Shown here: positions 1-64,000 of the stretch, one piece after another
How positions within the stretch are numbered: the stretch's first letter is position 1
Layout: each line of letters begins with the position of its first letter
Assembly: GCA_017475035.1 (NCBI GenBank)
Contig: JAFVGK010000030.1
Span: 1 to 64,000 of the forward strand
Source: Blautia sp.
Lineage (GTDB): Bacteria; Bacillota; Clostridia; Lachnospirales; Lachnospiraceae
Reading direction: 5' to 3'
DNA length: 64,000 nt
Notes under the pieces: model-generated
The model's input: only the letters and a program-made list of their open reading frames with translations
Database searches by the model: none
What the model was told of the DNA's origin: nothing
Position numbers and translations under genes: made by a program

Positions 1-140
1 AAAATGAGCGGATTCCGAGTGGCTGTAGGTTGCTGCATGCCAGTGGCATGCGTTTAGCAACGACCGAGCCGGGAGGCGAGACGCGAGAGCAGCTCCGCTG
101 CGAAGCGATCCGTAGAATCAGGCTTTTGTCGATGCAATCA
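1..140 (+). repeat. Element B copy 1 (right part)
   Basis: This is the right-hand part of the MITE-like element B and is cut by the window edge. It contains a hairpin around TTGCTGCATGCCA / GGCATGCGTTTAGCAA, the GAGCAGCTCCGCTGC segment, and the right terminal motif ending CTTTTGTCGATGCAATCA. The full copies are at 45364-45584, 52603-52825 and 57193-57479. Confidence 0.8.
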
Positions 141-196
141 AATTTATTTAAGGATGGATCCCAAGGATCGGATCCTGAATGAATGTCCGCATTTTC

Positions 197-226
197 TTGT
201 TTTTTTGCCCGAAGGCACCGTATAAA
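197..226 (+). promoter_or_regulatory. Possible promoter of the DUF4867 gene
   Basis: A -35-like TTGTTT at 197-202 is followed after 18 bases by TATAAA at 221-226, about 45 bases before the proposed start codon. The -35 box is weak, so this is tentative. Confidence 0.35.
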
Positions 227-271
227 AAATCAGTTATCAGATTCATCAGAATCAGACAGGAGGAGACTGCT

Positions 272-901
272 ATGAAGTTTTATGCCGTTACAGATCCGGA
301 ATTTGCACCTTATGGAAAAGTTCTTGAAGGCTATGATACAAAAGAGCTGCTTGCAGCTATGGAACAGATTGCTATGCCGGAGCAGGGGACGGCTTACGAG
401 CCGGGGATTGCTTCTCTGGAAGAGTGCTCGATTCTGGCAGACCTTCAGGATCGCGCTTACGGCGGCATGCCGATTCAGCTTGGCATGTGCTGGGGCCATA
501 ATACAAAGCTGAATTGCCTGGAGTATCATAAAGACAGCGAGGTCAACATCGGAACGACGGATTTTATCCTTCTTCTCGCAAAGGAAGAGGACATTGTTGA
601 CGGCAAGCTGGATACCGCAAAGGTCAAAGCATTCTGCGCTCCTGCCGGAGCAGCGGTAGAGGTCTATGCGACATCTCTGCATTATGCGCCGTGCCAGACA
701 AAGGAAGACGGCTTCCGTGTGGCAGTCGTTTTGCCGAAAGGGACAAATACCGAAAAGCCGGCTGCAGCGGAAGGAAATTTTGAAGACAGGCTTCTCTGGG
801 CGAGAAATAAGTGGCTTCTCGCACATGAAGATACCACGGAAGCAAAAGCCGGTGCCTATGTAGGGCTGGTCGGAAAAAATCTTGATATAACCTGTGATTG
901 A
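272..901 (+). CDS. DUF4867 family protein
   Basis: A 209-residue soluble protein with no signal peptide or membrane segment. The start at 272 is chosen because AGGAGGAG lies just upstream, whereas the longer reading from 179 has no ribosome site. From memory of the family it matches DUF4867, a cupin-like family of about this length often found in Firmicutes. Histidines in LEYHKDSE and SLHYAPC are arranged as expected of a cupin metal site, but this is inference. The function is unknown. It appears monocistronic: a terminator follows directly at 932-971. Confidence 0.7.
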   Translation: MKFYAVTDPEFAPYGKVLEGYDTKELLAAMEQIAMPEQGTAYEPGIASLEECSILADLQDRAYGGMPIQLGMCWGHNTKLNCLEYHKDSEVNIGTTDFILLLAKEEDIVDGKLDTAKVKAFCAPAGAAVEVYATSLHYAPCQTKEDGFRVAVVLPKGTNTEKPAAAEGNFEDRLLWARNKWLLAHEDTTEAKAGAYVGLVGKNLDITCD

Positions 902-931
902 TGGTACAATTATAAACCATGAGAAGTTAGC

Positions 932-971
932 AAGGGTGCTATGAGGCAGGCTCATAGTGCCCTTCTTTATT
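932..971 (+). terminator. Rho-independent terminator after the DUF4867 gene
   Basis: Arms AAGGGTGCTATGAG and CTCATAGTGCCCTT enclose a GCAGG loop and are followed by CTTTATT. Element C copy 1 begins right at the end of the tail. Confidence 0.8.
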
Positions 972-1060
972 ATCCCGGAACAGCCCAAAGGAAGATGCTG
1001 CCTGTCGGTGACTGGCGGCCCGGGGGAGGGCAGAGCGGAGGCTTCATCTCCCTCTGCCCT
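971..1060 (+). repeat. Element C copy 1
   Basis: A 90-base repeat starting TATCCCGGA and ending CTCTGCCCT, closely matching 27143-27232. It holds an internal hairpin with arms GGGCAGAG and CTCTGCCC. It sits immediately 3' of the terminator at 932-971. Confidence 0.8.
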
Positions 1061-1078
1061 GTTATGGCAGACAATCAG

Positions 1079-1111
1079 ATGACTGCATCGACAAAAGCAT
1101 GATTCTGCGAA
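1079..1111 (-). repeat. Element B copy 2 (right end only)
   Basis: A short inverted remnant of the right end of element B (TGCATCGACAAAAGC followed by TGATTCTGCGA), lying in the asnB leader. Confidence 0.6.
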
Positions 1112-1199
1112 TGGTTCATTTTACATGAACTTTTGTTTCCCGGATCATTATTTTTTCAGCGATGCAGAAATGGTATATGAAAAAAGAGGTGATACGTCA

Positions 1200-3065
1200 A
1201 TGTGTGGAATCTGCGGCCTGGTAGGACGTGTCGGAGAAAAGGAAGCCGTTGTTCGACGAATGATGGATAAAATCCGGCATCGTGGTCCGGATGAAGAGGG
1301 CTTTTATGAGGATGAATACGCGGCTCTGGGATTTCGAAGGCTCAGCATTATTGACCTGAAAACCGGAAATCAGCCGATGTTTAACGAAGACGGCAGTATC
1401 GTTCTGGTCTTTAACGGTGAAATTTATAATTATAAAGAACTCAGAGAGGAATTAGAAGCAAAAGGACATGTTTTTTCCAACCAATCCGATTCGGAAAGCC
1501 TGATCCACGCTTATGAGGAATATGGCATCGAAATGCTTCGGCATCTGCGCGGAATGTTTGGGTTTGCCATCTATGATAAAAAGAAACGCAGGGTTTTTAT
1601 GGCCAGAGATCTTTTTGGAATCAAACCCGTCTATTATCGTCACGCAAATGACGGGGCATTAATCTTTGGTTCTGAAATCAAGAGTATCCTTGAGGATCCC
1701 ACATATTTCAGAGAGGTGAATGAAGATGCCCTGGATGCGTATCTGACCTTCCAATATTCCGTGCTGGAAGAAACCTTTTTCAAAGGAATAAAAAAACTGC
1801 TGCCCGGACATTATCTGATCTGGGAAAAGGGTGAAATTTCTGTCCGGCCATATGAAATCCTGAGTCTCCTTCCCGACAGTTCGATTGATACGGCAGTGAA
1901 AAAAGAAAAGCTGAAGGCTGCTTTGGATGACTCGATCCGGATCCATCTTCGCAGTGATGTTGAGGTAGGGACGTTTCTTTCTTCCGGAGTTGATTCCAGT
2001 TATCTGGCGGCTGCGTCGGATGTCCGGAAAAGTTTTTCCGTAGGCTTTGACGGAGATCTTTATAATGAATTAAAGGATCTGGCTGACGATCCGAAGGTTA
2101 AAAAAGAACATTATGAAAAGAGAATTACGCCTGAAGAGTATTGGGAAGTGATTCCTACTGTCATGTATCACATGGATGAGCCTCTTGCGGATGCCTCTGC
2201 CATAGCGTTGTTTTTTGTAGATCAGCTTGCAGCCCGATATGTAAAGGTTGTTTTTTCCGGAGAAGGCTCGGATGAGCTGTTCGGAGGTTATCCGATCTAT
2301 CATGAACCGCTTTCCCTGGCGCCGGTACAGGCACTTCCGGAAAGCATTAAAGAAGGATTGAGACATAGATTTAAAGACGCAAAACCGGGTATGAAGGGGA
2401 AAAACTATCTGAAACGGGGAGCTACCCCTTTGGAGGAACGGTTCTGCGGCAATGCGAATATTTTTACGGCAGAAGAGAAAGCCGAATTACTGTTAAAAGG
2501 GAAGGGAACTTCATCGTATGCCGTGACACGGGAAGTATACGCGAGAAATAAGGATCTGGGACCTGTCGAAAGGATGCAAGAGATAGACTTGAATTTCTGG
2601 CTTCCAGGTGATATTCTATTAAAAGCAGACAAGATGAGTATGGCACATTCGTTGGAAAGCCGTGTCCCGTTTTTGGACAGAGAGGTCTATAATGCTGCCA
2701 GGACACTCACGACCCGGGAAAAGCTGCGGAGGGATCAGACGAAAATTCTGTTCCGGGAAATCGCCGCGGAGGTTCTCCCCGGGAGTACCGCACAAAAGCC
2801 GAAGCTGGGTTTTCCTGTCCCGATCCGTGTGTGGCTGAGAGATCCTCAGTATGTCTCCCGGATAGAGGAAGCATTCTCCGGTGGCGGAGCAAGGAAGTTT
2901 TTCTGTAAGGATATCCTCGATCGATTACTGCAGGAGCACAGAGACGGCCTTAAGGACAACAGCCGGAAGATCTGGACGATTTATGCTTTCCTGGTCTGGT
3001 ATCATGTATACTTTGAGACCCCAGACCCGTCTTCGTATGCGGTTAATGCATCGACAAAAGCCTGA
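1200..3065 (+). CDS. asnB: Asparagine synthase (glutamine-hydrolysing)
   Basis: Converts aspartate, glutamine and ATP to asparagine and glutamate in the cytoplasm. The start at 1200 gives MCGICG, placing the catalytic Cys2 at the mature N terminus as class II amidotransferases need; GAGGTG lies upstream. The longer reading from 1125 would bury the cysteine. The glutaminase half shows NGEIYNY, the GPDEEGF region and SDSES. The synthase half has the pyrophosphate loop SGVDSS at residues 262-267 (the usual form is SGGxDSS) and FSGEGSDELFGGY. Length is 621 residues, within the longer AsnB group. The last codons (STKA and stop) lie inside element B copy 3, so the C terminus has been rewritten by the repeat. 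No amino-acid-responsive leader such as a T-box was seen. Confidence 0.93.
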   Translation: MCGICGLVGRVGEKEAVVRRMMDKIRHRGPDEEGFYEDEYAALGFRRLSIIDLKTGNQPMFNEDGSIVLVFNGEIYNYKELREELEAKGHVFSNQSDSESLIHAYEEYGIEMLRHLRGMFGFAIYDKKKRRVFMARDLFGIKPVYYRHANDGALIFGSEIKSILEDPTYFREVNEDALDAYLTFQYSVLEETFFKGIKKLLPGHYLIWEKGEISVRPYEILSLLPDSSIDTAVKKEKLKAALDDSIRIHLRSDVEVGTFLSSGVDSSYLAAASDVRKSFSVGFDGDLYNELKDLADDPKVKKEHYEKRITPEEYWEVIPTVMYHMDEPLADASAIALFFVDQLAARYVKVVFSGEGSDELFGGYPIYHEPLSLAPVQALPESIKEGLRHRFKDAKPGMKGKNYLKRGATPLEERFCGNANIFTAEEKAELLLKGKGTSSYAVTREVYARNKDLGPVERMQEIDLNFWLPGDILLKADKMSMAHSLESRVPFLDREVYNAARTLTTREKLRRDQTKILFREIAAEVLPGSTAQKPKLGFPVPIRVWLRDPQYVSRIEEAFSGGGARKFFCKDILDRLLQEHRDGLKDNSRKIWTIYAFLVWYHVYFETPDPSSYAVNASTKA

Positions 3066-3103
3066 TTCTGCGGATCGCTTCGCAGCGGAGCAGCTCTCGT
3101 GTC
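3043..3103 (-). repeat. Element B copy 3, overlaps the asnB stop
   Basis: The right part of element B in inverted orientation: TGCATCGACAAAAGCCTGAT, then TCGCTTCGCAGCGGAGCAGC. The asnB stop codon at 3063-3065 is the TGA inside this repeat. Confidence 0.8.
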
Positions 3104-3221
3104 ACGCCTTTTTACAACAATCAGGAACCTCAGACAACAATAGATCAATCAGGATAGCCGTGAAAATTGATCCATTTATTTACGTGGCGATCCTTAGTCA
3201 GGGAAAGTAGAAAGTACGGTT

Positions 3222-4085
3222 ATGGCAAATAATAAAGGACGCTCATCAACGACACAGACCACAAAGAAACAGACTGTAAAGCGTAAACGTCAGAGCAGAC
3301 AGGCGCGTGAACAAGAGCTTCGCCGAAATGTGCTGTTTGTTGTCGGCGGGGCCGCAGTGCTTCTGGCAGTCATATCTTTGATTGTCGTGATTGTTTCACA
3401 TAGGGGAAAGAGCAAAGCTTCCGAAACGGTTCCGGCAGAGGATATCGTGGAAATGACGGAGACTGCAGACGCTGATCTCGTTGATATGATTCCGATCGCG
3501 GAGATTGCGGATCGTCCTGAAGTTATGTATGCGGATAAACCGGATATCGATATCCATGACTGGAAATATCTGCTGGCGAATTCGACCCATTCTGTTTCAG
3601 ATTATGAGCCGATAATTGATTATCTGGAAGGCGTTCCTCTGGATTATCGTGTAATTGAGCCTATGTCCGAGTTCATTGAGGGAGCCCGCCGGCAGGGCTT
3701 AAATGTGATTATTGCATCGGGCTACCGCAGCTATGAAGAGCAGCAGTGGACCTTTGACCTGCAGCTGCAGATGATGGATGAAGAAGAGGCAGCTACGGTT
3801 GTCGCCCGTCCGGGCACCAGCGAGCATCAGACCGGACTGGCTGCGGATATCACGGATGACTATTATGAGATCAAGACGGAAGACCTGGAAAACACGGATC
3901 TATACAAATGGATGAGTGCGCATTGCCAGGAATATGGGTTTATTGTGCGTTTTCCGAAGGATAAAGAGGATGTTACCAAAATAATATATGAACCCTGGCA
4001 TTTTCGATATGTAGGTGAAGAAGCGGCAAAATATATTACGGAAAAAGGACTGTGCCTGGAAGAATTCGTTGCCTTGTACGAATAA
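3222..4085 (+). CDS. VanY/M15B-type D,D- or L,D-carboxypeptidase, membrane anchored
   Basis: Trims the terminal D-alanine of peptidoglycan stem peptides outside the membrane, by family. A basic N terminus is followed by one membrane segment at about residues 36-59 and then an extracellular zinc peptidase domain. The M15 signatures are all visible: SGYRSYEEQ near 166, the SEHQTGLAADI zinc motif with His202 and Asp209, and EPWHFRYV with His260. The 287-residue length fits the family. The next gene starts 156 bases downstream, separated by element B copy 4. Whether the substrate is the D,D or L,D bond cannot be told from sequence. Confidence 0.88.
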   Translation: MANNKGRSSTTQTTKKQTVKRKRQSRQAREQELRRNVLFVVGGAAVLLAVISLIVVIVSHRGKSKASETVPAEDIVEMTETADADLVDMIPIAEIADRPEVMYADKPDIDIHDWKYLLANSTHSVSDYEPIIDYLEGVPLDYRVIEPMSEFIEGARRQGLNVIIASGYRSYEEQQWTFDLQLQMMDEEEAATVVARPGTSEHQTGLAADITDDYYEIKTEDLENTDLYKWMSAHCQEYGFIVRFPKDKEDVTKIIYEPWHFRYVGEEAAKYITEKGLCLEEFVALYE

Positions 4086-4116
4086 TTAAGGACGGTTTGC
4101 AGACGTTTCATTGGAT

Positions 4117-4218
4117 AATAGTGCAAAATGGCTGCTTCCTCATGTCTGCAGGCGGCCCAATCTCATGCAAAAATGAACGGGCTCCTTTTTGGATGACCTT
4201 ATGCCGCCTGAATAATAA
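4117..4218 (-). repeat. Element B copy 4 (left half, inverted)
   Basis: Contains GTGCAAAATGGCTGCTTCCT, CCCAATCTCATGCAAAAATG and the left terminal GCCTGAATAAT, all inverted. The long palindrome is partly degraded here. Confidence 0.75.
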
Positions 4219-4241
4219 TTATCAGAGGATAAACAGAACGT

Positions 4242-5159
4242 ATGGATTATATTGTCTTTGATCTTGAGTGGAATCAGAATCCTGACCATCGCAGAAGGCC
4301 AAATATGATGCTTCCATTTGAGATCCTGGAGATTGGAGCGGTTAAACTGGACGAAGAGCTGCGGGAAACAGATACTTTTCATCGTCTGATCAAACCGGCG
4401 ATTTATCACCGTATCGATGACTCGATTCGAAGAGTCACGCATATGGATATGCGGGAACTGAAGCATGGAATTCCATTTCCGGATGCCGCGGAGGAGTTTA
4501 TATCCTGGTGCGGGGAAGATTTTCGTTTTTGTACATGGGCAAGACAGGATGTGATGGAGCTTCAGCGAAATATGCGGTATTACCACATGCTTGATTTACT
4601 GCCGGGACCGGTGGTTTACTACGATGTGCAGAAGCTTGCAAGCCTGACCTTTGAGGATGGGAAAGAAAGGCGGTCTCTGGAGCACATGGTTGATTTCCTG
4701 GAGCTTTCAAAGGATAAAAATTTTCACCGTGCCCTGGCGGATGCTGTTTATACGGCACGTGTATTTGCGCATGTAAACAGACGGTATCTGATCGGATATG
4801 AATCCATAGATTCGTATCAGAACCCAAAGGAAAAATGGGAAGAGTTTATATATACCTCAGGAGACAGAGAAAAATATATAACCCGTGAGTTCGGAAACAG
4901 AGACCGTCTGGTTCACGATAAAGGGGTTCATCGAATGCGGTGTCCTGTCTGTAAAAAATTTACAAAATCCGCCCATTGGACGGCCATCAATTCCAAGGTT
5001 TATCTCTGCCTGACTGCCTGTGCCGAGCACGGTTCAGTGGAAGGCCGTCTGCGCATCCGTAAAACGGATCAGGATCGTTATTATGCAGAACGCACCCTTC
5101 GCCTGATCACGCAGGACGAGGAAAAAGAACTAAGAGCCAGGCTGGAAGCCTTGCAGTGA
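4242..5159 (+). CDS. DEDDh-type 3'-5' exonuclease with C-terminal zinc-ribbon-like segment
   Basis: A cytoplasmic exonuclease of the DnaQ/KapD group acting on single-stranded nucleic acid. Exo I is FDLEWNQ with Asp7 and Glu9; EIGAVKLDEEL follows, and the Exo III motif HRALADA gives the His and the last Asp of the DEDDh set. After the nuclease domain (about residues 1-190) a second region has CPVC and CLTAC near residues 226-265, which looks like a zinc ribbon; I do not know its role. Length is 305 residues. KapD-type members have been linked to sporulation control, but that role is not shown here. A strong bidirectional terminator follows. Confidence 0.82.
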   Translation: MDYIVFDLEWNQNPDHRRRPNMMLPFEILEIGAVKLDEELRETDTFHRLIKPAIYHRIDDSIRRVTHMDMRELKHGIPFPDAAEEFISWCGEDFRFCTWARQDVMELQRNMRYYHMLDLLPGPVVYYDVQKLASLTFEDGKERRSLEHMVDFLELSKDKNFHRALADAVYTARVFAHVNRRYLIGYESIDSYQNPKEKWEEFIYTSGDREKYITREFGNRDRLVHDKGVHRMRCPVCKKFTKSAHWTAINSKVYLCLTACAEHGSVEGRLRIRKTDQDRYYAERTLRLITQDEEKELRARLEALQ

Positions 5160-5163
5160 AGTG

Positions 5164-5222
5164 AAAAACGGTTCTCCTGTTTGCTTATGCGATGACATTA
5201 AGCGAACGGGAGAACCGTTTTT
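5164..5222. terminator. Bidirectional terminator between the exonuclease gene and dacA
   Basis: Nearly perfect 24-base arms (AAAAACGGTTCTCC... and ...GGAGAACCGTTTTT) with A and T tracts at either end serve both converging genes. Confidence 0.9.
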
Positions 5223-5264
5223 AATCTGTTCCAAATGAAAAATCAGCATGCTTTGCACAGCCAC

Positions 5265-6530
5265 TTACTGGTCTGCGGCGATGATATTCCGGAAAACCTG
5301 TGTTTCATACTGCATGCCAAACCCAACCTGATGATCATGGAAGTAGTATTTACTCTTAATACGATAAGGACCGGCGGTATTCTCAAGCAGAGAAGCTTCC
5401 CTCGTAATGTCCTCACGATTCGTGCCTGTCGGAACAGTCACGGTAACTGATTTCCGATATGGGAATATACAGCCTTCAGGGCCTGTTTTTACAAGTTCCT
5501 TCTGAGCCGGAAGAAGCTCGGGCACAGGATTGAGATCCACATGCATATTCAGGTGCTCGAAATGATCAAAAGCATAATCAAGCAGAGCAGCTGTATCCGG
5601 AAAACCGCCATTAACGGAACTGAGGACGACAACGACAAGATTCATCCGGTTTTTCCGCGCAAAGGTTACGAGGGTGTGCCCCGCTACGTCTGTATAACCT
5701 GTCTTGCCTCCGAGAACACCGTCGTAGGCATACGTCTGACCTGCCATCATATGGTGGTTATTCAGCATATATCGGGTTTCCTTCATTACATTGGTCGGTG
5801 GGATCTCATAGTAATCCGTAGTAAAAAAGAAACGGAAGGATTGGTTTTGCCAGGCTGCCTGCGCAATCTTTGCCATATCGCGCGCGGTTGTATAATGATT
5901 GTCATCCGGAAGACCATGAGGATTGTTAAAATGCGTCCTGGTGCAGGTAAGCTGTCTCGCCCGCTGATTCATCAATTCCACGAACTTCTTTTCCGAACCG
6001 CTGACCAGTTCCCCAAAACGCAAAGCCATCTCATTGGCGGACTCCAGCATCAAAGCCATCAGCCCCTGCTCCATCGTGAACTTCTCTCCGGTGTCGGCAT
6101 AAATGGAGGAACTGCCCGGTTCAATCCCATAAGCCGCGGACTCCGACATTTCAAAATTGCCGGAAAGATCCAGATTTTCACAGGCCAGAAGTCCTGTCAT
6201 CAGCTTTGTGATACTGGCAGGATAGCATTTCTGGTTGATATTCTTGGCATACAGAACCGCGTCCGTATCCAGATCCATAACAATAGCGGCTTCCGACTCG
6301 ATCAAAGGCCCGGCCGGCCAGTCTGTGTAAGAATTGCTCTGGGGCTCGTCATAATAAGTGCTTCTATGCGGATCAGGAGTAGGAGCAGGCTCTTCCGTCT
6401 GGACCGCAGCCTCTGTCTCGAACTCAGTTTCTTCAGCAAAAACCGGCATTCTCCCCATTTGTCCGATCAGACTGAAAGCAATGAGATTTCCAAGCAGAAA
6501 GCAGGAAAATCTGTGATTAAATGTTTTCAT
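5265..6530 (-). CDS. dacA: D-alanyl-D-alanine carboxypeptidase (PBP5/DacF type, S11)
   Basis: Removes the terminal D-Ala of pentapeptides in peptidoglycan, outside the cell. The start at 6530 (MKTFNHRF) is preferred over 6548: GGGGG lies about 9 bases upstream and the promoter -10 box at 6555-6560 leaves no room for a ribosome site before 6548. An N-terminal signal peptide ends near VFAEE and an acidic, proline-rich linker follows. The S11 motifs are complete: SITK (SxxK), SAN (SxN) and GGKTGYT (KTG). The C-terminal domain after about residue 330 matches the beta-rich PBP5 domain. Length is 421 residues. The gene is transcribed alone from its own promoter. Confidence 0.93.
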   Translation of the reverse strand: MKTFNHRFSCFLLGNLIAFSLIGQMGRMPVFAEETEFETEAAVQTEEPAPTPDPHRSTYYDEPQSNSYTDWPAGPLIESEAAIVMDLDTDAVLYAKNINQKCYPASITKLMTGLLACENLDLSGNFEMSESAAYGIEPGSSSIYADTGEKFTMEQGLMALMLESANEMALRFGELVSGSEKKFVELMNQRARQLTCTRTHFNNPHGLPDDNHYTTARDMAKIAQAAWQNQSFRFFFTTDYYEIPPTNVMKETRYMLNNHHMMAGQTYAYDGVLGGKTGYTDVAGHTLVTFARKNRMNLVVVVLSSVNGGFPDTAALLDYAFDHFEHLNMHVDLNPVPELLPAQKELVKTGPEGCIFPYRKSVTVTVPTGTNREDITREASLLENTAGPYRIKSKYYFHDHQVGFGMQYETQVFRNIIAADQ

Positions 6531-6554
6531 ATTGAAATACCCCCTCATTCGCTT

Positions 6555-6583
6555 ATTCTATCTTTTTTAAACCACAACGTCAA
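6555..6583 (-). promoter_or_regulatory. dacA promoter
   Basis: On the minus strand TTGACG (6583-6578), a 17-base spacer and TAGAAT (6560-6555). This is a near-consensus housekeeping promoter. Confidence 0.8.
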
Positions 6584-6693
6584 GGCAAAGTTACAGCTGC
6601 TTCGGCAGAGCGAATGTGACATCGATCCGGGAGCCGGAGCATCCCATGAAGCCGAGCGTCAGGTTATTGCTTAAACCTGTGCCTCTGCAACAG

Positions 6694-6722
6694 TTGCCGA
6701 TCCGGAAAAATTGTGCTAAGAT
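6694..6722 (+). promoter_or_regulatory. Promoter of the NSS transporter gene
   Basis: TTGCCG at 6694-6699, 17-base spacer, TAAGAT at 6717-6722, about 55 bases before the start codon. Confidence 0.6.
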
Positions 6723-6776
6723 ACACATCGACACAAAAATACCCTAGAAAACTTCTGCAACAGAAAGGAAAAAAGT

Positions 6777-8144
6777 ATGGAAAGAGAAACTCTAGGCAGC
6801 CGCCTTGGATTTATCCTCCTTAGTGCAGGCTGCGCCATCGGGATCGGAAATGTTTGGAAATTCCCTTACCTCGTAGGGCAAAACGGCGGAGGCGCCTTTG
6901 TGCTGGTATATCTGCTGTTTCTTGCAATTCTGGGCGTTCCGGTCATGACCATGGAGTTTGGCATGGGACGGGCAGCAAAGAAAAGCCCGGTCAAAATGTA
7001 CCAGCAGCTGGAAAAGAAAGGAACGCCCTGGCACATTCATGGCTTTATCTGCCTGATCGGCTGCGTGATCCTGATGATGTTCTATACGACAGTAGCCGGC
7101 TGGATGCTGCTGTATTTTGTAAAAACCGCGACAGGCGCATTTGCCGGAAAAGATGCACAAGCCGTGGCAGGCATCTTCGACGGTATGCTTGCAGATCCGA
7201 AAGCAATGCTGATCGCGATGGTGATTATCGTGGTTTTAGGCTTTTTTGTCTGCTCCCTGGGCTTGCAGGGAGGCCTGGAACGCGTAACAAAAATCATGAT
7301 GATCATGCTCCTTGTGATCATGGTTGCCCTTGCAGTCAACAGCATGTTCCTGAAAGGCGCGGGAGAAGGCCTGAAATTTTACCTCCGCCCGAGCATTGAA
7401 AACATGAAAGCAGTAGGCATCGGCAATGTGATCGTAGCCGCAATGAACCAGGCCTTCTTTACCTTAAGCCTTGGCGTCGGAGCTATGGCGATTTTCGGAA
7501 GCTATATCGGAAAAGATCATGCATTGATGGGAGAAGCCGTCCATGTTGCCGTTCTGGATACGTTCGTTGCCATCGTTTCCGGTCTGATCATTATGCCTGC
7601 ATGCTTTGCCTACGGTGTAGAGCCCGGCGCAGGGCCCGGCTTGATTTTCATTACCCTTCCCAACATTTTCAACAATATGCCTCTGGGAAGGCTCTGGGGA
7701 AGTCTGTTCTTTGTCTTTATGACATTTGCGGCCTTCTCAACGGTTCTTGCGGTATTTGAAAATATCATGGCCTGCGTCATGGACCTGACCGGCTGGGATC
7801 GTAAAAAGACAGGCCTGATCTGCGCGGTCTCCATATTTATTCTTTCCCTGCCCTGTCTGCTTGGCTTCAATGTACTGAAAAGCATCGAACCGATGGGCGC
7901 CGGCAGCGGCATCATGGATCTTGAAGATTTTATCGTCAGCAACATCCTTCTTCCGGGAGGATCCCTGATCTTTGTTCTGTTCTGTACCTGGAATATCGGA
8001 TGGGGCTGGAAGAGCTTTATTGCCGAGGCGAATACCGGTACAGGACTTAAAGTTGCGAAATGGACCCGTCCTTATATGACGGTTGTCCTCCCGATCATTA
8101 TTCTTGCGATCCTGCTGATCAGCCTGGGAGTAATAAAACTGTAA
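6777..8144 (+). CDS. Sodium-dependent transporter, NSS family
   Basis: Imports an amino acid or related amine coupled to sodium across the cytoplasmic membrane. AGAAAGG precedes the start. The first helix carries GIGNVWKFPYLVGQNGGG, the unwound TM1 sodium/substrate-binding signature of the NSS family. The 455-residue chain has 11-12 hydrophobic segments, typical of bacterial members. The substrate cannot be assigned. The gene stands alone between its own promoter (6694-6722) and a terminator (8176-8265). Confidence 0.9.
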   Translation: MERETLGSRLGFILLSAGCAIGIGNVWKFPYLVGQNGGGAFVLVYLLFLAILGVPVMTMEFGMGRAAKKSPVKMYQQLEKKGTPWHIHGFICLIGCVILMMFYTTVAGWMLLYFVKTATGAFAGKDAQAVAGIFDGMLADPKAMLIAMVIIVVLGFFVCSLGLQGGLERVTKIMMIMLLVIMVALAVNSMFLKGAGEGLKFYLRPSIENMKAVGIGNVIVAAMNQAFFTLSLGVGAMAIFGSYIGKDHALMGEAVHVAVLDTFVAIVSGLIIMPACFAYGVEPGAGPGLIFITLPNIFNNMPLGRLWGSLFFVFMTFAAFSTVLAVFENIMACVMDLTGWDRKKTGLICAVSIFILSLPCLLGFNVLKSIEPMGAGSGIMDLEDFIVSNILLPGGSLIFVLFCTWNIGWGWKSFIAEANTGTGLKVAKWTRPYMTVVLPIIILAILLISLGVIKL

Positions 8145-8175
8145 GAAGCTGTGCAAAAATAACCTAATGACACCA

Positions 8176-8265
8176 GAGGCTGTGAAAAAGTCCGGTGAAA
8201 AAAAACTGTCAGGTACGGAAAAGCCTGATAAACGTTTTTTTCAGGATTTTTTCACAGCCTCTTTT
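8176..8265 (+). terminator. Terminator after the NSS transporter gene
   Basis: Long-range inverted repeat GAGGCTGTGAAAAA / TTTTTTCACAGCCTC followed by TTTTAT, with a second A/T-rich stem in the loop. Confidence 0.75.
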
Positions 8266-8289
8266 ATACTGCAAAGTCTGTTATTCCCA

Positions 8290-8318
8290 TTGCTTTTCGC
8301 TTTTCTGCCTTGTATAAT
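8290..8318 (+). promoter_or_regulatory. Promoter of the NamZ-fusion gene
   Basis: TTGCTT at 8290-8295, 17-base spacer, perfect TATAAT at 8313-8318. The transcript would begin near 8325 and run through element A copy 1 before the start codon at 8417. Confidence 0.7.
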
Positions 8319-8358
8319 GAAAAAACAGCATAGTCTTTGACGGCATTGTTTTGAAAAT

Positions 8359-8413
8359 AAATCATCATCCGAAGACATTGAGTCAACATACAGAACTTTG
8401 TTTCAGGAGGAGA
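8359..8413 (+). repeat. Element A copy 1 (3' half)
   Basis: The 3' half of element A: CATCCGAAGACATTGAGTCA, then CAGAACTTTGTTTC, ending in the AGGAGGAG that serves as ribosome site for the gene at 8417. The 5' hairpin is missing. Confidence 0.8.
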
Positions 8414-8416
8414 AGG

Positions 8417-11400
8417 ATGAAAAGAAAATTATTACTGAAAGCAGCGACAGGTCTGTTATGTACCGTAGCAATGGCGATTCCCGGCAAAATTACAACAGCA
8501 TCCGAGGATGTGCCGGTAAAAGCCTGGCAGGCGGAGGTTACGTTTCCGGACTGGAAGGGATACACAGACGATACCCTGGCTATGAACAGTATGTTCAGTT
8601 TTTTTGGATACCATGACCAGGGGAGTATTCTGATCGAACCGGGTGAAGGAGTGAAAAGCTTCCGTATGTACCTCAATGGAAAACGGATCGATACGACAGC
8701 TTTTGCCGGCGGAGGCAGTTACGAGGCAGATGTCGCTTCTTATACTAAAGATGGGAAAAACACCCTTCAGGTTTCAAATATTTATCCTGCGAACAGCGGG
8801 AACACGGTGACGGTTCGTATTCCTTATCCTGAGGTACTTTCAGGTACGCCCGAGGAAGAAGGCATATCAAAACAGGCCCTGGATCTGATTGAGGATCTGG
8901 TGGAGTCTGATATCGAAAATGGCTTTACCAGCGCCCAGCTTGCTGTTGTCAGGAATGGCAGACTCGTATACAGTAATGCCTGGGGAAAAACAAACACCTA
9001 TCTTCCTGACGGAAGCGTCAACGCAGACAGTCCTGCTGTCACGACGGAGACCCTTTATGACCTTGCCTCTGTGACCAAGATGTTCTCCGCCAATTACGCT
9101 CTTCAGAAACTGGTGACAGACGGAGCAGTCAGCCTGGATGCAAAGATTACAGAGTTTCTGGGAAACCGTTTTGTTAATAAGACCGTCGCATCGACAGCAG
9201 ATGATGCCATTGATCCGGAAACCGTAAAATCGTGGAAAGCGGAGCTTACCATCCGTGATCTTCTGCGGCATCAGGGAGGCTTTCCGGCTTCCCCGCAATA
9301 CCCGGCGCCTTACCAGTATACCGGCAATCTGGAAGAAGGGGAAACCTATCCGGACAATCCGTACTTTGCGGGCAACGCTGCAGATAAAAAGACAAAAAAA
9401 GCGACGGTGGAAATGATCTGTAAAACGCCGCTGATCTATAAACCAGGCACGAAGACCTTGTATTCGGATGTGGATTATATGATCCTCGGACTGATCGTTG
9501 AGAAAGTAACGGGGACTGACCTGAATTCCTACTTGAAGGAAACCTTTTTTGATCCCATGGGATTAACCCACATTTCCTTTAATCCACTGGATAATGGATT
9601 TGAAGCGGATGATTGTGCCGCGACGGAGCTGAATGGAAATACCAGGGATCATCTTCTGGATTATCCGGGATACCGTACGCAGACCATACAGGGCCAGGTA
9701 CATGATGAGACCGCGTATTACAGTATGGCAGGCATTTCCGGCCATGCAGGGCTGTTTTCCAATGCGGAGGATCTGGTTAAGCTCGCATCCGTTATGCTTT
9801 GCGGCGGCTATGGCAATTATCGTTTCTTTTCCAGGAATGTGATGGATACCTTTACGGCCTCGAAAAAAGAAGACGCCGGAAACTGGGGGCTTGGCTGGTG
9901 GCGGCAGGGAGATAACCAGAGGGTATGGTATTTCGGCACCCAGGCGGATTCGGATACGATCGGTCATCAGGGCTGGACAGGTACCCTGGTCATGATCGAT
10001 CCGGAGCGGAACCTTGTTGTTGCATATCTTACCAACAAAATCAATTCCCCCGTCACCGATCCGAAAAAGGACGCGAATAATTTTGACGGAAACTGGTATA
10101 CGGCAAGTACGCTTGGATTCGTGCCGCAGATATTATCCATAGGCATGGATGAAAACGATGACATTTCCGATCAGCTCCTTGACCTGGCTGCGGATATGGC
10201 AGTGGAAAGCCTGAAGCTTGCAGATGAAGGCGCTGAGATTACCGGAAATCATCCTTCCGCGCGCAATATACAAAGCAAGCTGCGGGTTTTTGAAAAACTG
10301 GCCGATACTTCGCCGGAGAAAGAATATGTGGATGAATTAAGAAAAGAGATAGATACCGCATACGAAAAAGTACGGTCCGACCACAAGAAAACCTTTAATG
10401 ACGTACTTTTGCGTGTAATTGAACAGACCGAGGATGGCGGAGGATACTATACAGGCAGAGAAGAGAAGGAAGAGCTTTCACAGAATGCCTGGGAAGGAAT
10501 GGATGCCGCGGTTACGATCACCGAAGACGGAATCTCTATCGATATGGAGGCCGCGAAGCCCTCATTTTGTTCTTCCGCATGCTATATGGCGCTTTTGAAG
10601 GCATTGTCCCTATGGGATACGGATGGGCAGATTCCGGTCGAGGCCTGGAAAAACCTGAAACCATATACCGTAGAGGACCGGGAATATCCGATCCAGGATG
10701 ACGGCGTCGGCTGTTGGGGCCGGGCAAATGCCAATGGTCCCGGGATGGCTGTGCTGGCTGCCCAGCTGGGTGTGGGTGAGAACACATATATTGCGCCGAA
10801 AGAAACCTATGCTTCCGAAGAAGAGTATGAGGCTGCGTGGGCGGGACTGCAGGCCGGTGATTTCCTGAAGCTTTTCTGGAACGACAAAATAGGCGGAGAC
10901 GCGGAAAAAGGTGAGTGGGAAAAAGGACATATGGTCGTCTTTTTAAAACGCGTGGATGCCGAAAACGAAAATGGTGAGAAGGATGACATTATTTATTACT
11001 GGTCATCCAACGGGAATGGTTATATGCCTGACAAGGGGTACGGCATCGGAAAAACCCGTCTTTCCAAAGTCTGCCGGGCGGTGGCTACCCGTATCACCTA
11101 TGCAGGCGCCTTTGCAAATGCCAAAGATATGATGCCGGATGATGTGGATCCATGGCTGTATGCGATCATGGATTCCAGACTGTCCAACGAGGAAGAGCTT
11201 CTGACCGCGATAGCCGGGCAGGAAGTCGATCTGAGTATTGCGCCGGAAGAGGAAAATATATCACTGGCACCCGGCGAAGGAGAGCCGGGAACGGATCCGC
11301 AGGCAGTGGAGAAGACGGTATCCTTTAAGGGAGAGGCTGTCGGGGCGGCTCCCGCGAAAGGAAACACACAGACACAGCCTGAGCTTACCATAGCTGATAC

Positions 11401-12655
11401 GGCCGGCCGCATCATTCTCGGAGATGAGCAGTTTGACGCTTACCTGCCTCTTCTGGAGGGAAAGCGGGTCGCGCTTTTTTCCAACCAGACCGGGATCATG
11501 GGTGATATCACTTCAGCTGACGAGGATGCCCGGCAGGATACAGACGAGAGTCTGCGTCCCTTTGGGACAGATCAGGAAGGAAATGCCGTGAGCTTCGGAG
11601 AACATATCCTGGATGCTTTAATCGCCAGGGACGTCAACGTTACGGCTGTTTTCAGCCCGGAGCATGGATTTCGCGGTGAAGCCGGAGCCGGAGAAGACGT
11701 GGATAGTTCTGTAGACTCGAAAACCGGCGTGCCGGTTTATTCCCTCTATCAGTATCAGAATAAGCATATGCCTCCAAAAGAGGATATGGACACATTCGAT
11801 GTATTGGTGATGGATATTCAGGATGTGGGTCTGCGCTATTATACCTATTATATTTCCATGTACTATCTGATGGAAGCCTGCGCGGAATATAACAAGCCCG
11901 TCATCTTGCTGGACAGGCCGAATCCTAACGGGTTTTATGTGGACGGTCCGATTTTAAAGGAAGAATTCAGATCAGGAGTCGGCTTGCTGCCCATACCGAT
12001 TGTCCATGGGATGACTCTTGGAGAACTTGCCGGAATGATCAATGGCGAAGGATGGCTGGAGGCAGGAAAAGACGCCTGCGATCTTACGGTGATCCCCTGC
12101 ATGGGATATACGCATCAGACAAAGACAAAGCTGATCAGAAACCCTTCGCCGAATCTGAAAGACATGCGTGCGGTCTACCTGTATGCTTCGACATGTTTTT
12201 TTGAAAATACCTGTGTCTCTGTCGGGAGAGGAACCTGGTTTCCATTTGAAACATATGGGAGCCCCTATCTGAAAGATACCGAGGGTTACGATTACTCCTT
12301 TATTCCCGAAAGCATCAGCGGAGCCGCAAACCCGCCTTTTGAAGGAGAGGAATGCTTTGGAAAGGATTTAAGACAGATTCCGATCGAGGAGATCTGGGAG
12401 GAGCAGATTCATCTGGACTATTTAATTGACGCTTATCAGGCGGTTACCGGGAAAAATCCTGACCTGAGCTTTTTCGGAATCCAGGACGAAGACGGGAATT
12501 ATTGGATTGATCTGTTAAGCGGTTCTGACTCCCTTCGCAGGATGATCATGGAAGGGAAAACCGCAGATGAGATCAAGGCTTCCTGGCAGGAAGAAATTGA
12601 AGGCTTTTTGCAGCAGCGTAAACCGTATCTGCTCTATGCTGACACGACAATGTGA
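8417..12655 (+). CDS. Secreted three-domain cell-wall enzyme: serine hydrolase, NlpC/P60-like domain, NamZ-type muramidase
   Basis: A 1412-residue secreted protein; the start at 8417 follows AGGAGGAG and opens a signal peptide (MKRKLLLKAATG, cleavage near residue 28). Residues 30-140 form a beta-rich N-terminal region. Residues 150-600 are a class C beta-lactamase/D,D-peptidase-like hydrolase with SVTK (Ser218, Lys221), YSD (Tyr349) and HQG (His517). Residues 690-890 have Cys718 in PSFCSSACY and His838 in GHMVVF, which I read as an NlpC/P60- or CHAP-like cysteine amidase (inference). Residues 1010-1412 match DUF1343, the exo-beta-N-acetylmuramidase NamZ, with GKRVALFSNQTGI, SPEHGFRGE and LLDRPNPNG. 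Together it could cut muropeptide stems and release terminal MurNAc outside the cell. Confidence 0.85.
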   Translation: MKRKLLLKAATGLLCTVAMAIPGKITTASEDVPVKAWQAEVTFPDWKGYTDDTLAMNSMFSFFGYHDQGSILIEPGEGVKSFRMYLNGKRIDTTAFAGGGSYEADVASYTKDGKNTLQVSNIYPANSGNTVTVRIPYPEVLSGTPEEEGISKQALDLIEDLVESDIENGFTSAQLAVVRNGRLVYSNAWGKTNTYLPDGSVNADSPAVTTETLYDLASVTKMFSANYALQKLVTDGAVSLDAKITEFLGNRFVNKTVASTADDAIDPETVKSWKAELTIRDLLRHQGGFPASPQYPAPYQYTGNLEEGETYPDNPYFAGNAADKKTKKATVEMICKTPLIYKPGTKTLYSDVDYMILGLIVEKVTGTDLNSYLKETFFDPMGLTHISFNPLDNGFEADDCAATELNGNTRDHLLDYPGYRTQTIQGQVHDETAYYSMAGISGHAGLFSNAEDLVKLASVMLCGGYGNYRFFSRNVMDTFTASKKEDAGNWGLGWWRQGDNQRVWYFGTQADSDTIGHQGWTGTLVMIDPERNLVVAYLTNKINSPVTDPKKDANNFDGNWYTASTLGFVPQILSIGMDENDDISDQLLDLAADMAVESLKLADEGAEITGNHPSARNIQSKLRVFEKLADTSPEKEYVDELRKEIDTAYEKVRSDHKKTFNDVLLRVIEQTEDGGGYYTGREEKEELSQNAWEGMDAAVTITEDGISIDMEAAKPSFCSSACYMALLKALSLWDTDGQIPVEAWKNLKPYTVEDREYPIQDDGVGCWGRANANGPGMAVLAAQLGVGENTYIAPKETYASEEEYEAAWAGLQAGDFLKLFWNDKIGGDAEKGEWEKGHMVVFLKRVDAENENGEKDDIIYYWSSNGNGYMPDKGYGIGKTRLSKVCRAVATRITYAGAFANAKDMMPDDVDPWLYAIMDSRLSNEEELLTAIAGQEVDLSIAPEEENISLAPGEGEPGTDPQAVEKTVSFKGEAVGAAPAKGNTQTQPELTIADTAGRIILGDEQFDAYLPLLEGKRVALFSNQTGIMGDITSADEDARQDTDESLRPFGTDQEGNAVSFGEHILDALIARDVNVTAVFSPEHGFRGEAGAGEDVDSSVDSKTGVPVYSLYQYQNKHMPPKEDMDTFDVLVMDIQDVGLRYYTYYISMYYLMEACAEYNKPVILLDRPNPNGFYVDGPILKEEFRSGVGLLPIPIVHGMTLGELAGMINGEGWLEAGKDACDLTVIPCMGYTHQTKTKLIRNPSPNLKDMRAVYLYASTCFFENTCVSVGRGTWFPFETYGSPYLKDTEGYDYSFIPESISGAANPPFEGEECFGKDLRQIPIEEIWEEQIHLDYLIDAYQAVTGKNPDLSFFGIQDEDGNYWIDLLSGSDSLRRMIMEGKTADEIKASWQEEIEGFLQQRKPYLLYADTTM

Positions 12656-12701
12656 TGATTCAGATGACAAAAAGGTATTGAGATCGGGCCGCCTGAAAAA
12701 A

Positions 12702-12733
12702 CGAGAGCAGCTCCGCTGCGAAGCGAACCGTAG
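12702..12733 (+). repeat. Element B copy 5 (internal fragment)
   Basis: CGAGAGCAGCTCCGCTGCGA and AGCGAACCGTAG match the inner right part of element B; neither terminus is recognisable. Confidence 0.6.
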
Positions 12734-12776
12734 GGCATTTGTAAGTGTCAAAAATGAGATCGAAAGAAGGGCATAA

Positions 12777-15257
12777 ATGAATAAACAATATATGGAAAAC
12801 TCAAAACCGACGGCGGGTTTTGTTTTCTTTGAGGGGCATGAAAAACCCCGCCAATATGTGATCTTTGATCATACGACCATAAAGGGACAATGCAGTATGG
12901 AGGTTTTTACTACTTCCAGTCTGCAGCTGGAATATTCCTTCCTGGATAAAGAACAGAGTGAAATATTCGTGGAAGAAGGGAAGTGGTATTATCGCAATCT
13001 GTCCGATGATGTATTCACATTTGTCGGCGGCAAAATTGTGTGGCAAGGGGAGACGGTAGAGCTGAACGATGGCTGCGTGATCCGTATGGTAAATGACCGT
13101 ATGCTGACGGCAGTTTTCCTGGAGCACTATGTAAGCGGAAGAGAATGGCGTTTGCTGGATATGGATGACGGCCGGCATGAGATTCATATCAAGGACCGGG
13201 ACAAAGCAGACGGTGATTCGCTGATGCTGGAGTTTGAATCCGGGCACTGGAATATGACAGAGCTGAAAGCGGCAGAAGCTTTTCATAACGGCAATCCGGT
13301 TACGGACACGGTAAAAATCCGGATTGATGACAATATACAGATTGGCGATACCCGTTTTGTTTTCGAAGGCTCCTGTCTTGTTTATGGATTTCCGATTCGG
13401 CACAGCGGACTTTCAATCCGCATTGACGAAAGATCTGTGCATTCTGTCTTCTCGAAGCAGGTACTTTTAAAGGATATCAATCTTTCGATTGAGCCTGGGA
13501 ATATGGTTTTGATTCTGGGTGGATCCGGCGCGGGAAAAAGTACCTTTGTCAATGCGGTGACAGGTTACGAAAAGGCAAAGGCTTCCATCACCGAAGGGGA
13601 GCTGGATTACTATCGGGACTATGGCCAGGTAAAACACCGTATCGGATTTGTCCCGCAGGAGAACCTGCTCCGCGAGGAGGATACGGTAGGCAGCACGGTT
13701 AAAAATGCCGCGGATATGCGTCTCCCCAGAGATATGGGTTCCGAGGAAAAACAGAAACGGATTAAGGCGGTTTTGGAAACCTTCGGCCTTTCCGGCAGGG
13801 AAAAGGAACTGGTTTCCAAATTGTCAGGCGGACAGAAGAAACGTCTGTCGATCTGTACGGAATTTGTCGCTTCTCCCAATCTTTTTATCCTGGATGAACC
13901 GGATTCCGGTCTGGACGGCATCATGGCGACAGAACTGATGGAAAACCTGCGTCTGATTGCCTGCCAGGGAAGGATCGTGATGGTCATCACACACGCTCCG
14001 GATCGTGTGGCACATCTGTTTGATAAGGTGATTGTCCTTGCAAAAGGAACGGAAACGAAAATCGGGCAGCTGGCCTTCTATGGCGGCATCCAGGAAGCAA
14101 GAGAGTTCTTTGGCGTACCGACCATGGAGGAAGTGGTCAAACGGATCAATGCCATAAATGAAGGAGGAGAAGGCCGGGGAGACGAATATATAGAGAAATT
14201 CAAAACCTATCAGGTCGAACGGGATGCGGTAAACATGGTTTCCGCCTTTGAAGAGGTGGAGAATGAACCTGATGCAAAACCTGAAGAAATACAAAATGAT
14301 TCCGAAGAAGATGATGCCATAGCCTCGGGAAATGTAGCATATAAGAACCGCCTGGAACAGATCCCCGTTTACTTAGGGAAGCAATTCCGACTTTTGATCA
14401 GTGAAATGAACTGGAAGGTTTTGCCGATGGCTGCGTTGATTTCTTTCCTGGTTGTGTACGTACTGGGAAGAAAAATGTTCTTAAACATGGAATATACGAA
14501 ATATGGTTCTCTGGCGGTGGTCTGTGTCTGCATCTGGAACGGCATGTTCAATTCCATCCAGGTAGTCTGTAAGGAACGGAAGATTATTAAAAGAGAACAC
14601 AGGGCGGGACTCCATATTTCCTCATACCTTGCTTCACATATGATTTACCAGGCGATCATATGTGCGCTGCAGGTGATGATCACCATGGTGATTTTCAGGA
14701 TGAGCGGGATGTATTTCCCTGAAACGGGCCTGATTACAGGTTCTTTTGCCATGGATTTGGGGATCTCGATGTTTCTGGCTACATATGCGGCAGATATGCT
14801 TGCCTTAATGGTATCCTGCATTGCCCATACGACAACGACGGCAATGACGATCGTACCTTTCCTTCTGGTGGTGCAGCTGGTATTTGCGGGAGGAGTCTTT
14901 CCGCTGAACCGGCAAGGGGCAAAACTGCTCGCGAATTTTACGATCAGCAACTGGGGAATTACCGCGGTGAATGTCGCTGCGGATTATAACAGCCAAAAAT
15001 CCATCGTGCTTTATACGGCAATCGACAGTATGGCAGACCCGGAAGATGAAATGATGAGCAAGATCACAGATGTGCTGATGATCCCGGAGGTGGAAGATAG
15101 GCTGGAGACCTTTACGGCATCCAAGCTGCAGATGCCTGAGTTTGCCTATACCAAAGGAAACCTTTTGAAAACCTGGGGTATGCTGGGCAGTTTTGCTCTG
15201 GGCTATGCCTTGATAGGCCTGATTTTTCTAGAATTCATCGACAAGGATAAGAGGTAG
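12777..15257 (+). CDS. ABC transporter, ABCG-like fused ATPase and permease with FHA-like N terminus
   Basis: A half-transporter with the ATPase before the permease. Residues 1-210 are a soluble beta-rich region resembling one or two FHA-like domains, which in related proteins bind phosphothreonine. The ATPase has Walker A GGSGAGKST at 248-256, signature LSGGQKK at 349-355 and Walker B FILDEPDSG. An acidic linker at about 470-530 leads to six hydrophobic segments from about 550 to 820 (ABC-2 type). The 826-residue length fits such fusions. The substrate is unknown. The secreted protein gene at 15268 starts 10 bases after the stop and is likely co-transcribed, so that protein may be a partner or cargo. 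Confidence 0.85.
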   Translation: MNKQYMENSKPTAGFVFFEGHEKPRQYVIFDHTTIKGQCSMEVFTTSSLQLEYSFLDKEQSEIFVEEGKWYYRNLSDDVFTFVGGKIVWQGETVELNDGCVIRMVNDRMLTAVFLEHYVSGREWRLLDMDDGRHEIHIKDRDKADGDSLMLEFESGHWNMTELKAAEAFHNGNPVTDTVKIRIDDNIQIGDTRFVFEGSCLVYGFPIRHSGLSIRIDERSVHSVFSKQVLLKDINLSIEPGNMVLILGGSGAGKSTFVNAVTGYEKAKASITEGELDYYRDYGQVKHRIGFVPQENLLREEDTVGSTVKNAADMRLPRDMGSEEKQKRIKAVLETFGLSGREKELVSKLSGGQKKRLSICTEFVASPNLFILDEPDSGLDGIMATELMENLRLIACQGRIVMVITHAPDRVAHLFDKVIVLAKGTETKIGQLAFYGGIQEAREFFGVPTMEEVVKRINAINEGGEGRGDEYIEKFKTYQVERDAVNMVSAFEEVENEPDAKPEEIQNDSEEDDAIASGNVAYKNRLEQIPVYLGKQFRLLISEMNWKVLPMAALISFLVVYVLGRKMFLNMEYTKYGSLAVVCVCIWNGMFNSIQVVCKERKIIKREHRAGLHISSYLASHMIYQAIICALQVMITMVIFRMSGMYFPETGLITGSFAMDLGISMFLATYAADMLALMVSCIAHTTTTAMTIVPFLLVVQLVFAGGVFPLNRQGAKLLANFTISNWGITAVNVAADYNSQKSIVLYTAIDSMADPEDEMMSKITDVLMIPEVEDRLETFTASKLQMPEFAYTKGNLLKTWGMLGSFALGYALIGLIFLEFIDKDKR

Positions 15258-15267
15258 GGAAGGAAAA

Positions 15268-15996
15268 ATGAAAAAACGTTTTATGCCCATTTTTCTTGCG
15301 ATTACGCTTGCGGCTCAACCGGCTGCATGCCTGGCAGCCGAGGAGCCAGATCTTGTCTTCGTAAGTCAAACTGCCGAAGCAAGAAAATCTTCATCCGAAG
15401 ACATTGCGTCAACGGAAGATACAGACTCTGTCATGAACCAGGACTTACTTCTTTCGGAAGCTGCTGATTCAGAAGAAGACCCTGAAGCAGATACGGATCC
15501 GGATGGTCAGAAGATTGTCATAAATCTGAATGAAGTGGATTATGAAAAGCTGAAGGAGTATTTTGAGACTGGTTTTGCTCTTCTTACTTCCCCGGAGATG
15601 CAGGAGCTTCTCCATTACGTAGAGGTTCAGGAGCTGCTGAAAACAGTGACTGCTTCTATCAGCCGCTTCGCCAATGAAGATGAGGAACTGACAAAAAAGA
15701 TCCTGAGCACATTGGGAGTCGAGGAACAGTATTTAGGCCTTATGGTGTCTGCACTGCAATGGATAGATCAACTTGGGCAATATCTGACGGAAGTCGCTGA
15801 TAACGAAATCGTCAGGGAAATACAAGATCTTCTGAAAGCAGCGGGACTGGATTTGAATGATCTGGATCTGAATGAGCTGTATCTCAGCACCATGGATGGA
15901 GACATGGAAAAGCTGCGTGAGGTATGTTTTTCTCTCTATATGGAAATCTGTGAAAGGGCCGCAGCCGGAGAACTACCTGTAATCGTCATTTCGTAG
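15268..15996 (+). CDS. Secreted acidic protein of unknown function, carries an in-frame element A
   Basis: A 242-residue protein not recognised from any family. The start follows GGAAGG. A signal peptide (MKKRFMPIFLAI to CLAAEE) indicates export. The rest is acidic and helical, with repeated Leu/Ile heptad-like stretches between residues 95 and 235. Residues 25-50 are encoded by element A copy 2 and read EEPDLVF...TAEARKSSSED, almost the same peptide that ends the LicD protein at 42471. This insert lies just after the predicted signal cleavage site, where an added segment could be tolerated. It is probably in one operon with the upstream ABC transporter. Confidence 0.65.
   Translation: MKKRFMPIFLAITLAAQPAACLAAEEPDLVFVSQTAEARKSSSEDIASTEDTDSVMNQDLLLSEAADSEEDPEADTDPDGQKIVINLNEVDYEKLKEYFETGFALLTSPEMQELLHYVEVQELLKTVTASISRFANEDEELTKKILSTLGVEEQYLGLMVSALQWIDQLGQYLTEVADNEIVREIQDLLKAAGLDLNDLDLNELYLSTMDGDMEKLREVCFSLYMEICERAAAGELPVIVIS
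15340..15420 (+). repeat. Element A copy 2, inside a coding sequence
   Basis: Begins GAGGAGCCAGATCTTG and contains GTCTTCG, ACTGCCGAAGC and CATCCGAAGACATTGCGTCA. It is wholly within the gene at 15268 and lacks the 3' hairpin next to a start codon. Confidence 0.8.
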
Positions 15997-16064
15997 CTTC
16001 GACGACAGAAAACAACGCAGTAATTATGTGCGGAGAAAATGGTGTTTTTCTATAAGATCCTTAA

Positions 16065-16110
16065 CAAATGGACGGTTCCCTGCTTTCGCACGCAGGGAGC
16101 CGCCCATTTG
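16065..16110. terminator. Hairpin after the secreted-protein gene, possible terminator
   Basis: Arms CAAATGGACGGTTCCCTGC and GCAGGGAGCCGCCCATTTG pair with two mismatches, but no T tract follows, so terminator function is uncertain. Confidence 0.5.
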
Positions 16111-16119
16111 ATTAGACAC

Positions 16120-16148
16120 TTGCACTTTTTTCACGAAGGGATTATAAT
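16120..16148 (+). promoter_or_regulatory. Promoter of the acyl-CoA dehydratase activase gene
   Basis: TTGCAC at 16120-16125, 17-base spacer, perfect TATAAT at 16143-16148, followed by an AAGGAGG ribosome site. Confidence 0.8.
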
Positions 16149-16178
16149 AACCTCTTAATTAAGGAGGCTTATATTTTC

Positions 16179-19100
16179 ATGGATAGAAACACCCTTGGGA
16201 TAGATATCGGATCGACGACTGTAAAAATCGCGATCCTTGATGCGCAGGAGCATCTTCTTTTTGCCGATTACGAACGGCATTATGCTAATATTCAGGAGAC
16301 CTTGGCTGCTCTTTTGACCAAGGCGTATTCTGTGTGTGGAGAACTGGTGCTTCATCCGGTTATTACCGGTTCGGGAGGTCTGACCCTTGCCAATCATCTC
16401 GGTATACCTTTTGTGCAGGAGGTTATTGCGGTTTCTGCCGCTCTGCAGAAGATTGCGCCCCAGACAGATGTGGCAATAGAGCTGGGCGGGGAAGATGCCA
16501 AGATCATTTACTTCGAGGGGGGCAACATAGAGCAAAGGATGAACGGCATCTGCGCCGGAGGCACGGGGTCTTTTATTGACCAGATGGCCGCTCTTCTGCA
16601 TGCCGACGCGGCTGGCTTAAACGAATATGCCGCAAATTATAAGGCTCTGTATCCGATTGCGGCACGCTGCGGCGTCTTTGCAAAAACGGATATCCAGCCG
16701 CTGATCAATGAAGGCGCCGCAAAGGAAGACCTTGCGGCTTCTATTTTTCAGGCTGTCGTGAATCAGACAATTTCCGGTCTTGCCTGCGGCAAACCCATCC
16801 GGGGCCATGTCGCTTTTCTGGGAGGTCCTTTGCATTTTCTGCCTGAGCTGAAGGCGGCCTTCATCCGCACCTTGAAGCTGGATGACGAGCATGCCATCTC
16901 ACCGGAAAATTCTCATCTTTTCGCTGCCATGGGCAGTGCGATGAACGCAAAGGATGATACGACGATTAAGCTGACAGAGCTGGAAGAAAAGATGAAGCAT
17001 TCTATTCGCCTTGATTTTGAGGTAGAGAGAATGGAACCTCTTTTTGCTTCTGATCAGGACTATGCCGATTTTTCCTCCCGTCAGGCACAGTATCAGGTGA
17101 GAAAAGGCGATCTGGCTTCCTATCGGGGCAATTGTTACCTTGGTATCGATGCGGGCTCCACGACGACCAAGACAGCCCTGATCGGGGAGGACGGGAGCCT
17201 TCTGTATTCTTTTTACAGAAATAATGAAGGGAGTCCGTTGCGGACTGCGATTGCTTCCATTCAGGAAATATATGCCAGACTGCCCGAGGGAGCCCATATT
17301 GCCTGGACCTGTTCGACCGGGTACGGAGAAGCGTTGGTGAAAGCAGGGCTGGTGCTGGATGAAGGGGAAGTGGAGACGGTTTCCCATTACTATGCCGCGG
17401 CTTTTTTTGATCCGGATGTAGACTGTATCCTTGACATCGGCGGCCAGGATATGAAATGCATCAAGATCAAAAACGAGACGGTAGATTCGGTTCAGCTGAA
17501 TGAAGCCTGTTCCTCAGGCTGCGGTTCTTTTATTGAGACCTTTGCCCGGTCTCTGAATTATTCTGTGCAGGATTTTGCCAAAGCGGCTCTGTTTGCAAAG
17601 CATCCCATTGATCTTGGCACCCGTTGTACGGTTTTTATGAATTCAAAAGTAAAACAGGCACAAAAGGAAGGGGCAGAGGTATCGGATATTTCGGCAGGAC
17701 TTGCCTATTCTGTCATCAAGAATGCGTTGTATAAGGTCATAAAGGTTTCGGACGCCAAAGAGCTGGGCAGGCATATCGTGGTGCAGGGCGGAACCTTTTA
17801 TAATGACGCGGTGCTGCGCTCCTTTGAACGGATTGCGGGCTGCGAAGTGATCCGGCCTGACATAGCCGGAATCATGGGCGCTTTTGGCGCGGCATTGATT
17901 GCCAGGGAGAGATATGCCGGGGGGAAGGTCTCCTCGATGCTGACGATATCCCAGATCAATGCTTTGGAATATACGACCTCCATGGCAAACTGCAAGGGCT
18001 GTACGAACAATTGCCGTCTGACGATTAACCGCTTTTCCGGCGGTCGTCAGTTTATCAGCGGCAACCGTTGTGAACGTGGCCTGGGTAAAGAAAAAAATAA
18101 AGATCATGTGCCGAATCTGTTTGAATATAAATACAAGCGGTTGTTTTCCTACGAACCGCTGCGGGCGGATCTGGCGGTACGCGGAAGGATCGGGATCCCC
18201 CGCGTATTGAATATGTTTGAGAACTACCCGTTCTGGTTTACCTTCTTTACGGATCTGAAATACGAGGTAGTACTTTCTCCTACTTCCACCAGAAAAATAT
18301 ACGAGCTTGGAATTGAGTCGATTCCGAGTGAATCCGAATGCTATCCGGCCAAGCTTGCTCACGGACATATTTCCTGGCTCATCAAGAATGGCGTAAAGAC
18401 GATCTTTTATCCCTGCGTACCGTACGAGAGAGAAGAGTTTAAAGACGCGGTCAATCATTATAATTGTCCGATTGTTACTTCTTATGCGGAAAATATAAAA
18501 AATAATGTTGATGAATTAAAGGATTCGTCCATCGATTTCCGCAATCCTTTCCTTGCGTTTACATCAGAAGAGATTCTGACCAGGCGGCTTGTGGAGATCT
18601 TTCCGGATATTCCCTCAAAAGAGGTGAGAGATGCCGCGCATCATGCCTGGACAGAGCTGATGGCCGCTCATGCCGATATTCAGAAAAAGGGAGAAGAGAC
18701 CCTGGCCTATCTGGATGAAACCGGACGCAGAGGGATCGTACTTGCGGGCCGTCCTTATCATATTGATCCGGAGATTCATCATGGTATACCGGATCTGATC
18801 GTCAGCTATGGAGTGGCTGTACTGACTGAGGACAGTGTTTCTCATCTGGCGGAAGTAGAGCGGCCGATCCGGGTCAATGATCAGTGGATGTACCACAGCA
18901 GGCTCTATGCCGCCGCAAATTATGTCAAGACCAGGGAGAATCTGGATCTGATCCAGTTGAATTCCTTTGGCTGCGGCCTGGACGCGGTAACGACGGATCA
19001 GGTTTATGAGATTCTGGAAGCAAGCGGGAAGATTTATACCTGCCTGAAAATTGACGAGGTGAATAACCTCGGAGCTGCAAGAATCCGTGTACGTTCTTTG

Positions 19101-20408
19101 TTGGCGGCTCTTCGGGCGAAGGAAGCACGTAAGGAAAAACGGAACATCAGGCCTTCGTCTATCGAAAAGGTCGTTTTCACAAAGGAGATGCGCAAGGATT
19201 ATACGATCCTTTGCCCCCAGATGTCCCCTGTGCATTTTTCGTTGATACAGGCAGCCTTCAATGCCTGTGGATACCGCCTGGAAGTACTGCCGAATGACAA
19301 TAAACATTCCGTTGATGTGGGGCTTCGTTACGTCAATAATGACGCCTGTTATCCTTCCCTGATTGTAGTGGGCATGATGATGGACGCCTTGCAGTCAGGC
19401 AGATATGACCTGAACCGGACGGCGATCGTAATGACGCAGACCGGCGGCGGCTGCCGGGCTTCCAATTATATTGCCTTTATCCGCCGCGCATTGAAAAAAG
19501 CCGGCATGGAGCAGATTCCCGTTATTTCGTTGAATTTGAGCGGTCTGGAGAGTAACCCTGGCTTTAAGCTGACCCTGCCTCTTGTGAAGAAGGTGTGTTA
19601 TGCGGCTGTCATTGGGGATATTTTTATGAAATGCATCTACCGGATGCGTCCTTACGAGCTGGAAAAAGGGAGCGTCAACCGTCTGCACGACGAATGGGAA
19701 AAACGTGCGATTGCTTTCCTGACGGAAGGCGGTTCCAGTCATGCCAGGTTTAAACAGATGTGTACACAGATCGTTGAGGATTTTGACCGGATACCGATAT
19801 CTGATCAAAAAAAGCCTCGTGTCGGGATTGTCGGGGAGATTCTCGTGAAATTCCTTCCTGCGGCGAATAACTATCTTGCGGAGTTGCTGGAAGCGGAAGG
19901 TGCGGAGCCGGTGGTTCCTGATCTGATTGATTTTATGAACTACAGCTTTTATAACCAGAATTTCAAGGTTGAAAATCTCGGTTTTAAGAAGAAATCCGCA
20001 TTACTTGGGAATATGGCCATCCGGGGGATCGAGTGGATCCGGTCTGCGGCAAACGAAGCGCTTGAAAAGAGCGTTCATTTCCATCCGACCGCGGATATTG
20101 CTGAGCTGGCAAAGATGGCCGGACCGATTGTATCTACCGGAAATCAGACCGGAGAAGGATGGTTCCTGACGGGAGAGATGCTTGAACTCATTCATGACGG
20201 CGCGCCTAATATCGTATGCATCCAGCCATTCGGCTGTCTGCCGAATCATATCGTAGGTAAAGGCGTTATCAAAGAGATCCGGCGCACGCATCCGGAGGCG
20301 AATATCGTCGCCATTGACTATGACCCCGGCGCCAGTGAGGTAAACCAGCTGAACCGTATCAAGCTTATGCTGTCTACGGCGGTGAAAAATCTGGACAAAC
20401 AGGATTAA
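16179..20408 (+). CDS. Giant acyl-CoA dehydratase activase-related protein (two ASKHA domains plus DUF2229)
   Basis: A 1409-residue cytoplasmic iron-sulfur ATPase of the BadF/BcrAD/HgdC group. Two ASKHA ATPase modules occur in tandem: [10 protein letters not shown] near residue 7 and [10 protein letters not shown] near 323, each followed by its own glycine- or cysteine-rich loop ([20 protein letters not shown]). A DUF2229 module starts near 670 ([24 protein letters not shown]), then a dehydratase-like C-terminal half with further cysteines. HgdC-type activases pass one electron to 2-hydroxyacyl-CoA dehydratases using ATP. This long architecture is widespread in anaerobic Firmicutes and its substrate is not known to me. 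No dehydratase A/B subunit genes are adjacent, so it may be self-contained. It has its own promoter and terminator. Confidence 0.85.
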
Positions 20409-20484
20409 CCACGGAGGCCGGCAACAACGCAGCCTGAGCGGATTCAGACGCGCCGGATATAAAGATTATTTATGCACAGATCCT

Positions 20485-20527
20485 AAGCAGGAAAAGAGGG
20501 AGACATGCTCTCCCTCTTTTCCTGCTT
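20485..20527. terminator. Bidirectional terminator between converging genes
   Basis: Perfect 19-base arms AAGCAGGAAAAGAGGGAGA and TCTCCCTCTTTTCCTGCTT with a 5-base loop. It lies between the activase gene and the minus-strand DapF-like gene. Confidence 0.85.
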
Positions 20528-20532
20528 TCAGT

Positions 20533-20569
20533 TATCCCAGAGCCGCCCGAAAGAAGATGTTGCCTGTCT
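20533..20569 (+). repeat. Element C copy 3 (5' part)
   Basis: TATCCCAGAGCCGCCCGAAA and GAAGATGTTGCCTGTC match the first 37 bases of element C. It starts 5 bases after the terminator arm at 20527. Confidence 0.6.
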
Positions 20570-20613
20570 CTTCTCTATTCTCAAAGAGGAAGATTTCGAA
20601 AAAAAAGAGCAGC

Positions 20614-20982
20614 TTACGCTGCTCCGATTTCTGCCTGAGACTGATGTCCTAAATCCATATATAAATAGACTTTGCCGGCAAGGACGACATCCTCTTCTTC
20701 ATGTTTCCGTGTTTTTAAATAACCGGCGTTTACAAGGTAAGCATCAGCCACCATCCGGCTTTCTTCCGAGAGATTGACGGAAGAGCCGTCGGGAAGAATG
20801 TGCGTCATCGTCATGTGGCCGCCGTAAAAGACCGGACCTGCCAGGACACCCATCGTACCCAATCCGAAATTCTGGGCACAAATGGTACGCACCATCCGTC
20901 CATCCAGATCTGCCGGGTTGTCATTCAGGTCGTAGATCAGATATTCCTGTTCTTTGACACGGTACTTGTACATGGTATCCAT
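20614..20982 (-). CDS. Half-length diaminopimelate-epimerase-like protein lacking the catalytic cysteine
   Basis: A 122-residue protein preceded by a good ribosome site (AGGAGGAAGCT). Its sequence follows the N-terminal half of DapF: YLIYDLNDNPADL for the substrate loop start, MVRTICAQNFGLGTMGVL for the RxLCDRxxGIGADGVL region, and ILPDGS for NPDGS. Where DapF has the catalytic CGNG motif this protein has NLSEES, so no racemase cysteine is present, and the second half of the fold is absent. It is therefore unlikely to be an epimerase. It could be a structural or regulatory derivative; homology itself is inferred by eye. It is transcribed toward the activase gene, diverging from the AraC-type regulator. 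Confidence 0.55.
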   Translation of the reverse strand: MDTMYKYRVKEQEYLIYDLNDNPADLDGRMVRTICAQNFGLGTMGVLAGPVFYGGHMTMTHILPDGSSVNLSEESRMVADAYLVNAGYLKTRKHEEEDVVLAGKVYLYMDLGHQSQAEIGAA

Positions 20983-21037
20983 AGCTTCCTCCTGCTTTGA
21001 AAGACGGTTTTTCTGCTTTCATTTGTTTCATGTAAGC

Positions 21038-21043
21038 AGTATA
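21038..21043 (-). promoter_or_regulatory. Possible -10 box of the DapF-like gene
   Basis: On the minus strand TATACT lies about 55 bases before the start codon. TTTTAT 16 bases further upstream is a poor -35 box. Confidence 0.35.
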
Positions 21044-21086
21044 GCAAACATTATTTGAAATAAAAATCAAATTCCTGCTATGAATC

Positions 21087-21115
21087 TTGTAAATCCTGCT
21101 GTGGTGTGGTACATT
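21087..21115 (+). promoter_or_regulatory. Possible promoter of the AraC-type regulator
   Basis: TTGTAA at 21087-21092, 17-base spacer, TACATT at 21110-21115. Both boxes are imperfect. Confidence 0.35.
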
Positions 21116-21223
21116 GATACTCGCGAATGAAATGGACGTCGTCTCTGGGACTGATTTTGGGACGGTGGTCTCGGGAAAAAGACAGGGTAATTGTATATTC
21201 AGGTACGTATTGAGGTAATAAAA

Positions 21224-22150
21224 ATGCAGGCTGCCTTTTCTCAAAAAGCGGGGTATCTGACTGATCCTTACAGGCTTTTTTACCTGAAGGGGATTCCACA
21301 GAAGGAAATTCCCTTTCATTATCATGATTTTCATAAATTACTGTTTCTTTTGGACGGGCAGATTCAATATCACCTGGAAGGAAGAACCCTTTCCTTGCTT
21401 CCGGGTGATATTCTTCTGATAGGAGCCGGACAGCTTCATCGTCCGTCTTTTGAGGGAAGTCTTTCCTATGAGCGCATGATTCTGTATCTCTCTCCGGGAG
21501 ATTTTGCAGGCTTGCTCCGGCAGGAACGGACATCATCTTCTATTCAAAAGCAGGAAAAGACGTCACAGGAAAAGACGTCTTTTCCGGATCTGCTGGATTG
21601 CTTTACGGAAGGAAACCAATCGTCAGGAAATCTGCTTCGTCCGGCCGGGCCTGACGCCCAGGTTTTCCAGGCGCTTGCGAAAGAACTGATCCGGGAACAA
21701 AAACGGCCGGACGACTATGCTGTCTTATATGAACGGCTGAAAGTGACAGAACTGATGATTACGGTAAATCGCAGCCTGAAAAATACAGATCCTGTTTTGA
21801 CCGAAGAAGCCTGCCCGCACCCTACGATCAGCAGATGTATGGATTATGTCAGTCAGCATTTGTCTGAAGAAACCCTTTGTATCGAAGATATCGCAAAGGC
21901 CGTTTTTTTAAGCAAATCCTACCTGATGCATTTGTTTAAAGAACAGACAGGATACTCTCTGGGAGACTATATTGCCAAAAAACGCCTTTTTCTGGCAAAT
22001 CAGCTTCTTCAGGCAGGTCATTCCGTAACGGAAGCCTGTTATCAAAGCGGTTACCGTAATTATTCCGCTTTTTATTATGCGTATAAAAAACGATATCATG
22101 TCTCTCCGGCAGGAGAAACAAAGGGGGTACAGAATATACACAACGAGTAA
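21224..22150 (+). CDS. AraC family transcriptional regulator with cupin sensor
   Basis: A 308-residue DNA-binding regulator. The start at 21224 is preferred because TGAGGT lies upstream; the reading from 21191 has no ribosome site. Residues 20-110 form an AraC-type cupin with HYHDFHKLLFLLDGQIQYH and LLPGDILLIGAGQLHRP. The C-terminal hundred residues contain the two helix-turn-helix units: IAKAVFLSKSYLMHLFKE and VTEACYQSGYRNYSAFYYAYK. The middle holds a short Lys/Thr/Ser/Gln-rich tract with a repeated QEKTS. No metabolic operon is attached, so the effector and targets are unknown. The divergent DapF-like gene shares its upstream region and is a candidate target. Confidence 0.88.
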   Translation: MQAAFSQKAGYLTDPYRLFYLKGIPQKEIPFHYHDFHKLLFLLDGQIQYHLEGRTLSLLPGDILLIGAGQLHRPSFEGSLSYERMILYLSPGDFAGLLRQERTSSSIQKQEKTSQEKTSFPDLLDCFTEGNQSSGNLLRPAGPDAQVFQALAKELIREQKRPDDYAVLYERLKVTELMITVNRSLKNTDPVLTEEACPHPTISRCMDYVSQHLSEETLCIEDIAKAVFLSKSYLMHLFKEQTGYSLGDYIAKKRLFLANQLLQAGHSVTEACYQSGYRNYSAFYYAYKKRYHVSPAGETKGVQNIHNE

Positions 22151-22204
22151 GGATGGCTGAAATATGCAGCGTCTCGAACGAACTGAAGCCTATAAGGAAA
22201 AACC

Positions 22205-22233
22205 TTGACCACCTTCCTTAAATGCTGTAAACT
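22205..22233 (+). promoter_or_regulatory. Possible promoter of the sirtuin operon
   Basis: TTGACC at 22205-22210, 17-base spacer, TAAACT at 22228-22233. The transcript would include element A copy 3. Confidence 0.5.
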
Positions 22234-22333
22234 TTTGTAAAATAATAGGACGGATTTTTATCGTACGGAGCCGGATTGTGTTCTTAGATCCTTGCAGCCG
22301 TGACTGCAAAATCGTCATTCTTAGACTGTTCTT

Positions 22334-22440
22334 AAAGGAGACATATTTTGCTCATGGCTGCGCTTTTTGCATGCATGGCCGCAAAATAGTCATCCGCGGT
22401 CATTGCGTCAATGTACAAAACTTCGTTATGGGAAGAGGAG
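22334..22440 (+). repeat. Element A copy 3, leader of the sirtuin gene
   Basis: Starts AAAGGAGACATATTTTGC and closes the first stem with GCAAAAT. Then come CATCCGCGGTCATTGCGTCA and the ACAAAACTTCGTT stem-loop, ending in GAAGAGGAG, which is the ribosome site for 22449. Confidence 0.85.
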
Positions 22441-22448
22441 GATTTATC

Positions 22449-23174
22449 ATGTCAGCAGAAGTGGAAAGATTACAGGAAATCATCGACCAGCATGACAATA
22501 TTGTTTTTTTCGGCGGAGCCGGAGTGTCTACCGAGAGCGGAATCCCGGACTTCCGCAGCCAGGACGGCCTCTATAACCAGAAATATGACTACCCGCCCGA
22601 GACGATCCTGAGCCATACCTTTTTCATGAGAAAACCTGAAGAGTTTTATAAATTTTACCGGGACAAGATGCTCTGTGATACGGCCAAACCGAATGCCGCG
22701 CATTTGAAGCTTGCGGAACTGGAAAAAGCAGGAAAGCTCAAAGCGGTTATCACGCAGAATATAGATAACCTTCATCAGATGGCCGGCAGCCAGAAGGTTT
22801 ATGAGCTTCATGGAAGCGTCTACCGCAACTACTGTATGAAATGCGGCAATTTCTACGATTTTGCTCATATGAAGGCAAGTACCGGAGTACCCCGGTGTAC
22901 CTGCGGGGGAATCATTAAGCCGGATGTCGTTCTGTATGAAGAAGGTCTGGACAACGATGTCATCAACGGCGCCGTCCGGGCGATCTCCCGCGCCCAGGTT
23001 ATGATCATCGGGGGAACCTCTCTGGCCGTTTATCCGGCTGCAAGCCTGATCGACTATTTCTCCGGAGACTCCCTCGTGGTGATCAACAAATCCGCTACCG
23101 CCCGTGACGTAAATGCCGATCTTCTGATCAAAGAACCGATTGGAGAAGTATTCTCACAGATTATCGTCCGGTGA
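22449..23174 (+). CDS. NAD-dependent protein deacylase, Sir2 family
   Basis: Removes acetyl or other acyl groups from lysines, consuming NAD. The start at 22449 is taken because GGAAGAGGAGGA precedes it; the upstream reading frame from 22278 runs through element A and is not credible as protein. It gives 241 residues, the usual bacterial size. NAD-binding motifs GGAGVSTESGIPDFRS and TQNIDNLHQMAG are complete, the catalytic His is in YELHGSVYRN, and the zinc site CMKC / CTCG is present. The downstream DUF951 gene starts within a few bases of its stop, so the two, with tgt and the LTA synthase gene, form a likely operon. Confidence 0.92.
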   Translation: MSAEVERLQEIIDQHDNIVFFGGAGVSTESGIPDFRSQDGLYNQKYDYPPETILSHTFFMRKPEEFYKFYRDKMLCDTAKPNAAHLKLAELEKAGKLKAVITQNIDNLHQMAGSQKVYELHGSVYRNYCMKCGNFYDFAHMKASTGVPRCTCGGIIKPDVVLYEEGLDNDVINGAVRAISRAQVMIIGGTSLAVYPAASLIDYFSGDSLVVINKSATARDVNADLLIKEPIGEVFSQIIVR

Positions 23175-23179
23175 GGAAT

Positions 23180-23368
23180 ATGCGGTATGACTACGAAATC
23201 GGAGATCAGGTCATATTAAAGAAAAAACATCCCTGCGGCAGTCAGAAATGGGAGATTCTTCGCACGGGGGCTGATTTCCGGCTAAAATGCTGTGGCTGCG
23301 GCCATATGATAATGGTGCCGCGCTCCGCGGTGGAAAAAAGTACCAAACAAGTGATAAAAAACAGTTAG
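23180..23368 (+). CDS. DUF951 domain-containing protein
   Basis: A 62-residue basic protein with GDQVILKKKHPCGS, WEILRTGADFRLKCCGCGH and IMVPRSAVEK, the conserved core of DUF951. The cysteines (PCG, KCCGCGH) suggest a small zinc-binding beta fold. Its function is unknown; a nucleic-acid-binding role is only a guess. ATG at 23180 is chosen over GTG at 23171, which overlaps the sirtuin stop. It lies 9 bases before tgt. Confidence 0.85.
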   Translation: MRYDYEIGDQVILKKKHPCGSQKWEILRTGADFRLKCCGCGHMIMVPRSAVEKSTKQVIKNS

Positions 23369-23377
23369 TGAGGATAT

Positions 23378-24547
23378 ATGGCAGAGTATACGCTGATTCA
23401 TAAACAAGGGAGGGCAAAGAGAGGCAGGTTTGCCACAGTTCACGGTGTAATCGAAACACCGGTTTTTATGAATGTCGGTACGGTTGGGGCGATCAAAGGG
23501 GCTGTATCCACCCAGGATCTGAAGGAAATCGGTACCCAGGTGGAATTGTCCAATACATACCATCTCCATGTACGGCCGGGAGATAAGCTTGTCCGGCAGA
23601 TGGGCGGATTACATCGGTTCATGAACTGGGATCGCCCGATTCTGACGGATTCCGGCGGATTTCAGGTTTTCTCTCTTGCAGGCTTACGCAAGATCAAAGA
23701 AGAAGGAGTGACCTTTCAGTCCCATATCGACGGGCACCGTATCTTTATGGGTCCGGAGGAAAGCATGCAGATTCAGTCAAATCTGGGCTCGACGATCGCG
23801 ATGGCTTTTGACGAATGTCCCAGCAGCATGGCAGACAGAAAATACGTTTCGGCATCTGTGGAAAGAACGACCCGATGGCTTGTCCGCTGCAAAGAGGAGA
23901 TGCAGCGGCTGAATTCCCTTCCTGAGACTCTCAACAAAGAGCAGCTTCTTTTTGGAATTAATCAGGGAGCAGTCTTTGAGGATATCCGGATTGAACATGC
24001 GCAGCAGATTGCCGGGATGAACCTTGACGGATATGCTGTCGGTGGGCTGGCGGTGGGAGAGACACATCAGCAGATGTATCACATTCTGGACGAGGTGGTA
24101 CCATATCTTCCGGCGGACAAGCCCGTTTATCTGATGGGAGTGGGGACGCCGGCAAATATCCTGGAGGCGGTCGACCGGGGAGTGGATTTTTTTGATTGTG
24201 TTTATCCAAGCAGAAACGGGCGCCATGGCCATGTGTACACAAATCATGGAAAAATGAATCTGATGAATGCGCAATACGAAGCAGACCCCCGGCCGATTGA
24301 AGAAGGCTGTCAATGCCCTGCCTGCCGTTTCTATTCGAGAGCCTACATCCGACATCTCTTAAAAGCAAAGGAAATGCTGGGATTACGTCTTTGCGTCCTG
24401 CATAATCTATATTATTACAATCATTTAATGGAAGAAATCCGGGATGCGATCGAGCGGGATGCTTACCCCGAGTATAAAAAGATGAGGCTTGAAGGGTTTG
24501 AAGAAGGCGTGATCCACAGTAAATATGCCGGAAATGAGATGAAATGA
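23378..24547 (+). CDS. tgt: tRNA-guanine transglycosylase
   Basis: Exchanges guanine 34 for preQ1 in tRNAs with GUN anticodons, the base-insertion step of queuosine synthesis. Visible motifs are LTDSGGFQVFSLAGLRKI, the AMAFDECPSS substrate pocket, GGLAVGE and the zinc site CQCPACRFYSRAYIRHL with a later His in VLHNLYYY. Length is 389 residues, as in other bacteria. It is often next to queA and yajC. Here queA is absent, yajC lies one gene further on, and the gene between them encodes an LTA synthase-like protein. Confidence 0.95.
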   Translation: MAEYTLIHKQGRAKRGRFATVHGVIETPVFMNVGTVGAIKGAVSTQDLKEIGTQVELSNTYHLHVRPGDKLVRQMGGLHRFMNWDRPILTDSGGFQVFSLAGLRKIKEEGVTFQSHIDGHRIFMGPEESMQIQSNLGSTIAMAFDECPSSMADRKYVSASVERTTRWLVRCKEEMQRLNSLPETLNKEQLLFGINQGAVFEDIRIEHAQQIAGMNLDGYAVGGLAVGETHQQMYHILDEVVPYLPADKPVYLMGVGTPANILEAVDRGVDFFDCVYPSRNGRHGHVYTNHGKMNLMNAQYEADPRPIEEGCQCPACRFYSRAYIRHLLKAKEMLGLRLCVLHNLYYYNHLMEEIRDAIERDAYPEYKKMRLEGFEEGVIHSKYAGNEMK

Positions 24548-24567
24548 GACGAAAGGAAGGTTGATAC

Positions 24568-26643
24568 ATGGAGGTTGAAAAGCAGCAGAAAAAGGAGGAT
24601 CGGAGGTTTTTTACGGCCTATCGCCTGATCTTTTTTGTGACAGCGATCGGAATTGCCCTTGCAGGAGTTTTGTGCAGAAAAGATATTTTTGCGGAAACGA
24701 TTCCTGTGGTAAAAAAACAGCGGCAGATAGAGCTTTTGCTGATCTGGGCCGCAGGAGTGGCCGGAGTCATCATATTTCCTTATATTTTCAGCTGGAAGAA
24801 ACGGTTCTTCAGCATTCTGTTTTTTCTTCTGTCGCCTTTCTGGATATTTTTGAATATGGAGATCGTGACCACGGTAACCATACCGGAAAACGGTACGCTG
24901 CAGAATATCATCGGTGTTCCTGCGACGACTCCGAAACTGTTCTGGATCAATATCCTGCTCGTTTTTCTTCTTGTATTTCTTTTTACGGTTTTGACGGACA
25001 GTTTTTGTGCCGGTCCGATGCTGGCGGAATTCTTGTGCGTCCTCTTCAGTGTGGTAAATCTCTATGTTACGGAGTTTCGCGGAAATGCCATCTCAGCGCC
25101 TGACTTTATGACGGTAGGCACGGCGATGGAGGTAGCGGGAGAGTATCGTGTCGCTTTGCATTATCGTGTCTATTTAGGCATATTGATTGCCTTTGTATTC
25201 TATGCCGCCGCTTTTTGTTTAAGACGCGCCGTGATCGTCCATTCCGTGAAGGCATATCTTCCGATGGCCGCTGGCGGGACCGCGATTTTTGCTGCGGCAT
25301 TTTATTTCCTTGTATTGACCGGTTTTTTAAAATCCTATGGGATTGGAGTCAGTTATTTCAATACGATGCGTTCCTACAGGACCAGCGGAACCATTGCCGT
25401 ACTTGCACGATCTGTGCAGGAAGCTTTTCCGAAGGTACCGGAAGGTTATTCTGTGGAGGCGGCGCGGAAAATAGCGGAAGCTTATCCTTCCGACGAAGCC
25501 GGAGAAAAATCCGCCGGACCTTCTAAGCAGCAGCCGAATGTGTTTGTGCTTATCGACGAATCCTTTACGGATCTGAAGCTTTTAGGAGATTTTGAAGTTA
25601 CCGAGGATTACATGCCCTGTGTTCATAGTATAAAGAAGAATTGTGTTACGGGAATTTCCTATGCATCTGTTCGGGGAGGAATGACAGCGAATACAGAGTT
25701 TGAGTTTTTGACCGGAAATACAATGGGTCTGTTGTCTGCGTCTGCTGTTCCCTTTCAGATCTATGTAAAGAACGAGCTGCCTTCTATGGCAACCAGTATG
25801 GCGGCACAAGGTTATACGGGACTTCATGCGCTGCATCCCTACACACCTTCAAATTATAACAGGGTGAATGCATATCCTCTGTTAGGCTTTGCGGATTTCA
25901 TATCCTCGGAAAATCTGCCTTTAGAAAGCAGAAAAATCCGTAAATATACCAGTGACGACAGCGATTTTGAAAATATGCTGTATACCTTCGAGAAAGATCG
26001 GGAGAAAAACGCAGGCCCATATTTCTTTTATACGATGACACTGCAGAACCATTCTCCTTATGACCCTGTGTATGAGAATTTTCCTTCAACCGTTCATACG
26101 ACCGGTTTAAAGAGACAATATGAGGATGTGGACCAATATCTTACCCTGATCAAGGCTTCCGACGCGGCCTTCGGGAAGGTTGTAGAATATTTTGAGAAGC
26201 TGGACGAGCCGACCATCCTCCTTTTTGTAGGAGATCATCAGCCGAAGCTGACGGAAGGGTTCTTTACAGAGGTTACCGGAGGACGGAGAAAAGAGCGGGA
26301 TGAAGAGGGAAATATGATTCTCTATCAGGTTCCGTTTGTAATCTGGGCGAATTTCGATATCGGTTGTACCGACGCCGGTGAAACCAGCATGAATTACCTG
26401 CAGACCATGCTGATCGATTCATATGGAGGCAGGCTGACAGGATATCAGAAGTTTTTAAAAGAACTGAAAAAAGATATCCCTGTGATCAATGCCTTTGGAT
26501 ACTACGGTGCTGACGGGAAATTTTACAGTACCGACGATGAGAATTCCCCCTATTATGAAAAAGTAAAAGAGTATGCGATTCTGCAGTACAATAATCTGTT
26601 TGACAAGGGAAACCGGCTGGAAGGTTTTTTTGATCTTGTATAA
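24568..26643 (+). CDS. LTA synthase family protein (membrane sulfatase-fold phosphoglycerol transferase)
   Basis: Transfers glycerol phosphate from phosphatidylglycerol to a growing polymer or glycolipid on the outer face of the membrane, by family. Five hydrophobic segments at about residues 17-245 precede the extracellular catalytic domain at 320-660. The domain has NVFVLIDESFTDL, the nucleophile candidate Thr373 in GMTANTEFEFLTG, and the metal-binding FVGDHQPKL. Length is 691 residues, close to LtaS. It fits with the teichoic-acid decoration genes at 40-64 kb and is the likeliest polymerase of that polymer. GGAAGG precedes the start, 20 bases after tgt. Confidence 0.87.
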   Translation: MEVEKQQKKEDRRFFTAYRLIFFVTAIGIALAGVLCRKDIFAETIPVVKKQRQIELLLIWAAGVAGVIIFPYIFSWKKRFFSILFFLLSPFWIFLNMEIVTTVTIPENGTLQNIIGVPATTPKLFWINILLVFLLVFLFTVLTDSFCAGPMLAEFLCVLFSVVNLYVTEFRGNAISAPDFMTVGTAMEVAGEYRVALHYRVYLGILIAFVFYAAAFCLRRAVIVHSVKAYLPMAAGGTAIFAAAFYFLVLTGFLKSYGIGVSYFNTMRSYRTSGTIAVLARSVQEAFPKVPEGYSVEAARKIAEAYPSDEAGEKSAGPSKQQPNVFVLIDESFTDLKLLGDFEVTEDYMPCVHSIKKNCVTGISYASVRGGMTANTEFEFLTGNTMGLLSASAVPFQIYVKNELPSMATSMAAQGYTGLHALHPYTPSNYNRVNAYPLLGFADFISSENLPLESRKIRKYTSDDSDFENMLYTFEKDREKNAGPYFFYTMTLQNHSPYDPVYENFPSTVHTTGLKRQYEDVDQYLTLIKASDAAFGKVVEYFEKLDEPTILLFVGDHQPKLTEGFFTEVTGGRRKERDEEGNMILYQVPFVIWANFDIGCTDAGETSMNYLQTMLIDSYGGRLTGYQKFLKELKKDIPVINAFGYYGADGKFYSTDDENSPYYEKVKEYAILQYNNLFDKGNRLEGFFDLV

Positions 26644-26654
26644 AAAGAAAATAC

Positions 26655-26683
26655 TTGAAGTATCCCCTCTTTTTGTGTATCAT
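26655..26683 (+). promoter_or_regulatory. Possible yajC promoter
   Basis: TTGAAG at 26655-26660, 17-base spacer, TATCAT at 26678-26683, about 95 bases before the start codon. Confidence 0.5.
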
Positions 26684-26779
26684 AGTGAAAGCGTTTTGCA
26701 ACAGAAAAAAGGCAATCATCAGAAGCTATTATGAAAGCCGGGGAGCCTCCCCGGAGACTGAACGAAACAGGAGGTTAAT

Positions 26780-27088
26780 ATGTCAGAGAGCGCAGTAGCA
26801 GGCACAGCCAGCATGGGATTTAGCATTATTTGGATTCTTGCCCTGGTGGCAATGATGTATTTCATGATGATCCGTCCCCAAAGGAAAGAGCAGAAGCGTG
26901 TAGCCGCGATGCTGAATGATATGGAGGTCGGGGACAGCGTAGTGACGACCAGCGGCTTTTATGGCGTGATCATTGATATGACTGATGAAGACGTTATCGT
27001 AGAGTTTGGCAATAACAAAAACTGTAGGATCCCGATGCGCAAGCAGTCCATTGCAGAAGTAGAAAAGGCAGATCAGGCAACGGCGTGA
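26780..27088 (+). CDS. yajC: Preprotein translocase accessory subunit YajC
   Basis: A 102-residue single-pass membrane protein that associates with SecDF and assists Sec-dependent export. One membrane segment is at residues 13-32 (IIWILALVAMMYFMMI), followed by the family hallmark RPQRKEQKR and a cytoplasmic domain with GDSVVTTSGFYGVI. Length matches the family. AGGAGG lies 8 bases upstream. It is likely monocistronic, with a terminator hairpin at 27109-27142. Confidence 0.93.
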   Translation: MSESAVAGTASMGFSIIWILALVAMMYFMMIRPQRKEQKRVAAMLNDMEVGDSVVTTSGFYGVIIDMTDEDVIVEFGNNKNCRIPMRKQSIAEVEKADQATA

Positions 27089-27108
27089 TCGGCAGCCATA
27101 TCAAACAT

Positions 27109-27142
27109 GGAAAGGTGTCGCGCGAGCGGCACCTTTCCTTCA
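27109..27142 (+). terminator. Terminator after yajC
   Basis: Arms GGAAAGGTG and CACCTTTCC around a GC-rich loop, with a short TTCAT tail. Element C copy 2 begins at the tail. Confidence 0.65.
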
Positions 27143-27232
27143 TATCCCGGAGTCGTCCAAAGGAAGATGTCACCTGTCGGTGACAGGCGGCTCGGGGGAG
27201 GGAAGAGCGGAGGCTTCACCTCCCTCTGCCCT
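27143..27232 (+). repeat. Element C copy 2
   Basis: A 90-base copy closely matching 971-1060, from TATCCCGGAG to CTCTGCCCT, with the stem CCTGTCGGTGACAGG. It is followed by more GC-rich hairpin sequence (GCTGCCGCCTGACGGCGGCA) up to about 27292. Confidence 0.8.
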
Positions 27233-27335
27233 ATCGCCGGAAAGCCTGCGGCAGGGCTGCCCGAAAGAAGCTGCCGCCTGACGGCGGCAGGCAGTCAGCA
27301 AAGGAAAATGTCAGCAAAGATGAAAGGATATAATT

Positions 27336-29006
27336 ATGAAAAGTGATGCCGTTAAGATCGGGTCGGCACAGGCGCCTCACCGTTCGTTATTTAATGCGTT
27401 GGGTCTTACCAAAGAAGAATTGTCCCGTCCGCTGGTAGGTATTGTCAGCTCATACAATGAGATTGTTCCGGGACATATGAACCTGGATAAAATCGTGGAA
27501 GCGGTTAAGCTCGGGGTCGCTATGGCTGGCGGTACTCCGATCGTATTTCCTGCGATCGCTGTCTGCGACGGGATTGCCATGGGGCATATCGGCATGAAAT
27601 ATTCTCTCGTTACACGTGACCTGATTGCGGATTCTACCGAAGCAATGGCAACCGCCCACCAGTTTGACGCGTTGGTGATGGTACCGAATTGTGATAAAAA
27701 CGTACCAGGTCTTTTGATGGCTGCCGCAAGGGTGAATGTACCGACAGTATTTGTCAGCGGCGGCCCGATGCTTGCCGGACATGTCCAGGGTCACAAAACC
27801 AGCCTTTCCAGTATGTTCGAGGCAGTTGGAGCCTATGCGGCAGGCAAGCTTGACGAAGACGGTCTTCTGGAATATGAGAATAAAACCTGTCCGACCTGCG
27901 GCTCCTGCTCAGGCATGTATACGGCGAACAGCATGAACTGCCTGACAGAGGTTCTGGGTATGGGACTTCGGGGAAATGGTACGATTCCGGCCGTTTACTC
28001 TGCCCGTATCCGCCTGGCAAAGGAAGCAGGCATGCAGGTTATGGAGATGTACCGTCGGAACATCCGTCCACGGGATATTATGACGAAAGAAGCGATCCTG
28101 AATGCGCTGACGGTTGACATGGCTCTGGGCTGCTCTACAAACAGCATGCTGCATCTTCCCGCCATTGCCCATGAGATCGGCTGGGATTTTGATATCAGCT
28201 TCGCGAATGAAATCAGTGCCAGAACGCCGAATCTGTGCCATCTGGCTCCTGCGGGTCCTACCTATATGGAGGATCTTGATGAGGCAGGCGGTGTCTATGC
28301 CGTGATGAATGAGCTGGATAAGCTGAATCTTCTCAATAAGGATTGTATTACCGTTACGGGCAGGACCGTAGGAGAAAACATTGCGGATTGCGTGAACAAA
28401 AACCCGAACGTGATACGTCCTGTTGACAAACCGTATTCTCCGAACGGAGGCCTTGCTGTCCTTAAGGGAAATCTTGCGCCGGACGGCAGTGTTGTAAAGA
28501 GGAGCGCGGTTGTGCCTGAGATGATGGTCCATACAGGCCCTGCCAGGGTATTTGACTGTGAAGAAGACGCGATAGACGCGATTAAAGGAGGAAAGATTCT
28601 TCCCGGAGATGTGGTGGTCATCCGCTACGAAGGACCGAAGGGCGGTCCCGGCATGAGAGAAATGCTGAACCCGACATCCGCTATTGCAGGTATGGGACTG
28701 GGGTCTTCGGTGGCGCTGATTACGGACGGAAGATTCAGCGGAGCTTCCAGAGGCGCATCGATCGGCCATGTTTCTCCCGAAGCTGCCGTCGGCGGTCCGA
28801 TTGCATTGGTACACGAGGGAGATATCATCGAGATCAACATCCCGGAAATGACATTAAACCTTGACGTTTCCGAAGAAGAGCTCGAGAGAAGAAAAGCAGC
28901 ATGGCAGCCAAGACAGCCTCGTGTTACAACAGGTTATCTTGCCCGCTACGCCGCTATGGTTACTTCCGGCAACCGCGGGGCGATTCTGGAAGTACCGAAA
29001 GCCTGA
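27336..29006 (+). CDS. ilvD: Dihydroxy-acid dehydratase
   Basis: Dehydrates 2,3-dihydroxy-isovalerate and -methylvalerate to the 2-keto acids of valine and isoleucine. GAAAGG lies upstream of the start. Iron-sulfur cysteines are visible in [30 protein letters not shown] and [12 protein letters not shown]; the C-terminal [13 protein letters not shown] loop is conserved. The 556-residue length is standard. It is followed by ilvB, but ilvC, ilvN and leuABCD are not in the window. The stop lies beside element B copy 6. Confidence 0.95.
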
Positions 29007-29046
29007 TCCGTAGAATCAGGCTTTTGTCGATGCAATCATAAAATGA
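28998..29046 (+). repeat. Element B copy 6 (right end)
   Basis: AGCCTGATCCGTAGAATCAG, then CTTTTGTCGATGCAATCATA. It starts at the last codons of ilvD, whose TGA stop is part of the CCTGATCC segment. Confidence 0.75.
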
Positions 29047-29048
29047 TT

Positions 29049-29183
29049 GCAGGAGGCAGTGAATCAACGTACAAAACTGTGTTTCAGAAGACATATTCTG
29101 TCCTGGACCGCGAAGCGCTACAGGCAGCAAAATCGTCATCCGAAGACATTGAGTCAACGTACAGAACTTCGTTTTAGAAGGAG
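29049..29183 (+). repeat. Element A copies 4a and 4b, leader of ilvB
   Basis: A partial copy (29049-29086: AGGAGGCAGTGAATCAACG, AAAACTGTGTTTC) runs straight into a full copy (29087-29183: AAGACATATTCTG, CCTGGACCGCG/CAGG hairpin, CATCCGAAGACATTGAGTCA, AGAACTTCGTTTTAG, AAGGAG). The last AAGGAG is the ilvB ribosome site. Confidence 0.85.
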
Positions 29184-29193
29184 TGAAAAAAAG

Positions 29194-30885
29194 TTGCAGC
29201 TTACCGGTTCAGAGATTATCATTGAGTGTATGCTCGAACAGGGTGTGGATACGGTGTTTGGTTATCCGGGAGGAGCCATTTTAAATGTATACGATGCCCT
29301 TTACAAATATCAGGACAGGATTACCCATGTGCTGACTTCACATGAGCAGGGAGCCTCTCATGCGGCTGACGGATATGCCAGGGCAACGGGAAAAATCGGC
29401 GTATGCCTGGCGACTTCCGGTCCCGGAGCGACCAACCTCGTGACAGGGATAGCCACCGCTTATATGGATTCGGTTCCGATCGTTGCGATTACCTGTAACG
29501 TGGGAACGTCTCTCCTTGGAAAGGACTCTTTCCAGGAGGTGGATATAGCAGGGATCGTCATGCCTGTCACAAAGCACAGCTTTATCGTGAAGGATATCAA
29601 CAAGCTTGCGGATACCATCCGACGGGCTTTTGCGATTGCGGGAAGCGGCAGACCCGGTCCCGTCCTTGTGGATGTGCCTAAGGATGTAACGGGAGCTTTG
29701 TGTGAGTATAATCCCCGGCATATTATTCCCGTGGGGAGGGAGATTTCCAAGCTGCGCCGGGAGGATATCAACAAGGCGATCGACATGATCAATGAGGCAA
29801 AAAAGCCGTTCCTTTTTGTCGGCGGCGGCGCCGTGATTTCCGGCGCGTCTGAAGAAATCCGGGAGCTTGCGCACAGGATTCAGGCGCCGGTTTGCGACAG
29901 CCTGATGGGAAAAGGAGCTTTTTCCGGCCTGGATCCGTTGTATACCGGTATGCTGGGTATGCATGGGACGAAAGCATCCAATCTTGGCGTAAGCCAGTGT
30001 GACCTTCTGATTGTCCTTGGCGCGAGATTTTCCGATCGCGTGACGGGAAACGCGAGCACGTTTGCGAAGCAGGCTAAAATCCTGCAGGTGGATGTGGACG
30101 CGGCGGAGATCAATAAAAACGTCATTGTGGATGCAAGCGTAATAGGGGATTTAAAAGAAAGCCTGAAAAGAATACTGGAAGGCGTTCATCCGAAGGCGGA
30201 CGGGGAATGGACCTCTTATGTGATGGAGCTGAAGGAAAAATACCCGTTAAGATATGATCACAGCCAGCTGACCGGCCCATATATTATTGAGAAGCTTTAT
30301 GAACTGGCCGGCCCTGACGCTATTATTTCCACTGATGTCGGTCAGCATCAGATGTGGGCAGCTCAGTATTACAAATATTCACAGCCGAGACATCTTCTTA
30401 CCTCAGGCGGGCTGGGGACGATGGGTTACGGACTGGGTGCCGCGATAGGGGCCAGAATGGGATGCCCGGATCAGATCGTAGTCAATATTGCCGGAGACGG
30501 ATGCTTCCGCATGAATATGAATGAACTGGCAACTGCCGTCCGGTGTGACAGACCCCTGGTCCAGATTATCATGAACAACCATGTCCTTGGTATGGTGCGT
30601 CAGTGGCAGACATTGTTTTACGGGAAACGATATTCCCATACGGTATTGAATGACAAAGTGGACTTTGTCAAGGTGGCGGAAGCAATGGGAGCGAAGGCCT
30701 GCAGGGTAACGGAACCTGACCAGGTTGAGCCTGCCTTGAGAGAAGCGTTGAACAGCAGGACGCCTTATGTGCTGGATTGCTGGATCAATCAGGATCTCAG
30801 CGTTTTCCCGATGGTACCGGCAGGGGCAAATATCGACGAAGCATTTGATGAGGAGGACTTGAAAAGACATGAGCAGAGTTTATAA
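29194..30885 (+). CDS. ilvB: Acetolactate synthase, large subunit
   Basis: Condenses pyruvate with pyruvate or 2-ketobutyrate using thiamine diphosphate, the first common step of branched-chain amino acid synthesis. The start is assigned to TTG at 29194 (LQLTGSEIIIECML): AAGGAG lies 10 bases upstream and no nearer ATG fits. ThDP motifs are the activating Glu in HEQGASHAADGYARATG and GDGCFRMNMNELATA...NNHVLGMVRQWQ. Length is 563 residues. No small regulatory subunit ilvN is adjacent, so either it is elsewhere or the enzyme works without it. The 3' end overlaps serC by 17 bases, linking the pathways in one transcript. Confidence 0.93.
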   Translation: MQLTGSEIIIECMLEQGVDTVFGYPGGAILNVYDALYKYQDRITHVLTSHEQGASHAADGYARATGKIGVCLATSGPGATNLVTGIATAYMDSVPIVAITCNVGTSLLGKDSFQEVDIAGIVMPVTKHSFIVKDINKLADTIRRAFAIAGSGRPGPVLVDVPKDVTGALCEYNPRHIIPVGREISKLRREDINKAIDMINEAKKPFLFVGGGAVISGASEEIRELAHRIQAPVCDSLMGKGAFSGLDPLYTGMLGMHGTKASNLGVSQCDLLIVLGARFSDRVTGNASTFAKQAKILQVDVDAAEINKNVIVDASVIGDLKESLKRILEGVHPKADGEWTSYVMELKEKYPLRYDHSQLTGPYIIEKLYELAGPDAIISTDVGQHQMWAAQYYKYSQPRHLLTSGGLGTMGYGLGAAIGARMGCPDQIVVNIAGDGCFRMNMNELATAVRCDRPLVQIIMNNHVLGMVRQWQTLFYGKRYSHTVLNDKVDFVKVAEAMGAKACRVTEPDQVEPALREALNSRTPYVLDCWINQDLSVFPMVPAGANIDEAFDEEDLKRHEQSL

Positions 30886-31951
30886 TTTTTCCGCAGGCCC
30901 GGCTGTATTGCCGGAGGAGGTTTTACGCGAAGTCGCGGATGAGATGCTGGATTACAACGGTACAGGGATGTCCGTGATGGAAATGAGCCACAGGAGTGCG
31001 GCCTTCCAGGATATCATCGATACTACCGAGCGTGACCTGCGTGATTTGATGGGGATTCCGTCAAATTATAAGGTGCTGTTTTTACAGGGCGGCGCCTCAC
31101 AGCAGTTTGCCATGATTCCCATGAATATCATGAAAAACCGCGTGGCGGATTATATCGTTACCGGACAATGGGCAAAAAAGGCCTGGCAGGAAGCCGGCAA
31201 ATACGGAAAAGCAAACAAGATCGCTTCCTCTGAAGACAAGACCTTCTCCTATATTCCGGACTGCTCGGATTTGCCGGTCTCTCCGGACGCCGATTATGTA
31301 TATATCTGTGAAAACAATACGATATACGGTACCAAATTCCATACTTTGCCAGATACCAAAGGAAAAGATCTGGTTGCGGATGTATCGTCCTGTTTTCTTT
31401 CCGAACCTGTAGATGTGAGCAAATACGCGATCATCTATGGCGGCGTACAGAAAAATATCGGTCCTGCCGGCATGGTGATTACGATCATCCGTGAAGATCT
31501 GATTACCGAGGATGTTCTTCCCGGCACTCCGACGATGCTTACTTATAAGACTCATGCGGATGCAGGGTCTCTTTACAATACGCCGAATGCCTACTGCATT
31601 TATGTCTGCGGCAAGGTCTTCAAGTGGCTCAAAGCCATGGGCGGCCTTGAAGTCATGAAACAGAGAAATGAAGAAAAAGCGGCAATCCTGTATGACTATC
31701 TGGATCAGAGCCGTCTCTTTAAGGGTACCGTTGTTCCGAAGGATCGTTCCCTGATGAATGTACCGTTTATTACGGGAGACAAGGCGATGGACGAGAAATT
31801 CGTCAAAGCTGCGACGGCAGCAGGCCTGGTCAGTCTGAAAGGCCATCGCAGTGTCGGCGGTATGAGGGCAAGTATCTATAATGCGATGCCAAAGGAAGGC
31901 GTAGAGAAGCTGGTTGCCTTCATGAAGAAATTCGAGGAGGAAAATGCCTGA
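30869..31951 (+). CDS. serC: Phosphoserine aminotransferase
   Basis: Converts 3-phosphohydroxypyruvate and glutamate to phosphoserine; a PLP enzyme of the cytoplasm. YNFSAGPAVLPEEVL at the N terminus and the PLP lysine in YGGVQKNIGPAGM are diagnostic, as is HRSVGGMRASIYNAM near the C terminus. The 360 residues match the family. It overlaps ilvB upstream (a ribosome site GAGGAGG lies inside ilvB) and shares its stop region with the start of serA. Confidence 0.96.
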   Translation: MSRVYNFSAGPAVLPEEVLREVADEMLDYNGTGMSVMEMSHRSAAFQDIIDTTERDLRDLMGIPSNYKVLFLQGGASQQFAMIPMNIMKNRVADYIVTGQWAKKAWQEAGKYGKANKIASSEDKTFSYIPDCSDLPVSPDADYVYICENNTIYGTKFHTLPDTKGKDLVADVSSCFLSEPVDVSKYAIIYGGVQKNIGPAGMVITIIREDLITEDVLPGTPTMLTYKTHADAGSLYNTPNAYCIYVCGKVFKWLKAMGGLEVMKQRNEEKAAILYDYLDQSRLFKGTVVPKDRSLMNVPFITGDKAMDEKFVKAATAAGLVSLKGHRSVGGMRASIYNAMPKEGVEKLVAFMKKFEEENA

Positions 31952-33114
31952 TGTTTCAGTATCATTGCCTGAACCCGATTGCCAAAAAAGGGCTGGATTG
32001 CTTTTCTGACCGTTATCGCCCCAGTGATACCCTGGAGAATGCGGATGCCGTTTTAGTGCGCAGCGCCCAGATGCTTGAGCTGGAACTTCCTGTTTCGGTT
32101 CTTGCTGTAGCAAGGGCGGGAGCCGGGGTGAACAATATTCCTGTGAGGGAATATTCCCAGAAAGGCGTCGTTGTTTTTAATACGCCCGGCGCAAATGCGA
32201 ACGGGGTGAAGGAGCTGGTCATTGCGGGCATGCTTCTTGCTTCCCGTGATATCGTGGGCGGCATCGAGTGGGTGGAAAAAGAGAAGGACCGCGAGGACAT
32301 CGGGAAGCTGGCTGAAAAACAGAAGAAACAGTTTGCCGGCTGCGAAATAATGGGTAAGAAGCTGGGCATCATTGGCCTGGGCGCGATCGGAACGATGGTC
32401 GCTAACGCGGCGAATGCCCTTGGTATGGATGTTTATGGCTATGATCCCTATATTTCGGTGGATGCTGCCTGGAATCTTTCCAGGACGATTCATCACAGCC
32501 AGTCCCTGGACGAGATTTATACCCAATGCGATTATATCACCATTCATGTGCCTCTTCTTGACAGTACCAGACAGATGGTCGGCAAGGAAGCCTTTGGTAA
32601 AATGAAAGACGGGGTTGTATTGCTGAACTTTGCCCGCGATCTTCTCGTGGATGAGGAAGCTCTTCTGGAAGCCATGAATAACGGGAAGGTAAAAAAATAC
32701 GTTACCGACTTTGCAAATCCGACAGTTGCCGGACATGAGAATATCCTTGTGACGCCGCATCTCGGTGCTTCTACGGAGGAATCCGAGGAAAACTGCGCCG
32801 TCATGGCTGTAAAGGAGCTTCGGGACTTCCTGGAAAACGGGAATATCAGGAATTCCGTGAATTATCCTGCCTGCGATATGGGGACCTGTGTTTCCGTAGG
32901 CCGTGTTGCCCTGATGCATAAAAACATACCGAATATGATCAGTCAGGTGACGAATATCCTGGGCGGGGAAGGATTGAATATCGCGGATATGACCAACAAG
33001 AGTAAAGGCGAATACGCTTATACGCTGATTGATCTCGAAAACGCGGCTTCTGCCCATGCTTTGGAAGCCCTGACCAAGATCGACGGCATGTTCCGCGTAA
33101 GGGTGATAAAATAA
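31951..33114 (+). CDS. serA: Phosphoglycerate dehydrogenase with C-terminal ACT domain
   Basis: Oxidises 3-phosphoglycerate to 3-phosphohydroxypyruvate, the entry to serine synthesis. The start ATG overlaps the serC stop (ATGA). The NAD-binding motif is GLGAIGTMVANAANALGMDVYGYDP; catalytic residues lie in NFARD, the Glu region and VTPHLGAST. The last 75 residues form an ACT domain (VTNILGGEGLNIADMTNK), suggesting allosteric feedback by serine. Length is 387 residues, the short form without the intervening ASB domain. serB is not present in the window. A terminator hairpin follows. Confidence 0.94.
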   Translation: MFQYHCLNPIAKKGLDCFSDRYRPSDTLENADAVLVRSAQMLELELPVSVLAVARAGAGVNNIPVREYSQKGVVVFNTPGANANGVKELVIAGMLLASRDIVGGIEWVEKEKDREDIGKLAEKQKKQFAGCEIMGKKLGIIGLGAIGTMVANAANALGMDVYGYDPYISVDAAWNLSRTIHHSQSLDEIYTQCDYITIHVPLLDSTRQMVGKEAFGKMKDGVVLLNFARDLLVDEEALLEAMNNGKVKKYVTDFANPTVAGHENILVTPHLGASTEESEENCAVMAVKELRDFLENGNIRNSVNYPACDMGTCVSVGRVALMHKNIPNMISQVTNILGGEGLNIADMTNKSKGEYAYTLIDLENAASAHALEALTKIDGMFRVRVIK

Positions 33115-33139
33115 GATCATGCTGCAATCCTAATATTGT

Positions 33140-33176
33140 GGGGCGGTTTCTTGCATGCAGGGAACCGTCTCCTTTT
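33140..33176 (+). terminator. Terminator after serA
   Basis: GGCGGTTTC pairs with GGAACCGTC (two wobbles) around TTGCATGCAG, followed by TCCTTTT. It closes the ilvB-serC-serA transcript. Confidence 0.65.
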
Positions 33177-33186
33177 CATATCATGA

Positions 33187-33261
33187 TGATTCAGGCGGCA
33201 AAAGGTCATGCAAAAAGGGCTCGCTCATTTTTGCATGAGACCGCTTCGCCTGAATCATATC
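33187..33261. repeat. Element B copy 7, compact palindromic form
   Basis: A 75-base copy whose two ends are both left termini: TGATTCAGGCGGCAAAAGG and CGCCTGAATCA. The inside is the long hairpin GTCATGCAAAAAGGGCTCGC / TCATTTTTGCATGAG. The whole unit can fold on itself. Confidence 0.8.
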
Positions 33262-33332
33262 GCACAGCCTGTGCAATGAAGATGACGGCAGAGCTGACGC
33301 GCTTTCCTTTGTCGTATACAGGTAGCATATTT

Positions 33333-34748
33333 ATGACAGAAAAAAGAATGTTTTTTACACAAAAACTGAAAACAAGATACATCGGAGATAAAGCTTTTTA
33401 CCTTGCAGTACTGGCCGTAGCAGTACCGATCATGATACAGAATGGGATCACAAACTTTGTATCCATGCTCGATAACATCATGATCGGAAGAATCGGCACA
33501 GAACAGATGTCTGGCGCTTCGATTGTGAATCAGCTGATATTTGTCTATAATCTGTGCATTTTCGGAGGAGTATCCGGTGCGGGGATTTTTACCGCACAGT
33601 TCTTTGGCCAGAAGAATGAGGAGGGGATCAGGCAGACCTTTCGCTTCAAAATCTGGCTGGTATTTCTTCTGACCGGAGCAGCCGTTCTTTTGTTTCTTGC
33701 GAAAGGGGAAGCTTTGATCGGCCTGTACCTTAAGGGGAAGGGAAGCGATGCTTCCAGGACCCTGACTCTTTCCAGCGGCTTATCCTATCTGCGTGTCATG
33801 CTGACGGGACTCCCGGCCTTCATGCTTGTCCAGGCTTATGCCGGTACATTAAGGGAATGCAATCAGACAATGCTTCCCATGGAAGCCGGAATCACCGCGG
33901 TTTTGGTAAACCTTTGTTTTAATTATCTTCTGATTTACGGAAAAATGGGTTTTCCGAAGCTGGGTATCGTCGGTGCCGCGTTGGCAACGGTTCTGTCCCG
34001 TTATGTGGAATTGGCCATAATTCTCGTGTGGACGCATACACATGATCGGGAGGTTCCTTTTATCAGGGGTCTCTACAAGACGATGAAGATTCCCGGCAGG
34101 CTTGTCAGGAAGGTTTTCATAAAAGGCATTCCGCTTCTGCTGAATGAAACCATGTGGGCAGCAGGGATGGCGATGCTGGCACAGTGCTACTCGGTTCGCG
34201 GCCTGGATGTGGTTGCGGCGATGAATATTAATAACACGATTGGAAATGTGTTCAGTATCGTGTTTATTTCCCTGGGCAATGCGGTGGCGATCATCATCGG
34301 ACAGCTCCTTGGCGCGGGGAAGATGGAGGAGGCAAAAGATACGGACAACAAGCTGATTGCTTTTTCTGTGCTTTCCTGTATTGTGACATCAGCAGGGATG
34401 CTGCTTGCCGCGCCTTTTTTTCCGGGAATCTACGAAACCACGCCGGAAGTACGCCGGCTTGCCGCGGCCTTTATGAGGATCTATGCCCTTTTTCTTCCGT
34501 TCCATGCGTTTCTTAATGCCTGCTACTTTACCATCCGCGCGGGAGGCAAAACCATCATCACCTTTCTCTTTGACAGTGTTTTTATCTGGATTGTCAGTGT
34601 AACTCTTGCTTTTTGTCTTACAAGGTTCACTGCGATGCGTGTGGAGATGGTTTACGTTATTGTCACTTTCGCTGATTTTCTCAAATGCTTCCTGGGCTTT
34701 TACCTGGTCAGAAAAGGCGTGTGGCTGGCGAATATCGTTTCAAACTGA
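33333..34748 (+). CDS. MATE family efflux transporter
   Basis: A 471-residue protein with about twelve membrane segments, expected to export a drug or metabolite with sodium or protons. NGITNFVSMLDNIMIGRIGTEQMSGASIVNQL in the first two helices is the MATE signature region, read in parts, and the two six-helix halves are evident (second half starts near FIKGIPLLLNE). The start is uncertain: ATG 33333 has only a weak GGTAG upstream, and ATGs at 33276 and 33351 are alternatives. No regulator is adjacent, and the substrate is unknown. Confidence 0.88.
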   Translation: MTEKRMFFTQKLKTRYIGDKAFYLAVLAVAVPIMIQNGITNFVSMLDNIMIGRIGTEQMSGASIVNQLIFVYNLCIFGGVSGAGIFTAQFFGQKNEEGIRQTFRFKIWLVFLLTGAAVLLFLAKGEALIGLYLKGKGSDASRTLTLSSGLSYLRVMLTGLPAFMLVQAYAGTLRECNQTMLPMEAGITAVLVNLCFNYLLIYGKMGFPKLGIVGAALATVLSRYVELAIILVWTHTHDREVPFIRGLYKTMKIPGRLVRKVFIKGIPLLLNETMWAAGMAMLAQCYSVRGLDVVAAMNINNTIGNVFSIVFISLGNAVAIIIGQLLGAGKMEEAKDTDNKLIAFSVLSCIVTSAGMLLAAPFFPGIYETTPEVRRLAAAFMRIYALFLPFHAFLNACYFTIRAGGKTIITFLFDSVFIWIVSVTLAFCLTRFTAMRVEMVYVIVTFADFLKCFLGFYLVRKGVWLANIVSN

Positions 34749-34828
34749 AGCCTGCCTGACGGGGTTTGCTGCTATCTGCGAACCGGCCTGTTATCGTGCG
34801 GGACGTGAATGGTGCCCCGGGGTTTCAC

Positions 34829-34856
34829 AGAATCAGGCTTTTGTTGATGCAATCAT
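34829..34856 (+). repeat. Element B copy 8 (right end)
   Basis: AGAATCAGGCTTTTGTTGAT followed by GCAATCAT. It ends exactly where the glyA -35 box begins. Confidence 0.7.
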
Positions 34857-34885
34857 TTGACAGTCAGGAAGAAATCGTATATAAT
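34857..34885 (+). promoter_or_regulatory. glyA promoter, consensus
   Basis: Perfect TTGACA at 34857-34862, 17-base spacer, perfect TATAAT at 34880-34885. The leader of about 150 bases includes element A copy 5. Confidence 0.85.
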
Positions 34886-34932
34886 CCCCTAAAAGCTGAA
34901 AAACTATTGACATGGTTGTGTAACAGACAACA

Positions 34933-35035
34933 AAGGAGACTGATTCTGTTTTCGGCAGATCCGGCTGCCGAAGCATCAAAATCGCCGTCCGAAGACAGTG
35001 TGTCAGTATAAAACCACGTTCTAAGAGGAGGAATA
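34933..35035 (+). repeat. Element A copy 5, leader of glyA
   Basis: AAGGAGACTGATTCTG, hairpin TTCGGCAG / CTGCCGAA, then GTCCGAAGACAGTGTGTCAG, and AAGAGGAGG as the ribosome site. CTGTTTTCGG in the 5' part can instead pair over ten bases (one wobble) with CCGAAGACAG downstream. Confidence 0.85.
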
Positions 35036-35042
35036 ATATCGT

Positions 35043-36281
35043 ATGTACTCGATTGAGGATGTCCGTTCCGTAGACCCGCAGATTGCCGAGCTCCTTCAGA
35101 AGGAGTACGACCGGCAGAATTCTCACATTGAACTGATTGCGTCCGAAAACTGGGTAAGCAAGGCTGTCATGGCAACGATGGGAAGTGTCTTGACAAATAA
35201 ATACGCGGAAGGTTATCCGGGGAAGAGATTTTATGGCGGCTGTGAATGTGTGGACGAGGTCGAAGCGCTGGCTATTGAACGGGCGAAGGAGCTTTTTCAT
35301 TGTGAATACGCGAACGTACAGCCACATTCCGGTGCTCAGGCAAATATGGCGGTAGAGTTTGCCATTCTCAAGCCCGGCGATACCCTTATGGGTATGAATC
35401 TTGCCCATGGCGGACATCTGACACACGGGAGTCCGGCAAATCTGTCCGGCACCTATTATCATGTGGTTTCCTATGGCGTGAATGATGACGGCGTGATTGA
35501 TTATGATGAAGTGCTCCGCATTGCCAGAGAGTGCAGACCGAAGCTGATCATTGCGGGAGCAAGCGCTTATGCAAGGATCATTGATTTCAAGCGTTTCAGA
35601 GAGATTGCGGATGAAGTCGGCGCATACCTGATGGTCGATATGGCGCATATCGCGGGACTTGTTGCGACAGGACAGCATCCCAGCCCGATTCCCTATGCGG
35701 ATGTGACGACAACGACCACGCATAAAACTCTGCGTGGACCGAGAGGCGGTCTCATTTTGTGCAGTGAGGAGAACGCAAAGAAATTTAACTTTAACAAAGC
35801 GATTTTCCCCGGTACCCAGGGCGGTCCCTTAATGCATGTCATCGCCGCCAAGGCGGTTTGCTTCAAAGAAGCATTATCACCGGAATTTGCACAGTACGGG
35901 AAGCAGATTGTCCTGAATTCCAAAGCTTTGTGCAAAGGACTCATGGATCGCGGGATTTCGATCGTTTCCGGCGGCACGGACAATCATCTGATGCTGGTAG
36001 ATCTGAGCAGGCTGGAGCTTTCCGGAAAAGACGTACAGAATATGCTGGATGAAGTGAACATTACCAGCAATAAAAATACCATTCCGAATGATCCTCGTTC
36101 CGCTTTTGTGACCAGCGGGATCCGTCTGGGTACCCCGGCTGTCACCTCCCGCGGGATGAATGAAGCGGATATGGACGTGATCGCGCAGGCGATCTCGATG
36201 ACCATCTTCCGGACAGGCACTCCGGACGAGGCAAAAGCGCTGGTGAAGTCTTTGACAGACAAATATCCGCTTGTCGGTTGA
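35043..36281 (+). CDS. glyA: Serine hydroxymethyltransferase
   Basis: Interconverts serine and glycine, charging tetrahydrofolate with a one-carbon unit; a PLP enzyme. The N-terminal half shows [30 protein letters not shown] and the PLP lysine in [14 protein letters not shown]. The C-terminal [22 protein letters not shown] is typical. The 412-residue length is standard. It sits near serC and serA but has its own consensus promoter, so serine and glycine supply can be controlled separately. AGAGGAGG supplied by element A is the ribosome site. Confidence 0.97.
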
Positions 36282-36288
36282 GGTGTCT

Positions 36289-36384
36289 GAAGGAGACATA
36301 TTTTGTCCCGGAGCGTGAAGCGCGACAGGCAACAAAATAGTCATCCGGACGGTATGTCGGTTTACAATCAGCATTGTAAGAGGA
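36289..36384 (+). repeat. Element A copy 6, between glyA and the trxB-like gene
   Basis: GAAGGAGACATATTTTGT closed by ACAAAAT, with GTCCCGGA able to pair with TCCGGAC. The second stem is TTACAAT-CAGC-ATTGTAA, quite different in sequence from the CAAAAC/GTTTTG of other copies yet perfectly paired. It ends AAGAGGAGA. Confidence 0.85.
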
Positions 36385-36385
36385 G

Positions 36386-36407
36386 AATGATTCAGGCGGC
36401 AAAAGAT
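36386..36407 (+). repeat. Element B copy 9 (left end)
   Basis: TGATTCAGGCGGCAAAAGAT directly after the end of element A copy 6, separating that copy's ribosome-like motif from the gene at 36443. Confidence 0.6.
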
Positions 36408-36442
36408 TATTAAAACAGAAAAAAACAGTCGGGAGAGAAAAA

Positions 36443-37309
36443 ATGGAACAGGTTATTATTATGGGCGGAGGCCCGGCTGGGGTTTCAGCCGCTTTATATG
36501 CAAGACGCGGCGGGTTGGATCCGCTGTTGATTCATCACGGTCCGGGAGCTTTGGCAAAGGCAGAGTGCATCGAGAATTATTATGGTCTGGAAAGACCATT
36601 GACAGGGTTGGAGCTGTATGAAAGAGGTCTTTCTCAGGCGAAAGCACTCGGTATCCGGATTCTGGAGGCGGAAGTCCTGGAGATTGGAGGATTTGATACT
36701 TTTGAAGTCAAGACGACGGCAGGAGACTTTGAGACTGTCAGTGTGATTCTTGCTACCGGCAGCAAGCGACTGACGCCGGATATCAAAGGCGTCAAAGAAC
36801 TGGAGGGGAGAGGAGTCAGCTACTGCGCGATCTGCGATGCTTTCTTTTACAGGGGAAAGCAGGCTGCGGTTTTGGGCAATGCGGATTTTGCTCTTCATGA
36901 GGCGGAGCTTTTATCCCAGACAGGCGTGGGCGTAACGATTTTGACAGACGGTAAACCGGCAGAGTTTTCCAGGAAGACAGATCTTCCTGTTCTCACTGGG
37001 AAGGTATTGTCGGTGGAGGGAACGGAAAAAGTTACGGGCGTTTTGCTGGAAGGCAGCGAAGAGCCTCTTTTGGCCGAGGGTATCTTTGTGGCCCTCGGAA
37101 ATGCCGGCAGTGCCGAGATTGCCCGGCAGATGGGCGCGGAGCTCAATGAAAAAGGGAATATAAAGGTAGATGACCAGATGTCAAGCACCATACCGGGTCT
37201 CTATGCCGCAGGCGACTGCGCGGGAGGACTTCTGCAGGTCGCAAAAGCCGTGCATGAAGGAGCCGTCGCGGGATTGAGCGCGGTGAAATACGTGAAGAGA
37301 AAGAAATGA
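36443..37309 (+). CDS. Thioredoxin reductase-like flavoprotein, possibly ferredoxin-dependent (FFTR type)
   Basis: Reduces thioredoxin (trxA lies next). The FAD motif is GGGPAGVSAALYARRGG and the redox pair is Cys128-Cys131 in CAICDAFFYRG; the C-terminal PGLYAAGDCAGG binds FAD. The NADPH domain is unusual: the canonical GGGxSA loop reads VLGNADFALHEA and the HRR motif that grips the NADPH phosphate is not seen after TILTDG. The chain is also short, 288 residues. Loss of both NADPH motifs is the mark of the clostridial ferredoxin-dependent flavin thioredoxin reductase, so that is the preferred reading, by inference. Start by GGGAGAG upstream. Its stop codon lies in element B copy 10. Confidence 0.75.
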   Translation: MEQVIIMGGGPAGVSAALYARRGGLDPLLIHHGPGALAKAECIENYYGLERPLTGLELYERGLSQAKALGIRILEAEVLEIGGFDTFEVKTTAGDFETVSVILATGSKRLTPDIKGVKELEGRGVSYCAICDAFFYRGKQAAVLGNADFALHEAELLSQTGVGVTILTDGKPAEFSRKTDLPVLTGKVLSVEGTEKVTGVLLEGSEEPLLAEGIFVALGNAGSAEIARQMGAELNEKGNIKVDDQMSSTIPGLYAAGDCAGGLLQVAKAVHEGAVAGLSAVKYVKRKK

Positions 37310-37437
37310 ACGGATTCCGGGCGGCTGTTGCTGCATGCCGGCAGCATGCGGTCAGCAAGGACCGTTTCAGTTACACGGCGGGCAACGTTTGAAACGACCG
37401 GGCCGTAGAATCAGGTTTTGACAATGCAATCATGTTA
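37304..37437 (+). repeat. Element B copy 10 (right half), overlaps the trxB-like stop
   Basis: AAATGAACGGATTCCGGGCG corresponds to AAATGAGCGGATTCCGAGTG of other copies, so the TGA stop at 37307-37309 belongs to the repeat. It continues with TTGCTGCATGCC / GGCAGCATGCGGTCAGCAA and ends GACAATGCAATCA. Confidence 0.75.
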
Positions 37438-37457
37438 TGACAGAAAGGAATACGAAA

Positions 37458-37757
37458 ATGGAAAAGATTTTGACTTCACAGAACTTTGATGCTGAGCTTG
37501 CTGCTGCCGGAAAACCGATGCTTGTGGATTTTTGGGCTACCTGGTGCGGCCCCTGCAAGAGGCAGGCTCCGATTCTGGCAGAACTGGCTGAAGAAGGATA
37601 TGCGATCGGAAAGGTTGACGTGGATGAAAATCCTGATCTTGCACAGAAATTTGGTGTCATGAGTATTCCGACCATGATTATTTTTAAAGACGGGAAGGAA
37701 GAGAAGCGATTGGTAGGCCTGACGGCTAAGGATGTATTAAAAGAAATGCTGGCATAA
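37458..37757 (+). CDS. trxA: Thioredoxin
   Basis: A 99-residue cytoplasmic disulfide reductant. The active site is WCGPCK with Cys30 and Cys33; the cis-proline follows in MSIPTMIIFKDG. The start at 37458 is preferred to 37437 because AGAAAGGAA lies just upstream and the N terminus then matches other thioredoxins. It pairs with the reductase-like gene upstream, from which it is separated by element B copy 10. Confidence 0.95.
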   Translation: MEKILTSQNFDAELAAAGKPMLVDFWATWCGPCKRQAPILAELAEEGYAIGKVDVDENPDLAQKFGVMSIPTMIIFKDGKEEKRLVGLTAKDVLKEMLA

Positions 37758-37832
37758 CTATGTAACTGGTTTTTATGGTATGCTCCAGTCGTTTCCTGAA
37801 GATTGAGAGGATGGAAAGGAAGGCATAGTATT

Positions 37833-37946
37833 ATGGCTCATGGGTTTTATGATCCGAAAAAACGTAAAAGGATTACGGCTATTATTGCATTGATCCTGGT
37901 TCTGGCACTCGTGGTACCAAGTGTTTTATCGGTGCTGATCCGGTGA
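37833..37946 (+). CDS. Small single-pass membrane protein, 37 residues
   Basis: A short reading frame: MAHGFYDPKKRKR, then a hydrophobic helix ITAIIALILVLALVVPSVLS ending before VLIR. GGAAAGGAAGG lies upstream, the basic patch before the helix predicts an inside-positive N terminus, and a terminator follows at 37985-38026, all of which support a real gene. I do not recognise a named family. It probably shares the trxA transcript. Confidence 0.65.
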   Translation: MAHGFYDPKKRKRITAIIALILVLALVVPSVLSVLIR

Positions 37947-37984
37947 TGAAGTGACAAGGATATTTTGTCCTGTCAAAGAATATG

Positions 37985-38026
37985 TTGTAAAGGGACAGAG
38001 CCTTATTCAGGCCTTTGTCCCTTTCA
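37985..38026 (+). terminator. Terminator after trxA and the small membrane gene
   Basis: AAAGGGACAGAGCC and GGCCTTTGTCCCTTT form a stem ending in a TTTCATTTG tail. Confidence 0.75.
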
Positions 38027-38035
38027 TTTGTTTAT

Positions 38036-38086
38036 GATTCAGGCGGCAGAAGGTTACGCAAAAGAAGGTCGCTCGTTTCATGATTC
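38036..38086 (+). repeat. Element B copy 11 (left part)
   Basis: TGATTCAGGCGGCAGAAGGT and GGTCGCTCGTTTCATGATTCA; a degraded short copy upstream of the kinase gene. Confidence 0.6.
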
Positions 38087-38112
38087 ATCGAAAGCTCTGA
38101 AAGGCTGATTAT

Positions 38113-39069
38113 ATGGAGAAAAAGGATATTACTGTCATTGGCGCCGGGGTGATTGATGTATTGGCCGGTCCTGTGACTTCCGGTATTTTTGAGAGCGGGT
38201 CTGAACCGATGAGCTTTACCAGGCTGGCCTTTGGAGGGGACGCCCTGAATGAAGCGGTTGCCCTTTCGAGGATGGGAAAGAAGATCGAGCTGGTTTCTCT
38301 TGTCGGAGATGACGAAGCCGGGATGAGAGTTTTGGGTTTTTTAAATCAGAATGGTGTAGGGACAGATCACGTCAAAGTATCGCAGGGTCTGGAGACCGGC
38401 GTCAATATTGTACTGGTTGACGAGTTTCATGAACGTCATTTTCTGACAAATCCGGGCAGCAGTCTGCGCAGGCTTTCCGAGCAGGATATTTTTCCTTACA
38501 TCGAAGGGATGGCAGATATCGTTTCGTTTGCAAGCATGTTTGTTTCGCCGCTGCTGGATATTCCGGCTATGTTGCGCCTCTTTGCAAAGATCAAAGAAAA
38601 ATCCGGAAGGACTCTCGCGGTGGATCTGACTAAAGCAAAAAAACAGGAGAGACTGGAGGACATTGCCGTTCTCTTTCCTTATATAGATTATCTGCTGCCA
38701 AACGAAGCAGAACTGGCTGTTCTTGCAGGTTCGGATCATACGGAAAGAAATCTTGACAAGATCTTGGATCTTGGAGCAAAGTGTGTCATTCTGAAAAGAG
38801 GAAAAAGCGGATGCGTCATCTGCAGGAATCGGGAACGAATAGAGATACCTGCTTTTCCGGTACGGCAGGCGGTCGATACGACAGGGGCGGGAGATTGCTT
38901 TGCCGCGGGCTTTCTCGCGGCCTTATCTGATCAGATGGCTCTGGAAGACTGCTGCCGTTATGCCTGCGCCGCGGCATCCTGTTCCGTAGAGGCTGTAGGA
39001 GCGACAGAAGGACTGACGACATTAGGCGAGGTACGAAGAAGGTTTCAGTTTTTAAGTGAGGCAGAGTAA
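38113..39069 (+). CDS. PfkB-family carbohydrate/nucleoside kinase
   Basis: Phosphorylates a sugar or nucleoside with ATP in the cytoplasm. The ribokinase-fold signatures are present: GGDALNEAVALSRMG with GDDEAGMRVL near the N terminus, PNEAELAVLAG in the middle, and DTTGAGDCFAAGF with the catalytic Asp261. Length is 318 residues. GAAAGG lies upstream. Neighbouring genes give no clue to the substrate: no transporter, isomerase or aldolase is beside it. Confidence 0.87.
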   Translation: MEKKDITVIGAGVIDVLAGPVTSGIFESGSEPMSFTRLAFGGDALNEAVALSRMGKKIELVSLVGDDEAGMRVLGFLNQNGVGTDHVKVSQGLETGVNIVLVDEFHERHFLTNPGSSLRRLSEQDIFPYIEGMADIVSFASMFVSPLLDIPAMLRLFAKIKEKSGRTLAVDLTKAKKQERLEDIAVLFPYIDYLLPNEAELAVLAGSDHTERNLDKILDLGAKCVILKRGKSGCVICRNRERIEIPAFPVRQAVDTTGAGDCFAAGFLAALSDQMALEDCCRYACAAASCSVEAVGATEGLTTLGEVRRRFQFLSEAE

Positions 39070-39129
39070 AGACTGTCGGAACTCCGGCTTTTATCAGAGA
39101 TTAAGTCGGAATATAAAACTTTTTTTTGC

Positions 39130-39230
39130 GAGGAGACATATTTTGCCCGCGGCTGCGTTTTTGCAGGCGTGGCTGCAAAATAGTCATCCGTGGTCATTGA
39201 GTCAACTTACAAAACTTCTTTTTGAAGGAG
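39130..39230 (+). repeat. Element A copy 7 (first of a tandem pair)
   Basis: GAGGAGACATATTTTGC, hairpin CCGCGGCTGC / GCAGGCGTGG, GCAAAAT, ATCCGTGGTCATTGAGTCAA, CAAAACTTCTTTTTG and GAAGGAG, which is also the start of copy 8. Confidence 0.85.
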
Positions 39231-39323
39231 ACATATTTTGTCCTAGAGCGCGCAGCGCGATAGGGTACAAAATAGTCATCCGGACAGTAAGTCACAATCT
39301 ATATCGTGCGTTATAGGAGGAGG
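39224..39323 (+). repeat. Element A copy 8 (second of a tandem pair), leader of the CDF gene
   Basis: GAAGGAGACATATTTTGT, hairpin CCTAGAGCGC / GCGCGATAGG, ACAAAAT, ATCCGGACAG. The last stem is CTATA-TCGTGCGT-TATAG, replacing CAAAAC/GTTTTG by a different pairing. It ends AGGAGGAGG, the ribosome site for 39332. Confidence 0.85.
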
Positions 39324-39331
39324 AAACAGGA

Positions 39332-40471
39332 GTGGATAATACAAAAGCTTCACCTGCCGTGAAGGTAAGGGATCGCAATAAAGTGATCATCAGAACGAGT
39401 CTGATTGGTATTGCGGCCAATATTCTTTTGGCCGGGTTTAAAGCAATCGTAGGCTTAAGCGCCCATTCGATTGCGATTGTGCTGGATGCCGTTAATAATT
39501 TCTCGGATGCTCTGTCATCCGTGATCACGATTATCGGTACCCGTCTCGCCAATAAAATGCCCGATAAGCAGCATCCTCTGGGACATGGCCGCGCGGAGTA
39601 TTTAACCGCGATGCTGGTTTCCGCTCTTGTTTTGTATGCCGGCATGACTTCTCTGGTAGAATCAGTGAAAAAAGTGATTAATCCGGAGACCGCCAGCTAT
39701 TCCGGGCTTTCTTTATTGATCATGGGCGTAGCGATTGTGGTAAAGCTGATTCTCGGCAGCTTTGTGAAAGCAAGGGGAACGGAGGTCAATTCCGGATCTT
39801 TGATTGCTTCCGGGGAAGACGCCCGGTTTGACGCGATTCTGTCTGCTTCGGTTTTAGCCTCTGCCGTGATTTTTATTCTGACGGGCATTTCCCTGGAAGC
39901 TTATGTAGGCCTCGTTATAGCCATTATGATCATAAAATCAGGGATTGAGATGATAAGCGAGGCTCTGGATGACGTTCTGGGCCACCGTCCTGACAGTGAA
40001 TTGACAGAGCGGATCAAACAGCTGCTTGTGGAGGAGGAGCCGGTAAGAGGCGCCTATGACCTGTTCCTGAATGATTACGGCCCGGACAGGTACTATGCAT
40101 CCGTCCATCTGGAGCTTCCGGATACGATGACGGTTGGGGAGGTTGATGTCCTCACCAGAAAGCTGCAGACAAAAGTTCATAAAGAGACCGGGGTTATTCT
40201 GACGGGCGTGAGTGTATATTCTTATAACACCTCTGACAGCGAGGCTGCGGATATACGGAACGCGGTTTTAAAGACAGTAAAAGCCCATGACTGGGTTCTG
40301 CAGGTTCATGGATTCTATCTGGATACGAAGAAAAAGGATATGCGCTTTGATGTCGTCATGAGCTTTGATATTGACAGCAAGGATGGATTAAAACAGATCT
40401 GTGAAGAGGTTTCTGCGATGTATCCGGATTATCAGCTGACGATTACGCCGGATCTGGATCTGTCAGATTGA
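39332..40471 (+). CDS. Cation diffusion facilitator (CDF) family transporter
   Basis: Exports a divalent metal by proton antiport. GTG at 39332 is the start, 8 bases after AGGAGGAGG. Six hydrophobic segments lie between residues 22 and 215. The metal-site helices read DAVNNFSDALSSVI and HPLGHGRAEYL; an Asn stands where zinc transporters often have His, which suggests manganese or iron, but this is inference. The soluble C-terminal part is long (379 residues in all, against about 300 for simple CDFs) and appears to carry two ferredoxin-like regulatory domains. Confidence 0.88.
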   Translation: MDNTKASPAVKVRDRNKVIIRTSLIGIAANILLAGFKAIVGLSAHSIAIVLDAVNNFSDALSSVITIIGTRLANKMPDKQHPLGHGRAEYLTAMLVSALVLYAGMTSLVESVKKVINPETASYSGLSLLIMGVAIVVKLILGSFVKARGTEVNSGSLIASGEDARFDAILSASVLASAVIFILTGISLEAYVGLVIAIMIIKSGIEMISEALDDVLGHRPDSELTERIKQLLVEEEPVRGAYDLFLNDYGPDRYYASVHLELPDTMTVGEVDVLTRKLQTKVHKETGVILTGVSVYSYNTSDSEAADIRNAVLKTVKAHDWVLQVHGFYLDTKKKDMRFDVVMSFDIDSKDGLKQICEEVSAMYPDYQLTITPDLDLSD

Positions 40472-40583
40472 TCAAAGAAACCAAAATGCGGATGCGAAGC
40501 AGCCGCAGGAGCGCGCAGCGCGGATTTTGCGAATGCCGTTGGTATCGGTCACTTTAGTGACCGCACAGGTCGAAATTCCGTCA

Positions 40584-40685
40584 GGGGAGGATACTGATTT
40601 TGTCTTCGGCAGCCCAACTGTCGAACGGCAAATCGTCCTTAGAGGATCTTGAGTCAACGGACAAAACTGTGTTTAGGGAGGAGGG
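40584..40685 (+). repeat. Element A copy 9, leader of the first LicD gene
   Basis: GGGGAGGATACTGATTTTG, hairpin CTTCGGCAG-CCCAA-CTGTCGAA, a diverged middle CGTCCTTAGAGGATC, then TTGAGTCAACGGACAAAAC, TGT, GTTT, and AGGGAGGAGGG as ribosome site. Confidence 0.8.
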
Positions 40686-40692
40686 AGCGTTC

Positions 40693-42471
40693 ATGACAAA
40701 GAAACAGGAACAGCTGCTTGGTCTGCTGCGTGAATTTGACGCTGTTTGCCGGAAGCATGGCCTTCGGTATGTCATGGCAGGGGGGAGCCTGATCGGTGTC
40801 ATGCGGAATGAGGGCTTTATTCCCTGGGATGACGACATAGATGTGTATATGCCTCTTGCTGACTGGGAAAGGATGAAGGCACTGCCGAAGGAGGAGTTTC
40901 CTTTTCAGAGGACTCTGGTCAGCGTGGAGCTGGATCGGCGTTACACAAATACGTTTCCCAGATATGGATCAACGGATACCTGCGCGATTCACAAGCATCA
41001 GCTGATTGCGGATGATATAGCAGGAGAGATCATCGATGTGCTTGTCCTGGACCCGATTCCCGATGACCGGGCATATATACGATATCGGAAAGATATGATG
41101 ATCTATTCAGAGCTGATCAATATCAATAGTGTCTTTTGCAGCCGATATGAGCTTCCTCTATTCGATTTTTTCTTTTATCGGTTTCTGTATAAGGTATTGG
41201 GAAGAGACCGGACTCTCAGGCTTCTGGAGCGGAAAATGTTTGCCTGTGAGGAGGAAAGATGTGACAGGGTCGCGATGCGGTGGGGCGGATGTCCTTTTTT
41301 ATTTGAAAAGGACATGTTTTTTCCCGTAAAGGAAGCATCTTTTGAAGGACTCCGGGTCATGATCCCCCGCCGGACCAGCGATTACCTGATCTGGCATTAT
41401 GGAGATGAATGGGCTGACGTACCGCCTCATAAAGAGAGAGAATCCCATGAGGCTGTCTGTGTGGAAGGGATGGATTATCAGACCTTCCGAAAAAGCTATC
41501 AGCCTTTGCTTGATAAAGAAAAAATCTGGCGGGATCAGATGAAATATAAGGCTTACAGGATACGGACGGCGAAACATCGTCATCGTCTGGAAAACGAAAA
41601 ACTCAGGCTTGCTGCTCTTTGCGTAACAATGGATCTGGATAAACGCGCAGCGGAAACAGGGGAAAGCCTCTCTTCCTTGACAGAAAAAAAAGATTTTGGC
41701 ACGTTGAGTTACATTTTTGCCGAATACTACCGTGTCCAGCTAGGCGCATTTTTCATCGGAAGGGAAGACTATGCGAATATCTACCGCTTTTATCATCCTT
41801 ACGTCATTGACCTTGACCCTGACGTCTTTCAGGCAGCGGTTACGACTTTATTTTTTACGGAAAAGCTTGCAAAAGCAAAACGGCTGACAGATGTCTGGAA
41901 AGAAAAGCATTCGTTGAATGAAGAGCTGATAAAAATGGATGAAGCGATCACAAAGCATCGAGAGGCTCTGAATGAGCAGGAACAGTCTATGACCCAAAAA
42001 GCCGTTCAGCTTGTAGAGGAACTATTGTCGGAATTTCCGTATCATCCGTCTTTTTCTAAAACCCGGCTTCAGCTTTATCGTGATACGGATGGAAAAATTA
42101 CCTGTGAAGAAGGCATAAAGTTTCTGAAAGCCTGTCGGAAGCGATTTCCTGATGATGGTTATTTTCTGAAGTATGAAGCGGATCTGATCTGGCAGAGAAA
42201 GGGAATGGAGTCTGCTTTGCCGGTGTACGCCAAAGCAATGGAACAGACGAAGAACGGAATCATCTGGAAAGAAATCCGGAATCAGCTCATTGATATTGCG
42301 CGGCAAAGAAGCAGGGAACTGCAGCTTCTTTTAAAGGATGAAAAGCATAAGAAGGACGCCAGACGTGAAAGAAAACTCTGGAAGAAAATATATCCCGGAG
42401 AGGAGACAGATTTTATCTTCGGCAGCCCAACTGCCGAAGCAGCAAAGTCGTCATCCGAAGACAATGCGTAA
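40693..42471 (+). CDS. LicD family phosphotransferase with long helical C-terminal extension
   Basis: LicD proteins attach phosphocholine or another phospho-group from a CDP donor to surface glycans. The start at 40693 follows AGGGAGGAGGG; the longer reading from 40600 is element A. The nucleotidyltransferase motif is intact: GGSLIGVMRNEGFIPWDDDIDVYM, with Asp46-Asp48 and Asp50. After residue 270 a helical region of about 320 residues follows, with TPR-like spacing near 440-560 (inference). The last 20 or so residues (EETDF to SSEDNA) and the stop codon are encoded by element A copy 10. Total length is 592 residues, about twice a minimal LicD. The second LicD-like gene follows 133 bases on. 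Confidence 0.82.
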   Translation: MTKKQEQLLGLLREFDAVCRKHGLRYVMAGGSLIGVMRNEGFIPWDDDIDVYMPLADWERMKALPKEEFPFQRTLVSVELDRRYTNTFPRYGSTDTCAIHKHQLIADDIAGEIIDVLVLDPIPDDRAYIRYRKDMMIYSELININSVFCSRYELPLFDFFFYRFLYKVLGRDRTLRLLERKMFACEEERCDRVAMRWGGCPFLFEKDMFFPVKEASFEGLRVMIPRRTSDYLIWHYGDEWADVPPHKERESHEAVCVEGMDYQTFRKSYQPLLDKEKIWRDQMKYKAYRIRTAKHRHRLENEKLRLAALCVTMDLDKRAAETGESLSSLTEKKDFGTLSYIFAEYYRVQLGAFFIGREDYANIYRFYHPYVIDLDPDVFQAAVTTLFFTEKLAKAKRLTDVWKEKHSLNEELIKMDEAITKHREALNEQEQSMTQKAVQLVEELLSEFPYHPSFSKTRLQLYRDTDGKITCEEGIKFLKACRKRFPDDGYFLKYEADLIWQRKGMESALPVYAKAMEQTKNGIIWKEIRNQLIDIARQRSRELQLLLKDEKHKKDARRERKLWKKIYPGEETDFIFGSPTAEAAKSSSEDNA

Positions 42472-42498
42472 ACGTACAAAACTTCGTTATTGTAAGGA
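42400..42498 (+). repeat. Element A copy 10, encodes the C terminus of the LicD protein
   Basis: AGGAGACAGATTTTATC, hairpin CTTCGGCAG-CCCAA-CTGCCGAAG, CATCCGAAGACAATGCG then TAA. The peptide read through it matches the insert in the protein at 15268. It runs into copy 11. Confidence 0.85.
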
Positions 42499-42599
42499 GA
42501 CATATTTTGCCCACGGCTGCGCTTTTTGCAGGCGCAGCTGCAGAATAGTCATCCGTGGTCATTGAGTCAACGTACAAAACTTCGTTTTGGAAGGAGGGA
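42493..42599 (+). repeat. Element A copy 11, leader of the second LicD-like gene
   Basis: AAGGAGACATATTTTGC, hairpin CTGCGC / GCGCAG, and CCACGG able to pair with CCGTGG downstream. Then TTGAGTCAACGTACAAAAC, TTC, GTTTTG and GGAAGGAGGG. This is the clearest copy of the family. Confidence 0.88.
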
Positions 42600-42604
42600 G
42601 TTTT

Positions 42605-43540
42605 ATGACGGAAGAGCAAAAGATGATATATGAACTGCTCGTTGAGCTGGATGAAATATGCAGCAATCATAATCTGAACTATTTCCTTTCTCCGAGAATG
42701 ACCCTGAGTATTTATGCCCGCCATGAACTGCCTGCCAGTCCTCTACAGGGAGTTTTGTTTTTGCCTGTCCATCAGATGGAACAATTCCGTCTTGCCGTGG
42801 AACAGGACAAGAGAGAGGATCGGTATCTTGATTCCATGTATGACAATCCCCGCTATCCTAATTTCTCCTTTCGGTATACAAACACGCAGAGTCTTTGTTA
42901 TTGCCTGAATAAAGGGAGAAATCTGCGTTATCCCGGCATCGGCATCGATATCTGTCCGATCCGTCCCGTCTATGACGTGAAAGAAAAAGGATTCTCTTAC
43001 CGTTATCTGATGGGACTGGAATGTGGCTGGAAACAAACGTGCGATCTCCATAAAGAAATGTTTTCCTTTCAGGACAGGTTATGGAAAATATGGGTAATGA
43101 TCCTTTCTGCCTTCGGAAAAGAAGCATTCGGAAGAAAACTGTACAGAAAATTATGTACATGTTTTTCGCAGGAGGTACATGGGGAGACCGGAATTGAGCG
43201 CCCTCAGTGGCAATATTATCAGGCCGGAAGATTTGACGGGACGGCAAGGCTCGCCCTGGAAGACCACTCCTTCCTGGTGCCAAAGGATATGGAAGGATAT
43301 CTGACGGAGCATTATGGAGAGGAATATAAAAAGAAAGCAAAGACGTCTTTTGAAACGCCTTTGGTATGGATGATCAGTCCCCGGATATCCTGTCAGGAGT
43401 TTTTTGAGCAGGCAGGCGACCTGAGCAGGATGATCCGGGCAAGGAGAAGGCTGAATGTGCGGGATGAAAAAACACAGAAATACAGGCAAAGCTTTCTGGA
43501 TGGCTGGGAGATCTGCAAACAGGCGGCAGAGCGGCAATGA
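42605..43540 (+). CDS. LicD-like protein lacking the catalytic aspartate cluster
   Basis: A 311-residue protein; the start at 42605 follows AAGGAGG. The opening EEQKMIYELLVELDEICSNHNLNYFLS matches the LicD N terminus of the gene before it (KKQEQLLGLLREFDAVCRKHGLRYVMA), and GIGIDICPIRPVYD resembles the LicD core. But the GGSLIG...WDDDID motif is replaced by SPRMTLSIYARHELPASPLQ, so the metal-binding aspartates are missing. It is probably not a transferase by itself; it may partner the active LicD or have changed function. The family assignment is by eye. Confidence 0.6.
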   Translation: MTEEQKMIYELLVELDEICSNHNLNYFLSPRMTLSIYARHELPASPLQGVLFLPVHQMEQFRLAVEQDKREDRYLDSMYDNPRYPNFSFRYTNTQSLCYCLNKGRNLRYPGIGIDICPIRPVYDVKEKGFSYRYLMGLECGWKQTCDLHKEMFSFQDRLWKIWVMILSAFGKEAFGRKLYRKLCTCFSQEVHGETGIERPQWQYYQAGRFDGTARLALEDHSFLVPKDMEGYLTEHYGEEYKKKAKTSFETPLVWMISPRISCQEFFEQAGDLSRMIRARRRLNVRDEKTQKYRQSFLDGWEICKQAAERQ

Positions 43541-43555
43541 GGCATACGAAATACA

Positions 43556-43584
43556 TTGACGAAAATATTAAGAGAGTATATAAT
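43556..43584 (+). promoter_or_regulatory. Promoter of the Dlt-like acylation cluster
   Basis: TTGACG at 43556-43561, 17-base spacer, perfect TATAAT at 43579-43584. A leader of about 180 bases containing element B copy 12 precedes the first gene. Confidence 0.8.
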
Positions 43585-43655
43585 AATTATTAACTGCCTG
43601 GTTTCCTGATCATATTCATTACAGCAAGATACATATCAGATCCTTACCTTGAAAG

Positions 43656-43741
43656 GATTGCATCGACAAAACCCGGTTCGCGTCCCAATCTCATGCAAAA
43701 TGGTCGAGCTTCTTTTTGCATGGTCTTTTGCCGCCTGAATC
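43656..43741 (-). repeat. Element B copy 12 (deleted form, inverted)
   Basis: Both termini are present (GATTGCATCGACAAAA and GCCGCCTGAATCA) around the CATGCAAAA hairpin. TGAAA occurs directly on both sides, as a target duplication would. Confidence 0.75.
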
Positions 43742-43770
43742 ATGAAATACAATAAGCGGAAAACGAAAAT

Positions 43771-45324
43771 ATGAAAAATCATGGTATTTATAAGATAGGA
43801 ATAAAAACTGTCATCTTCCTTTCGATCCTTTTTTTGGCGATTCATAGCTGTTCGCGTGTTCTTATGCATTTTGAAAAATATAATACAGATATAGTCAGGC
43901 AATTTGACCGGTATAAGAATACTCCTCTTGACGTTATCATTCTGGGGAACAGTGCTGTTCGAAATGGTATTGACAGTGCCCGGTTACTGGAAAAGTATGG
44001 GATTTATTCTTATACTATGGGAACCGGCCATCAGCCGGTTATGGGTTCGCTTTATTTTCTGAAAGAAGTCATGAAGCATCAGAAACCCGGACTGGTGGTG
44101 CTGGATGTAGGTTCTTTACCAAAAACCCTGGACAGCAGAGTTATTCATTATATAACCGATGCGGCTCCTTTGGACTGGAATAAAATCCGGCTTGTTTATT
44201 CTGCAGGCAGGGATTTACTTGACCAGAATGGGACAAGTGATTTTAAAAATGTGTTGGGAATCATGTTTCCCATCATTCAATATCATGGAAACTGGAAGAA
44301 TTTAAGCAAAAAAAGTTTTGTAAGAAAGCCGGAGATGATTTTCAGAGGTTTTCCCGTCGAATATTTTACATCACAGAAATATAATCTGGAGGATTTTACT
44401 TTTGAGGACGCAGGGGAGCTTTCAGAGGAACTTACAGGGGAGCCTTCAGAGGAACTTACAGGGGAACTTTCAGAGGAACTTACAGAGGAGCCTGCAGATG
44501 AGATTTCTCAGATCAATCCTTACCAGAAGAAGTATTTCCAGGAGATTCTGAAAATATGTAAAGATAATGACATAGCCGTTCTTCTTATAAAAACCCCGAA
44601 AATGAAATGGACGGAAGAAGAATCAGTTATGGTTTATGACTGTATTAAAGAGTATAAAGAAATAACATTTCTGGATTTCAATGAAATTCTGCTGTTTGAT
44701 GAATGCGGATTCGATATGGATTATGATTTTTGGGATTTCAGGCATCTGAATTATTCTGGAGCTGTTAAGTTAACGGATTATTTAGGAAAGTATATGATTG
44801 ATCATTATCATATACAGCCGCATGAATTAAATAATGAAGACGATATGTTCCTGAGAAAATATAATGCGGCAGTAAAATCCGGTCTGCTGTCGGTTGCAGA
44901 CCAGACTTCTGATATTCTTGATCTGATCAGTCAGCCGGAGTTCGAGGTTCTGATTCAGATGAACGGAGACTACTCCGAGTTAGCCGACAGTGAATTTGCT
45001 GACTGGCTGGTTGAGAGGAACGGTAACGATCGATCCTTATTCAGTAAAAATAATTTTCTTATGGTATTAAATGACGGAAGTGTCGTGTATAAAGATTCAT
45101 CTGATGAAGACATCGATTATATCGGCAGCTTCCGGGATAACATAGAATACAAGATTTATAGTAATATAGAAAGAGAAGCAACGCCGGTTGTCAGAATAGA
45201 TGGAGATCGTATTAAATTTTCCGGACATGGGATAAATATTCTGGTATATGATAAGGAAAACAGTTGTGTTGCGGATATGTTTACGGTTTCTTGCGAAGAC
45301 GGCAGCGTGACATTGAATAGATAA
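43771..45324 (+). CDS. Membrane-anchored SGNH/DltD-like protein with tandem octapeptide repeats
   Basis: A 517-residue protein with one N-terminal membrane segment (about residues 8-27) and an extracellular domain. SGNH features resemble DltD and AlgJ: Ser61 in ILGNSAVRNGI and Asp322/His325 in DFRHLNYSGA. Such proteins work with MBOAT partners to move acyl groups to cell-wall polymers. Residues 215-246 are an acidic repeat tract (GELSEELT three times, then EEPADEIS) that looks like a flexible spacer. A further C-terminal domain (about 380-517) is not recognised. It begins the cluster that continues with MBOAT, carrier protein and ligase. The function is inferred from this setting. Confidence 0.7.
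   Translation: MKNHGIYKIGIKTVIFLSILFLAIHSCSRVLMHFEKYNTDIVRQFDRYKNTPLDVIILGNSAVRNGIDSARLLEKYGIYSYTMGTGHQPVMGSLYFLKEVMKHQKPGLVVLDVGSLPKTLDSRVIHYITDAAPLDWNKIRLVYSAGRDLLDQNGTSDFKNVLGIMFPIIQYHGNWKNLSKKSFVRKPEMIFRGFPVEYFTSQKYNLEDFTFEDAGELSEELTGEPSEELTGELSEELTEEPADEISQINPYQKKYFQEILKICKDNDIAVLLIKTPKMKWTEEESVMVYDCIKEYKEITFLDFNEILLFDECGFDMDYDFWDFRHLNYSGAVKLTDYLGKYMIDHYHIQPHELNNEDDMFLRKYNAAVKSGLLSVADQTSDILDLISQPEFEVLIQMNGDYSELADSEFADWLVERNGNDRSLFSKNNFLMVLNDGSVVYKDSSDEDIDYIGSFRDNIEYKIYSNIEREATPVVRIDGDRIKFSGHGINILVYDKENSCVADMFTVSCEDGSVTLNR
44413..44508 (+). repeat. Tandem 24-base repeat inside the DltD-like gene
   Basis: Three units of GGGGAGCTTTCAGAGGAACT plus TACA, with small variations, then a degenerate fourth. 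They encode octapeptides GELSEELT / GEPSEELT. Copy number could vary between strains by slippage. Confidence 0.85.
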
Positions 45325-45363
45325 GGTTTATATAAAATTTCTCAATTTGTTTAGAATATGGTA

Positions 45364-45584
45364 ATGATTCAGGCGACAAAAGGTCATGCAAAAATGAGCT
45401 CGCTCATTTTTGCATGAGATTGGGTCGCCCACAGACACGAGGAAGCAGCCATTTTGCACTATTTATACTTGGCTTTGCAAAGCTTTCAGTGCAAAATGAG
45501 CAGATTCCGAGTGGCTGTAGGATCGAGGGAGCAGCTCTGCTGCGAAGCGATCCGTAGAATCAGGCTTTTGTCAATGCAATCATG
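45364..45584 (+). repeat. Element B copy 13, full length
   Basis: Left end TGATTCAGGCGACAAAAGG, right end CTTTTGTCAATGCAATCA. Inside are a palindrome with 16-base arms (TCATGCAAAAATGAGC / GCTCATTTTTGCATGA), a second stem CATTTTGCACT / AGTGCAAAATG and the GAGCAGCTCTGCTGC region. It is flanked by the direct repeat TGGTAA on both sides. Confidence 0.9.
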
Positions 45585-45648
45585 GTAATAAGAATCTGAT
45601 TCTAAAACAGTTGGAGATTTATTACGATTCTGATAAATTGGAGGTGCT

Positions 45649-47247
45649 TTGATGTCATATGTTTCTCTGATTTTTCTTGGTTTTTTTACATTCGTTGCCT
45701 GCTTATATTATTTACTTCCTTTAGGCAGGCACAGGTTTTTAATCATTCTTGCGGCAAATATGGTTTTCTGTTATTTTGCGGGCGGGCTGAGTACTTTGAT
45801 CCTGATGGTGTATCTGGCTGCCGTAACAACTGTATCTGCCAGATGTATCGGAAAAGTATACCTTGACTTTGATGAGAATAAAGCCGGCCTTTCCGTAAAA
45901 GAACAATACCGATTGCTGGAACAATATAAGCATAAAGCGCTGCGTTTTTTGATAATCGGGTTGTCCCTGATCGCGATTGCATTTTTTTACGTTAAGATCG
46001 GCCGGCTGCTCAGGCTTGAGCCTGCAGGGACTATTTATAATATTATAGGTTATGATGACAGCGGAAGTATCATCTGGAAAGTATTTATTCCCATCGGACT
46101 CTCATTTTACACGCTTTCCTTGCTGGGGTATATATTAGACGTATATTGGCGGAAAACGGTACCTGTTAATAATTTTTTAAAGGTATTTACCTGTATTTCT
46201 TTTTTTCCGACAGTGATAGAAGGACCGATTGTACGGCTTTCAAACCTGATGGATCAGATCAGTAATCCCGTTTCTTTTCGTTATGATCATGTAACGATGG
46301 GACTGCAGCTGATGATGTGGGGTTTTTTTAAAAAATTAATTATCGCGGAAAGATTTTTGCTGATACAAAATGAGGTTTTCGGAAATATTACTCAGTATCG
46401 CGGCTTTACAGTGATTGTGGCTACTTTGGCAAATGTGGTAGTTGACTATGCAGATTTTTCAGGATGTATCGATATTGCAAGAGGTTCTGCTCAGGTTTTG
46501 GGCATCGAGCTGCCGGAAAATTTCAGACAGCCTTTTTTTTCAAAAAGTGCTTCTGAATTTTGGCGCAGATGGCACATTACGCTTGGGGAATGGTTTAAAG
46601 AATATATCTATATGCCGCTTGCAAGAAGCCCTCGTTTTATTACGCTTGTCGGAAAAGTAAGAAAGCAGTTCAATAAACGTGCAGGCAAGATTTTTTCAAC
46701 CGGGGTTCCGCTCTTGCTGGTATGGCTGTTAACCGGCTTCTGGCATGGAACAGGCAAAGATTATCTGTTCTGGGGATTGTACTGGGGAAACATTATTCTT
46801 TTTTCTATGATATGTGAGCCTGTCTTTGTAAACATAAAAAAACTATTAAAAATACGGGACAGCACTTTTAGCTATGAGTGCTTTCAGATGGCGCGTACCT
46901 TTATGCTTTTTGCGGTTGGCAGAATGATAACGGCAACCGGTTCTCTGAGAGGATTCCTTAGAACCTTAAAACAATTGGCGGCTGAATTTAATCCGTGGGT
47001 GTTTTTTGACGGTTCTCTGTTTAAGCTTGGCCTTGGTGAGAAAGATTTTCGCGTTGGTGTTTACGCTGTCCTGATCATGTGGATTGCCGATCTGTTATCT
47101 TCAAGGTTTTGCGTTCGGGAAAAGTTGAAGGAAGAGCCGCTGGTTGTACGTTGGATGATTTTTGGTGTTGGAATTTTAATGATTGTGATTTTTGGTATGT
47201 ATGGACCTGCATATAATCCGGGCAGTTTCATGTATGGGAATTTTTAA
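45649..47247 (+). CDS. MBOAT family O-acyltransferase (DltB/AlgI-like)
   Basis: A 532-residue membrane protein with about eleven hydrophobic segments that moves acyl groups from a cytoplasmic thioester across the membrane. The family histidines are present: His309 in FWRRWHITLGEWFKEYIY and His366 in LTGFWHGTGKDYLFWG. GIELPENFRQPFFSKSASEFWRRWH is the usual core, read in parts. The motif after YMPL lacks the GGSRKG seen in the second MBOAT at 57570, so the two belong to different subgroups. GGAGGTG precedes the start. With the carrier protein at 47350 and ligase at 48762 it forms a Dlt-like set. Confidence 0.88.
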   Translation: MMSYVSLIFLGFFTFVACLYYLLPLGRHRFLIILAANMVFCYFAGGLSTLILMVYLAAVTTVSARCIGKVYLDFDENKAGLSVKEQYRLLEQYKHKALRFLIIGLSLIAIAFFYVKIGRLLRLEPAGTIYNIIGYDDSGSIIWKVFIPIGLSFYTLSLLGYILDVYWRKTVPVNNFLKVFTCISFFPTVIEGPIVRLSNLMDQISNPVSFRYDHVTMGLQLMMWGFFKKLIIAERFLLIQNEVFGNITQYRGFTVIVATLANVVVDYADFSGCIDIARGSAQVLGIELPENFRQPFFSKSASEFWRRWHITLGEWFKEYIYMPLARSPRFITLVGKVRKQFNKRAGKIFSTGVPLLLVWLLTGFWHGTGKDYLFWGLYWGNIILFSMICEPVFVNIKKLLKIRDSTFSYECFQMARTFMLFAVGRMITATGSLRGFLRTLKQLAAEFNPWVFFDGSLFKLGLGEKDFRVGVYAVLIMWIADLLSSRFCVREKLKEEPLVVRWMIFGVGILMIVIFGMYGPAYNPGSFMYGNF

Positions 47248-47251
47248 TGAT

Positions 47252-47330
47252 ATGATTCAGGCGACAAAAGGTCATGCAAAAAGGAGCCCGCTCATTTTTG
47301 CATGAGATTGGGTCGCCCACAGACTTTTGT
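47252..47330 (+). repeat. Element B copy 14 (left part)
   Basis: TGATTCAGGCGACAAAAGG, the hairpin ATGCAAAAAGGAGCCCGC / TCATTTTTGCATGAG, then TTGGGTCGCCCACAGACTTT; the right half is missing. It separates the MBOAT and carrier protein genes. Confidence 0.8.
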
Positions 47331-47349
47331 TTTATGAAAGGAAAATAAT

Positions 47350-47574
47350 ATGGAACAGAAGGTTTTGGCGCTGCTGCAAGAAGAATATCCTGATATTGAC
47401 TTTACATCGTCAGATGCTTTAGTCGATGACGGGATACTGGATTCCCTGACATTGACCGGCATTATTGCCGCGCTTACTCTGGAATTCGGTATCACAATTC
47501 CATATGAAGAGATTATTGAAGATAATTTTAATTCTATTCATGGGATTACTGAAATGGTTGAAAAATTAATCTGA
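47350..47574 (+). CDS. Acyl/peptidyl carrier protein (DltC-like)
   Basis: A 74-residue four-helix carrier protein. Ser32 in DDGILDSLTLTGII is the phosphopantetheine site (DSL motif), and TLEFGITIPYEEIIEDNFNSIHGI is the usual third-helix region. GAAAGG precedes the start. It lies between the MBOAT and ligase genes, so it most likely carries the activated group from the ligase at 48762 to the MBOAT at 45649, as DltC does between DltA and DltB. It is not near any fatty acid synthesis gene. Confidence 0.88.
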   Translation: MEQKVLALLQEEYPDIDFTSSDALVDDGILDSLTLTGIIAALTLEFGITIPYEEIIEDNFNSIHGITEMVEKLI

Positions 47575-47611
47575 TGATTCATAAGAATCAGACTTTTGTC
47601 GATATGGTCAT
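47575..47611 (+). repeat. Element B copy 15 (minimal)
   Basis: TGATTC joined to AGAATCAGACTTTTGTCGAT and ATGGTCA; only the two ends remain. It starts at the base after the carrier protein stop codon. Confidence 0.6.
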
Positions 47612-47626
47612 TTTTATGGAGCTATT

Positions 47627-48748
47627 ATGAATTCTCATATTTATCATGAAACGAAACCAGTCTATGCCCTCAGGGGCATAGGCGCTATTATTATCGCGTT
47701 CTTTTATCATCACTACCATTTTACAACTAAACACAACAGCGTCTTTTTGGACGGACTGACAGGAAATTGGTTTCGCAACGGTTATTTGTTTGTTGAAACC
47801 TTTTTTATGATATCCGGGTTTGTGATTGCTTTGAACTATACCGGAAGAATGTTAAAGAATGAGGTTTCTCTGAAAGATTTCATGTGGCGGAGAATCAGTC
47901 ATCTATATCCCTTGTTTTTTCTGACATTAGTGATCGCTGCAGGAGAGCATATCGCATATTTTTTTATTGCAGGACAAAAATATTTTCTTTATGAAGTGGA
48001 TTTCTTCCACTTCATTTTGAACCTTTTATTAATTCATTGCGGCTGGTTTGGACAAAAGAATTCGTTTAATGGTCCGGCATGGTGTATATCAATAGAAATC
48101 TTCTGTTATCTTCTGTTTTTTGGGATGATCAGACTCAGAAAAAGATATGGATTTTCAGGGTTCCTTTATATTTTTCCTGCTCTGATCGGTGCGTTCTGCA
48201 TCTACAAAAAATGGTCATTCCCCATATTTAATGTAAAAATGGGAAGAGGTGTATGCAGCTTTTTTATCGGTGTTATTATATTTGAATTGTGGAACTGTTA
48301 TTACTTAAACAAAAGCAGTATTCGCATTACTTTCATAAACGCACTCATTCTGCTTTCTCTTAGCGGGTTTGTCGCGGCGCTTCATATCTGGGGGATGGAT
48401 TGGATCGGAAAACTGCAGATGGTGTTTATTTTCTTCCTGTCCCCTGCCATGCTTTGGCTGTGTGTTACTCCGGGACCCATTCATTATCTGATGAGTTTTC
48501 CGCCCCTGGTGAATGCCGGCAGGATTTCTTTGTCTATTTATTTATGGAATATTCCTGTACAATTGTTCATTATTCTTTGCAATATAATTTTTAACTTAAA
48601 CATCAATTATATGTCAAAGACTTTTTTCTTTATAAATTTTGTCATAGAAATAATGATAGCTGCAATCTCGTATCTTCTGATCGAAAAGAGAAGCCGAAAG
48701 ATCAGTAAGATGTTTGTTGATTATCTTCTTCATAAAGAGGATTCATAA
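47627..48748 (+). CDS. Acyltransferase 3 family membrane protein
   Basis: A 373-residue protein with about ten membrane segments of the OafA/YrhL type, which acetylate or otherwise acylate surface sugars using a cytoplasmic acyl donor. The opening YALRGIGAIIIAFFYHHYHF holds the conserved Arg and the His-rich motif, and ETFFMISGFVIALNY with MWRRISHLYPLFF is characteristic. GGAGCT lies upstream. The stop is 14 bases before the ligase start, so it belongs to the Dlt-like cluster. That cluster therefore encodes two unrelated acyltransferases. Confidence 0.85.
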   Translation: MNSHIYHETKPVYALRGIGAIIIAFFYHHYHFTTKHNSVFLDGLTGNWFRNGYLFVETFFMISGFVIALNYTGRMLKNEVSLKDFMWRRISHLYPLFFLTLVIAAGEHIAYFFIAGQKYFLYEVDFFHFILNLLLIHCGWFGQKNSFNGPAWCISIEIFCYLLFFGMIRLRKRYGFSGFLYIFPALIGAFCIYKKWSFPIFNVKMGRGVCSFFIGVIIFELWNCYYLNKSSIRITFINALILLSLSGFVAALHIWGMDWIGKLQMVFIFFLSPAMLWLCVTPGPIHYLMSFPPLVNAGRISLSIYLWNIPVQLFIILCNIIFNLNINYMSKTFFFINFVIEIMIAAISYLLIEKRSRKISKMFVDYLLHKEDS

Positions 48749-48761
48749 GGATGTGATATGG

Positions 48762-50825
48762 ATGTATACTAAAATTGTAGACGCGGTGCTGGATTACGGA
48801 AAAATGAATCCGGATAAACTGGCAATTGCCTTTAAAAATGATACTTTAACTTATAAAGAGTTATCTGAAAGAGTACTGAAAGCCGCTTACATACTCTCCG
48901 GGAAGTATCGGTTAGGGGAAGGCTCAAAAGTAATGCTGAGCGCTGTTTCAAAACCGGAGTATATCGTTTCCTTTCTTGCAATTCAGCTGATAGGCGCCAT
49001 TTCTATACCTGTCGATAAAAGCTCCAAAGAAAAAAACCTTGAGGAACTGGTCAGATTTGTAGAACCGGCATTGGTGTGCACTGATACCGTTTTGTCAGAA
49101 ATACCGGAACAGACAGTGTGGGTTTCATTCAAGGAGCTTTATGGCAATGTATCAGCCGAAGAATCCTTTTTTGATTATCAGACGCATTGTAATACCAGAA
49201 ATAAAGACGAGATTGCTGAAATCCTCTTTACAACGGGAACCACAGGAAAGCCAAAAGGGGCTATGCTTAGTTATGAGAATGTATTAGTCAGTTCATGTTA
49301 TACCAGAGACGGCATCGGAATGAAGCAGGATGATGTGATCCTGATTCCTCTTCCGCTGAATCATTCATTTGGCATGAGAGTACTGCGGGCCTGTCTCTAT
49401 ATTGGGGCTGCTGTAGTTCTGCAGAACGGATTTACGTTTGCCAAAAATATAGAGGATAACATCAAAAAGTATCATTGCACCGGCATGGTAAGCGCTGCCG
49501 CTTCCATGGAATTGATTGAAAGGCAGATGCAGGGCCGATTCTCTGAGGTGATCGGTTCCTTACGTTATATAGAATTTTCTGCAGGATCAGTCAGTCTGGA
49601 AGGACGCAGACGGCTCCTGAAGCTTTTGCCGGACACAGAGATTCATAATACATGGGGCTCAACGGAAACCGGTGGAGCCATATTTCTGAATCTCTCGAAG
49701 CATCCTGAAAAAATCGGTTCGATCGGACATCCCTGCCCCGGAATTGAAATGCAGGCAGTATCCCCGGACGGAGATGTTGTACAGGCCAGGGATATCAATA
49801 CCGCGGGAAGAATGATGCTGAAAGGCCCTATGCAGATGAAGGGCTATTACAGGATGCCGGAGATCACAGACAATACGCTGGTCAACGGATGGCTGCTGAC
49901 CAGCGATATGGTTTACACAGATGACGACGGATATATCTATATGCTGGGGAGGGCAGATGACATCATTAATGTCGGCGGAGAGAAAGTATCTCCCCTGGAA
50001 ATAGAAAATATAGCGGGTGAGTATTCGAAAATAAGTGACTGCGCCTGTGCCGGAGTACAGGACCCAAAGGAAATACTGGGATTTGTCCCGGTTCTGTTTG
50101 TGGTGCCCTCAAGCGGCTATCAGGAGGATGCCCTCAGACAATTTCTGGCAGCCAATCTCGAAAGATATAAGCTTCCCCAGGAATATATAGAAGTTCCTTC
50201 TATACCACGTAACCGGATGGGGAAAATTGACAGAAAACAGCTGAAGTATATGTGGAACCATAAAGAAAGGACGAAAGAACTGTTTAATCCTGTTCTTCAG
50301 AACATTCTGACAAGAAGAAGTATCCGCTCATTTCGCGAAGAGGCGGTGCCGAAAGATATCCTGGAAATGATACTGAAGGCCGGAAGATATGCGCCAAGCG
50401 GACATAATATGCAAACCTGGCATTTTACTGTATTAACAAGAAAAGAAGATATCGAAAGATTAAAGCTGCTTACAAAAGAGACTGCGAAACAGAACAAAGT
50501 ATATTTCTATGGCTTCGACAATCCGGCCTGCGTGATACTTGCCTCAAATGATGAGCGGGCGCCTTATGGATGTCAGGACTGCTCGGCTGCCGTCCAAAAC
50601 ATGCAGCTGGCAGCGCATTCTTATGGATTGGGGAGTGTCTGGATTAATGCATTGATGACTTTGCGAAAGAAAGAACCGGTAAAATCTTTGCTGGATGAAT
50701 TTGACGTACCTGAGAATCACACGATCTGGAGCTGCCTCGCTCTGGGATTTCCTTCTGCGGAAGGAAATCTGTTAGCCAAGAAGGAAACAGTTTATCACTT
50801 TGTTCATCCGGAATCAGAAGGCTGA
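48762..50825 (+). CDS. AMP-forming ligase fused to a nitroreductase-fold domain
   Basis: A 687-residue cytoplasmic fusion. Residues 1-500 are an adenylate-forming enzyme: FTTGTTGKPKGAM near 156, WGSTETGGA, and GRADDIINVGGEKVSPLEIE, with the catalytic lysine in RNRMGKIDRKQLK. Residues about 507-687 are a nitroreductase-like FMN domain: RRSIRSFREEAVP, APSGHNMQTWHF and YGLGSVWINALM. The likely role is to load an acid on the carrier protein at 47350 and then oxidise or reduce it. Nitroreductase-fold domains in peptide synthetases act as oxidases of bound amino acids; which direction applies here is unknown. The substrate is not predicted. The start at 48762 has only a weak AAGG upstream. Confidence 0.85.
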   Translation: MYTKIVDAVLDYGKMNPDKLAIAFKNDTLTYKELSERVLKAAYILSGKYRLGEGSKVMLSAVSKPEYIVSFLAIQLIGAISIPVDKSSKEKNLEELVRFVEPALVCTDTVLSEIPEQTVWVSFKELYGNVSAEESFFDYQTHCNTRNKDEIAEILFTTGTTGKPKGAMLSYENVLVSSCYTRDGIGMKQDDVILIPLPLNHSFGMRVLRACLYIGAAVVLQNGFTFAKNIEDNIKKYHCTGMVSAAASMELIERQMQGRFSEVIGSLRYIEFSAGSVSLEGRRRLLKLLPDTEIHNTWGSTETGGAIFLNLSKHPEKIGSIGHPCPGIEMQAVSPDGDVVQARDINTAGRMMLKGPMQMKGYYRMPEITDNTLVNGWLLTSDMVYTDDDGYIYMLGRADDIINVGGEKVSPLEIENIAGEYSKISDCACAGVQDPKEILGFVPVLFVVPSSGYQEDALRQFLAANLERYKLPQEYIEVPSIPRNRMGKIDRKQLKYMWNHKERTKELFNPVLQNILTRRSIRSFREEAVPKDILEMILKAGRYAPSGHNMQTWHFTVLTRKEDIERLKLLTKETAKQNKVYFYGFDNPACVILASNDERAPYGCQDCSAAVQNMQLAAHSYGLGSVWINALMTLRKKEPVKSLLDEFDVPENHTIWSCLALGFPSAEGNLLAKKETVYHFVHPESEG

Positions 50826-50834
50826 GAGGTTGTT

Positions 50835-51572
50835 ATGTATGTATATGACTGCGGGACATTCCGTACTGCCTGCTGCGAACTCGGAGACTCTTTTGATCCG
50901 GGAACGGCAGAACAATATGATTATGTCATGTTAAGAATAAATGTCAGAGAACCGGAGAAGACACGGAACCTCATTCATCATGGCTTTTCTTTTCATGATC
51001 GTTATCTGAAAATGGAAATCAATATAGAGAAGACTTCTGAAGTGAGAGATTCTCTTGCAAAAAAAACGCCGCCATTCTTTCTTTCGGCTTCCCATGATTT
51101 TGAACCTGTTATGCTGGATATGGCGTGTCAGGCTTATGCCTTTGATCGAAGATATCATCTTGGAGCCGGATATGACAATGATATGGCAAGAGAGATGATA
51201 AGGGCTCACTTAAGCAGGTATAAAGAGGAAGGCTGTCTGATTGTCAAAATCTATAACAATCAAAAAAACGAGCTTCTGGGATATACTGTTTTAAAGAAGA
51301 AGAGTGATTTTGTTGTTGAAAATGTAATGGGTCTGACTCTGCCCGGAATCAAAGGCAAGGTTTCCGCCTTTGGTTTATATAATGGGATGCTGAATACGAT
51401 TGCTGAGATGGTTGGAAAAAAGGGGATATATATGGGCTATGTTTCCTCTGAGAATATAACCTCGATCAATCTTCACAATGGTTTAGGAGCGCGGGTTTCC
51501 GGAATAGAGGATGAATATATCTATCGAAGAAATGAAATGATTCCGGCGGCACAAGGCCGTGAAAAAGTTTAA
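50835..51572 (+). CDS. GNAT-like N-acyltransferase
   Basis: A 245-residue cytoplasmic protein starting 10 bases after the ligase stop (GAGAGG ribosome site). The fold reads as a WecD/RimI-like GNAT: an N-terminal beta-rich part (VMLRINVREPEKTRNLIHHGF...DRYLKMEI), then YRHLGAGYDND-like substrate segment, ELLGYTVLKKK as a central strand, and VSSENITSINLHNGLGA, a typical C-terminal GNAT ending. The acceptor may be the amino group of the sugar or amino acid handled by this cluster. The assignment is from pattern, not search. Confidence 0.55.
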   Translation: MYVYDCGTFRTACCELGDSFDPGTAEQYDYVMLRINVREPEKTRNLIHHGFSFHDRYLKMEINIEKTSEVRDSLAKKTPPFFLSASHDFEPVMLDMACQAYAFDRRYHLGAGYDNDMAREMIRAHLSRYKEEGCLIVKIYNNQKNELLGYTVLKKKSDFVVENVMGLTLPGIKGKVSAFGLYNGMLNTIAEMVGKKGIYMGYVSSENITSINLHNGLGARVSGIEDEYIYRRNEMIPAAQGREKV

Positions 51573-51575
51573 ATA

Positions 51576-51604
51576 TTGAATTTGTTACGGAAATATGATA
51601 TAAC
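51576..51604 (+). promoter_or_regulatory. Promoter of the CsbB-like glycosyltransferase gene
   Basis: TTGAAT at 51576-51581, 17-base spacer, TATAAC at 51599-51604. Confidence 0.6.
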
Positions 51605-51688
51605 ATATATATCTTTATCTGGAGTGATACCATGTGCTTATTCTGTGAATAAAGCAGGTCAATGTAAAAATGAGTGAGGACAACGACT

Positions 51689-52603
51689 ATGTCGATGCTA
51701 TCGGTTGTGCTGCCTTCCTATAATGAAGAAGCGATGATTAAACGTACGGCGAAAGTGATGGCTTCTGTTTTGGAGCGGGAATGGATAGAGTATGAGCTGG
51801 TTTTCGTGGATGATGGCTCATCCGACTCTACGTGGGAAGAAATACGCCATGCGGCAAGGGATAATGCGAAAGTCCATGGAGTGCATTTTTCCAGGAATTT
51901 TGGAAAAGAGTCCGCTATTTTTGCCGGACTTGCTTCAGCCAAAGGGGATTGCGTTGCGGTTATGGACTGCGACCTTCAGCATCCTCCGCAGACAGTAGTT
52001 GAGATGTACCGGTTATGGGAACAGGGATATGAGGTGATAGAAGGAGTAAAGCGCAGTCGCGGAGATGAATCCCTCTTTCATAGGATGAGCGCGATTACGT
52101 TTTATCGATGGATGTCAATGGCGGCAAAGATGGATATGACACATGCGTCTGATTTTAAACTGCTGGATCGTAAAGTAGTGGATGTTCTGCTTGCTATGCC
52201 TGAGAAAAATGCCTTTTTCCGGGCTCTTTCCGGTTGGGTCGGATTCCGGACGATATCCGTGGAGTTTGATGTACAGGAAAGAGAGGCGGGAGTTTCGAAA
52301 TGGACGACCAGATCTCTGATCCGGTATGGGGTTTCGAATATCGCAGGTTTTACAAGCCTGCCGCTTCACCTGATTTTGTGGATCGGTGGGTTTGCTCTTC
52401 TCGCGGCATTTATTCTTGGGCTGCAGACAATAGTGAGATATTGCATGGGAAAAGCTGTAGAAGGCTTCACAACAGTCATTCTTCTTATTCTTTTGATGGG
52501 AAGCCTGATCATGATCAGCCTTGGTGTAATCGGTTATTATATTGCCAGGATTTATGAGGAAGTAAAAGGACGGCCAAGATATATTATTTCGGCAACGATA
52601 TAA
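51689..52603 (+). CDS. Polyprenyl-phosphate glycosyltransferase, GtrB/CsbB type
   Basis: Moves a sugar from a nucleotide donor to undecaprenyl phosphate at the inner membrane face. ATG 51689 is chosen because GAGTGAGGA is 8 bases upstream. The GT2 domain shows VVLPSYNEEAMI, VDDGSSDSTWEE, MDCDLQHPPQTV (the DxD-like metal motif) and ERxAGVSKWT-like EREAGVSKW. Two C-terminal membrane helices at about 220-245 and 258-285 are typical. The 304-residue length matches CsbB/GtrB. The YfhO-like gene at 54197 would provide the outer-face transfer step, as CsbB and YfhO do for lipoteichoic acid in Bacillus. The stop codon lies at the insertion site of element B copy 16. Confidence 0.9.
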   Translation: MSMLSVVLPSYNEEAMIKRTAKVMASVLEREWIEYELVFVDDGSSDSTWEEIRHAARDNAKVHGVHFSRNFGKESAIFAGLASAKGDCVAVMDCDLQHPPQTVVEMYRLWEQGYEVIEGVKRSRGDESLFHRMSAITFYRWMSMAAKMDMTHASDFKLLDRKVVDVLLAMPEKNAFFRALSGWVGFRTISVEFDVQEREAGVSKWTTRSLIRYGVSNIAGFTSLPLHLILWIGGFALLAAFILGLQTIVRYCMGKAVEGFTTVILLILLMGSLIMISLGVIGYYIARIYEEVKGRPRYIISATI

Positions 52604-52825
52604 TGATTCAGGCGACAAAAGGTCATGTAAAAATGTGCTCGCTCATTTTTACATGAGATTGGGTCGCCCACAGACATGAGGATACAGCCATTTTGCACTG
52701 TATACACTTGCTTTTTTACAGATCTTTCTGTGCAAAATGAGCGGATTCCGAGTGGCTGTAGAATCGCGAGAGCGGCTCCGCTGCTTAGCGATTCGCAGAA
52801 TCAGACTTCTGTCGATGCAATCATA
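52603..52825 (+). repeat. Element B copy 16, full length
   Basis: Left end TGATTCAGGCGACAAAAGG, right end CTTCTGTCGATGCAATCA. The palindrome is TCATGTAAAAATGTGC / GCTCATTTTTACATGA: the G-to-A change in CATGCA is matched on the other arm, so pairing is kept. TATAA flanks both ends. Confidence 0.9.
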
Positions 52826-52897
52826 TAATAAGTCCGATCATCGATGCGCGGAGTATTTGAGCAGGTAAAGAATTAGTATCGTATCGTGAGGGAATAA

Positions 52898-53881
52898 ATG
52901 AAAAAAAAGTATTTGAATCTTTCTGCTTTTTGGCTGATCATAATGGTTTTATTGATTGCTGCTCCTGTATATGCTGACTCTCGAGCCTGTACGGTAAGAT
53001 TGTGTTTTTCTGAGAATCAGGAAGTGTATCAGAAAATAAAGGTTCCGCCGAATACAAGTGTTTGTCTTCCTGTTCCGGATCCTAAATCCTATGACTATTC
53101 AAAGAAAAATTTTATGGGATGGGATACCCAAAGAGGTAAATTCAGAAATGCTAAATATGTACCTGGAAAATCCGTACTGATAACAGGAAACATTACATTG
53201 TATGATGTTTCTTTTTCTGTTAAGGATGATGTGGCAGAGAAACCGGTTTCGGTACCTTCGAAATATAAAAAAGTCATCATTGTAGGCGATTCCCGGATGA
53301 AAGGGATCTATAACGGGGTGGTTCAGAGATATGGCAGGGATCCGCTGTCAAAAGTCCGTTTTCTCTATAAAACTGGACACGGGTTTTCCTGGTTTAATGA
53401 TGTGATCGGCAGTTATAAATCCTTTAATCTACGTAGTAAATACAAGCCTGGTGCCGCTTCTGAATTATACAGGTATCTGAAAAAAGACAGCGGTAACGGA
53501 AAAAACAGGATTGCTGTTATCATCGCTTATGGCGTAGGTGATATTCATGGCGCGGAAAATTCGAAAGAGGTTTCCAGAGCTGTGAAACGTGTTGTGAAGA
53601 TATTAAATGCATTGGCGGAAGATCTTAAGAAACAGAATGTAGATTTATATTATGCAAATATCGGACCTGGAAATGGAAGATTGTCAAAATATTTACAGGA
53701 AGCAGATATTATGAAGTATAACAAAGGGATCAATGGACAGTTAAACAATTATACGATCATACCCTTATGTCAAATGATGTATCAACATGGTTTTTTCTTT
53801 AACCAGCCGGCCGATGGGGTACATTATTCCGTGAATACAAGTACTCGCATGTTTAATCTTCTGATGAACTGCTTACAGTAA
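52898..53881 (+). CDS. Secreted SGNH hydrolase-like protein with N-terminal InlB-type repeat
   Basis: A 327-residue exported protein with a signal peptide ending near PVYADS. Residues 30-105 resemble one InlB/Listeria-Bacteroides beta-repeat (KKNFMGWDTQRGKFRNAKYVPGKSVLITGNITLYDVSF, read in parts). From about 124 an SGNH domain follows: Ser132 in VIIVGDSRMKG, an Asn/Gly block at AYGVGDIHGAEN, and Asp306/His309 in DGVHYS. It would remove or transfer an ester-linked group on the cell surface; the target is unknown. Its place among glycosyl- and acyltransferases suggests a polymer-editing esterase. GTGAGGG lies upstream. Confidence 0.7.
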   Translation: MKKKYLNLSAFWLIIMVLLIAAPVYADSRACTVRLCFSENQEVYQKIKVPPNTSVCLPVPDPKSYDYSKKNFMGWDTQRGKFRNAKYVPGKSVLITGNITLYDVSFSVKDDVAEKPVSVPSKYKKVIIVGDSRMKGIYNGVVQRYGRDPLSKVRFLYKTGHGFSWFNDVIGSYKSFNLRSKYKPGAASELYRYLKKDSGNGKNRIAVIIAYGVGDIHGAENSKEVSRAVKRVVKILNALAEDLKKQNVDLYYANIGPGNGRLSKYLQEADIMKYNKGINGQLNNYTIIPLCQMMYQHGFFFNQPADGVHYSVNTSTRMFNLLMNCLQ

Positions 53882-54080
53882 AAACTGTCGTTCCGGCAGC
53901 AGCTTCGGGACTGTCTCAGGTTGATCCATTTATCGAGGCGGCAATCCTTGGATACAGCGAAGATATCAAAATATCACAATCAATTTCAGACTTAGGTGCA
54001 ATTGGATTCCTCCGGATAGTGGGAGCGCTTGGCGTGGAGCTTTCTGGAGGAATCGTTTTTCAGTCAGAAATTGTGTTTTT

Positions 54081-54145
54081 TATGATTCAGGCGGAAAAAA
54101 GTCATGTGACAATGAGCTCGCGCATTTTTGCATGGAATTGGATTT
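54081..54145 (+). repeat. Element B copy 17 (left part)
   Basis: TGATTCAGGCGGAAAAAAGT, CATGTGACAATGAGCTCGCG and CATTTTTGCATG; right part lost. It lies in the 315-base gap before the YfhO-like gene. The rest of that gap (53882-54080) holds no gene or clear signal that I can see. Confidence 0.65.
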
Positions 54146-54196
54146 GCGGAATCATACTATTTCAAAGAAACATCATACAAAGAGGGGATTTCAAAA

Positions 54197-57040
54197 ATGA
54201 CTCATTTGCTGCGCATTCATCCGATAAAAAAAGAAAAAAAATATCTTTATGGTTTTTTTCTTCCTTTTACCATTCTTTTTTTGCTTTTGAGTTTGCTGCT
54301 CTTTCTTTATTATGCACATAACGGAATGAGTCTGATTTTTGCAGGCGATGATTATACACAACATTATCGGGCTTTTGTTTATGCCGTTCAGTATTATAGA
54401 AGTATCATAAGAAATGTATTAATATCTCACTCATTTTCTTTAAAAACATTTAATTTTTCTCTTGGATTTGGGGCTGACATTCTGACAACTTTAAATTATT
54501 ATGCAATCGGAGATCCCCTGGTCCTTCTCGCTGTCGTTGTACCGACGAAATATCTTCTTGGCGCTTATTATTTCCTTATTTTTTTCCGGCTTTATCTGTC
54601 CGGCATCTGCTTCTCCAGATTCTGTCTTTATGTGAACCGGGAAGCAGGATATCATCCGGAAGCGGTGATTTGCGGGGCTTTCATATATATTTTCTGCGGG
54701 TATACATTTTTTGCGGGTTTGAAGCATCCGTTTTTTATGAATACATTGATCTATTTTCCATGGATGCTTCTGGGAACGGAAAAAATACTGCGGGAAAAGA
54801 GACCGTTATGCTTTATATTCAGTGTGTTTGTAAGTGCCTGCAGTAATTTTTATTTTTTCTATATGCTGGTCATTATTGTAGCAGCCTATGTGATCTGGCG
54901 TATGTTCACTTTACATTCCTTGAGGGAATGGAAAAAAATGCTGCAGACAATTATGCGTATGGCGGTTTTCGCCCTGATCGGGTTGATGATGAGCGCGGCT
55001 GTTCTGCTGCCGGTTGTGATACAATTTACAAGTGAACAGAGAAATTCAAATTCGCTTTATATACCGTTATTATATGATCCTTCTTATTACAGACAATTAT
55101 TCGACGGATTTGCCTCGTATGCTTATATCGGCCATTGGACCTTATGGGGCTATGGCGGAATTGCTATTTTAGGATTGATTACTTTGTTTTATAAAAAGAA
55201 AAAACGAAATCTTAAAATTGCTTTTCTGGTTTTGACCGCTCTGTTTTTTATTCCGTATATCGGCTCGGTTATGAACGGCTTTTCCTATCCCTGCAATCGA
55301 TGGAATTGGGCCTATGGCATGCTTCTGGGGTATATTTTCGTCTGCATGTGGCCTGATTTTTGCGCAATGAGAGGAAAACAGGTTCTGGTTTCTGCTTTGG
55401 CGTTATGCTGCTATATGCTGTTATGCATTGTGGCAGCCTCGTCGATCTCCTCGAATACATGTATACAGGTAATGATAGCCTTCGTGCTTTTGATTATTGC
55501 TTATTATATGAGCCAGAATCCTCAGGCAAAAAAGAAATGGCTGGCTGCAGCCCTGGTAGGCCTGGAGACATTGTGCGTGATTGTAAACGGATATTATTGC
55601 TATACGGTCCGCCAGAATAATTATGTGTCGGATTTTAAGACGATCGATTCCGTCGACCTGTTTGGTGTAAATGAAGGATCGGCAGTTAAAAAAGTAAGGG
55701 ATAAATCATTTTATCGTTTTGGCGGTACTTCGATGGAGATTAATTGTGACCTTTCGAATAAGATTTCTTCGATCCAGTATTATTGGAGCCTGTCGAATCC
55801 TTATGTATCGCAGTTTCTGAAAGAAATATATAATCGTGACGCGCTTTTTTATTTTTATAAGGGCATTGATGACAGAACTTTTCCGATCGCCCTGTCCGGC
55901 GTAAAGTATTATGCAAGCAGGAACAAGAAGAAGGATCAGGTGCCATACGGCTTTGAAAAAACAGAGACAAAATCAAAGAAAATCCAGGTATACGAGAATA
56001 GATATTTCCTGCCGCTGGGCTATACATATGATTCCGTTTTGTCTGAGGAGGCCTATCGTATACTCCGGCCGGAACAGAAGCAGGAAGCTCTTCTGGAATC
56101 CGTAGTGATTCATGATCCTGATGAAACGCCGGATTATCCGGAGAAGGAATTGACGTTCGATTCACATGAGATTCCTTTTACTGTAAAGAACAAAAAGGTT
56201 TCCGTCGGTGACCATTGCTTTATTGTAACCAGGAATAACACGTCGGTTGATCTATTATTTGACGGGATGGCTGACGCGGAAACATACCTGGTGATCAATA
56301 ATCTGTCTTATGAAGGAAGCAACAAGCTGATGCTTTATCAGGATGATGACTATTATGATCCGGATGATGTATTTACAGATGAAGATTGGGAAGCCCTTTC
56401 TTCCCTGGAGCAGAATAAGATAAAAAACAGATTTGAAAACTGGACAGAAACGTCAAAACTGGTTTTTGATATAAAGAGCTATGATGCAGATGGGAATAAA
56501 ACCGTTTCAAAAGATTTCGTTTATTATACGCCTAAATATAAGCATTATAATAATCACACAGATTATCTGATCAATCTATGCTACAGTGAAAAAAAGAAGA
56601 ATAAAATCAGGATTACTTTCCCTGAAATGGGGATTTACAGATATGATGATCTGAGAATAGTCTGTCAGAAAATGGGTGGCTATGAGCAAAATATAAACGA
56701 AAGAAAAACATATACTTTACAGAATATAAATCTGAACGAGGACTCCGCAAATGCGACAAATCATGTCAGCGGCACGATTGAACTGCCGTCAGACAGAATT
56801 TTGCTGCTGGCCATTCCTTTTTCGAAAGGATGGACGGCGTTTGTCGATGGGAAAAAAGAGCGTTTATACCGGGCAAATACAATGTTTATGGCACTCAACC
56901 TGCATGAAGGAGAGCACAGGATAGATTTGAGGTATCAGACGCCCGGACTGATGCCGGGGTGCATGATTTCTCTGACAGGATTTTGCCTTATGATTCTTCT
57001 GGTTGTTTACAGAAAAAAACTGGCTTCAATTTTAGGTTAG
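54197..57040 (+). CDS. YfhO family membrane glycosyltransferase-like protein
   Basis: A 947-residue protein with about thirteen membrane segments over residues 15-470 and a large extracellular C-terminal region, ending in one more helix near 925-945. The start at 54197 follows AGAGGGG. The first loop motif GDDYTQHYRAF and WMLLGTEKI-type segments, with GWTAFVDGKKERLYRANTMFMALNLHEGEH near the end, match the YfhO family. In Bacillus, YfhO uses sugar-undecaprenyl-phosphate made by CsbB to glycosylate lipoteichoic acid. The CsbB-like gene at 51689 makes the same role likely here. The C-terminal part is highly charged and presumably binds the polymer. Confidence 0.85.
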   Translation: MTHLLRIHPIKKEKKYLYGFFLPFTILFLLLSLLLFLYYAHNGMSLIFAGDDYTQHYRAFVYAVQYYRSIIRNVLISHSFSLKTFNFSLGFGADILTTLNYYAIGDPLVLLAVVVPTKYLLGAYYFLIFFRLYLSGICFSRFCLYVNREAGYHPEAVICGAFIYIFCGYTFFAGLKHPFFMNTLIYFPWMLLGTEKILREKRPLCFIFSVFVSACSNFYFFYMLVIIVAAYVIWRMFTLHSLREWKKMLQTIMRMAVFALIGLMMSAAVLLPVVIQFTSEQRNSNSLYIPLLYDPSYYRQLFDGFASYAYIGHWTLWGYGGIAILGLITLFYKKKKRNLKIAFLVLTALFFIPYIGSVMNGFSYPCNRWNWAYGMLLGYIFVCMWPDFCAMRGKQVLVSALALCCYMLLCIVAASSISSNTCIQVMIAFVLLIIAYYMSQNPQAKKKWLAAALVGLETLCVIVNGYYCYTVRQNNYVSDFKTIDSVDLFGVNEGSAVKKVRDKSFYRFGGTSMEINCDLSNKISSIQYYWSLSNPYVSQFLKEIYNRDALFYFYKGIDDRTFPIALSGVKYYASRNKKKDQVPYGFEKTETKSKKIQVYENRYFLPLGYTYDSVLSEEAYRILRPEQKQEALLESVVIHDPDETPDYPEKELTFDSHEIPFTVKNKKVSVGDHCFIVTRNNTSVDLLFDGMADAETYLVINNLSYEGSNKLMLYQDDDYYDPDDVFTDEDWEALSSLEQNKIKNRFENWTETSKLVFDIKSYDADGNKTVSKDFVYYTPKYKHYNNHTDYLINLCYSEKKKNKIRITFPEMGIYRYDDLRIVCQKMGGYEQNINERKTYTLQNINLNEDSANATNHVSGTIELPSDRILLLAIPFSKGWTAFVDGKKERLYRANTMFMALNLHEGEHRIDLRYQTPGLMPGCMISLTGFCLMILLVVYRKKLASILG

Positions 57041-57192
57041 GAGCTGCGCCGGTATAGATCCTGCTTTGATTCGAGTCGGGTGCCGATCGGCATCCGGCCC
57101 TGTCAGGCACTGTATCCGGGTGGCTGACATGCGGGTTTTCCTCATGGCAGGAATTGATATCTGCATGGTTTTTTATTTGTGACGTAATACAA

Positions 57193-57479
57193 ATGATTGC
57201 ATCGACAAAAGCCTGATTCTACGGATCGCTTCGCAGCGGAGCTGCTCTCGCCTCCCGGCTCGGTCGTTGCTAAACGCATCCTAAAGGACGCCTTCGGTGT
57301 GCCACTGGCATGCAGCAACCTACAGCCACTCAGAATCCGCTCATTTTGAACAGAAGAATTTGCAAAAGCAAGTATGTATTAGTGCAAAATGGCTGCTTCC
57401 TCGTGTCTGTGGGCGACCCAATCTCATGCAAAAATGAGCGAGCTCCTTTTTGCATGACCTTTTGTCGCCTGAATCATAC
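57193..57479 (-). repeat. Element B copy 18, longest copy, inverted
   Basis: Ends TGATTGCATCGACAAAAGC and CTTTTGTCGCCTGAATCA. It includes the extra hairpin GTTGCTAAACGCATCC...GGCATGCAGCAAC that other copies lack, giving about 287 bases. The flanking direct repeat TACAAA is perfect. The rest of the 57041-57569 gap shows no gene. Confidence 0.9.
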
Positions 57480-57569
57480 AAATTACAGAGTTACGCATAA
57501 AATATGGTAGAATTAAAATATTAGTATTCTGTTTTTTTGATAGTTGTCATATTCCGGGAGTATTTCAGT

Positions 57570-59066
57570 ATGCTTTTTAATTCCTATGAGTTTTTATTAT
57601 TTTTCCCGCTGGTGGCCTTTATATATTTTTTGCTGCCTGATCGAATCCGCTATTTATTTTTACTTGCGGTGAGTTATTTTTACTATATGTGCTGGAAAGC
57701 GGAATATGCCTTGTTGATGCTGCTTTCCACATTGATAACATATATCAGCGGGTTGCTGCTGGATGCTTCTTTCTTAAATAAATGGCTTCCCCGGTCACGT
57801 AGATTATTTCGAAAATTTATCGTTTTTCTGAGCTTTTTGTCAAACCTTGGTATTTTGTTCTTTTTTAAATACTATGGTTTTTTTACGGAGATTATTACGG
57901 ACCTGTGCGGCAGATTTCATATTACATTTCGGGCTCCTGTGCTGCAGCTTATCCTTCCGGTAGGTATTTCTTTCTATACTTTTCAGGCACTCAGCTACAC
58001 GATGGATGTTTACAGAGGCGAAATATACGCGGAAAAGAATTTTTTCCGGTACGCTTTGTTTGTTTCCTTCTTCCCTCAGCTGGTAGCGGGACCGATCGAG
58101 CGATCCAAGAATCTTCTGAAGCAGCTTTCCAGGAAAGTACGTTTTGATTATGAGCGTATGGTAGAAGGTCTTTTATATATGATCTGGGGCTTCTTCATGA
58201 AATTGGTGGTTGCTGACAGAATTGCTGTGTTTGTAGACACGATCTATGGAAATCCCATGAAATATACCGGATGGTATCTGATCGTGGCTACTTTTCTTTT
58301 TAATTATCAGGCCTATTGTGATTTTGCCGGATATTCTACCATTGCGATAGGAGCTGCCAGGATTTTAGGTATTGACCTGATGGAAAATTTCAATGCCCCC
58401 TATCTTTCAAGATCCATTAAAGAATTCTGGACAAGGTGGCATATTTCATTGACATCATGGTTTCGTGATTACCTTTATTTCCCCTTAGGAGGAAGCAGAA
58501 AAGGGAAGCTGCGCAAATATGTAAATATCATGATCATACTTCTGGCAAGCGGATTATGGCACGGAGCAAATATGACCTATGTGTGTTGGGGCTTGCTTTA
58601 CGGACTTTATCAGGTTTTAGGGGAAGTTTTAAAGCCTGTGCGGGATTTTGTTGTGAAAATCCTGCATCTGAACCGGGAGTCGGCAGGTCACAGGCTTTTG
58701 CAGATCGGCATTACCTATTCCCTGGTCACTTCCTGCGTTCCGCTGTTCCGGGCCCAGAGTCTTTCAGACGCGGTATTTATATACAAATCCATGTTTTTGC
58801 CTGACAATCCCTGGGTTTTGTTTAATGGAAGCCTATATGACTGCGGACTGGACCATAATAATTTTGTTCTTTTGATCATCTGCATAGCGATCATCATCTT
58901 CTTCGACTGCTGTAAGTACAATAAGATATCCATACATAAAGAAATTGCAAAACAGGATTTCTGGCTGAGGGGACTCGTGATCGGGCTGGCAGTTTTTGCT
59001 ATTCTGTTATTTGGCGTCTGGGGTCCGGAAATTGATAACACAGCGTTTATTTATTACCAGTTTTGA
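57570..59066 (+). CDS. MBOAT family O-acyltransferase (AlgI-like)
   Basis: A 498-residue membrane protein with about eleven hydrophobic segments. ATG 57570 is taken because GGGAG lies 9 bases upstream. Diagnostic residues are His291 in FWTRWHISLTSWFRDYLYFPLGGSRKG and His331 in LASGLWHGANMTYVCWG. It follows AlgI and PatA closely in the YFPLGGSRKG motif, which the first MBOAT of the window lacks. It pairs with the SGNH protein encoded 33 bases downstream, an arrangement used for O-acetylation of secreted polymers. No carrier protein is next to it, so the donor may be acetyl-CoA or the carrier protein at 47350. Confidence 0.9.
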   Translation: MLFNSYEFLLFFPLVAFIYFLLPDRIRYLFLLAVSYFYYMCWKAEYALLMLLSTLITYISGLLLDASFLNKWLPRSRRLFRKFIVFLSFLSNLGILFFFKYYGFFTEIITDLCGRFHITFRAPVLQLILPVGISFYTFQALSYTMDVYRGEIYAEKNFFRYALFVSFFPQLVAGPIERSKNLLKQLSRKVRFDYERMVEGLLYMIWGFFMKLVVADRIAVFVDTIYGNPMKYTGWYLIVATFLFNYQAYCDFAGYSTIAIGAARILGIDLMENFNAPYLSRSIKEFWTRWHISLTSWFRDYLYFPLGGSRKGKLRKYVNIMIILLASGLWHGANMTYVCWGLLYGLYQVLGEVLKPVRDFVVKILHLNRESAGHRLLQIGITYSLVTSCVPLFRAQSLSDAVFIYKSMFLPDNPWVLFNGSLYDCGLDHNNFVLLIICIAIIIFFDCCKYNKISIHKEIAKQDFWLRGLVIGLAVFAILLFGVWGPEIDNTAFIYYQF

Positions 59067-59099
59067 TCCTGCGCTTCCGGCGCAGGTAATGGGGAGATT

Positions 59100-60107
59100 A
59101 TGAAGTATATTAAAAGGCTGTTGTCGTGTGCGATTGTTGTTTTTATCATATTTGGCTTAACAAATTACACGACGAACCTGCTTTGGCCGTCTGACCTTGA
59201 TGTACAGATGAGCAAAATAAAAGTCATGCATACTCTTCCGGAGGATTCTGTGGAAGTGATCATATATGGCTCCAGCAGGGCGATGAGGCACATTGACGTG
59301 ATGGAGATGTATAATCAGTATGGTATCGGGGCTTTTAATTACGGCTCTACCTGGATCCATCTGAATACCTGCCTGGTTTATCTTGCGGATTCCTTCAAGA
59401 CGCAGCATCCTAAAGTCGCCGTCATTGAGACTTCCCTGATTGGAGACCCGCTTCCTGAGAAGAATCAGGAAGGTGAAATACTTGTTACTTCCGCGCTTGC
59501 TTCGTCTGTGGAAAAATTCCGGTTTATCAGGCAATGCTTTGGATATGATGTGATGAGATATGTCACATATTGCTTTCCTTTTATTCTTTTTCATAACAAT
59601 TGGACAGATATAAACGAGGATTCCTTTCATTCTCCCACAGAGGAATATTTAAAAGAAACGATGGGCTTTCGGGACCTTGACGACGGAGAAGAAGCTACGA
59701 TCCAGTCCATTACGGTTCCTTCCTATGAAAAAACGGAGCAATGGGAGATTCCTGCTCCGGATAAGGAACTGCTGGACAGAATGGTTTCCCTGTGCAGGAA
59801 AAACGGGGTTGAGATCGTTTTTTATACCTCTCCCGTGCAGGAGAAGTATCATTATACGAATGCCATGGAGCTTTACGCATTACGTAATTCCGCTCATTAT
59901 ATAGATGGCTATCGTGAACTGGAAGAGATCGGAATTGACCCAACGGCTGATTTTATGAACAAAGGACACCTCAACAGAAACGGAGCGGAAAAATTAGGGA
60001 ATTATATTGGGAAATATTTATATGAAAATTTCTCTTTGACAGATATGCGTAAAATAACACCTAATTTGTGGGAAGAAGACAAAATAGAAGTGGTTTTTGA
60101 TGAATAA
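59100..60107 (+). CDS. Membrane-anchored SGNH/DltD-like protein, partner of the second MBOAT
   Basis: A 335-residue protein with an N-terminal membrane anchor (residues 8-27) and an extracellular SGNH domain. Ser58/Ser59 lie in IIYGSSRAMRHID and Asp284/His290 in DFMNKGHLNRNGAEKLG, which gives the serine and the Asp-x-x-His-like pair of this fold, though the Asp-His spacing is wider than usual. It probably completes acyl transfer started by the MBOAT at 57570. It shares the layout but little obvious sequence with the protein at 43771. GGGGAG lies upstream. Confidence 0.72.
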   Translation: MKYIKRLLSCAIVVFIIFGLTNYTTNLLWPSDLDVQMSKIKVMHTLPEDSVEVIIYGSSRAMRHIDVMEMYNQYGIGAFNYGSTWIHLNTCLVYLADSFKTQHPKVAVIETSLIGDPLPEKNQEGEILVTSALASSVEKFRFIRQCFGYDVMRYVTYCFPFILFHNNWTDINEDSFHSPTEEYLKETMGFRDLDDGEEATIQSITVPSYEKTEQWEIPAPDKELLDRMVSLCRKNGVEIVFYTSPVQEKYHYTNAMELYALRNSAHYIDGYRELEEIGIDPTADFMNKGHLNRNGAEKLGNYIGKYLYENFSLTDMRKITPNLWEEDKIEVVFDE

Positions 60108-60154
60108 GGAAATAAGGAGTCAGCCGAGGAGATTCTGACGAGAGGAGATATCTG

Positions 60155-63100
60155 ATGTTCCGTTCTATAAGGAAAAAGACAAAAAAGCTGTATAAGACAA
60201 CCCGGCTTCGCATTGAGCGTTTATTTACAAAATCCAGGCAATTGAAGTTTTTTTATGGCTGGTATTATAAGCATACCAGGGTGAAGGAGAACCGGATTCT
60301 TTTTGAGTCTTTTCATGGTAAGGATGTCTCTGATTCGCCATATTATATACTGGAAGCTTTGGTAAACAGCGGGGAGGCCGACAAGTATCAGATCTATTTT
60401 GCCGTTATGGACAAGAAAAAACAACAGGATCGCCTTTTGAAGCTTTGGCCGAAAATCCGCCTGGTTGATATTACTTCTTATCAATACACGAAAATCCTGT
60501 CAACGGCAAAATATCTGGTGAATAACAGTTCCTTCCCGATTTATTTTATTCGCAGGCCGGAGCAGGTATATCTGCAGACCTGGCATGGAACTCCTCTGAA
60601 AACCCTTGGGAAAAATATGCGGCTTGGCATTGAGTCCATGTACAATATTCAGCATAACTTCCTTCAGGCTGATTATCTTCTGTTCCCCAACGCTTTTACA
60701 AAGGAAGCCATGATGCGGGATTATAATCTGGAACCGCTCTTTACCGGTGAAGTTGTACTGAGCGGATATCCGCGCAACGCGGTCTTTTTCGATGACAAAG
60801 GGGCAGAACGGATCCGTGAACAGCTCGGACTGACCGGCAAGACCTGTTTTGCATATATGCCGACGTGGAGAGGACAGAGCAATCACGATATCCAGTCAGA
60901 CAGGCAAGGCGGCGAGATAGCCGAAATGCTTGAAAGAATAGATGAAAGCATGTCAGATGATCAGCTGCTGTATGTGAACTTTCATCCGATCATGGCTGAT
61001 GCCTTACCACTGGAAGGATATCGTCATATCCTTCCGTTTCCGGCGGAAATAGATAAGTATGAGTTTTTAAACGCGGCAGACGCATTGATAACGGATTATT
61101 CCAGCGTCATGTTTGACTATTCCGTGACCAGGAAGCCGGTCATACTTTTCATGTATGATTATGAAGAATACATGTATGACAGGGGGATGTACCTGGATGT
61201 TTCTTCTTTGCCGTTTTATAAGGTTTACAGTCTTGAGGATCTTCTGGCCGGGCTTGCGTCCGGAGAATACAAAGAAGCAAAGTATTGGGAGGATGAAGAT
61301 TACATCAGCCGGTTTATCCAGTATGACAGCCCGGATGCTGCTCAGAAAATGCTGTCCCTCGTTCTGGAAGGAAAGAAGGAGGGGCTGGTTGTCCAGGATT
61401 ATTCCGAAAACAGGAAGAAGGAATGGCAGCTGTTCTATCCGCCTAATATCAGCTCCAATTCCAAGTTTGATGCGATCGCAAAATGTGCGGATCCCGATAA
61501 ATATATCCTTTTATTTGAGAAAAGCAAGTTTACTTCAAAACAGAGCGCATATCTTTATGACAATTATAAAGATGAATGTGTCTTCTATTTTTCTACTTAT
61601 ACTCCGCCCAGGACAGTTCTGGAGGAATTGCGGAGAAAGAACCCGGAGGTAAAAGCCAGGGTTCAGGCAAGAGACAGACAAAGAATGTTTCCGAACCTGA
61701 TTGTCAAAGATGAAGTAAAAGTTGACTATTATTGGGGAGAGGCCGGGACAACTTTCTATGTGCGGAAGAAAAAATATATGCTCGTCGATATTCACTCGGA
61801 TCGGGAAGCTTTAAAAATACAGTATTCGCTTTCTTTGATACGGGATGAGGATGACGAAGAGGATGTGCAGCGGCAGGAGCTGCTGGAAAAATATCGGTTC
61901 TCGGAGGTTTCAGAGGTCAGAGCTTTATTGATCATCTATCAGACAAAGATCATTGCAAGGCGGGTTCTGACACAGGAAGAGCTTGCGGCAGGTGAAGTCC
62001 GGGAAGCATTTACGGATCCGGAATTTACAGCCCTGACGAAGCTCAATACAAACTATCAGATCTGTCTGGAGGCGGTGGATGCGGACGGTGATGCCTGGCC
62101 GTATTATCTGCGGGACAGAGAGTATATGGAAATGCGGTCTGCCGGACTTAAAAAGGGAAATCTGATATCAGGTAAATATCCGGCAATCTTTTGCGGACAG
62201 CTGCTTATGTCCGGAGAGAAAATAGAAAAAGCCGTCAGTGTGGCGCCATACATCAACCGCTCGCAAAGGGCTTTATCCATGTTTGTCAGCCAGCCGGAGG
62301 TTTCCCTGAATAAATTCCTGCGGGGAAAAATCGAGAAGATCCGGACAAAAGGTTCTGTCCTGATGGTTGATATTTTGCTTTCCCAGACAGATTATGATGT
62401 ACAGGGAGTGGAACTGGTGCTCAGAAACAGCGTAAAGTCGGTTTCCCGTTCCTTGTCTTTTACGTCTGAGGATCTGGAGAATGGCGTACGGATCCATGTC
62501 CGGGACGACCTGAACCGATATAAATGGGAGCCGATGTACTGGGACCTTTGTGTTGTGGTTTCCGGAGAGGGATCGGAAGAAGCAGAGCGTATTTACACGT
62601 ATACGAATGAAAAACAACGTAAGCTTTTCAAAATCGGCAATTATCAATGTGACCTCGATGGCGGAAACATCCTGTTTCCTTATGGGGAAAGACTTGCTTT
62701 TTCCTACAGGGAACGAACTCCCTATGACGGATGGAACGGAAGAATCCGTGAGATTGCCGCGGTGATTCTGCACGGCGCTTTCAAACGGTTCTGGAAAAAG
62801 AAACGCATCTGGCTGGTTTATGAAAAATTCTGTACCGCTGCCCAGGAAAATGGTTATTATTTCTTTAAATATTGCATGGAAAATCTTCCGGAGGAAGAAA
62901 AAAAGCATATTTATTACATCCTGGACAAGAAGTCAGCTGACTGGGAAAAAATGCAGGTGTATGGAAAACAGGTATTGCCGTACATGAGTTTTCGGTATAT
63001 GATTTACATTCTGGCAGCCAGGCTTTATATTTCACCGGACTCCCGAAAGCATCTGTACATCTGGCGCGCCAGGCCAAACCTGATCGAAGGACGTCTGATC

Positions 63101-63898
63101 CACAGGCCGCTTTTGTTTTTGCAGCATGGCGTCACGGCACTGAAGCGTGTACACAATATTTTCGGCAGCAAGGCTCCGAGCCGTGTTACATATTTTGTGA
63201 CGACTTCGACCTACGAACAGAACATCATAGTGAAGTATTTCGGATATCCCCGTTCGAAGGCACCGATCCTGGGATTCTGCCGTTGGGATGCGCTGGTGGA
63301 TAAATCGGATCCCCGGGAGAAACAGATTCTCGTGATGCCGACCTGGAGGATGTGGCTGGAGGAAAGTCCGTCTGAGGAGTTTGTGAAAAGCGAATATTAT
63401 AACTGCTATAAGTCGTTCCTTACCGATGAGAGACTGAACAGGCTGCTTCATGAACAGAAGATCAGACTGATTTTCTATATCCATCCAAAGCTGAGAGACC
63501 ATCTGGCGGATTTTGACATCGATTCGCACTTTATTGATCTGATCCCCTTTGGCGAGATTCCTTTGAATGAGATTATCATGAAATCCCAGATGCTGATTAC
63601 AGACTTTTCCAGTGTCTGCTGGGACGCTTATTATCTGGAGAAACCGGTTTTGTTTTTCCAGTTTGACAGGGATAAGTATACGCTGGCTCATGGAGGCAGT
63701 TATCTGGATCTGGAAAATGAGTTATTCGGAGACGCATATTTTACGGTGGACGAACTGGTAGATGGGATTATAGAATACGTCGGAAACGGATTCCGTGAAA
63801 AGGAACAATACGCCGAGATGCGGGACACCTATTTTACCTATCGTGATGACCAGAATTGCCAGCGCACCTATGAATACATTATTTCAAGAAAATATTAA
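60155..63898 (+). CDS. CDP-glycerol glycerophosphotransferase family protein with two transferase domains
   Basis: TagF-like enzymes polymerise glycerol phosphate or a related unit from a CDP donor at the inner membrane face. This 1247-residue protein has two such domains. The first (about 40-400) has WHGTPLKTLGKN, AYMPTWRG, NFHPIM and LITDYSSVMFDY. The second (about 870-1247) has FLQHGVTALKRVH, VMPTWRMWLEE, YIHPKL and LITDFSSVCWDAYY. Both sets look complete, so both may be active. The middle 430 residues are beta-rich and unrecognised. There is no clear membrane segment. GAGGAGA precedes the start. It may build or prime the polymer that the neighbouring genes decorate. Its stop touches element B copy 19. 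Confidence 0.87.
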   Translation: MFRSIRKKTKKLYKTTRLRIERLFTKSRQLKFFYGWYYKHTRVKENRILFESFHGKDVSDSPYYILEALVNSGEADKYQIYFAVMDKKKQQDRLLKLWPKIRLVDITSYQYTKILSTAKYLVNNSSFPIYFIRRPEQVYLQTWHGTPLKTLGKNMRLGIESMYNIQHNFLQADYLLFPNAFTKEAMMRDYNLEPLFTGEVVLSGYPRNAVFFDDKGAERIREQLGLTGKTCFAYMPTWRGQSNHDIQSDRQGGEIAEMLERIDESMSDDQLLYVNFHPIMADALPLEGYRHILPFPAEIDKYEFLNAADALITDYSSVMFDYSVTRKPVILFMYDYEEYMYDRGMYLDVSSLPFYKVYSLEDLLAGLASGEYKEAKYWEDEDYISRFIQYDSPDAAQKMLSLVLEGKKEGLVVQDYSENRKKEWQLFYPPNISSNSKFDAIAKCADPDKYILLFEKSKFTSKQSAYLYDNYKDECVFYFSTYTPPRTVLEELRRKNPEVKARVQARDRQRMFPNLIVKDEVKVDYYWGEAGTTFYVRKKKYMLVDIHSDREALKIQYSLSLIRDEDDEEDVQRQELLEKYRFSEVSEVRALLIIYQTKIIARRVLTQEELAAGEVREAFTDPEFTALTKLNTNYQICLEAVDADGDAWPYYLRDREYMEMRSAGLKKGNLISGKYPAIFCGQLLMSGEKIEKAVSVAPYINRSQRALSMFVSQPEVSLNKFLRGKIEKIRTKGSVLMVDILLSQTDYDVQGVELVLRNSVKSVSRSLSFTSEDLENGVRIHVRDDLNRYKWEPMYWDLCVVVSGEGSEEAERIYTYTNEKQRKLFKIGNYQCDLDGGNILFPYGERLAFSYRERTPYDGWNGRIREIAAVILHGAFKRFWKKKRIWLVYEKFCTAAQENGYYFFKYCMENLPEEEKKHIYYILDKKSADWEKMQVYGKQVLPYMSFRYMIYILAARLYISPDSRKHLYIWRARPNLIEGRLIHRPLLFLQHGVTALKRVHNIFGSKAPSRVTYFVTTSTYEQNIIVKYFGYPRSKAPILGFCRWDALVDKSDPREKQILVMPTWRMWLEESPSEEFVKSEYYNCYKSFLTDERLNRLLHEQKIRLIFYIHPKLRDHLADFDIDSHFIDLIPFGEIPLNEIIMKSQMLITDFSSVCWDAYYLEKPVLFFQFDRDKYTLAHGGSYLDLENELFGDAYFTVDELVDGIIEYVGNGFREKEQYAEMRDTYFTYRDDQNCQRTYEYIISRKY

Positions 63899-63899
63899 A

Positions 63900-63979
63900 C
63901 AAAAGCCTGATTCTACGACCCAATCTCATGCAAAAATGAGTGAGCCCGTTTTTGCATGAACTTTTGCCGCCTGAATCAT
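63900..63979 (-). repeat. Element B copy 19 (deleted form, inverted)
   Basis: ACAAAAGCCTGATTCTACGA joins directly to CCCAATCTCATGCAAAAATG and ends CTTTTGCCGCCTGAATCA; the central part is missing. It begins at the stop codon of the preceding gene. Confidence 0.8.
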
Positions 63980-64000
63980 TATAGTATGCGCACGAATTTA

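Follow-up and report, generated by a model that had tools for sequence, protein, structure and literature searches.

Palindromes that code for protein have been described, in the part of the literature considered here, for Rickettsia and other Gram-negative groups, and BOX elements are composed with repeated inner modules. The accessible text on the BOX elements of Streptococcus pneumoniae presents them as built of box modules, lying near genes and, in the authors' judgement, parasitic (PMC3049150). Among the closest described systems, Rickettsia palindromic elements (RPE) are short palindromic repeats that also occur in frame within protein genes, with a peptide encoded by the element, according to the sections available (PMC10969869). 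The CGTC repeats, including RPE-4 and RPE-6, seem to lack a dedicated transposase, as far as the excerpted source goes, which also describes REP and the GTAG- and CGTC-tagged palindromes as high-copy hairpin repeats, some of them in ORFs, with hosts including UvrD/REP helicase and recBCD genes, and places uni-REPs close to the 3' end of the upstream ORF at a varying distance from the downstream ORF (PMC3733652). For all IStrons surveyed, 118 of 202 insertions were reported as intragenic and 64 of these as in frame, in the part of the survey at hand (PMC4227781).

A profile search of 842 kb sampled from a Blautia sp. genome gave 155 matches, 23 of which were dropped for overlap with a better match, leaving 132 copies of a folded repeat of about 95 bases. 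A complete copy has the Shine-Dalgarno (SD) sequence GGGAGGAG as its right end and forms a long hairpin, to which a second stem is often added; tandem arrays, 5' truncations and chimeras also occur, the 22 copies classed as 5'-truncated being an upper bound because at least one of them (L058:10601) resembles a diverged full copy. The sampled regions other than C132 were chosen for having copies, so the sample is biased toward copy-bearing stretches. Four contigs (563 kb) hold 78 copies, which extrapolates to about 700 per genome. A further search, R1, scored 150 candidates of this genome and 64 in each genus genome, and its counts are lower bounds. According to gene calls made with a custom, simple codon-usage script rather than a standard gene finder, the leaders of 71 of the 625 predicted genes of at least 100 aa, about one gene in nine of the sample, hold the element directly upstream. 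With a probability of roughly 0.8, we regard it as a small non-autonomous mobile palindromic repeat that inserts in one orientation into SD-like AGGAG and behaves like RPE.

The copies in the window (the whole 64-kb stretch analysed) are the local share of this dispersed repeat. An iterated profile search found 13 matches there, all on the plus strand, namely the eleven places named in a preliminary description, all of which hold copies of one repeat, and two extra ones. A 5'-truncated copy without the 5' half (8359..8410, profile positions 45-96) ends 6 nt before the ATG at 8417 of a beta-lactamase/NamZ gene. A type 1 copy (15341..15420) lies in frame near the N terminus of ORF 15268..15996, which has no Pfam match, and shares its frame with the other in-gene copies (EPDLVFVSQTAEARKSSSEDIAST). 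A degenerate fragment (22267..22326) is located upstream of a type 2 copy (22336..22437), which precedes the ATG at 22449 of a Sir2 family gene. Similarly, a 5'-truncated copy (29050..29089) lies just upstream of a chimeric one (29086..29183), with a type 3-like hairpin and a type 1 tail, before a TPP enzyme gene (acetolactate-synthase-like/IlvB-like). The type 1 copy at 34934..35030 precedes the ATG at 35043 of glyA/SHMT, a site at which none of the plus-strand relatives displayed carries the element. After the type 3 copy at 36291..36385, with the tail TTACAAT/ATTGTAA, a pyridine-nucleotide oxidoreductase gene starts at 36443, 59 nt downstream. Two units, of type 2 (39131..39224) and type 3 (39226..39322), form a tandem pair before the GTG at 39332 of a cation efflux gene. 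A type 1 copy (40588..40683) precedes the ATG of a LicD gene (40693..42471), whose C-terminal residues are coded by the 5' part of another type 1 copy (42401..42494); the latter is paired in tandem with a type 2 copy (42495..42596) before the ATG at 42605. Of the led genes proposed earlier, Pfam supports the beta-lactamase/NamZ fusion, sirtuin, ilvB (as an acetolactate-synthase-like TPP enzyme), glyA (SHMT), CDF (cation efflux) and one of the two LicD genes, but the supposed second LicD (42605..43540) has no Pfam match. The genes downstream of copies are unrelated to one another.

Some of the other features in the preliminary description hold for part of the copies. The 5' motif GGAGACATATTTTG is exact at five places and looser than claimed elsewhere; with at most three mismatches it has 21 matches versus 8.1 expected, a number reached by none of 100 shuffles. 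The 3' motif TTGAGTCAACGTACAAAAC is exact at one place only and occurs with at most three mismatches at eight, where 0.01 would be expected, and the 3' half of copies 36291 and 39226 differs from the rest. A position directly before a start codon applies to seven of the 13 matches (8359, 22336, 29087, 34934, 39226, 40588 and 42495), but not to 39131, 42401, 29050 and the fragment at 22267, which lie just upstream of another unit, nor to 36291 with its gap and 15341 inside an ORF. Across the sample, 80 of the 119 copies whose right end is intact sit 4-17 nt before a start codon, compared with 14% of random positions and 30% of any GGGAGG or AGGAGG; the random placement that would have spoken against the preliminary description was thus not observed. 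The remaining ones are 16 upstream units of tandem arrays, three copies in genes and 20 that fit no class. Flank information increases at AGGAG on the left side and drops beyond GGAGGAG on the right side.

Of seven copies that were folded, six exceed their shuffles in stability (z -2.6 to -9.4); the exception is the glyA leader (z -0.7), which 44 of 200 shuffles equal. Cells changed on both sides numbered 150 versus 64 in shuffles for 72 copies of this genome, and 101 versus 34 for 42 copies from 13 genomes, which supports the covarying structure proposed earlier, in that the arms pair above chance across subfamilies. The first of these counts rests on a 32-pair structure set by hand from single folds, for which two of five measures are weak on alignment A1 (72 of the 74 listed copies, L043:14021-14097 and L032:1-100 being left out): 15 of 500 shuffles match its double-change pairs, and 77 of 500 its further pair types. 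RNAalifold alone on this mixed alignment gives 6 pairs at -1.75 kcal/mol. Another pairing, seen by eye between the 5' GTCTTCGG and CCGAAGAC further downstream, was set aside, since chimeric copies such as 29086 break it. Compensated double changes within one subfamily, as the sum of six helix counts, amount to 21 against 13.7 expected from independent mutation, a small and one-sided excess beside mostly dominant unpaired changes, so that riboswitch-like maintenance of structure by compensatory change at individual loci was not found. Covariation is strong between subfamilies and only slightly above chance within them, and the copies therefore appear to decay after insertion. The preliminary description knew of no matching named RNA class, and no Rfam family reaches threshold on the element, whether in the window or over 140 kb of a second contig.

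We further focused on the copies inside genes. These are 11 of the 132, in nine predicted and unrelated protein genes, all in sense and in one frame (ETDFVFGSPTAEAAKSSSEDIESTYKTSFWEE); in-frame insertion into unrelated genes with a predicted element-encoded peptide is shared with RPE. Read in the common frame (xAG GAG, e.g. Lys-Glu), the type 1 consensus is free of stop codons and adds about 31 residues, which are probably translated. In the HelD-like gene exactly the 31-residue insert is absent in 12 of 12 aligned relatives, and the AddA peptide is in none of 16 (aligned out of 17 relatives with a match, G039 being left out). Judged by eye against relatives about 50-70% identical in these proteins, the pre-insertion sites may have been ATGGAG/GAGAAC in the HelD-like gene and CAGGAG/GAAAGC in AddA (slash, junction). 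The TrpE and CobB inserts have no match in relatives. By reading frame, AGGAG in genes is distributed as 718 : 298 : 80, and the frame of the element is the commonest. AGGAG is also commoner on the sense than on the antisense strand (1096 versus 494), so nine sense genes out of nine are just mildly unexpected, and we rejected the argument that insertion in sense alone proves a mechanism at the RNA level. We also rejected coding selection acting on the peptide, because changes by codon position (64/49/66 in genic type 1 copies versus 181/206/221 in intergenic ones) reveal no clear purifying selection. In MAG RGIG2469, ETDSVRERVSEAAAKSSSGQNGRRELPFTEE lies in frame within FtsK, an in-frame copy with a different peptide; in other MAGs a few open frames cross copies in the other two frames.

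At least six further genomes of the genus carry diverged relatives, whereas 57 gave no match, and the 80 matches listed for a structural pattern come from 13 public MAG assemblies, at least three of which are the same genomes. The element sequence differs by species. An exact 19-mer has no match in genome contigs, and a strict pattern is found in one of 397 genomes (334 genera) across the family, the genome of origin only. Phages, plasmids and viral contigs gave no match with one query or pattern each.

Tandem copies, in-frame copies in unrelated genes and species-specific sequence are the behaviour of a mobile repeat, and we infer that the element moves. It would insert in the orientation of the gene into purine runs that resemble an SD (AGGAG or AGGAGG) and leave AGGAG on both sides, because its own right end is GGGAGGAG; a gene struck at its SD would thus keep an SD at the normal distance from the start codon. 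Since both ends read AGGAG, further insertions would build head-to-tail arrays, and a gene that contains AGGAG in this common frame would receive an in-frame insertion of about 31 residues. From the sequences, AGGAG is the probable target and this the probable order of events. In the fold, TCC is also the pairing partner of the left GGA, which makes the AGGAG of element and target indistinguishable; by MITE criteria, the ends read as direct AGGAG repeats, and any target duplication would be inseparable from the element. How such a repeat would be moved admits a tentative sub-case, which we hold at less than even odds, namely movement as DNA by a hypothetical IS200/IS605- or IS607-type transposase, enzymes that insert after short sites and make no target duplication. 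The short flanking site, the direct AGGAG ends, between which no inverted repeat was noticed, and the hairpins near both ends agree with it, but the sole Y1 transposase match in the genome is a contig-edge fragment beside other hairpins, on a contig stretch with no significant element match. Indeed, no mobilising gene was found among the Y1 transposase, RT stretches and candidate autonomous copies examined; at 93.6% completeness, genes may be missing from the MAG. Around seven RT matches no element reaches significance (best E 0.29). Four pairs of half copies on one strand within 9 kb yielded no recognisable autonomous copy with the layout 5' half, ORF, 3' half, the gene list being inspected for the L022 pair. 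It is quite unlikely that the repeat is a structured retro-element, whose RNA would find the SD by base pairing, with TCC as guide, and be copied in from its 3' end; this would explain the fixed orientation, the right-end SD and the copies that are truncated at the 5' end but complete at the 3' end, and would represent a mobile element class homing to ribosome-binding sites.

The preliminary description took the compensated changes as a sign of a selected RNA structure. A rival reading along these lines is a host cis-regulatory RNA class (attenuator, thermosensor or protein-bound leader) jointly controlling many genes. Covarying hairpins, placement before start codons and the slight compensation excess within subfamilies are in line with this, as is a 5-bp Watson-Crick stem directly before the SD in 29% of 118 copies versus 2.7% of 222 element-free SDs (in a goat MAG, 21 of 28 distinct copies versus 1.3% in shuffles). 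However, weak compensation, in-frame copies within genes, tandem arrays, truncations, chimeras, unrelated downstream genes and species-specific sequences make it very doubtful, and less likely than a mobile element. An unlikely reading, too, is that formerly mobile repeats are now kept as a translation or mRNA-stability module, because hairpin and strong SD raise expression. Most copies retain the right-end SD at normal spacing and 71 genes carry one directly upstream, but the need of the gene for translation alone explains SD retention, and the stems decay with little compensation.

The probably mobile palindromic repeat brings RPE-like behaviour to Clostridia of the ruminant gut, its predicted peptides differing between two genomes, and the spread of such repeats becomes testable outside obligate intracellular bacteria. 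It suggests a rule that would make insertions tolerable: target an SD and leave an SD behind. With leaders of about one in nine sampled genes involved and predicted peptides added to housekeeping enzymes, it is relevant to gene annotation, to the evolution of leaders and to the gain of protein loops. Compared with REP, it is likewise a high-copy hairpin repeat with some copies within ORFs, but its distance to the downstream start is roughly fixed, and no RAYT (Y1 transposase) was found in the 93.6% complete MAG. Likened by description to BOX, it differs in its SD placement, none being described in the accessible part of that paper (PMC3049150). IStrons (group B) contain a group I intron together with an IS and its genes, whereas the Blautia element is too small for either. 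By description it is also like RPE, as both are short hairpin-forming palindromes found in frame in protein genes with an element-encoded, here predicted, peptide; the Blautia element, however, belongs to another phylum, has about 95 nt versus about 150 bp, and in most copies sits at the SD of a gene and carries an SD itself.

The element profile was seeded with nine of the eleven places named in the preliminary description and then iterated. All eleven are copies of one repeat. The iterated profile gave 13 matches in the window and 155 over the 842,039 bases searched in this genome (GCA_017475035.1). After removal of 23 matches that overlapped a better one, 132 copies were left, comprising 97 full copies, 22 without the 5' part, 11 without the 3' part and 2 internal ones. 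In 563,039 bases sampled from four contigs of this genome there are 78 copies, which by extrapolation would put the 5.08 Mb assembly at about 700, a rough estimate because these contigs are long and were already known to have matches. The copies can be divided into three main subfamilies (types 1–3), together with some chimeras. A full copy has the order AGGAGAC-[T/A][G/T]ATTTTG-hairpin-CAAAAT[C/A]-GTC-A-TCC-G...-stem-GGGAGGAG, and in single-copy folds GGAGAC is paired with GTC-A-TCC, by which the long hairpin is enclosed.

As had been proposed, the copies are not randomly placed relative to start codons. We asked whether a frame of 60 or more codons starts 4–17 nt past the profile end. One does so after 80 of the 119 copies whose right end is intact; random positions pass this test in 14.4% of cases, and GGGAGG/AGGAGG motifs in 30%. 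The remainder of the 119 lie directly before another unit (16), in genes (3) or are unclassified (20). With ATG as the only start, the numbers are 70 of 119 versus 8.1% at random. In a looser window of 30 nt, a start codon follows 69 of the 97 full and 15 of the 22 5'-truncated copies (random, 27%), and the nearest predicted downstream gene is on the element's strand in 125 of 130 cases.

Eleven of the 132 copies are located inside nine predicted genes, every one in sense orientation and in one shared frame. Four are C-terminal extensions, including that of LicD at 42401. The rest are internal, in TrpE, CobB (where three consecutive units separate the two domains), an ABC permease, a DUF2264 protein and the ORF at 15268–15996. 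Targeted retrieval added a HelD-like helicase, an AddA helicase and a C-terminal case in 'Blautia sp.' RGIG5706. In the HelD-like protein, exactly the 31 residues are absent from all 12 aligned relatives (17 searched), and the AddA peptide is found in none of 16 aligned relatives, two of which have other residues in the same loop. When the insert was excised by eye from the helicase genes, ATGGAGGAGAAC and CAGGAGGAAAGC remained, both SD-like. The TrpE insertion site is a hypervariable loop; in three other species (stretches L123, L124 and L125; genomes G035, G008 and G011) this loop contains long, unrelated insertions of hydrophilic sequence.

The simplest account of the spread is that the element would insert into AGGAG in a single orientation and would leave AGGAG at both of its sides. 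Such insertion accounts at once for where the copies lie, how they are oriented, the retained SD, the tandem arrays and the frame used in genes. Within genes, AGGAG occurs 718 times in the frame giving the observed peptide. The frame that would run into TGA has 298 occurrences and the remaining frame 80, a bias that goes far toward explaining the single in-gene frame. As for the means of movement, a Y1 transposase fragment was of no help, and neither were 7 RT matches, which have no significant element beside them. The guess with the best precedent is movement of the IS200/IS605 or IS607 kind, after a site that ends in GG (PMC4227781). The contig of stretch L091:1–350 starts partway through a Y1 (IS200-type) transposase gene, with several CCCTT.CAGGG-type hairpins after it; the assembly may have broken there at a multicopy IS.

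The fold was more stable than shuffles in 6 of 7 copies; that of the glyA leader copy was not. With a hand-set structure, 84.9% of cells were paired in 72 copies of this genome, against 79.1% in shuffles and 32–47% when slid, and both sides had changed in 150 cells versus 64 in shuffles. Of the five measures used in this test, two are weak. RNAalifold alone gave only 6 pairs on the mixed alignment of these copies. For 42 copies from 13 genomes, the values were 86.8% versus 78.8% paired and 101 versus 34 cells changed on both sides. Most outer-stem letters in 32 of these 42 rows were preset by the search pattern, so that the inner helix and the tail give the fairer test; columns 9 and 56, whose letters the pattern left free to differ independently, hold GC in 16 copies and UA in 26.

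Compensated change, proposed as the mark of a selected RNA structure, looks different within subfamilies. Type 1 (43 copies) has 7, 8 and 2 pair-keeping double changes in outer stem, inner helix and tail, where independent mutation of the two sides predicts 4.8, 3.5 and 2.6; type 2 (24 copies) has 0, 2 and 2 versus 0.6, 1.4 and 0.8. The sum, 21 versus 13.7, is a small excess, greatest in the type 1 inner helix, and one-sided and mostly unpaired changes predominate. With so few pair-keeping changes, single copies are hardly constrained to their fold, which is preserved mainly in the lineages that spread.

The whole sequence of the stem before the SD differs between lineages and its pairing can persist (CAAAAC/GTTTTG, TATAAC/GTTATA, TTACAAT/ATTGTAA, TTATAC/GTATAA, GTGAAC/GTTCAC), though a paired stem is far from universal. 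A 5-bp Watson-Crick stem is present in 29% of 118 copies of this genome versus 2.7% of 222 element-free SDs, in 21 of 28 distinct copies of a goat MAG, in 6 of 32 of the largest other MAG, and in 40 of 87 across ten genomes (shuffles, 0 to 7%).

Element matches were found in 7 of the 64 genus genomes, including this one, which was the only one hit when 397 genomes of the family were scanned with a strict pattern; phages, plasmids and viral contigs searched gave no match. The structural pattern matched at least 92 stretches. The 80 stretches listed come from 13 MAG assemblies, whose labels are Clostridia, Clostridiales, Lachnospiraceae or Blautia, with goat, sheep or dairy cattle gut as source where a title states one. 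In these listed stretches, a start codon follows the SD by 2–23 nt in 63 of 84 pattern matches (a count without random control), and 7 of 84 lie directly before another unit. In RGIG2469, 10 of 12 open frames through a copy share the in-gene frame described here, e.g. ETDSVRERVSEAAAKSSSGQNGRRELPFTEE within an FtsK gene, and two are in other frames; among the six such open frames of three other MAGs, each of the three frames occurs.

Other features were also observed. Clostridiales-1 RNA (RF01699) has three matches in the window (45365–45562, 52604–52803 and 57275–57476) but was not matched in 140 kb of contig C90. A segment of roughly 35 bases bordering the window matches recurs elsewhere and adjoins the truncated copy at 29050. 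A second palindromic family, AGTAAACGAAT...ATTCGTTTACT (stretches L052:19700–19890 and L062, upstream of position 1501), is recurrent in this genome and precedes glyA in RGIG5706. Window positions 8417–12655 encode a protein of 1412 residues in which a beta-lactamase-family domain is fused to the N and C domains of NamZ (exo-N-acetylmuramidase).

Full-text searching of the literature, mostly open papers, listed none on an SD-targeting repeat or on repeats of this kind in Lachnospiraceae. The element works like the Rickettsia palindromic elements (PMC10969869) and the in-gene REPs of PMC3733652. It is in its SD placement that the element differs from these; the uni-REPs of the latter source lie near the ORF upstream of them, and their distance to the next ORF downstream varies.
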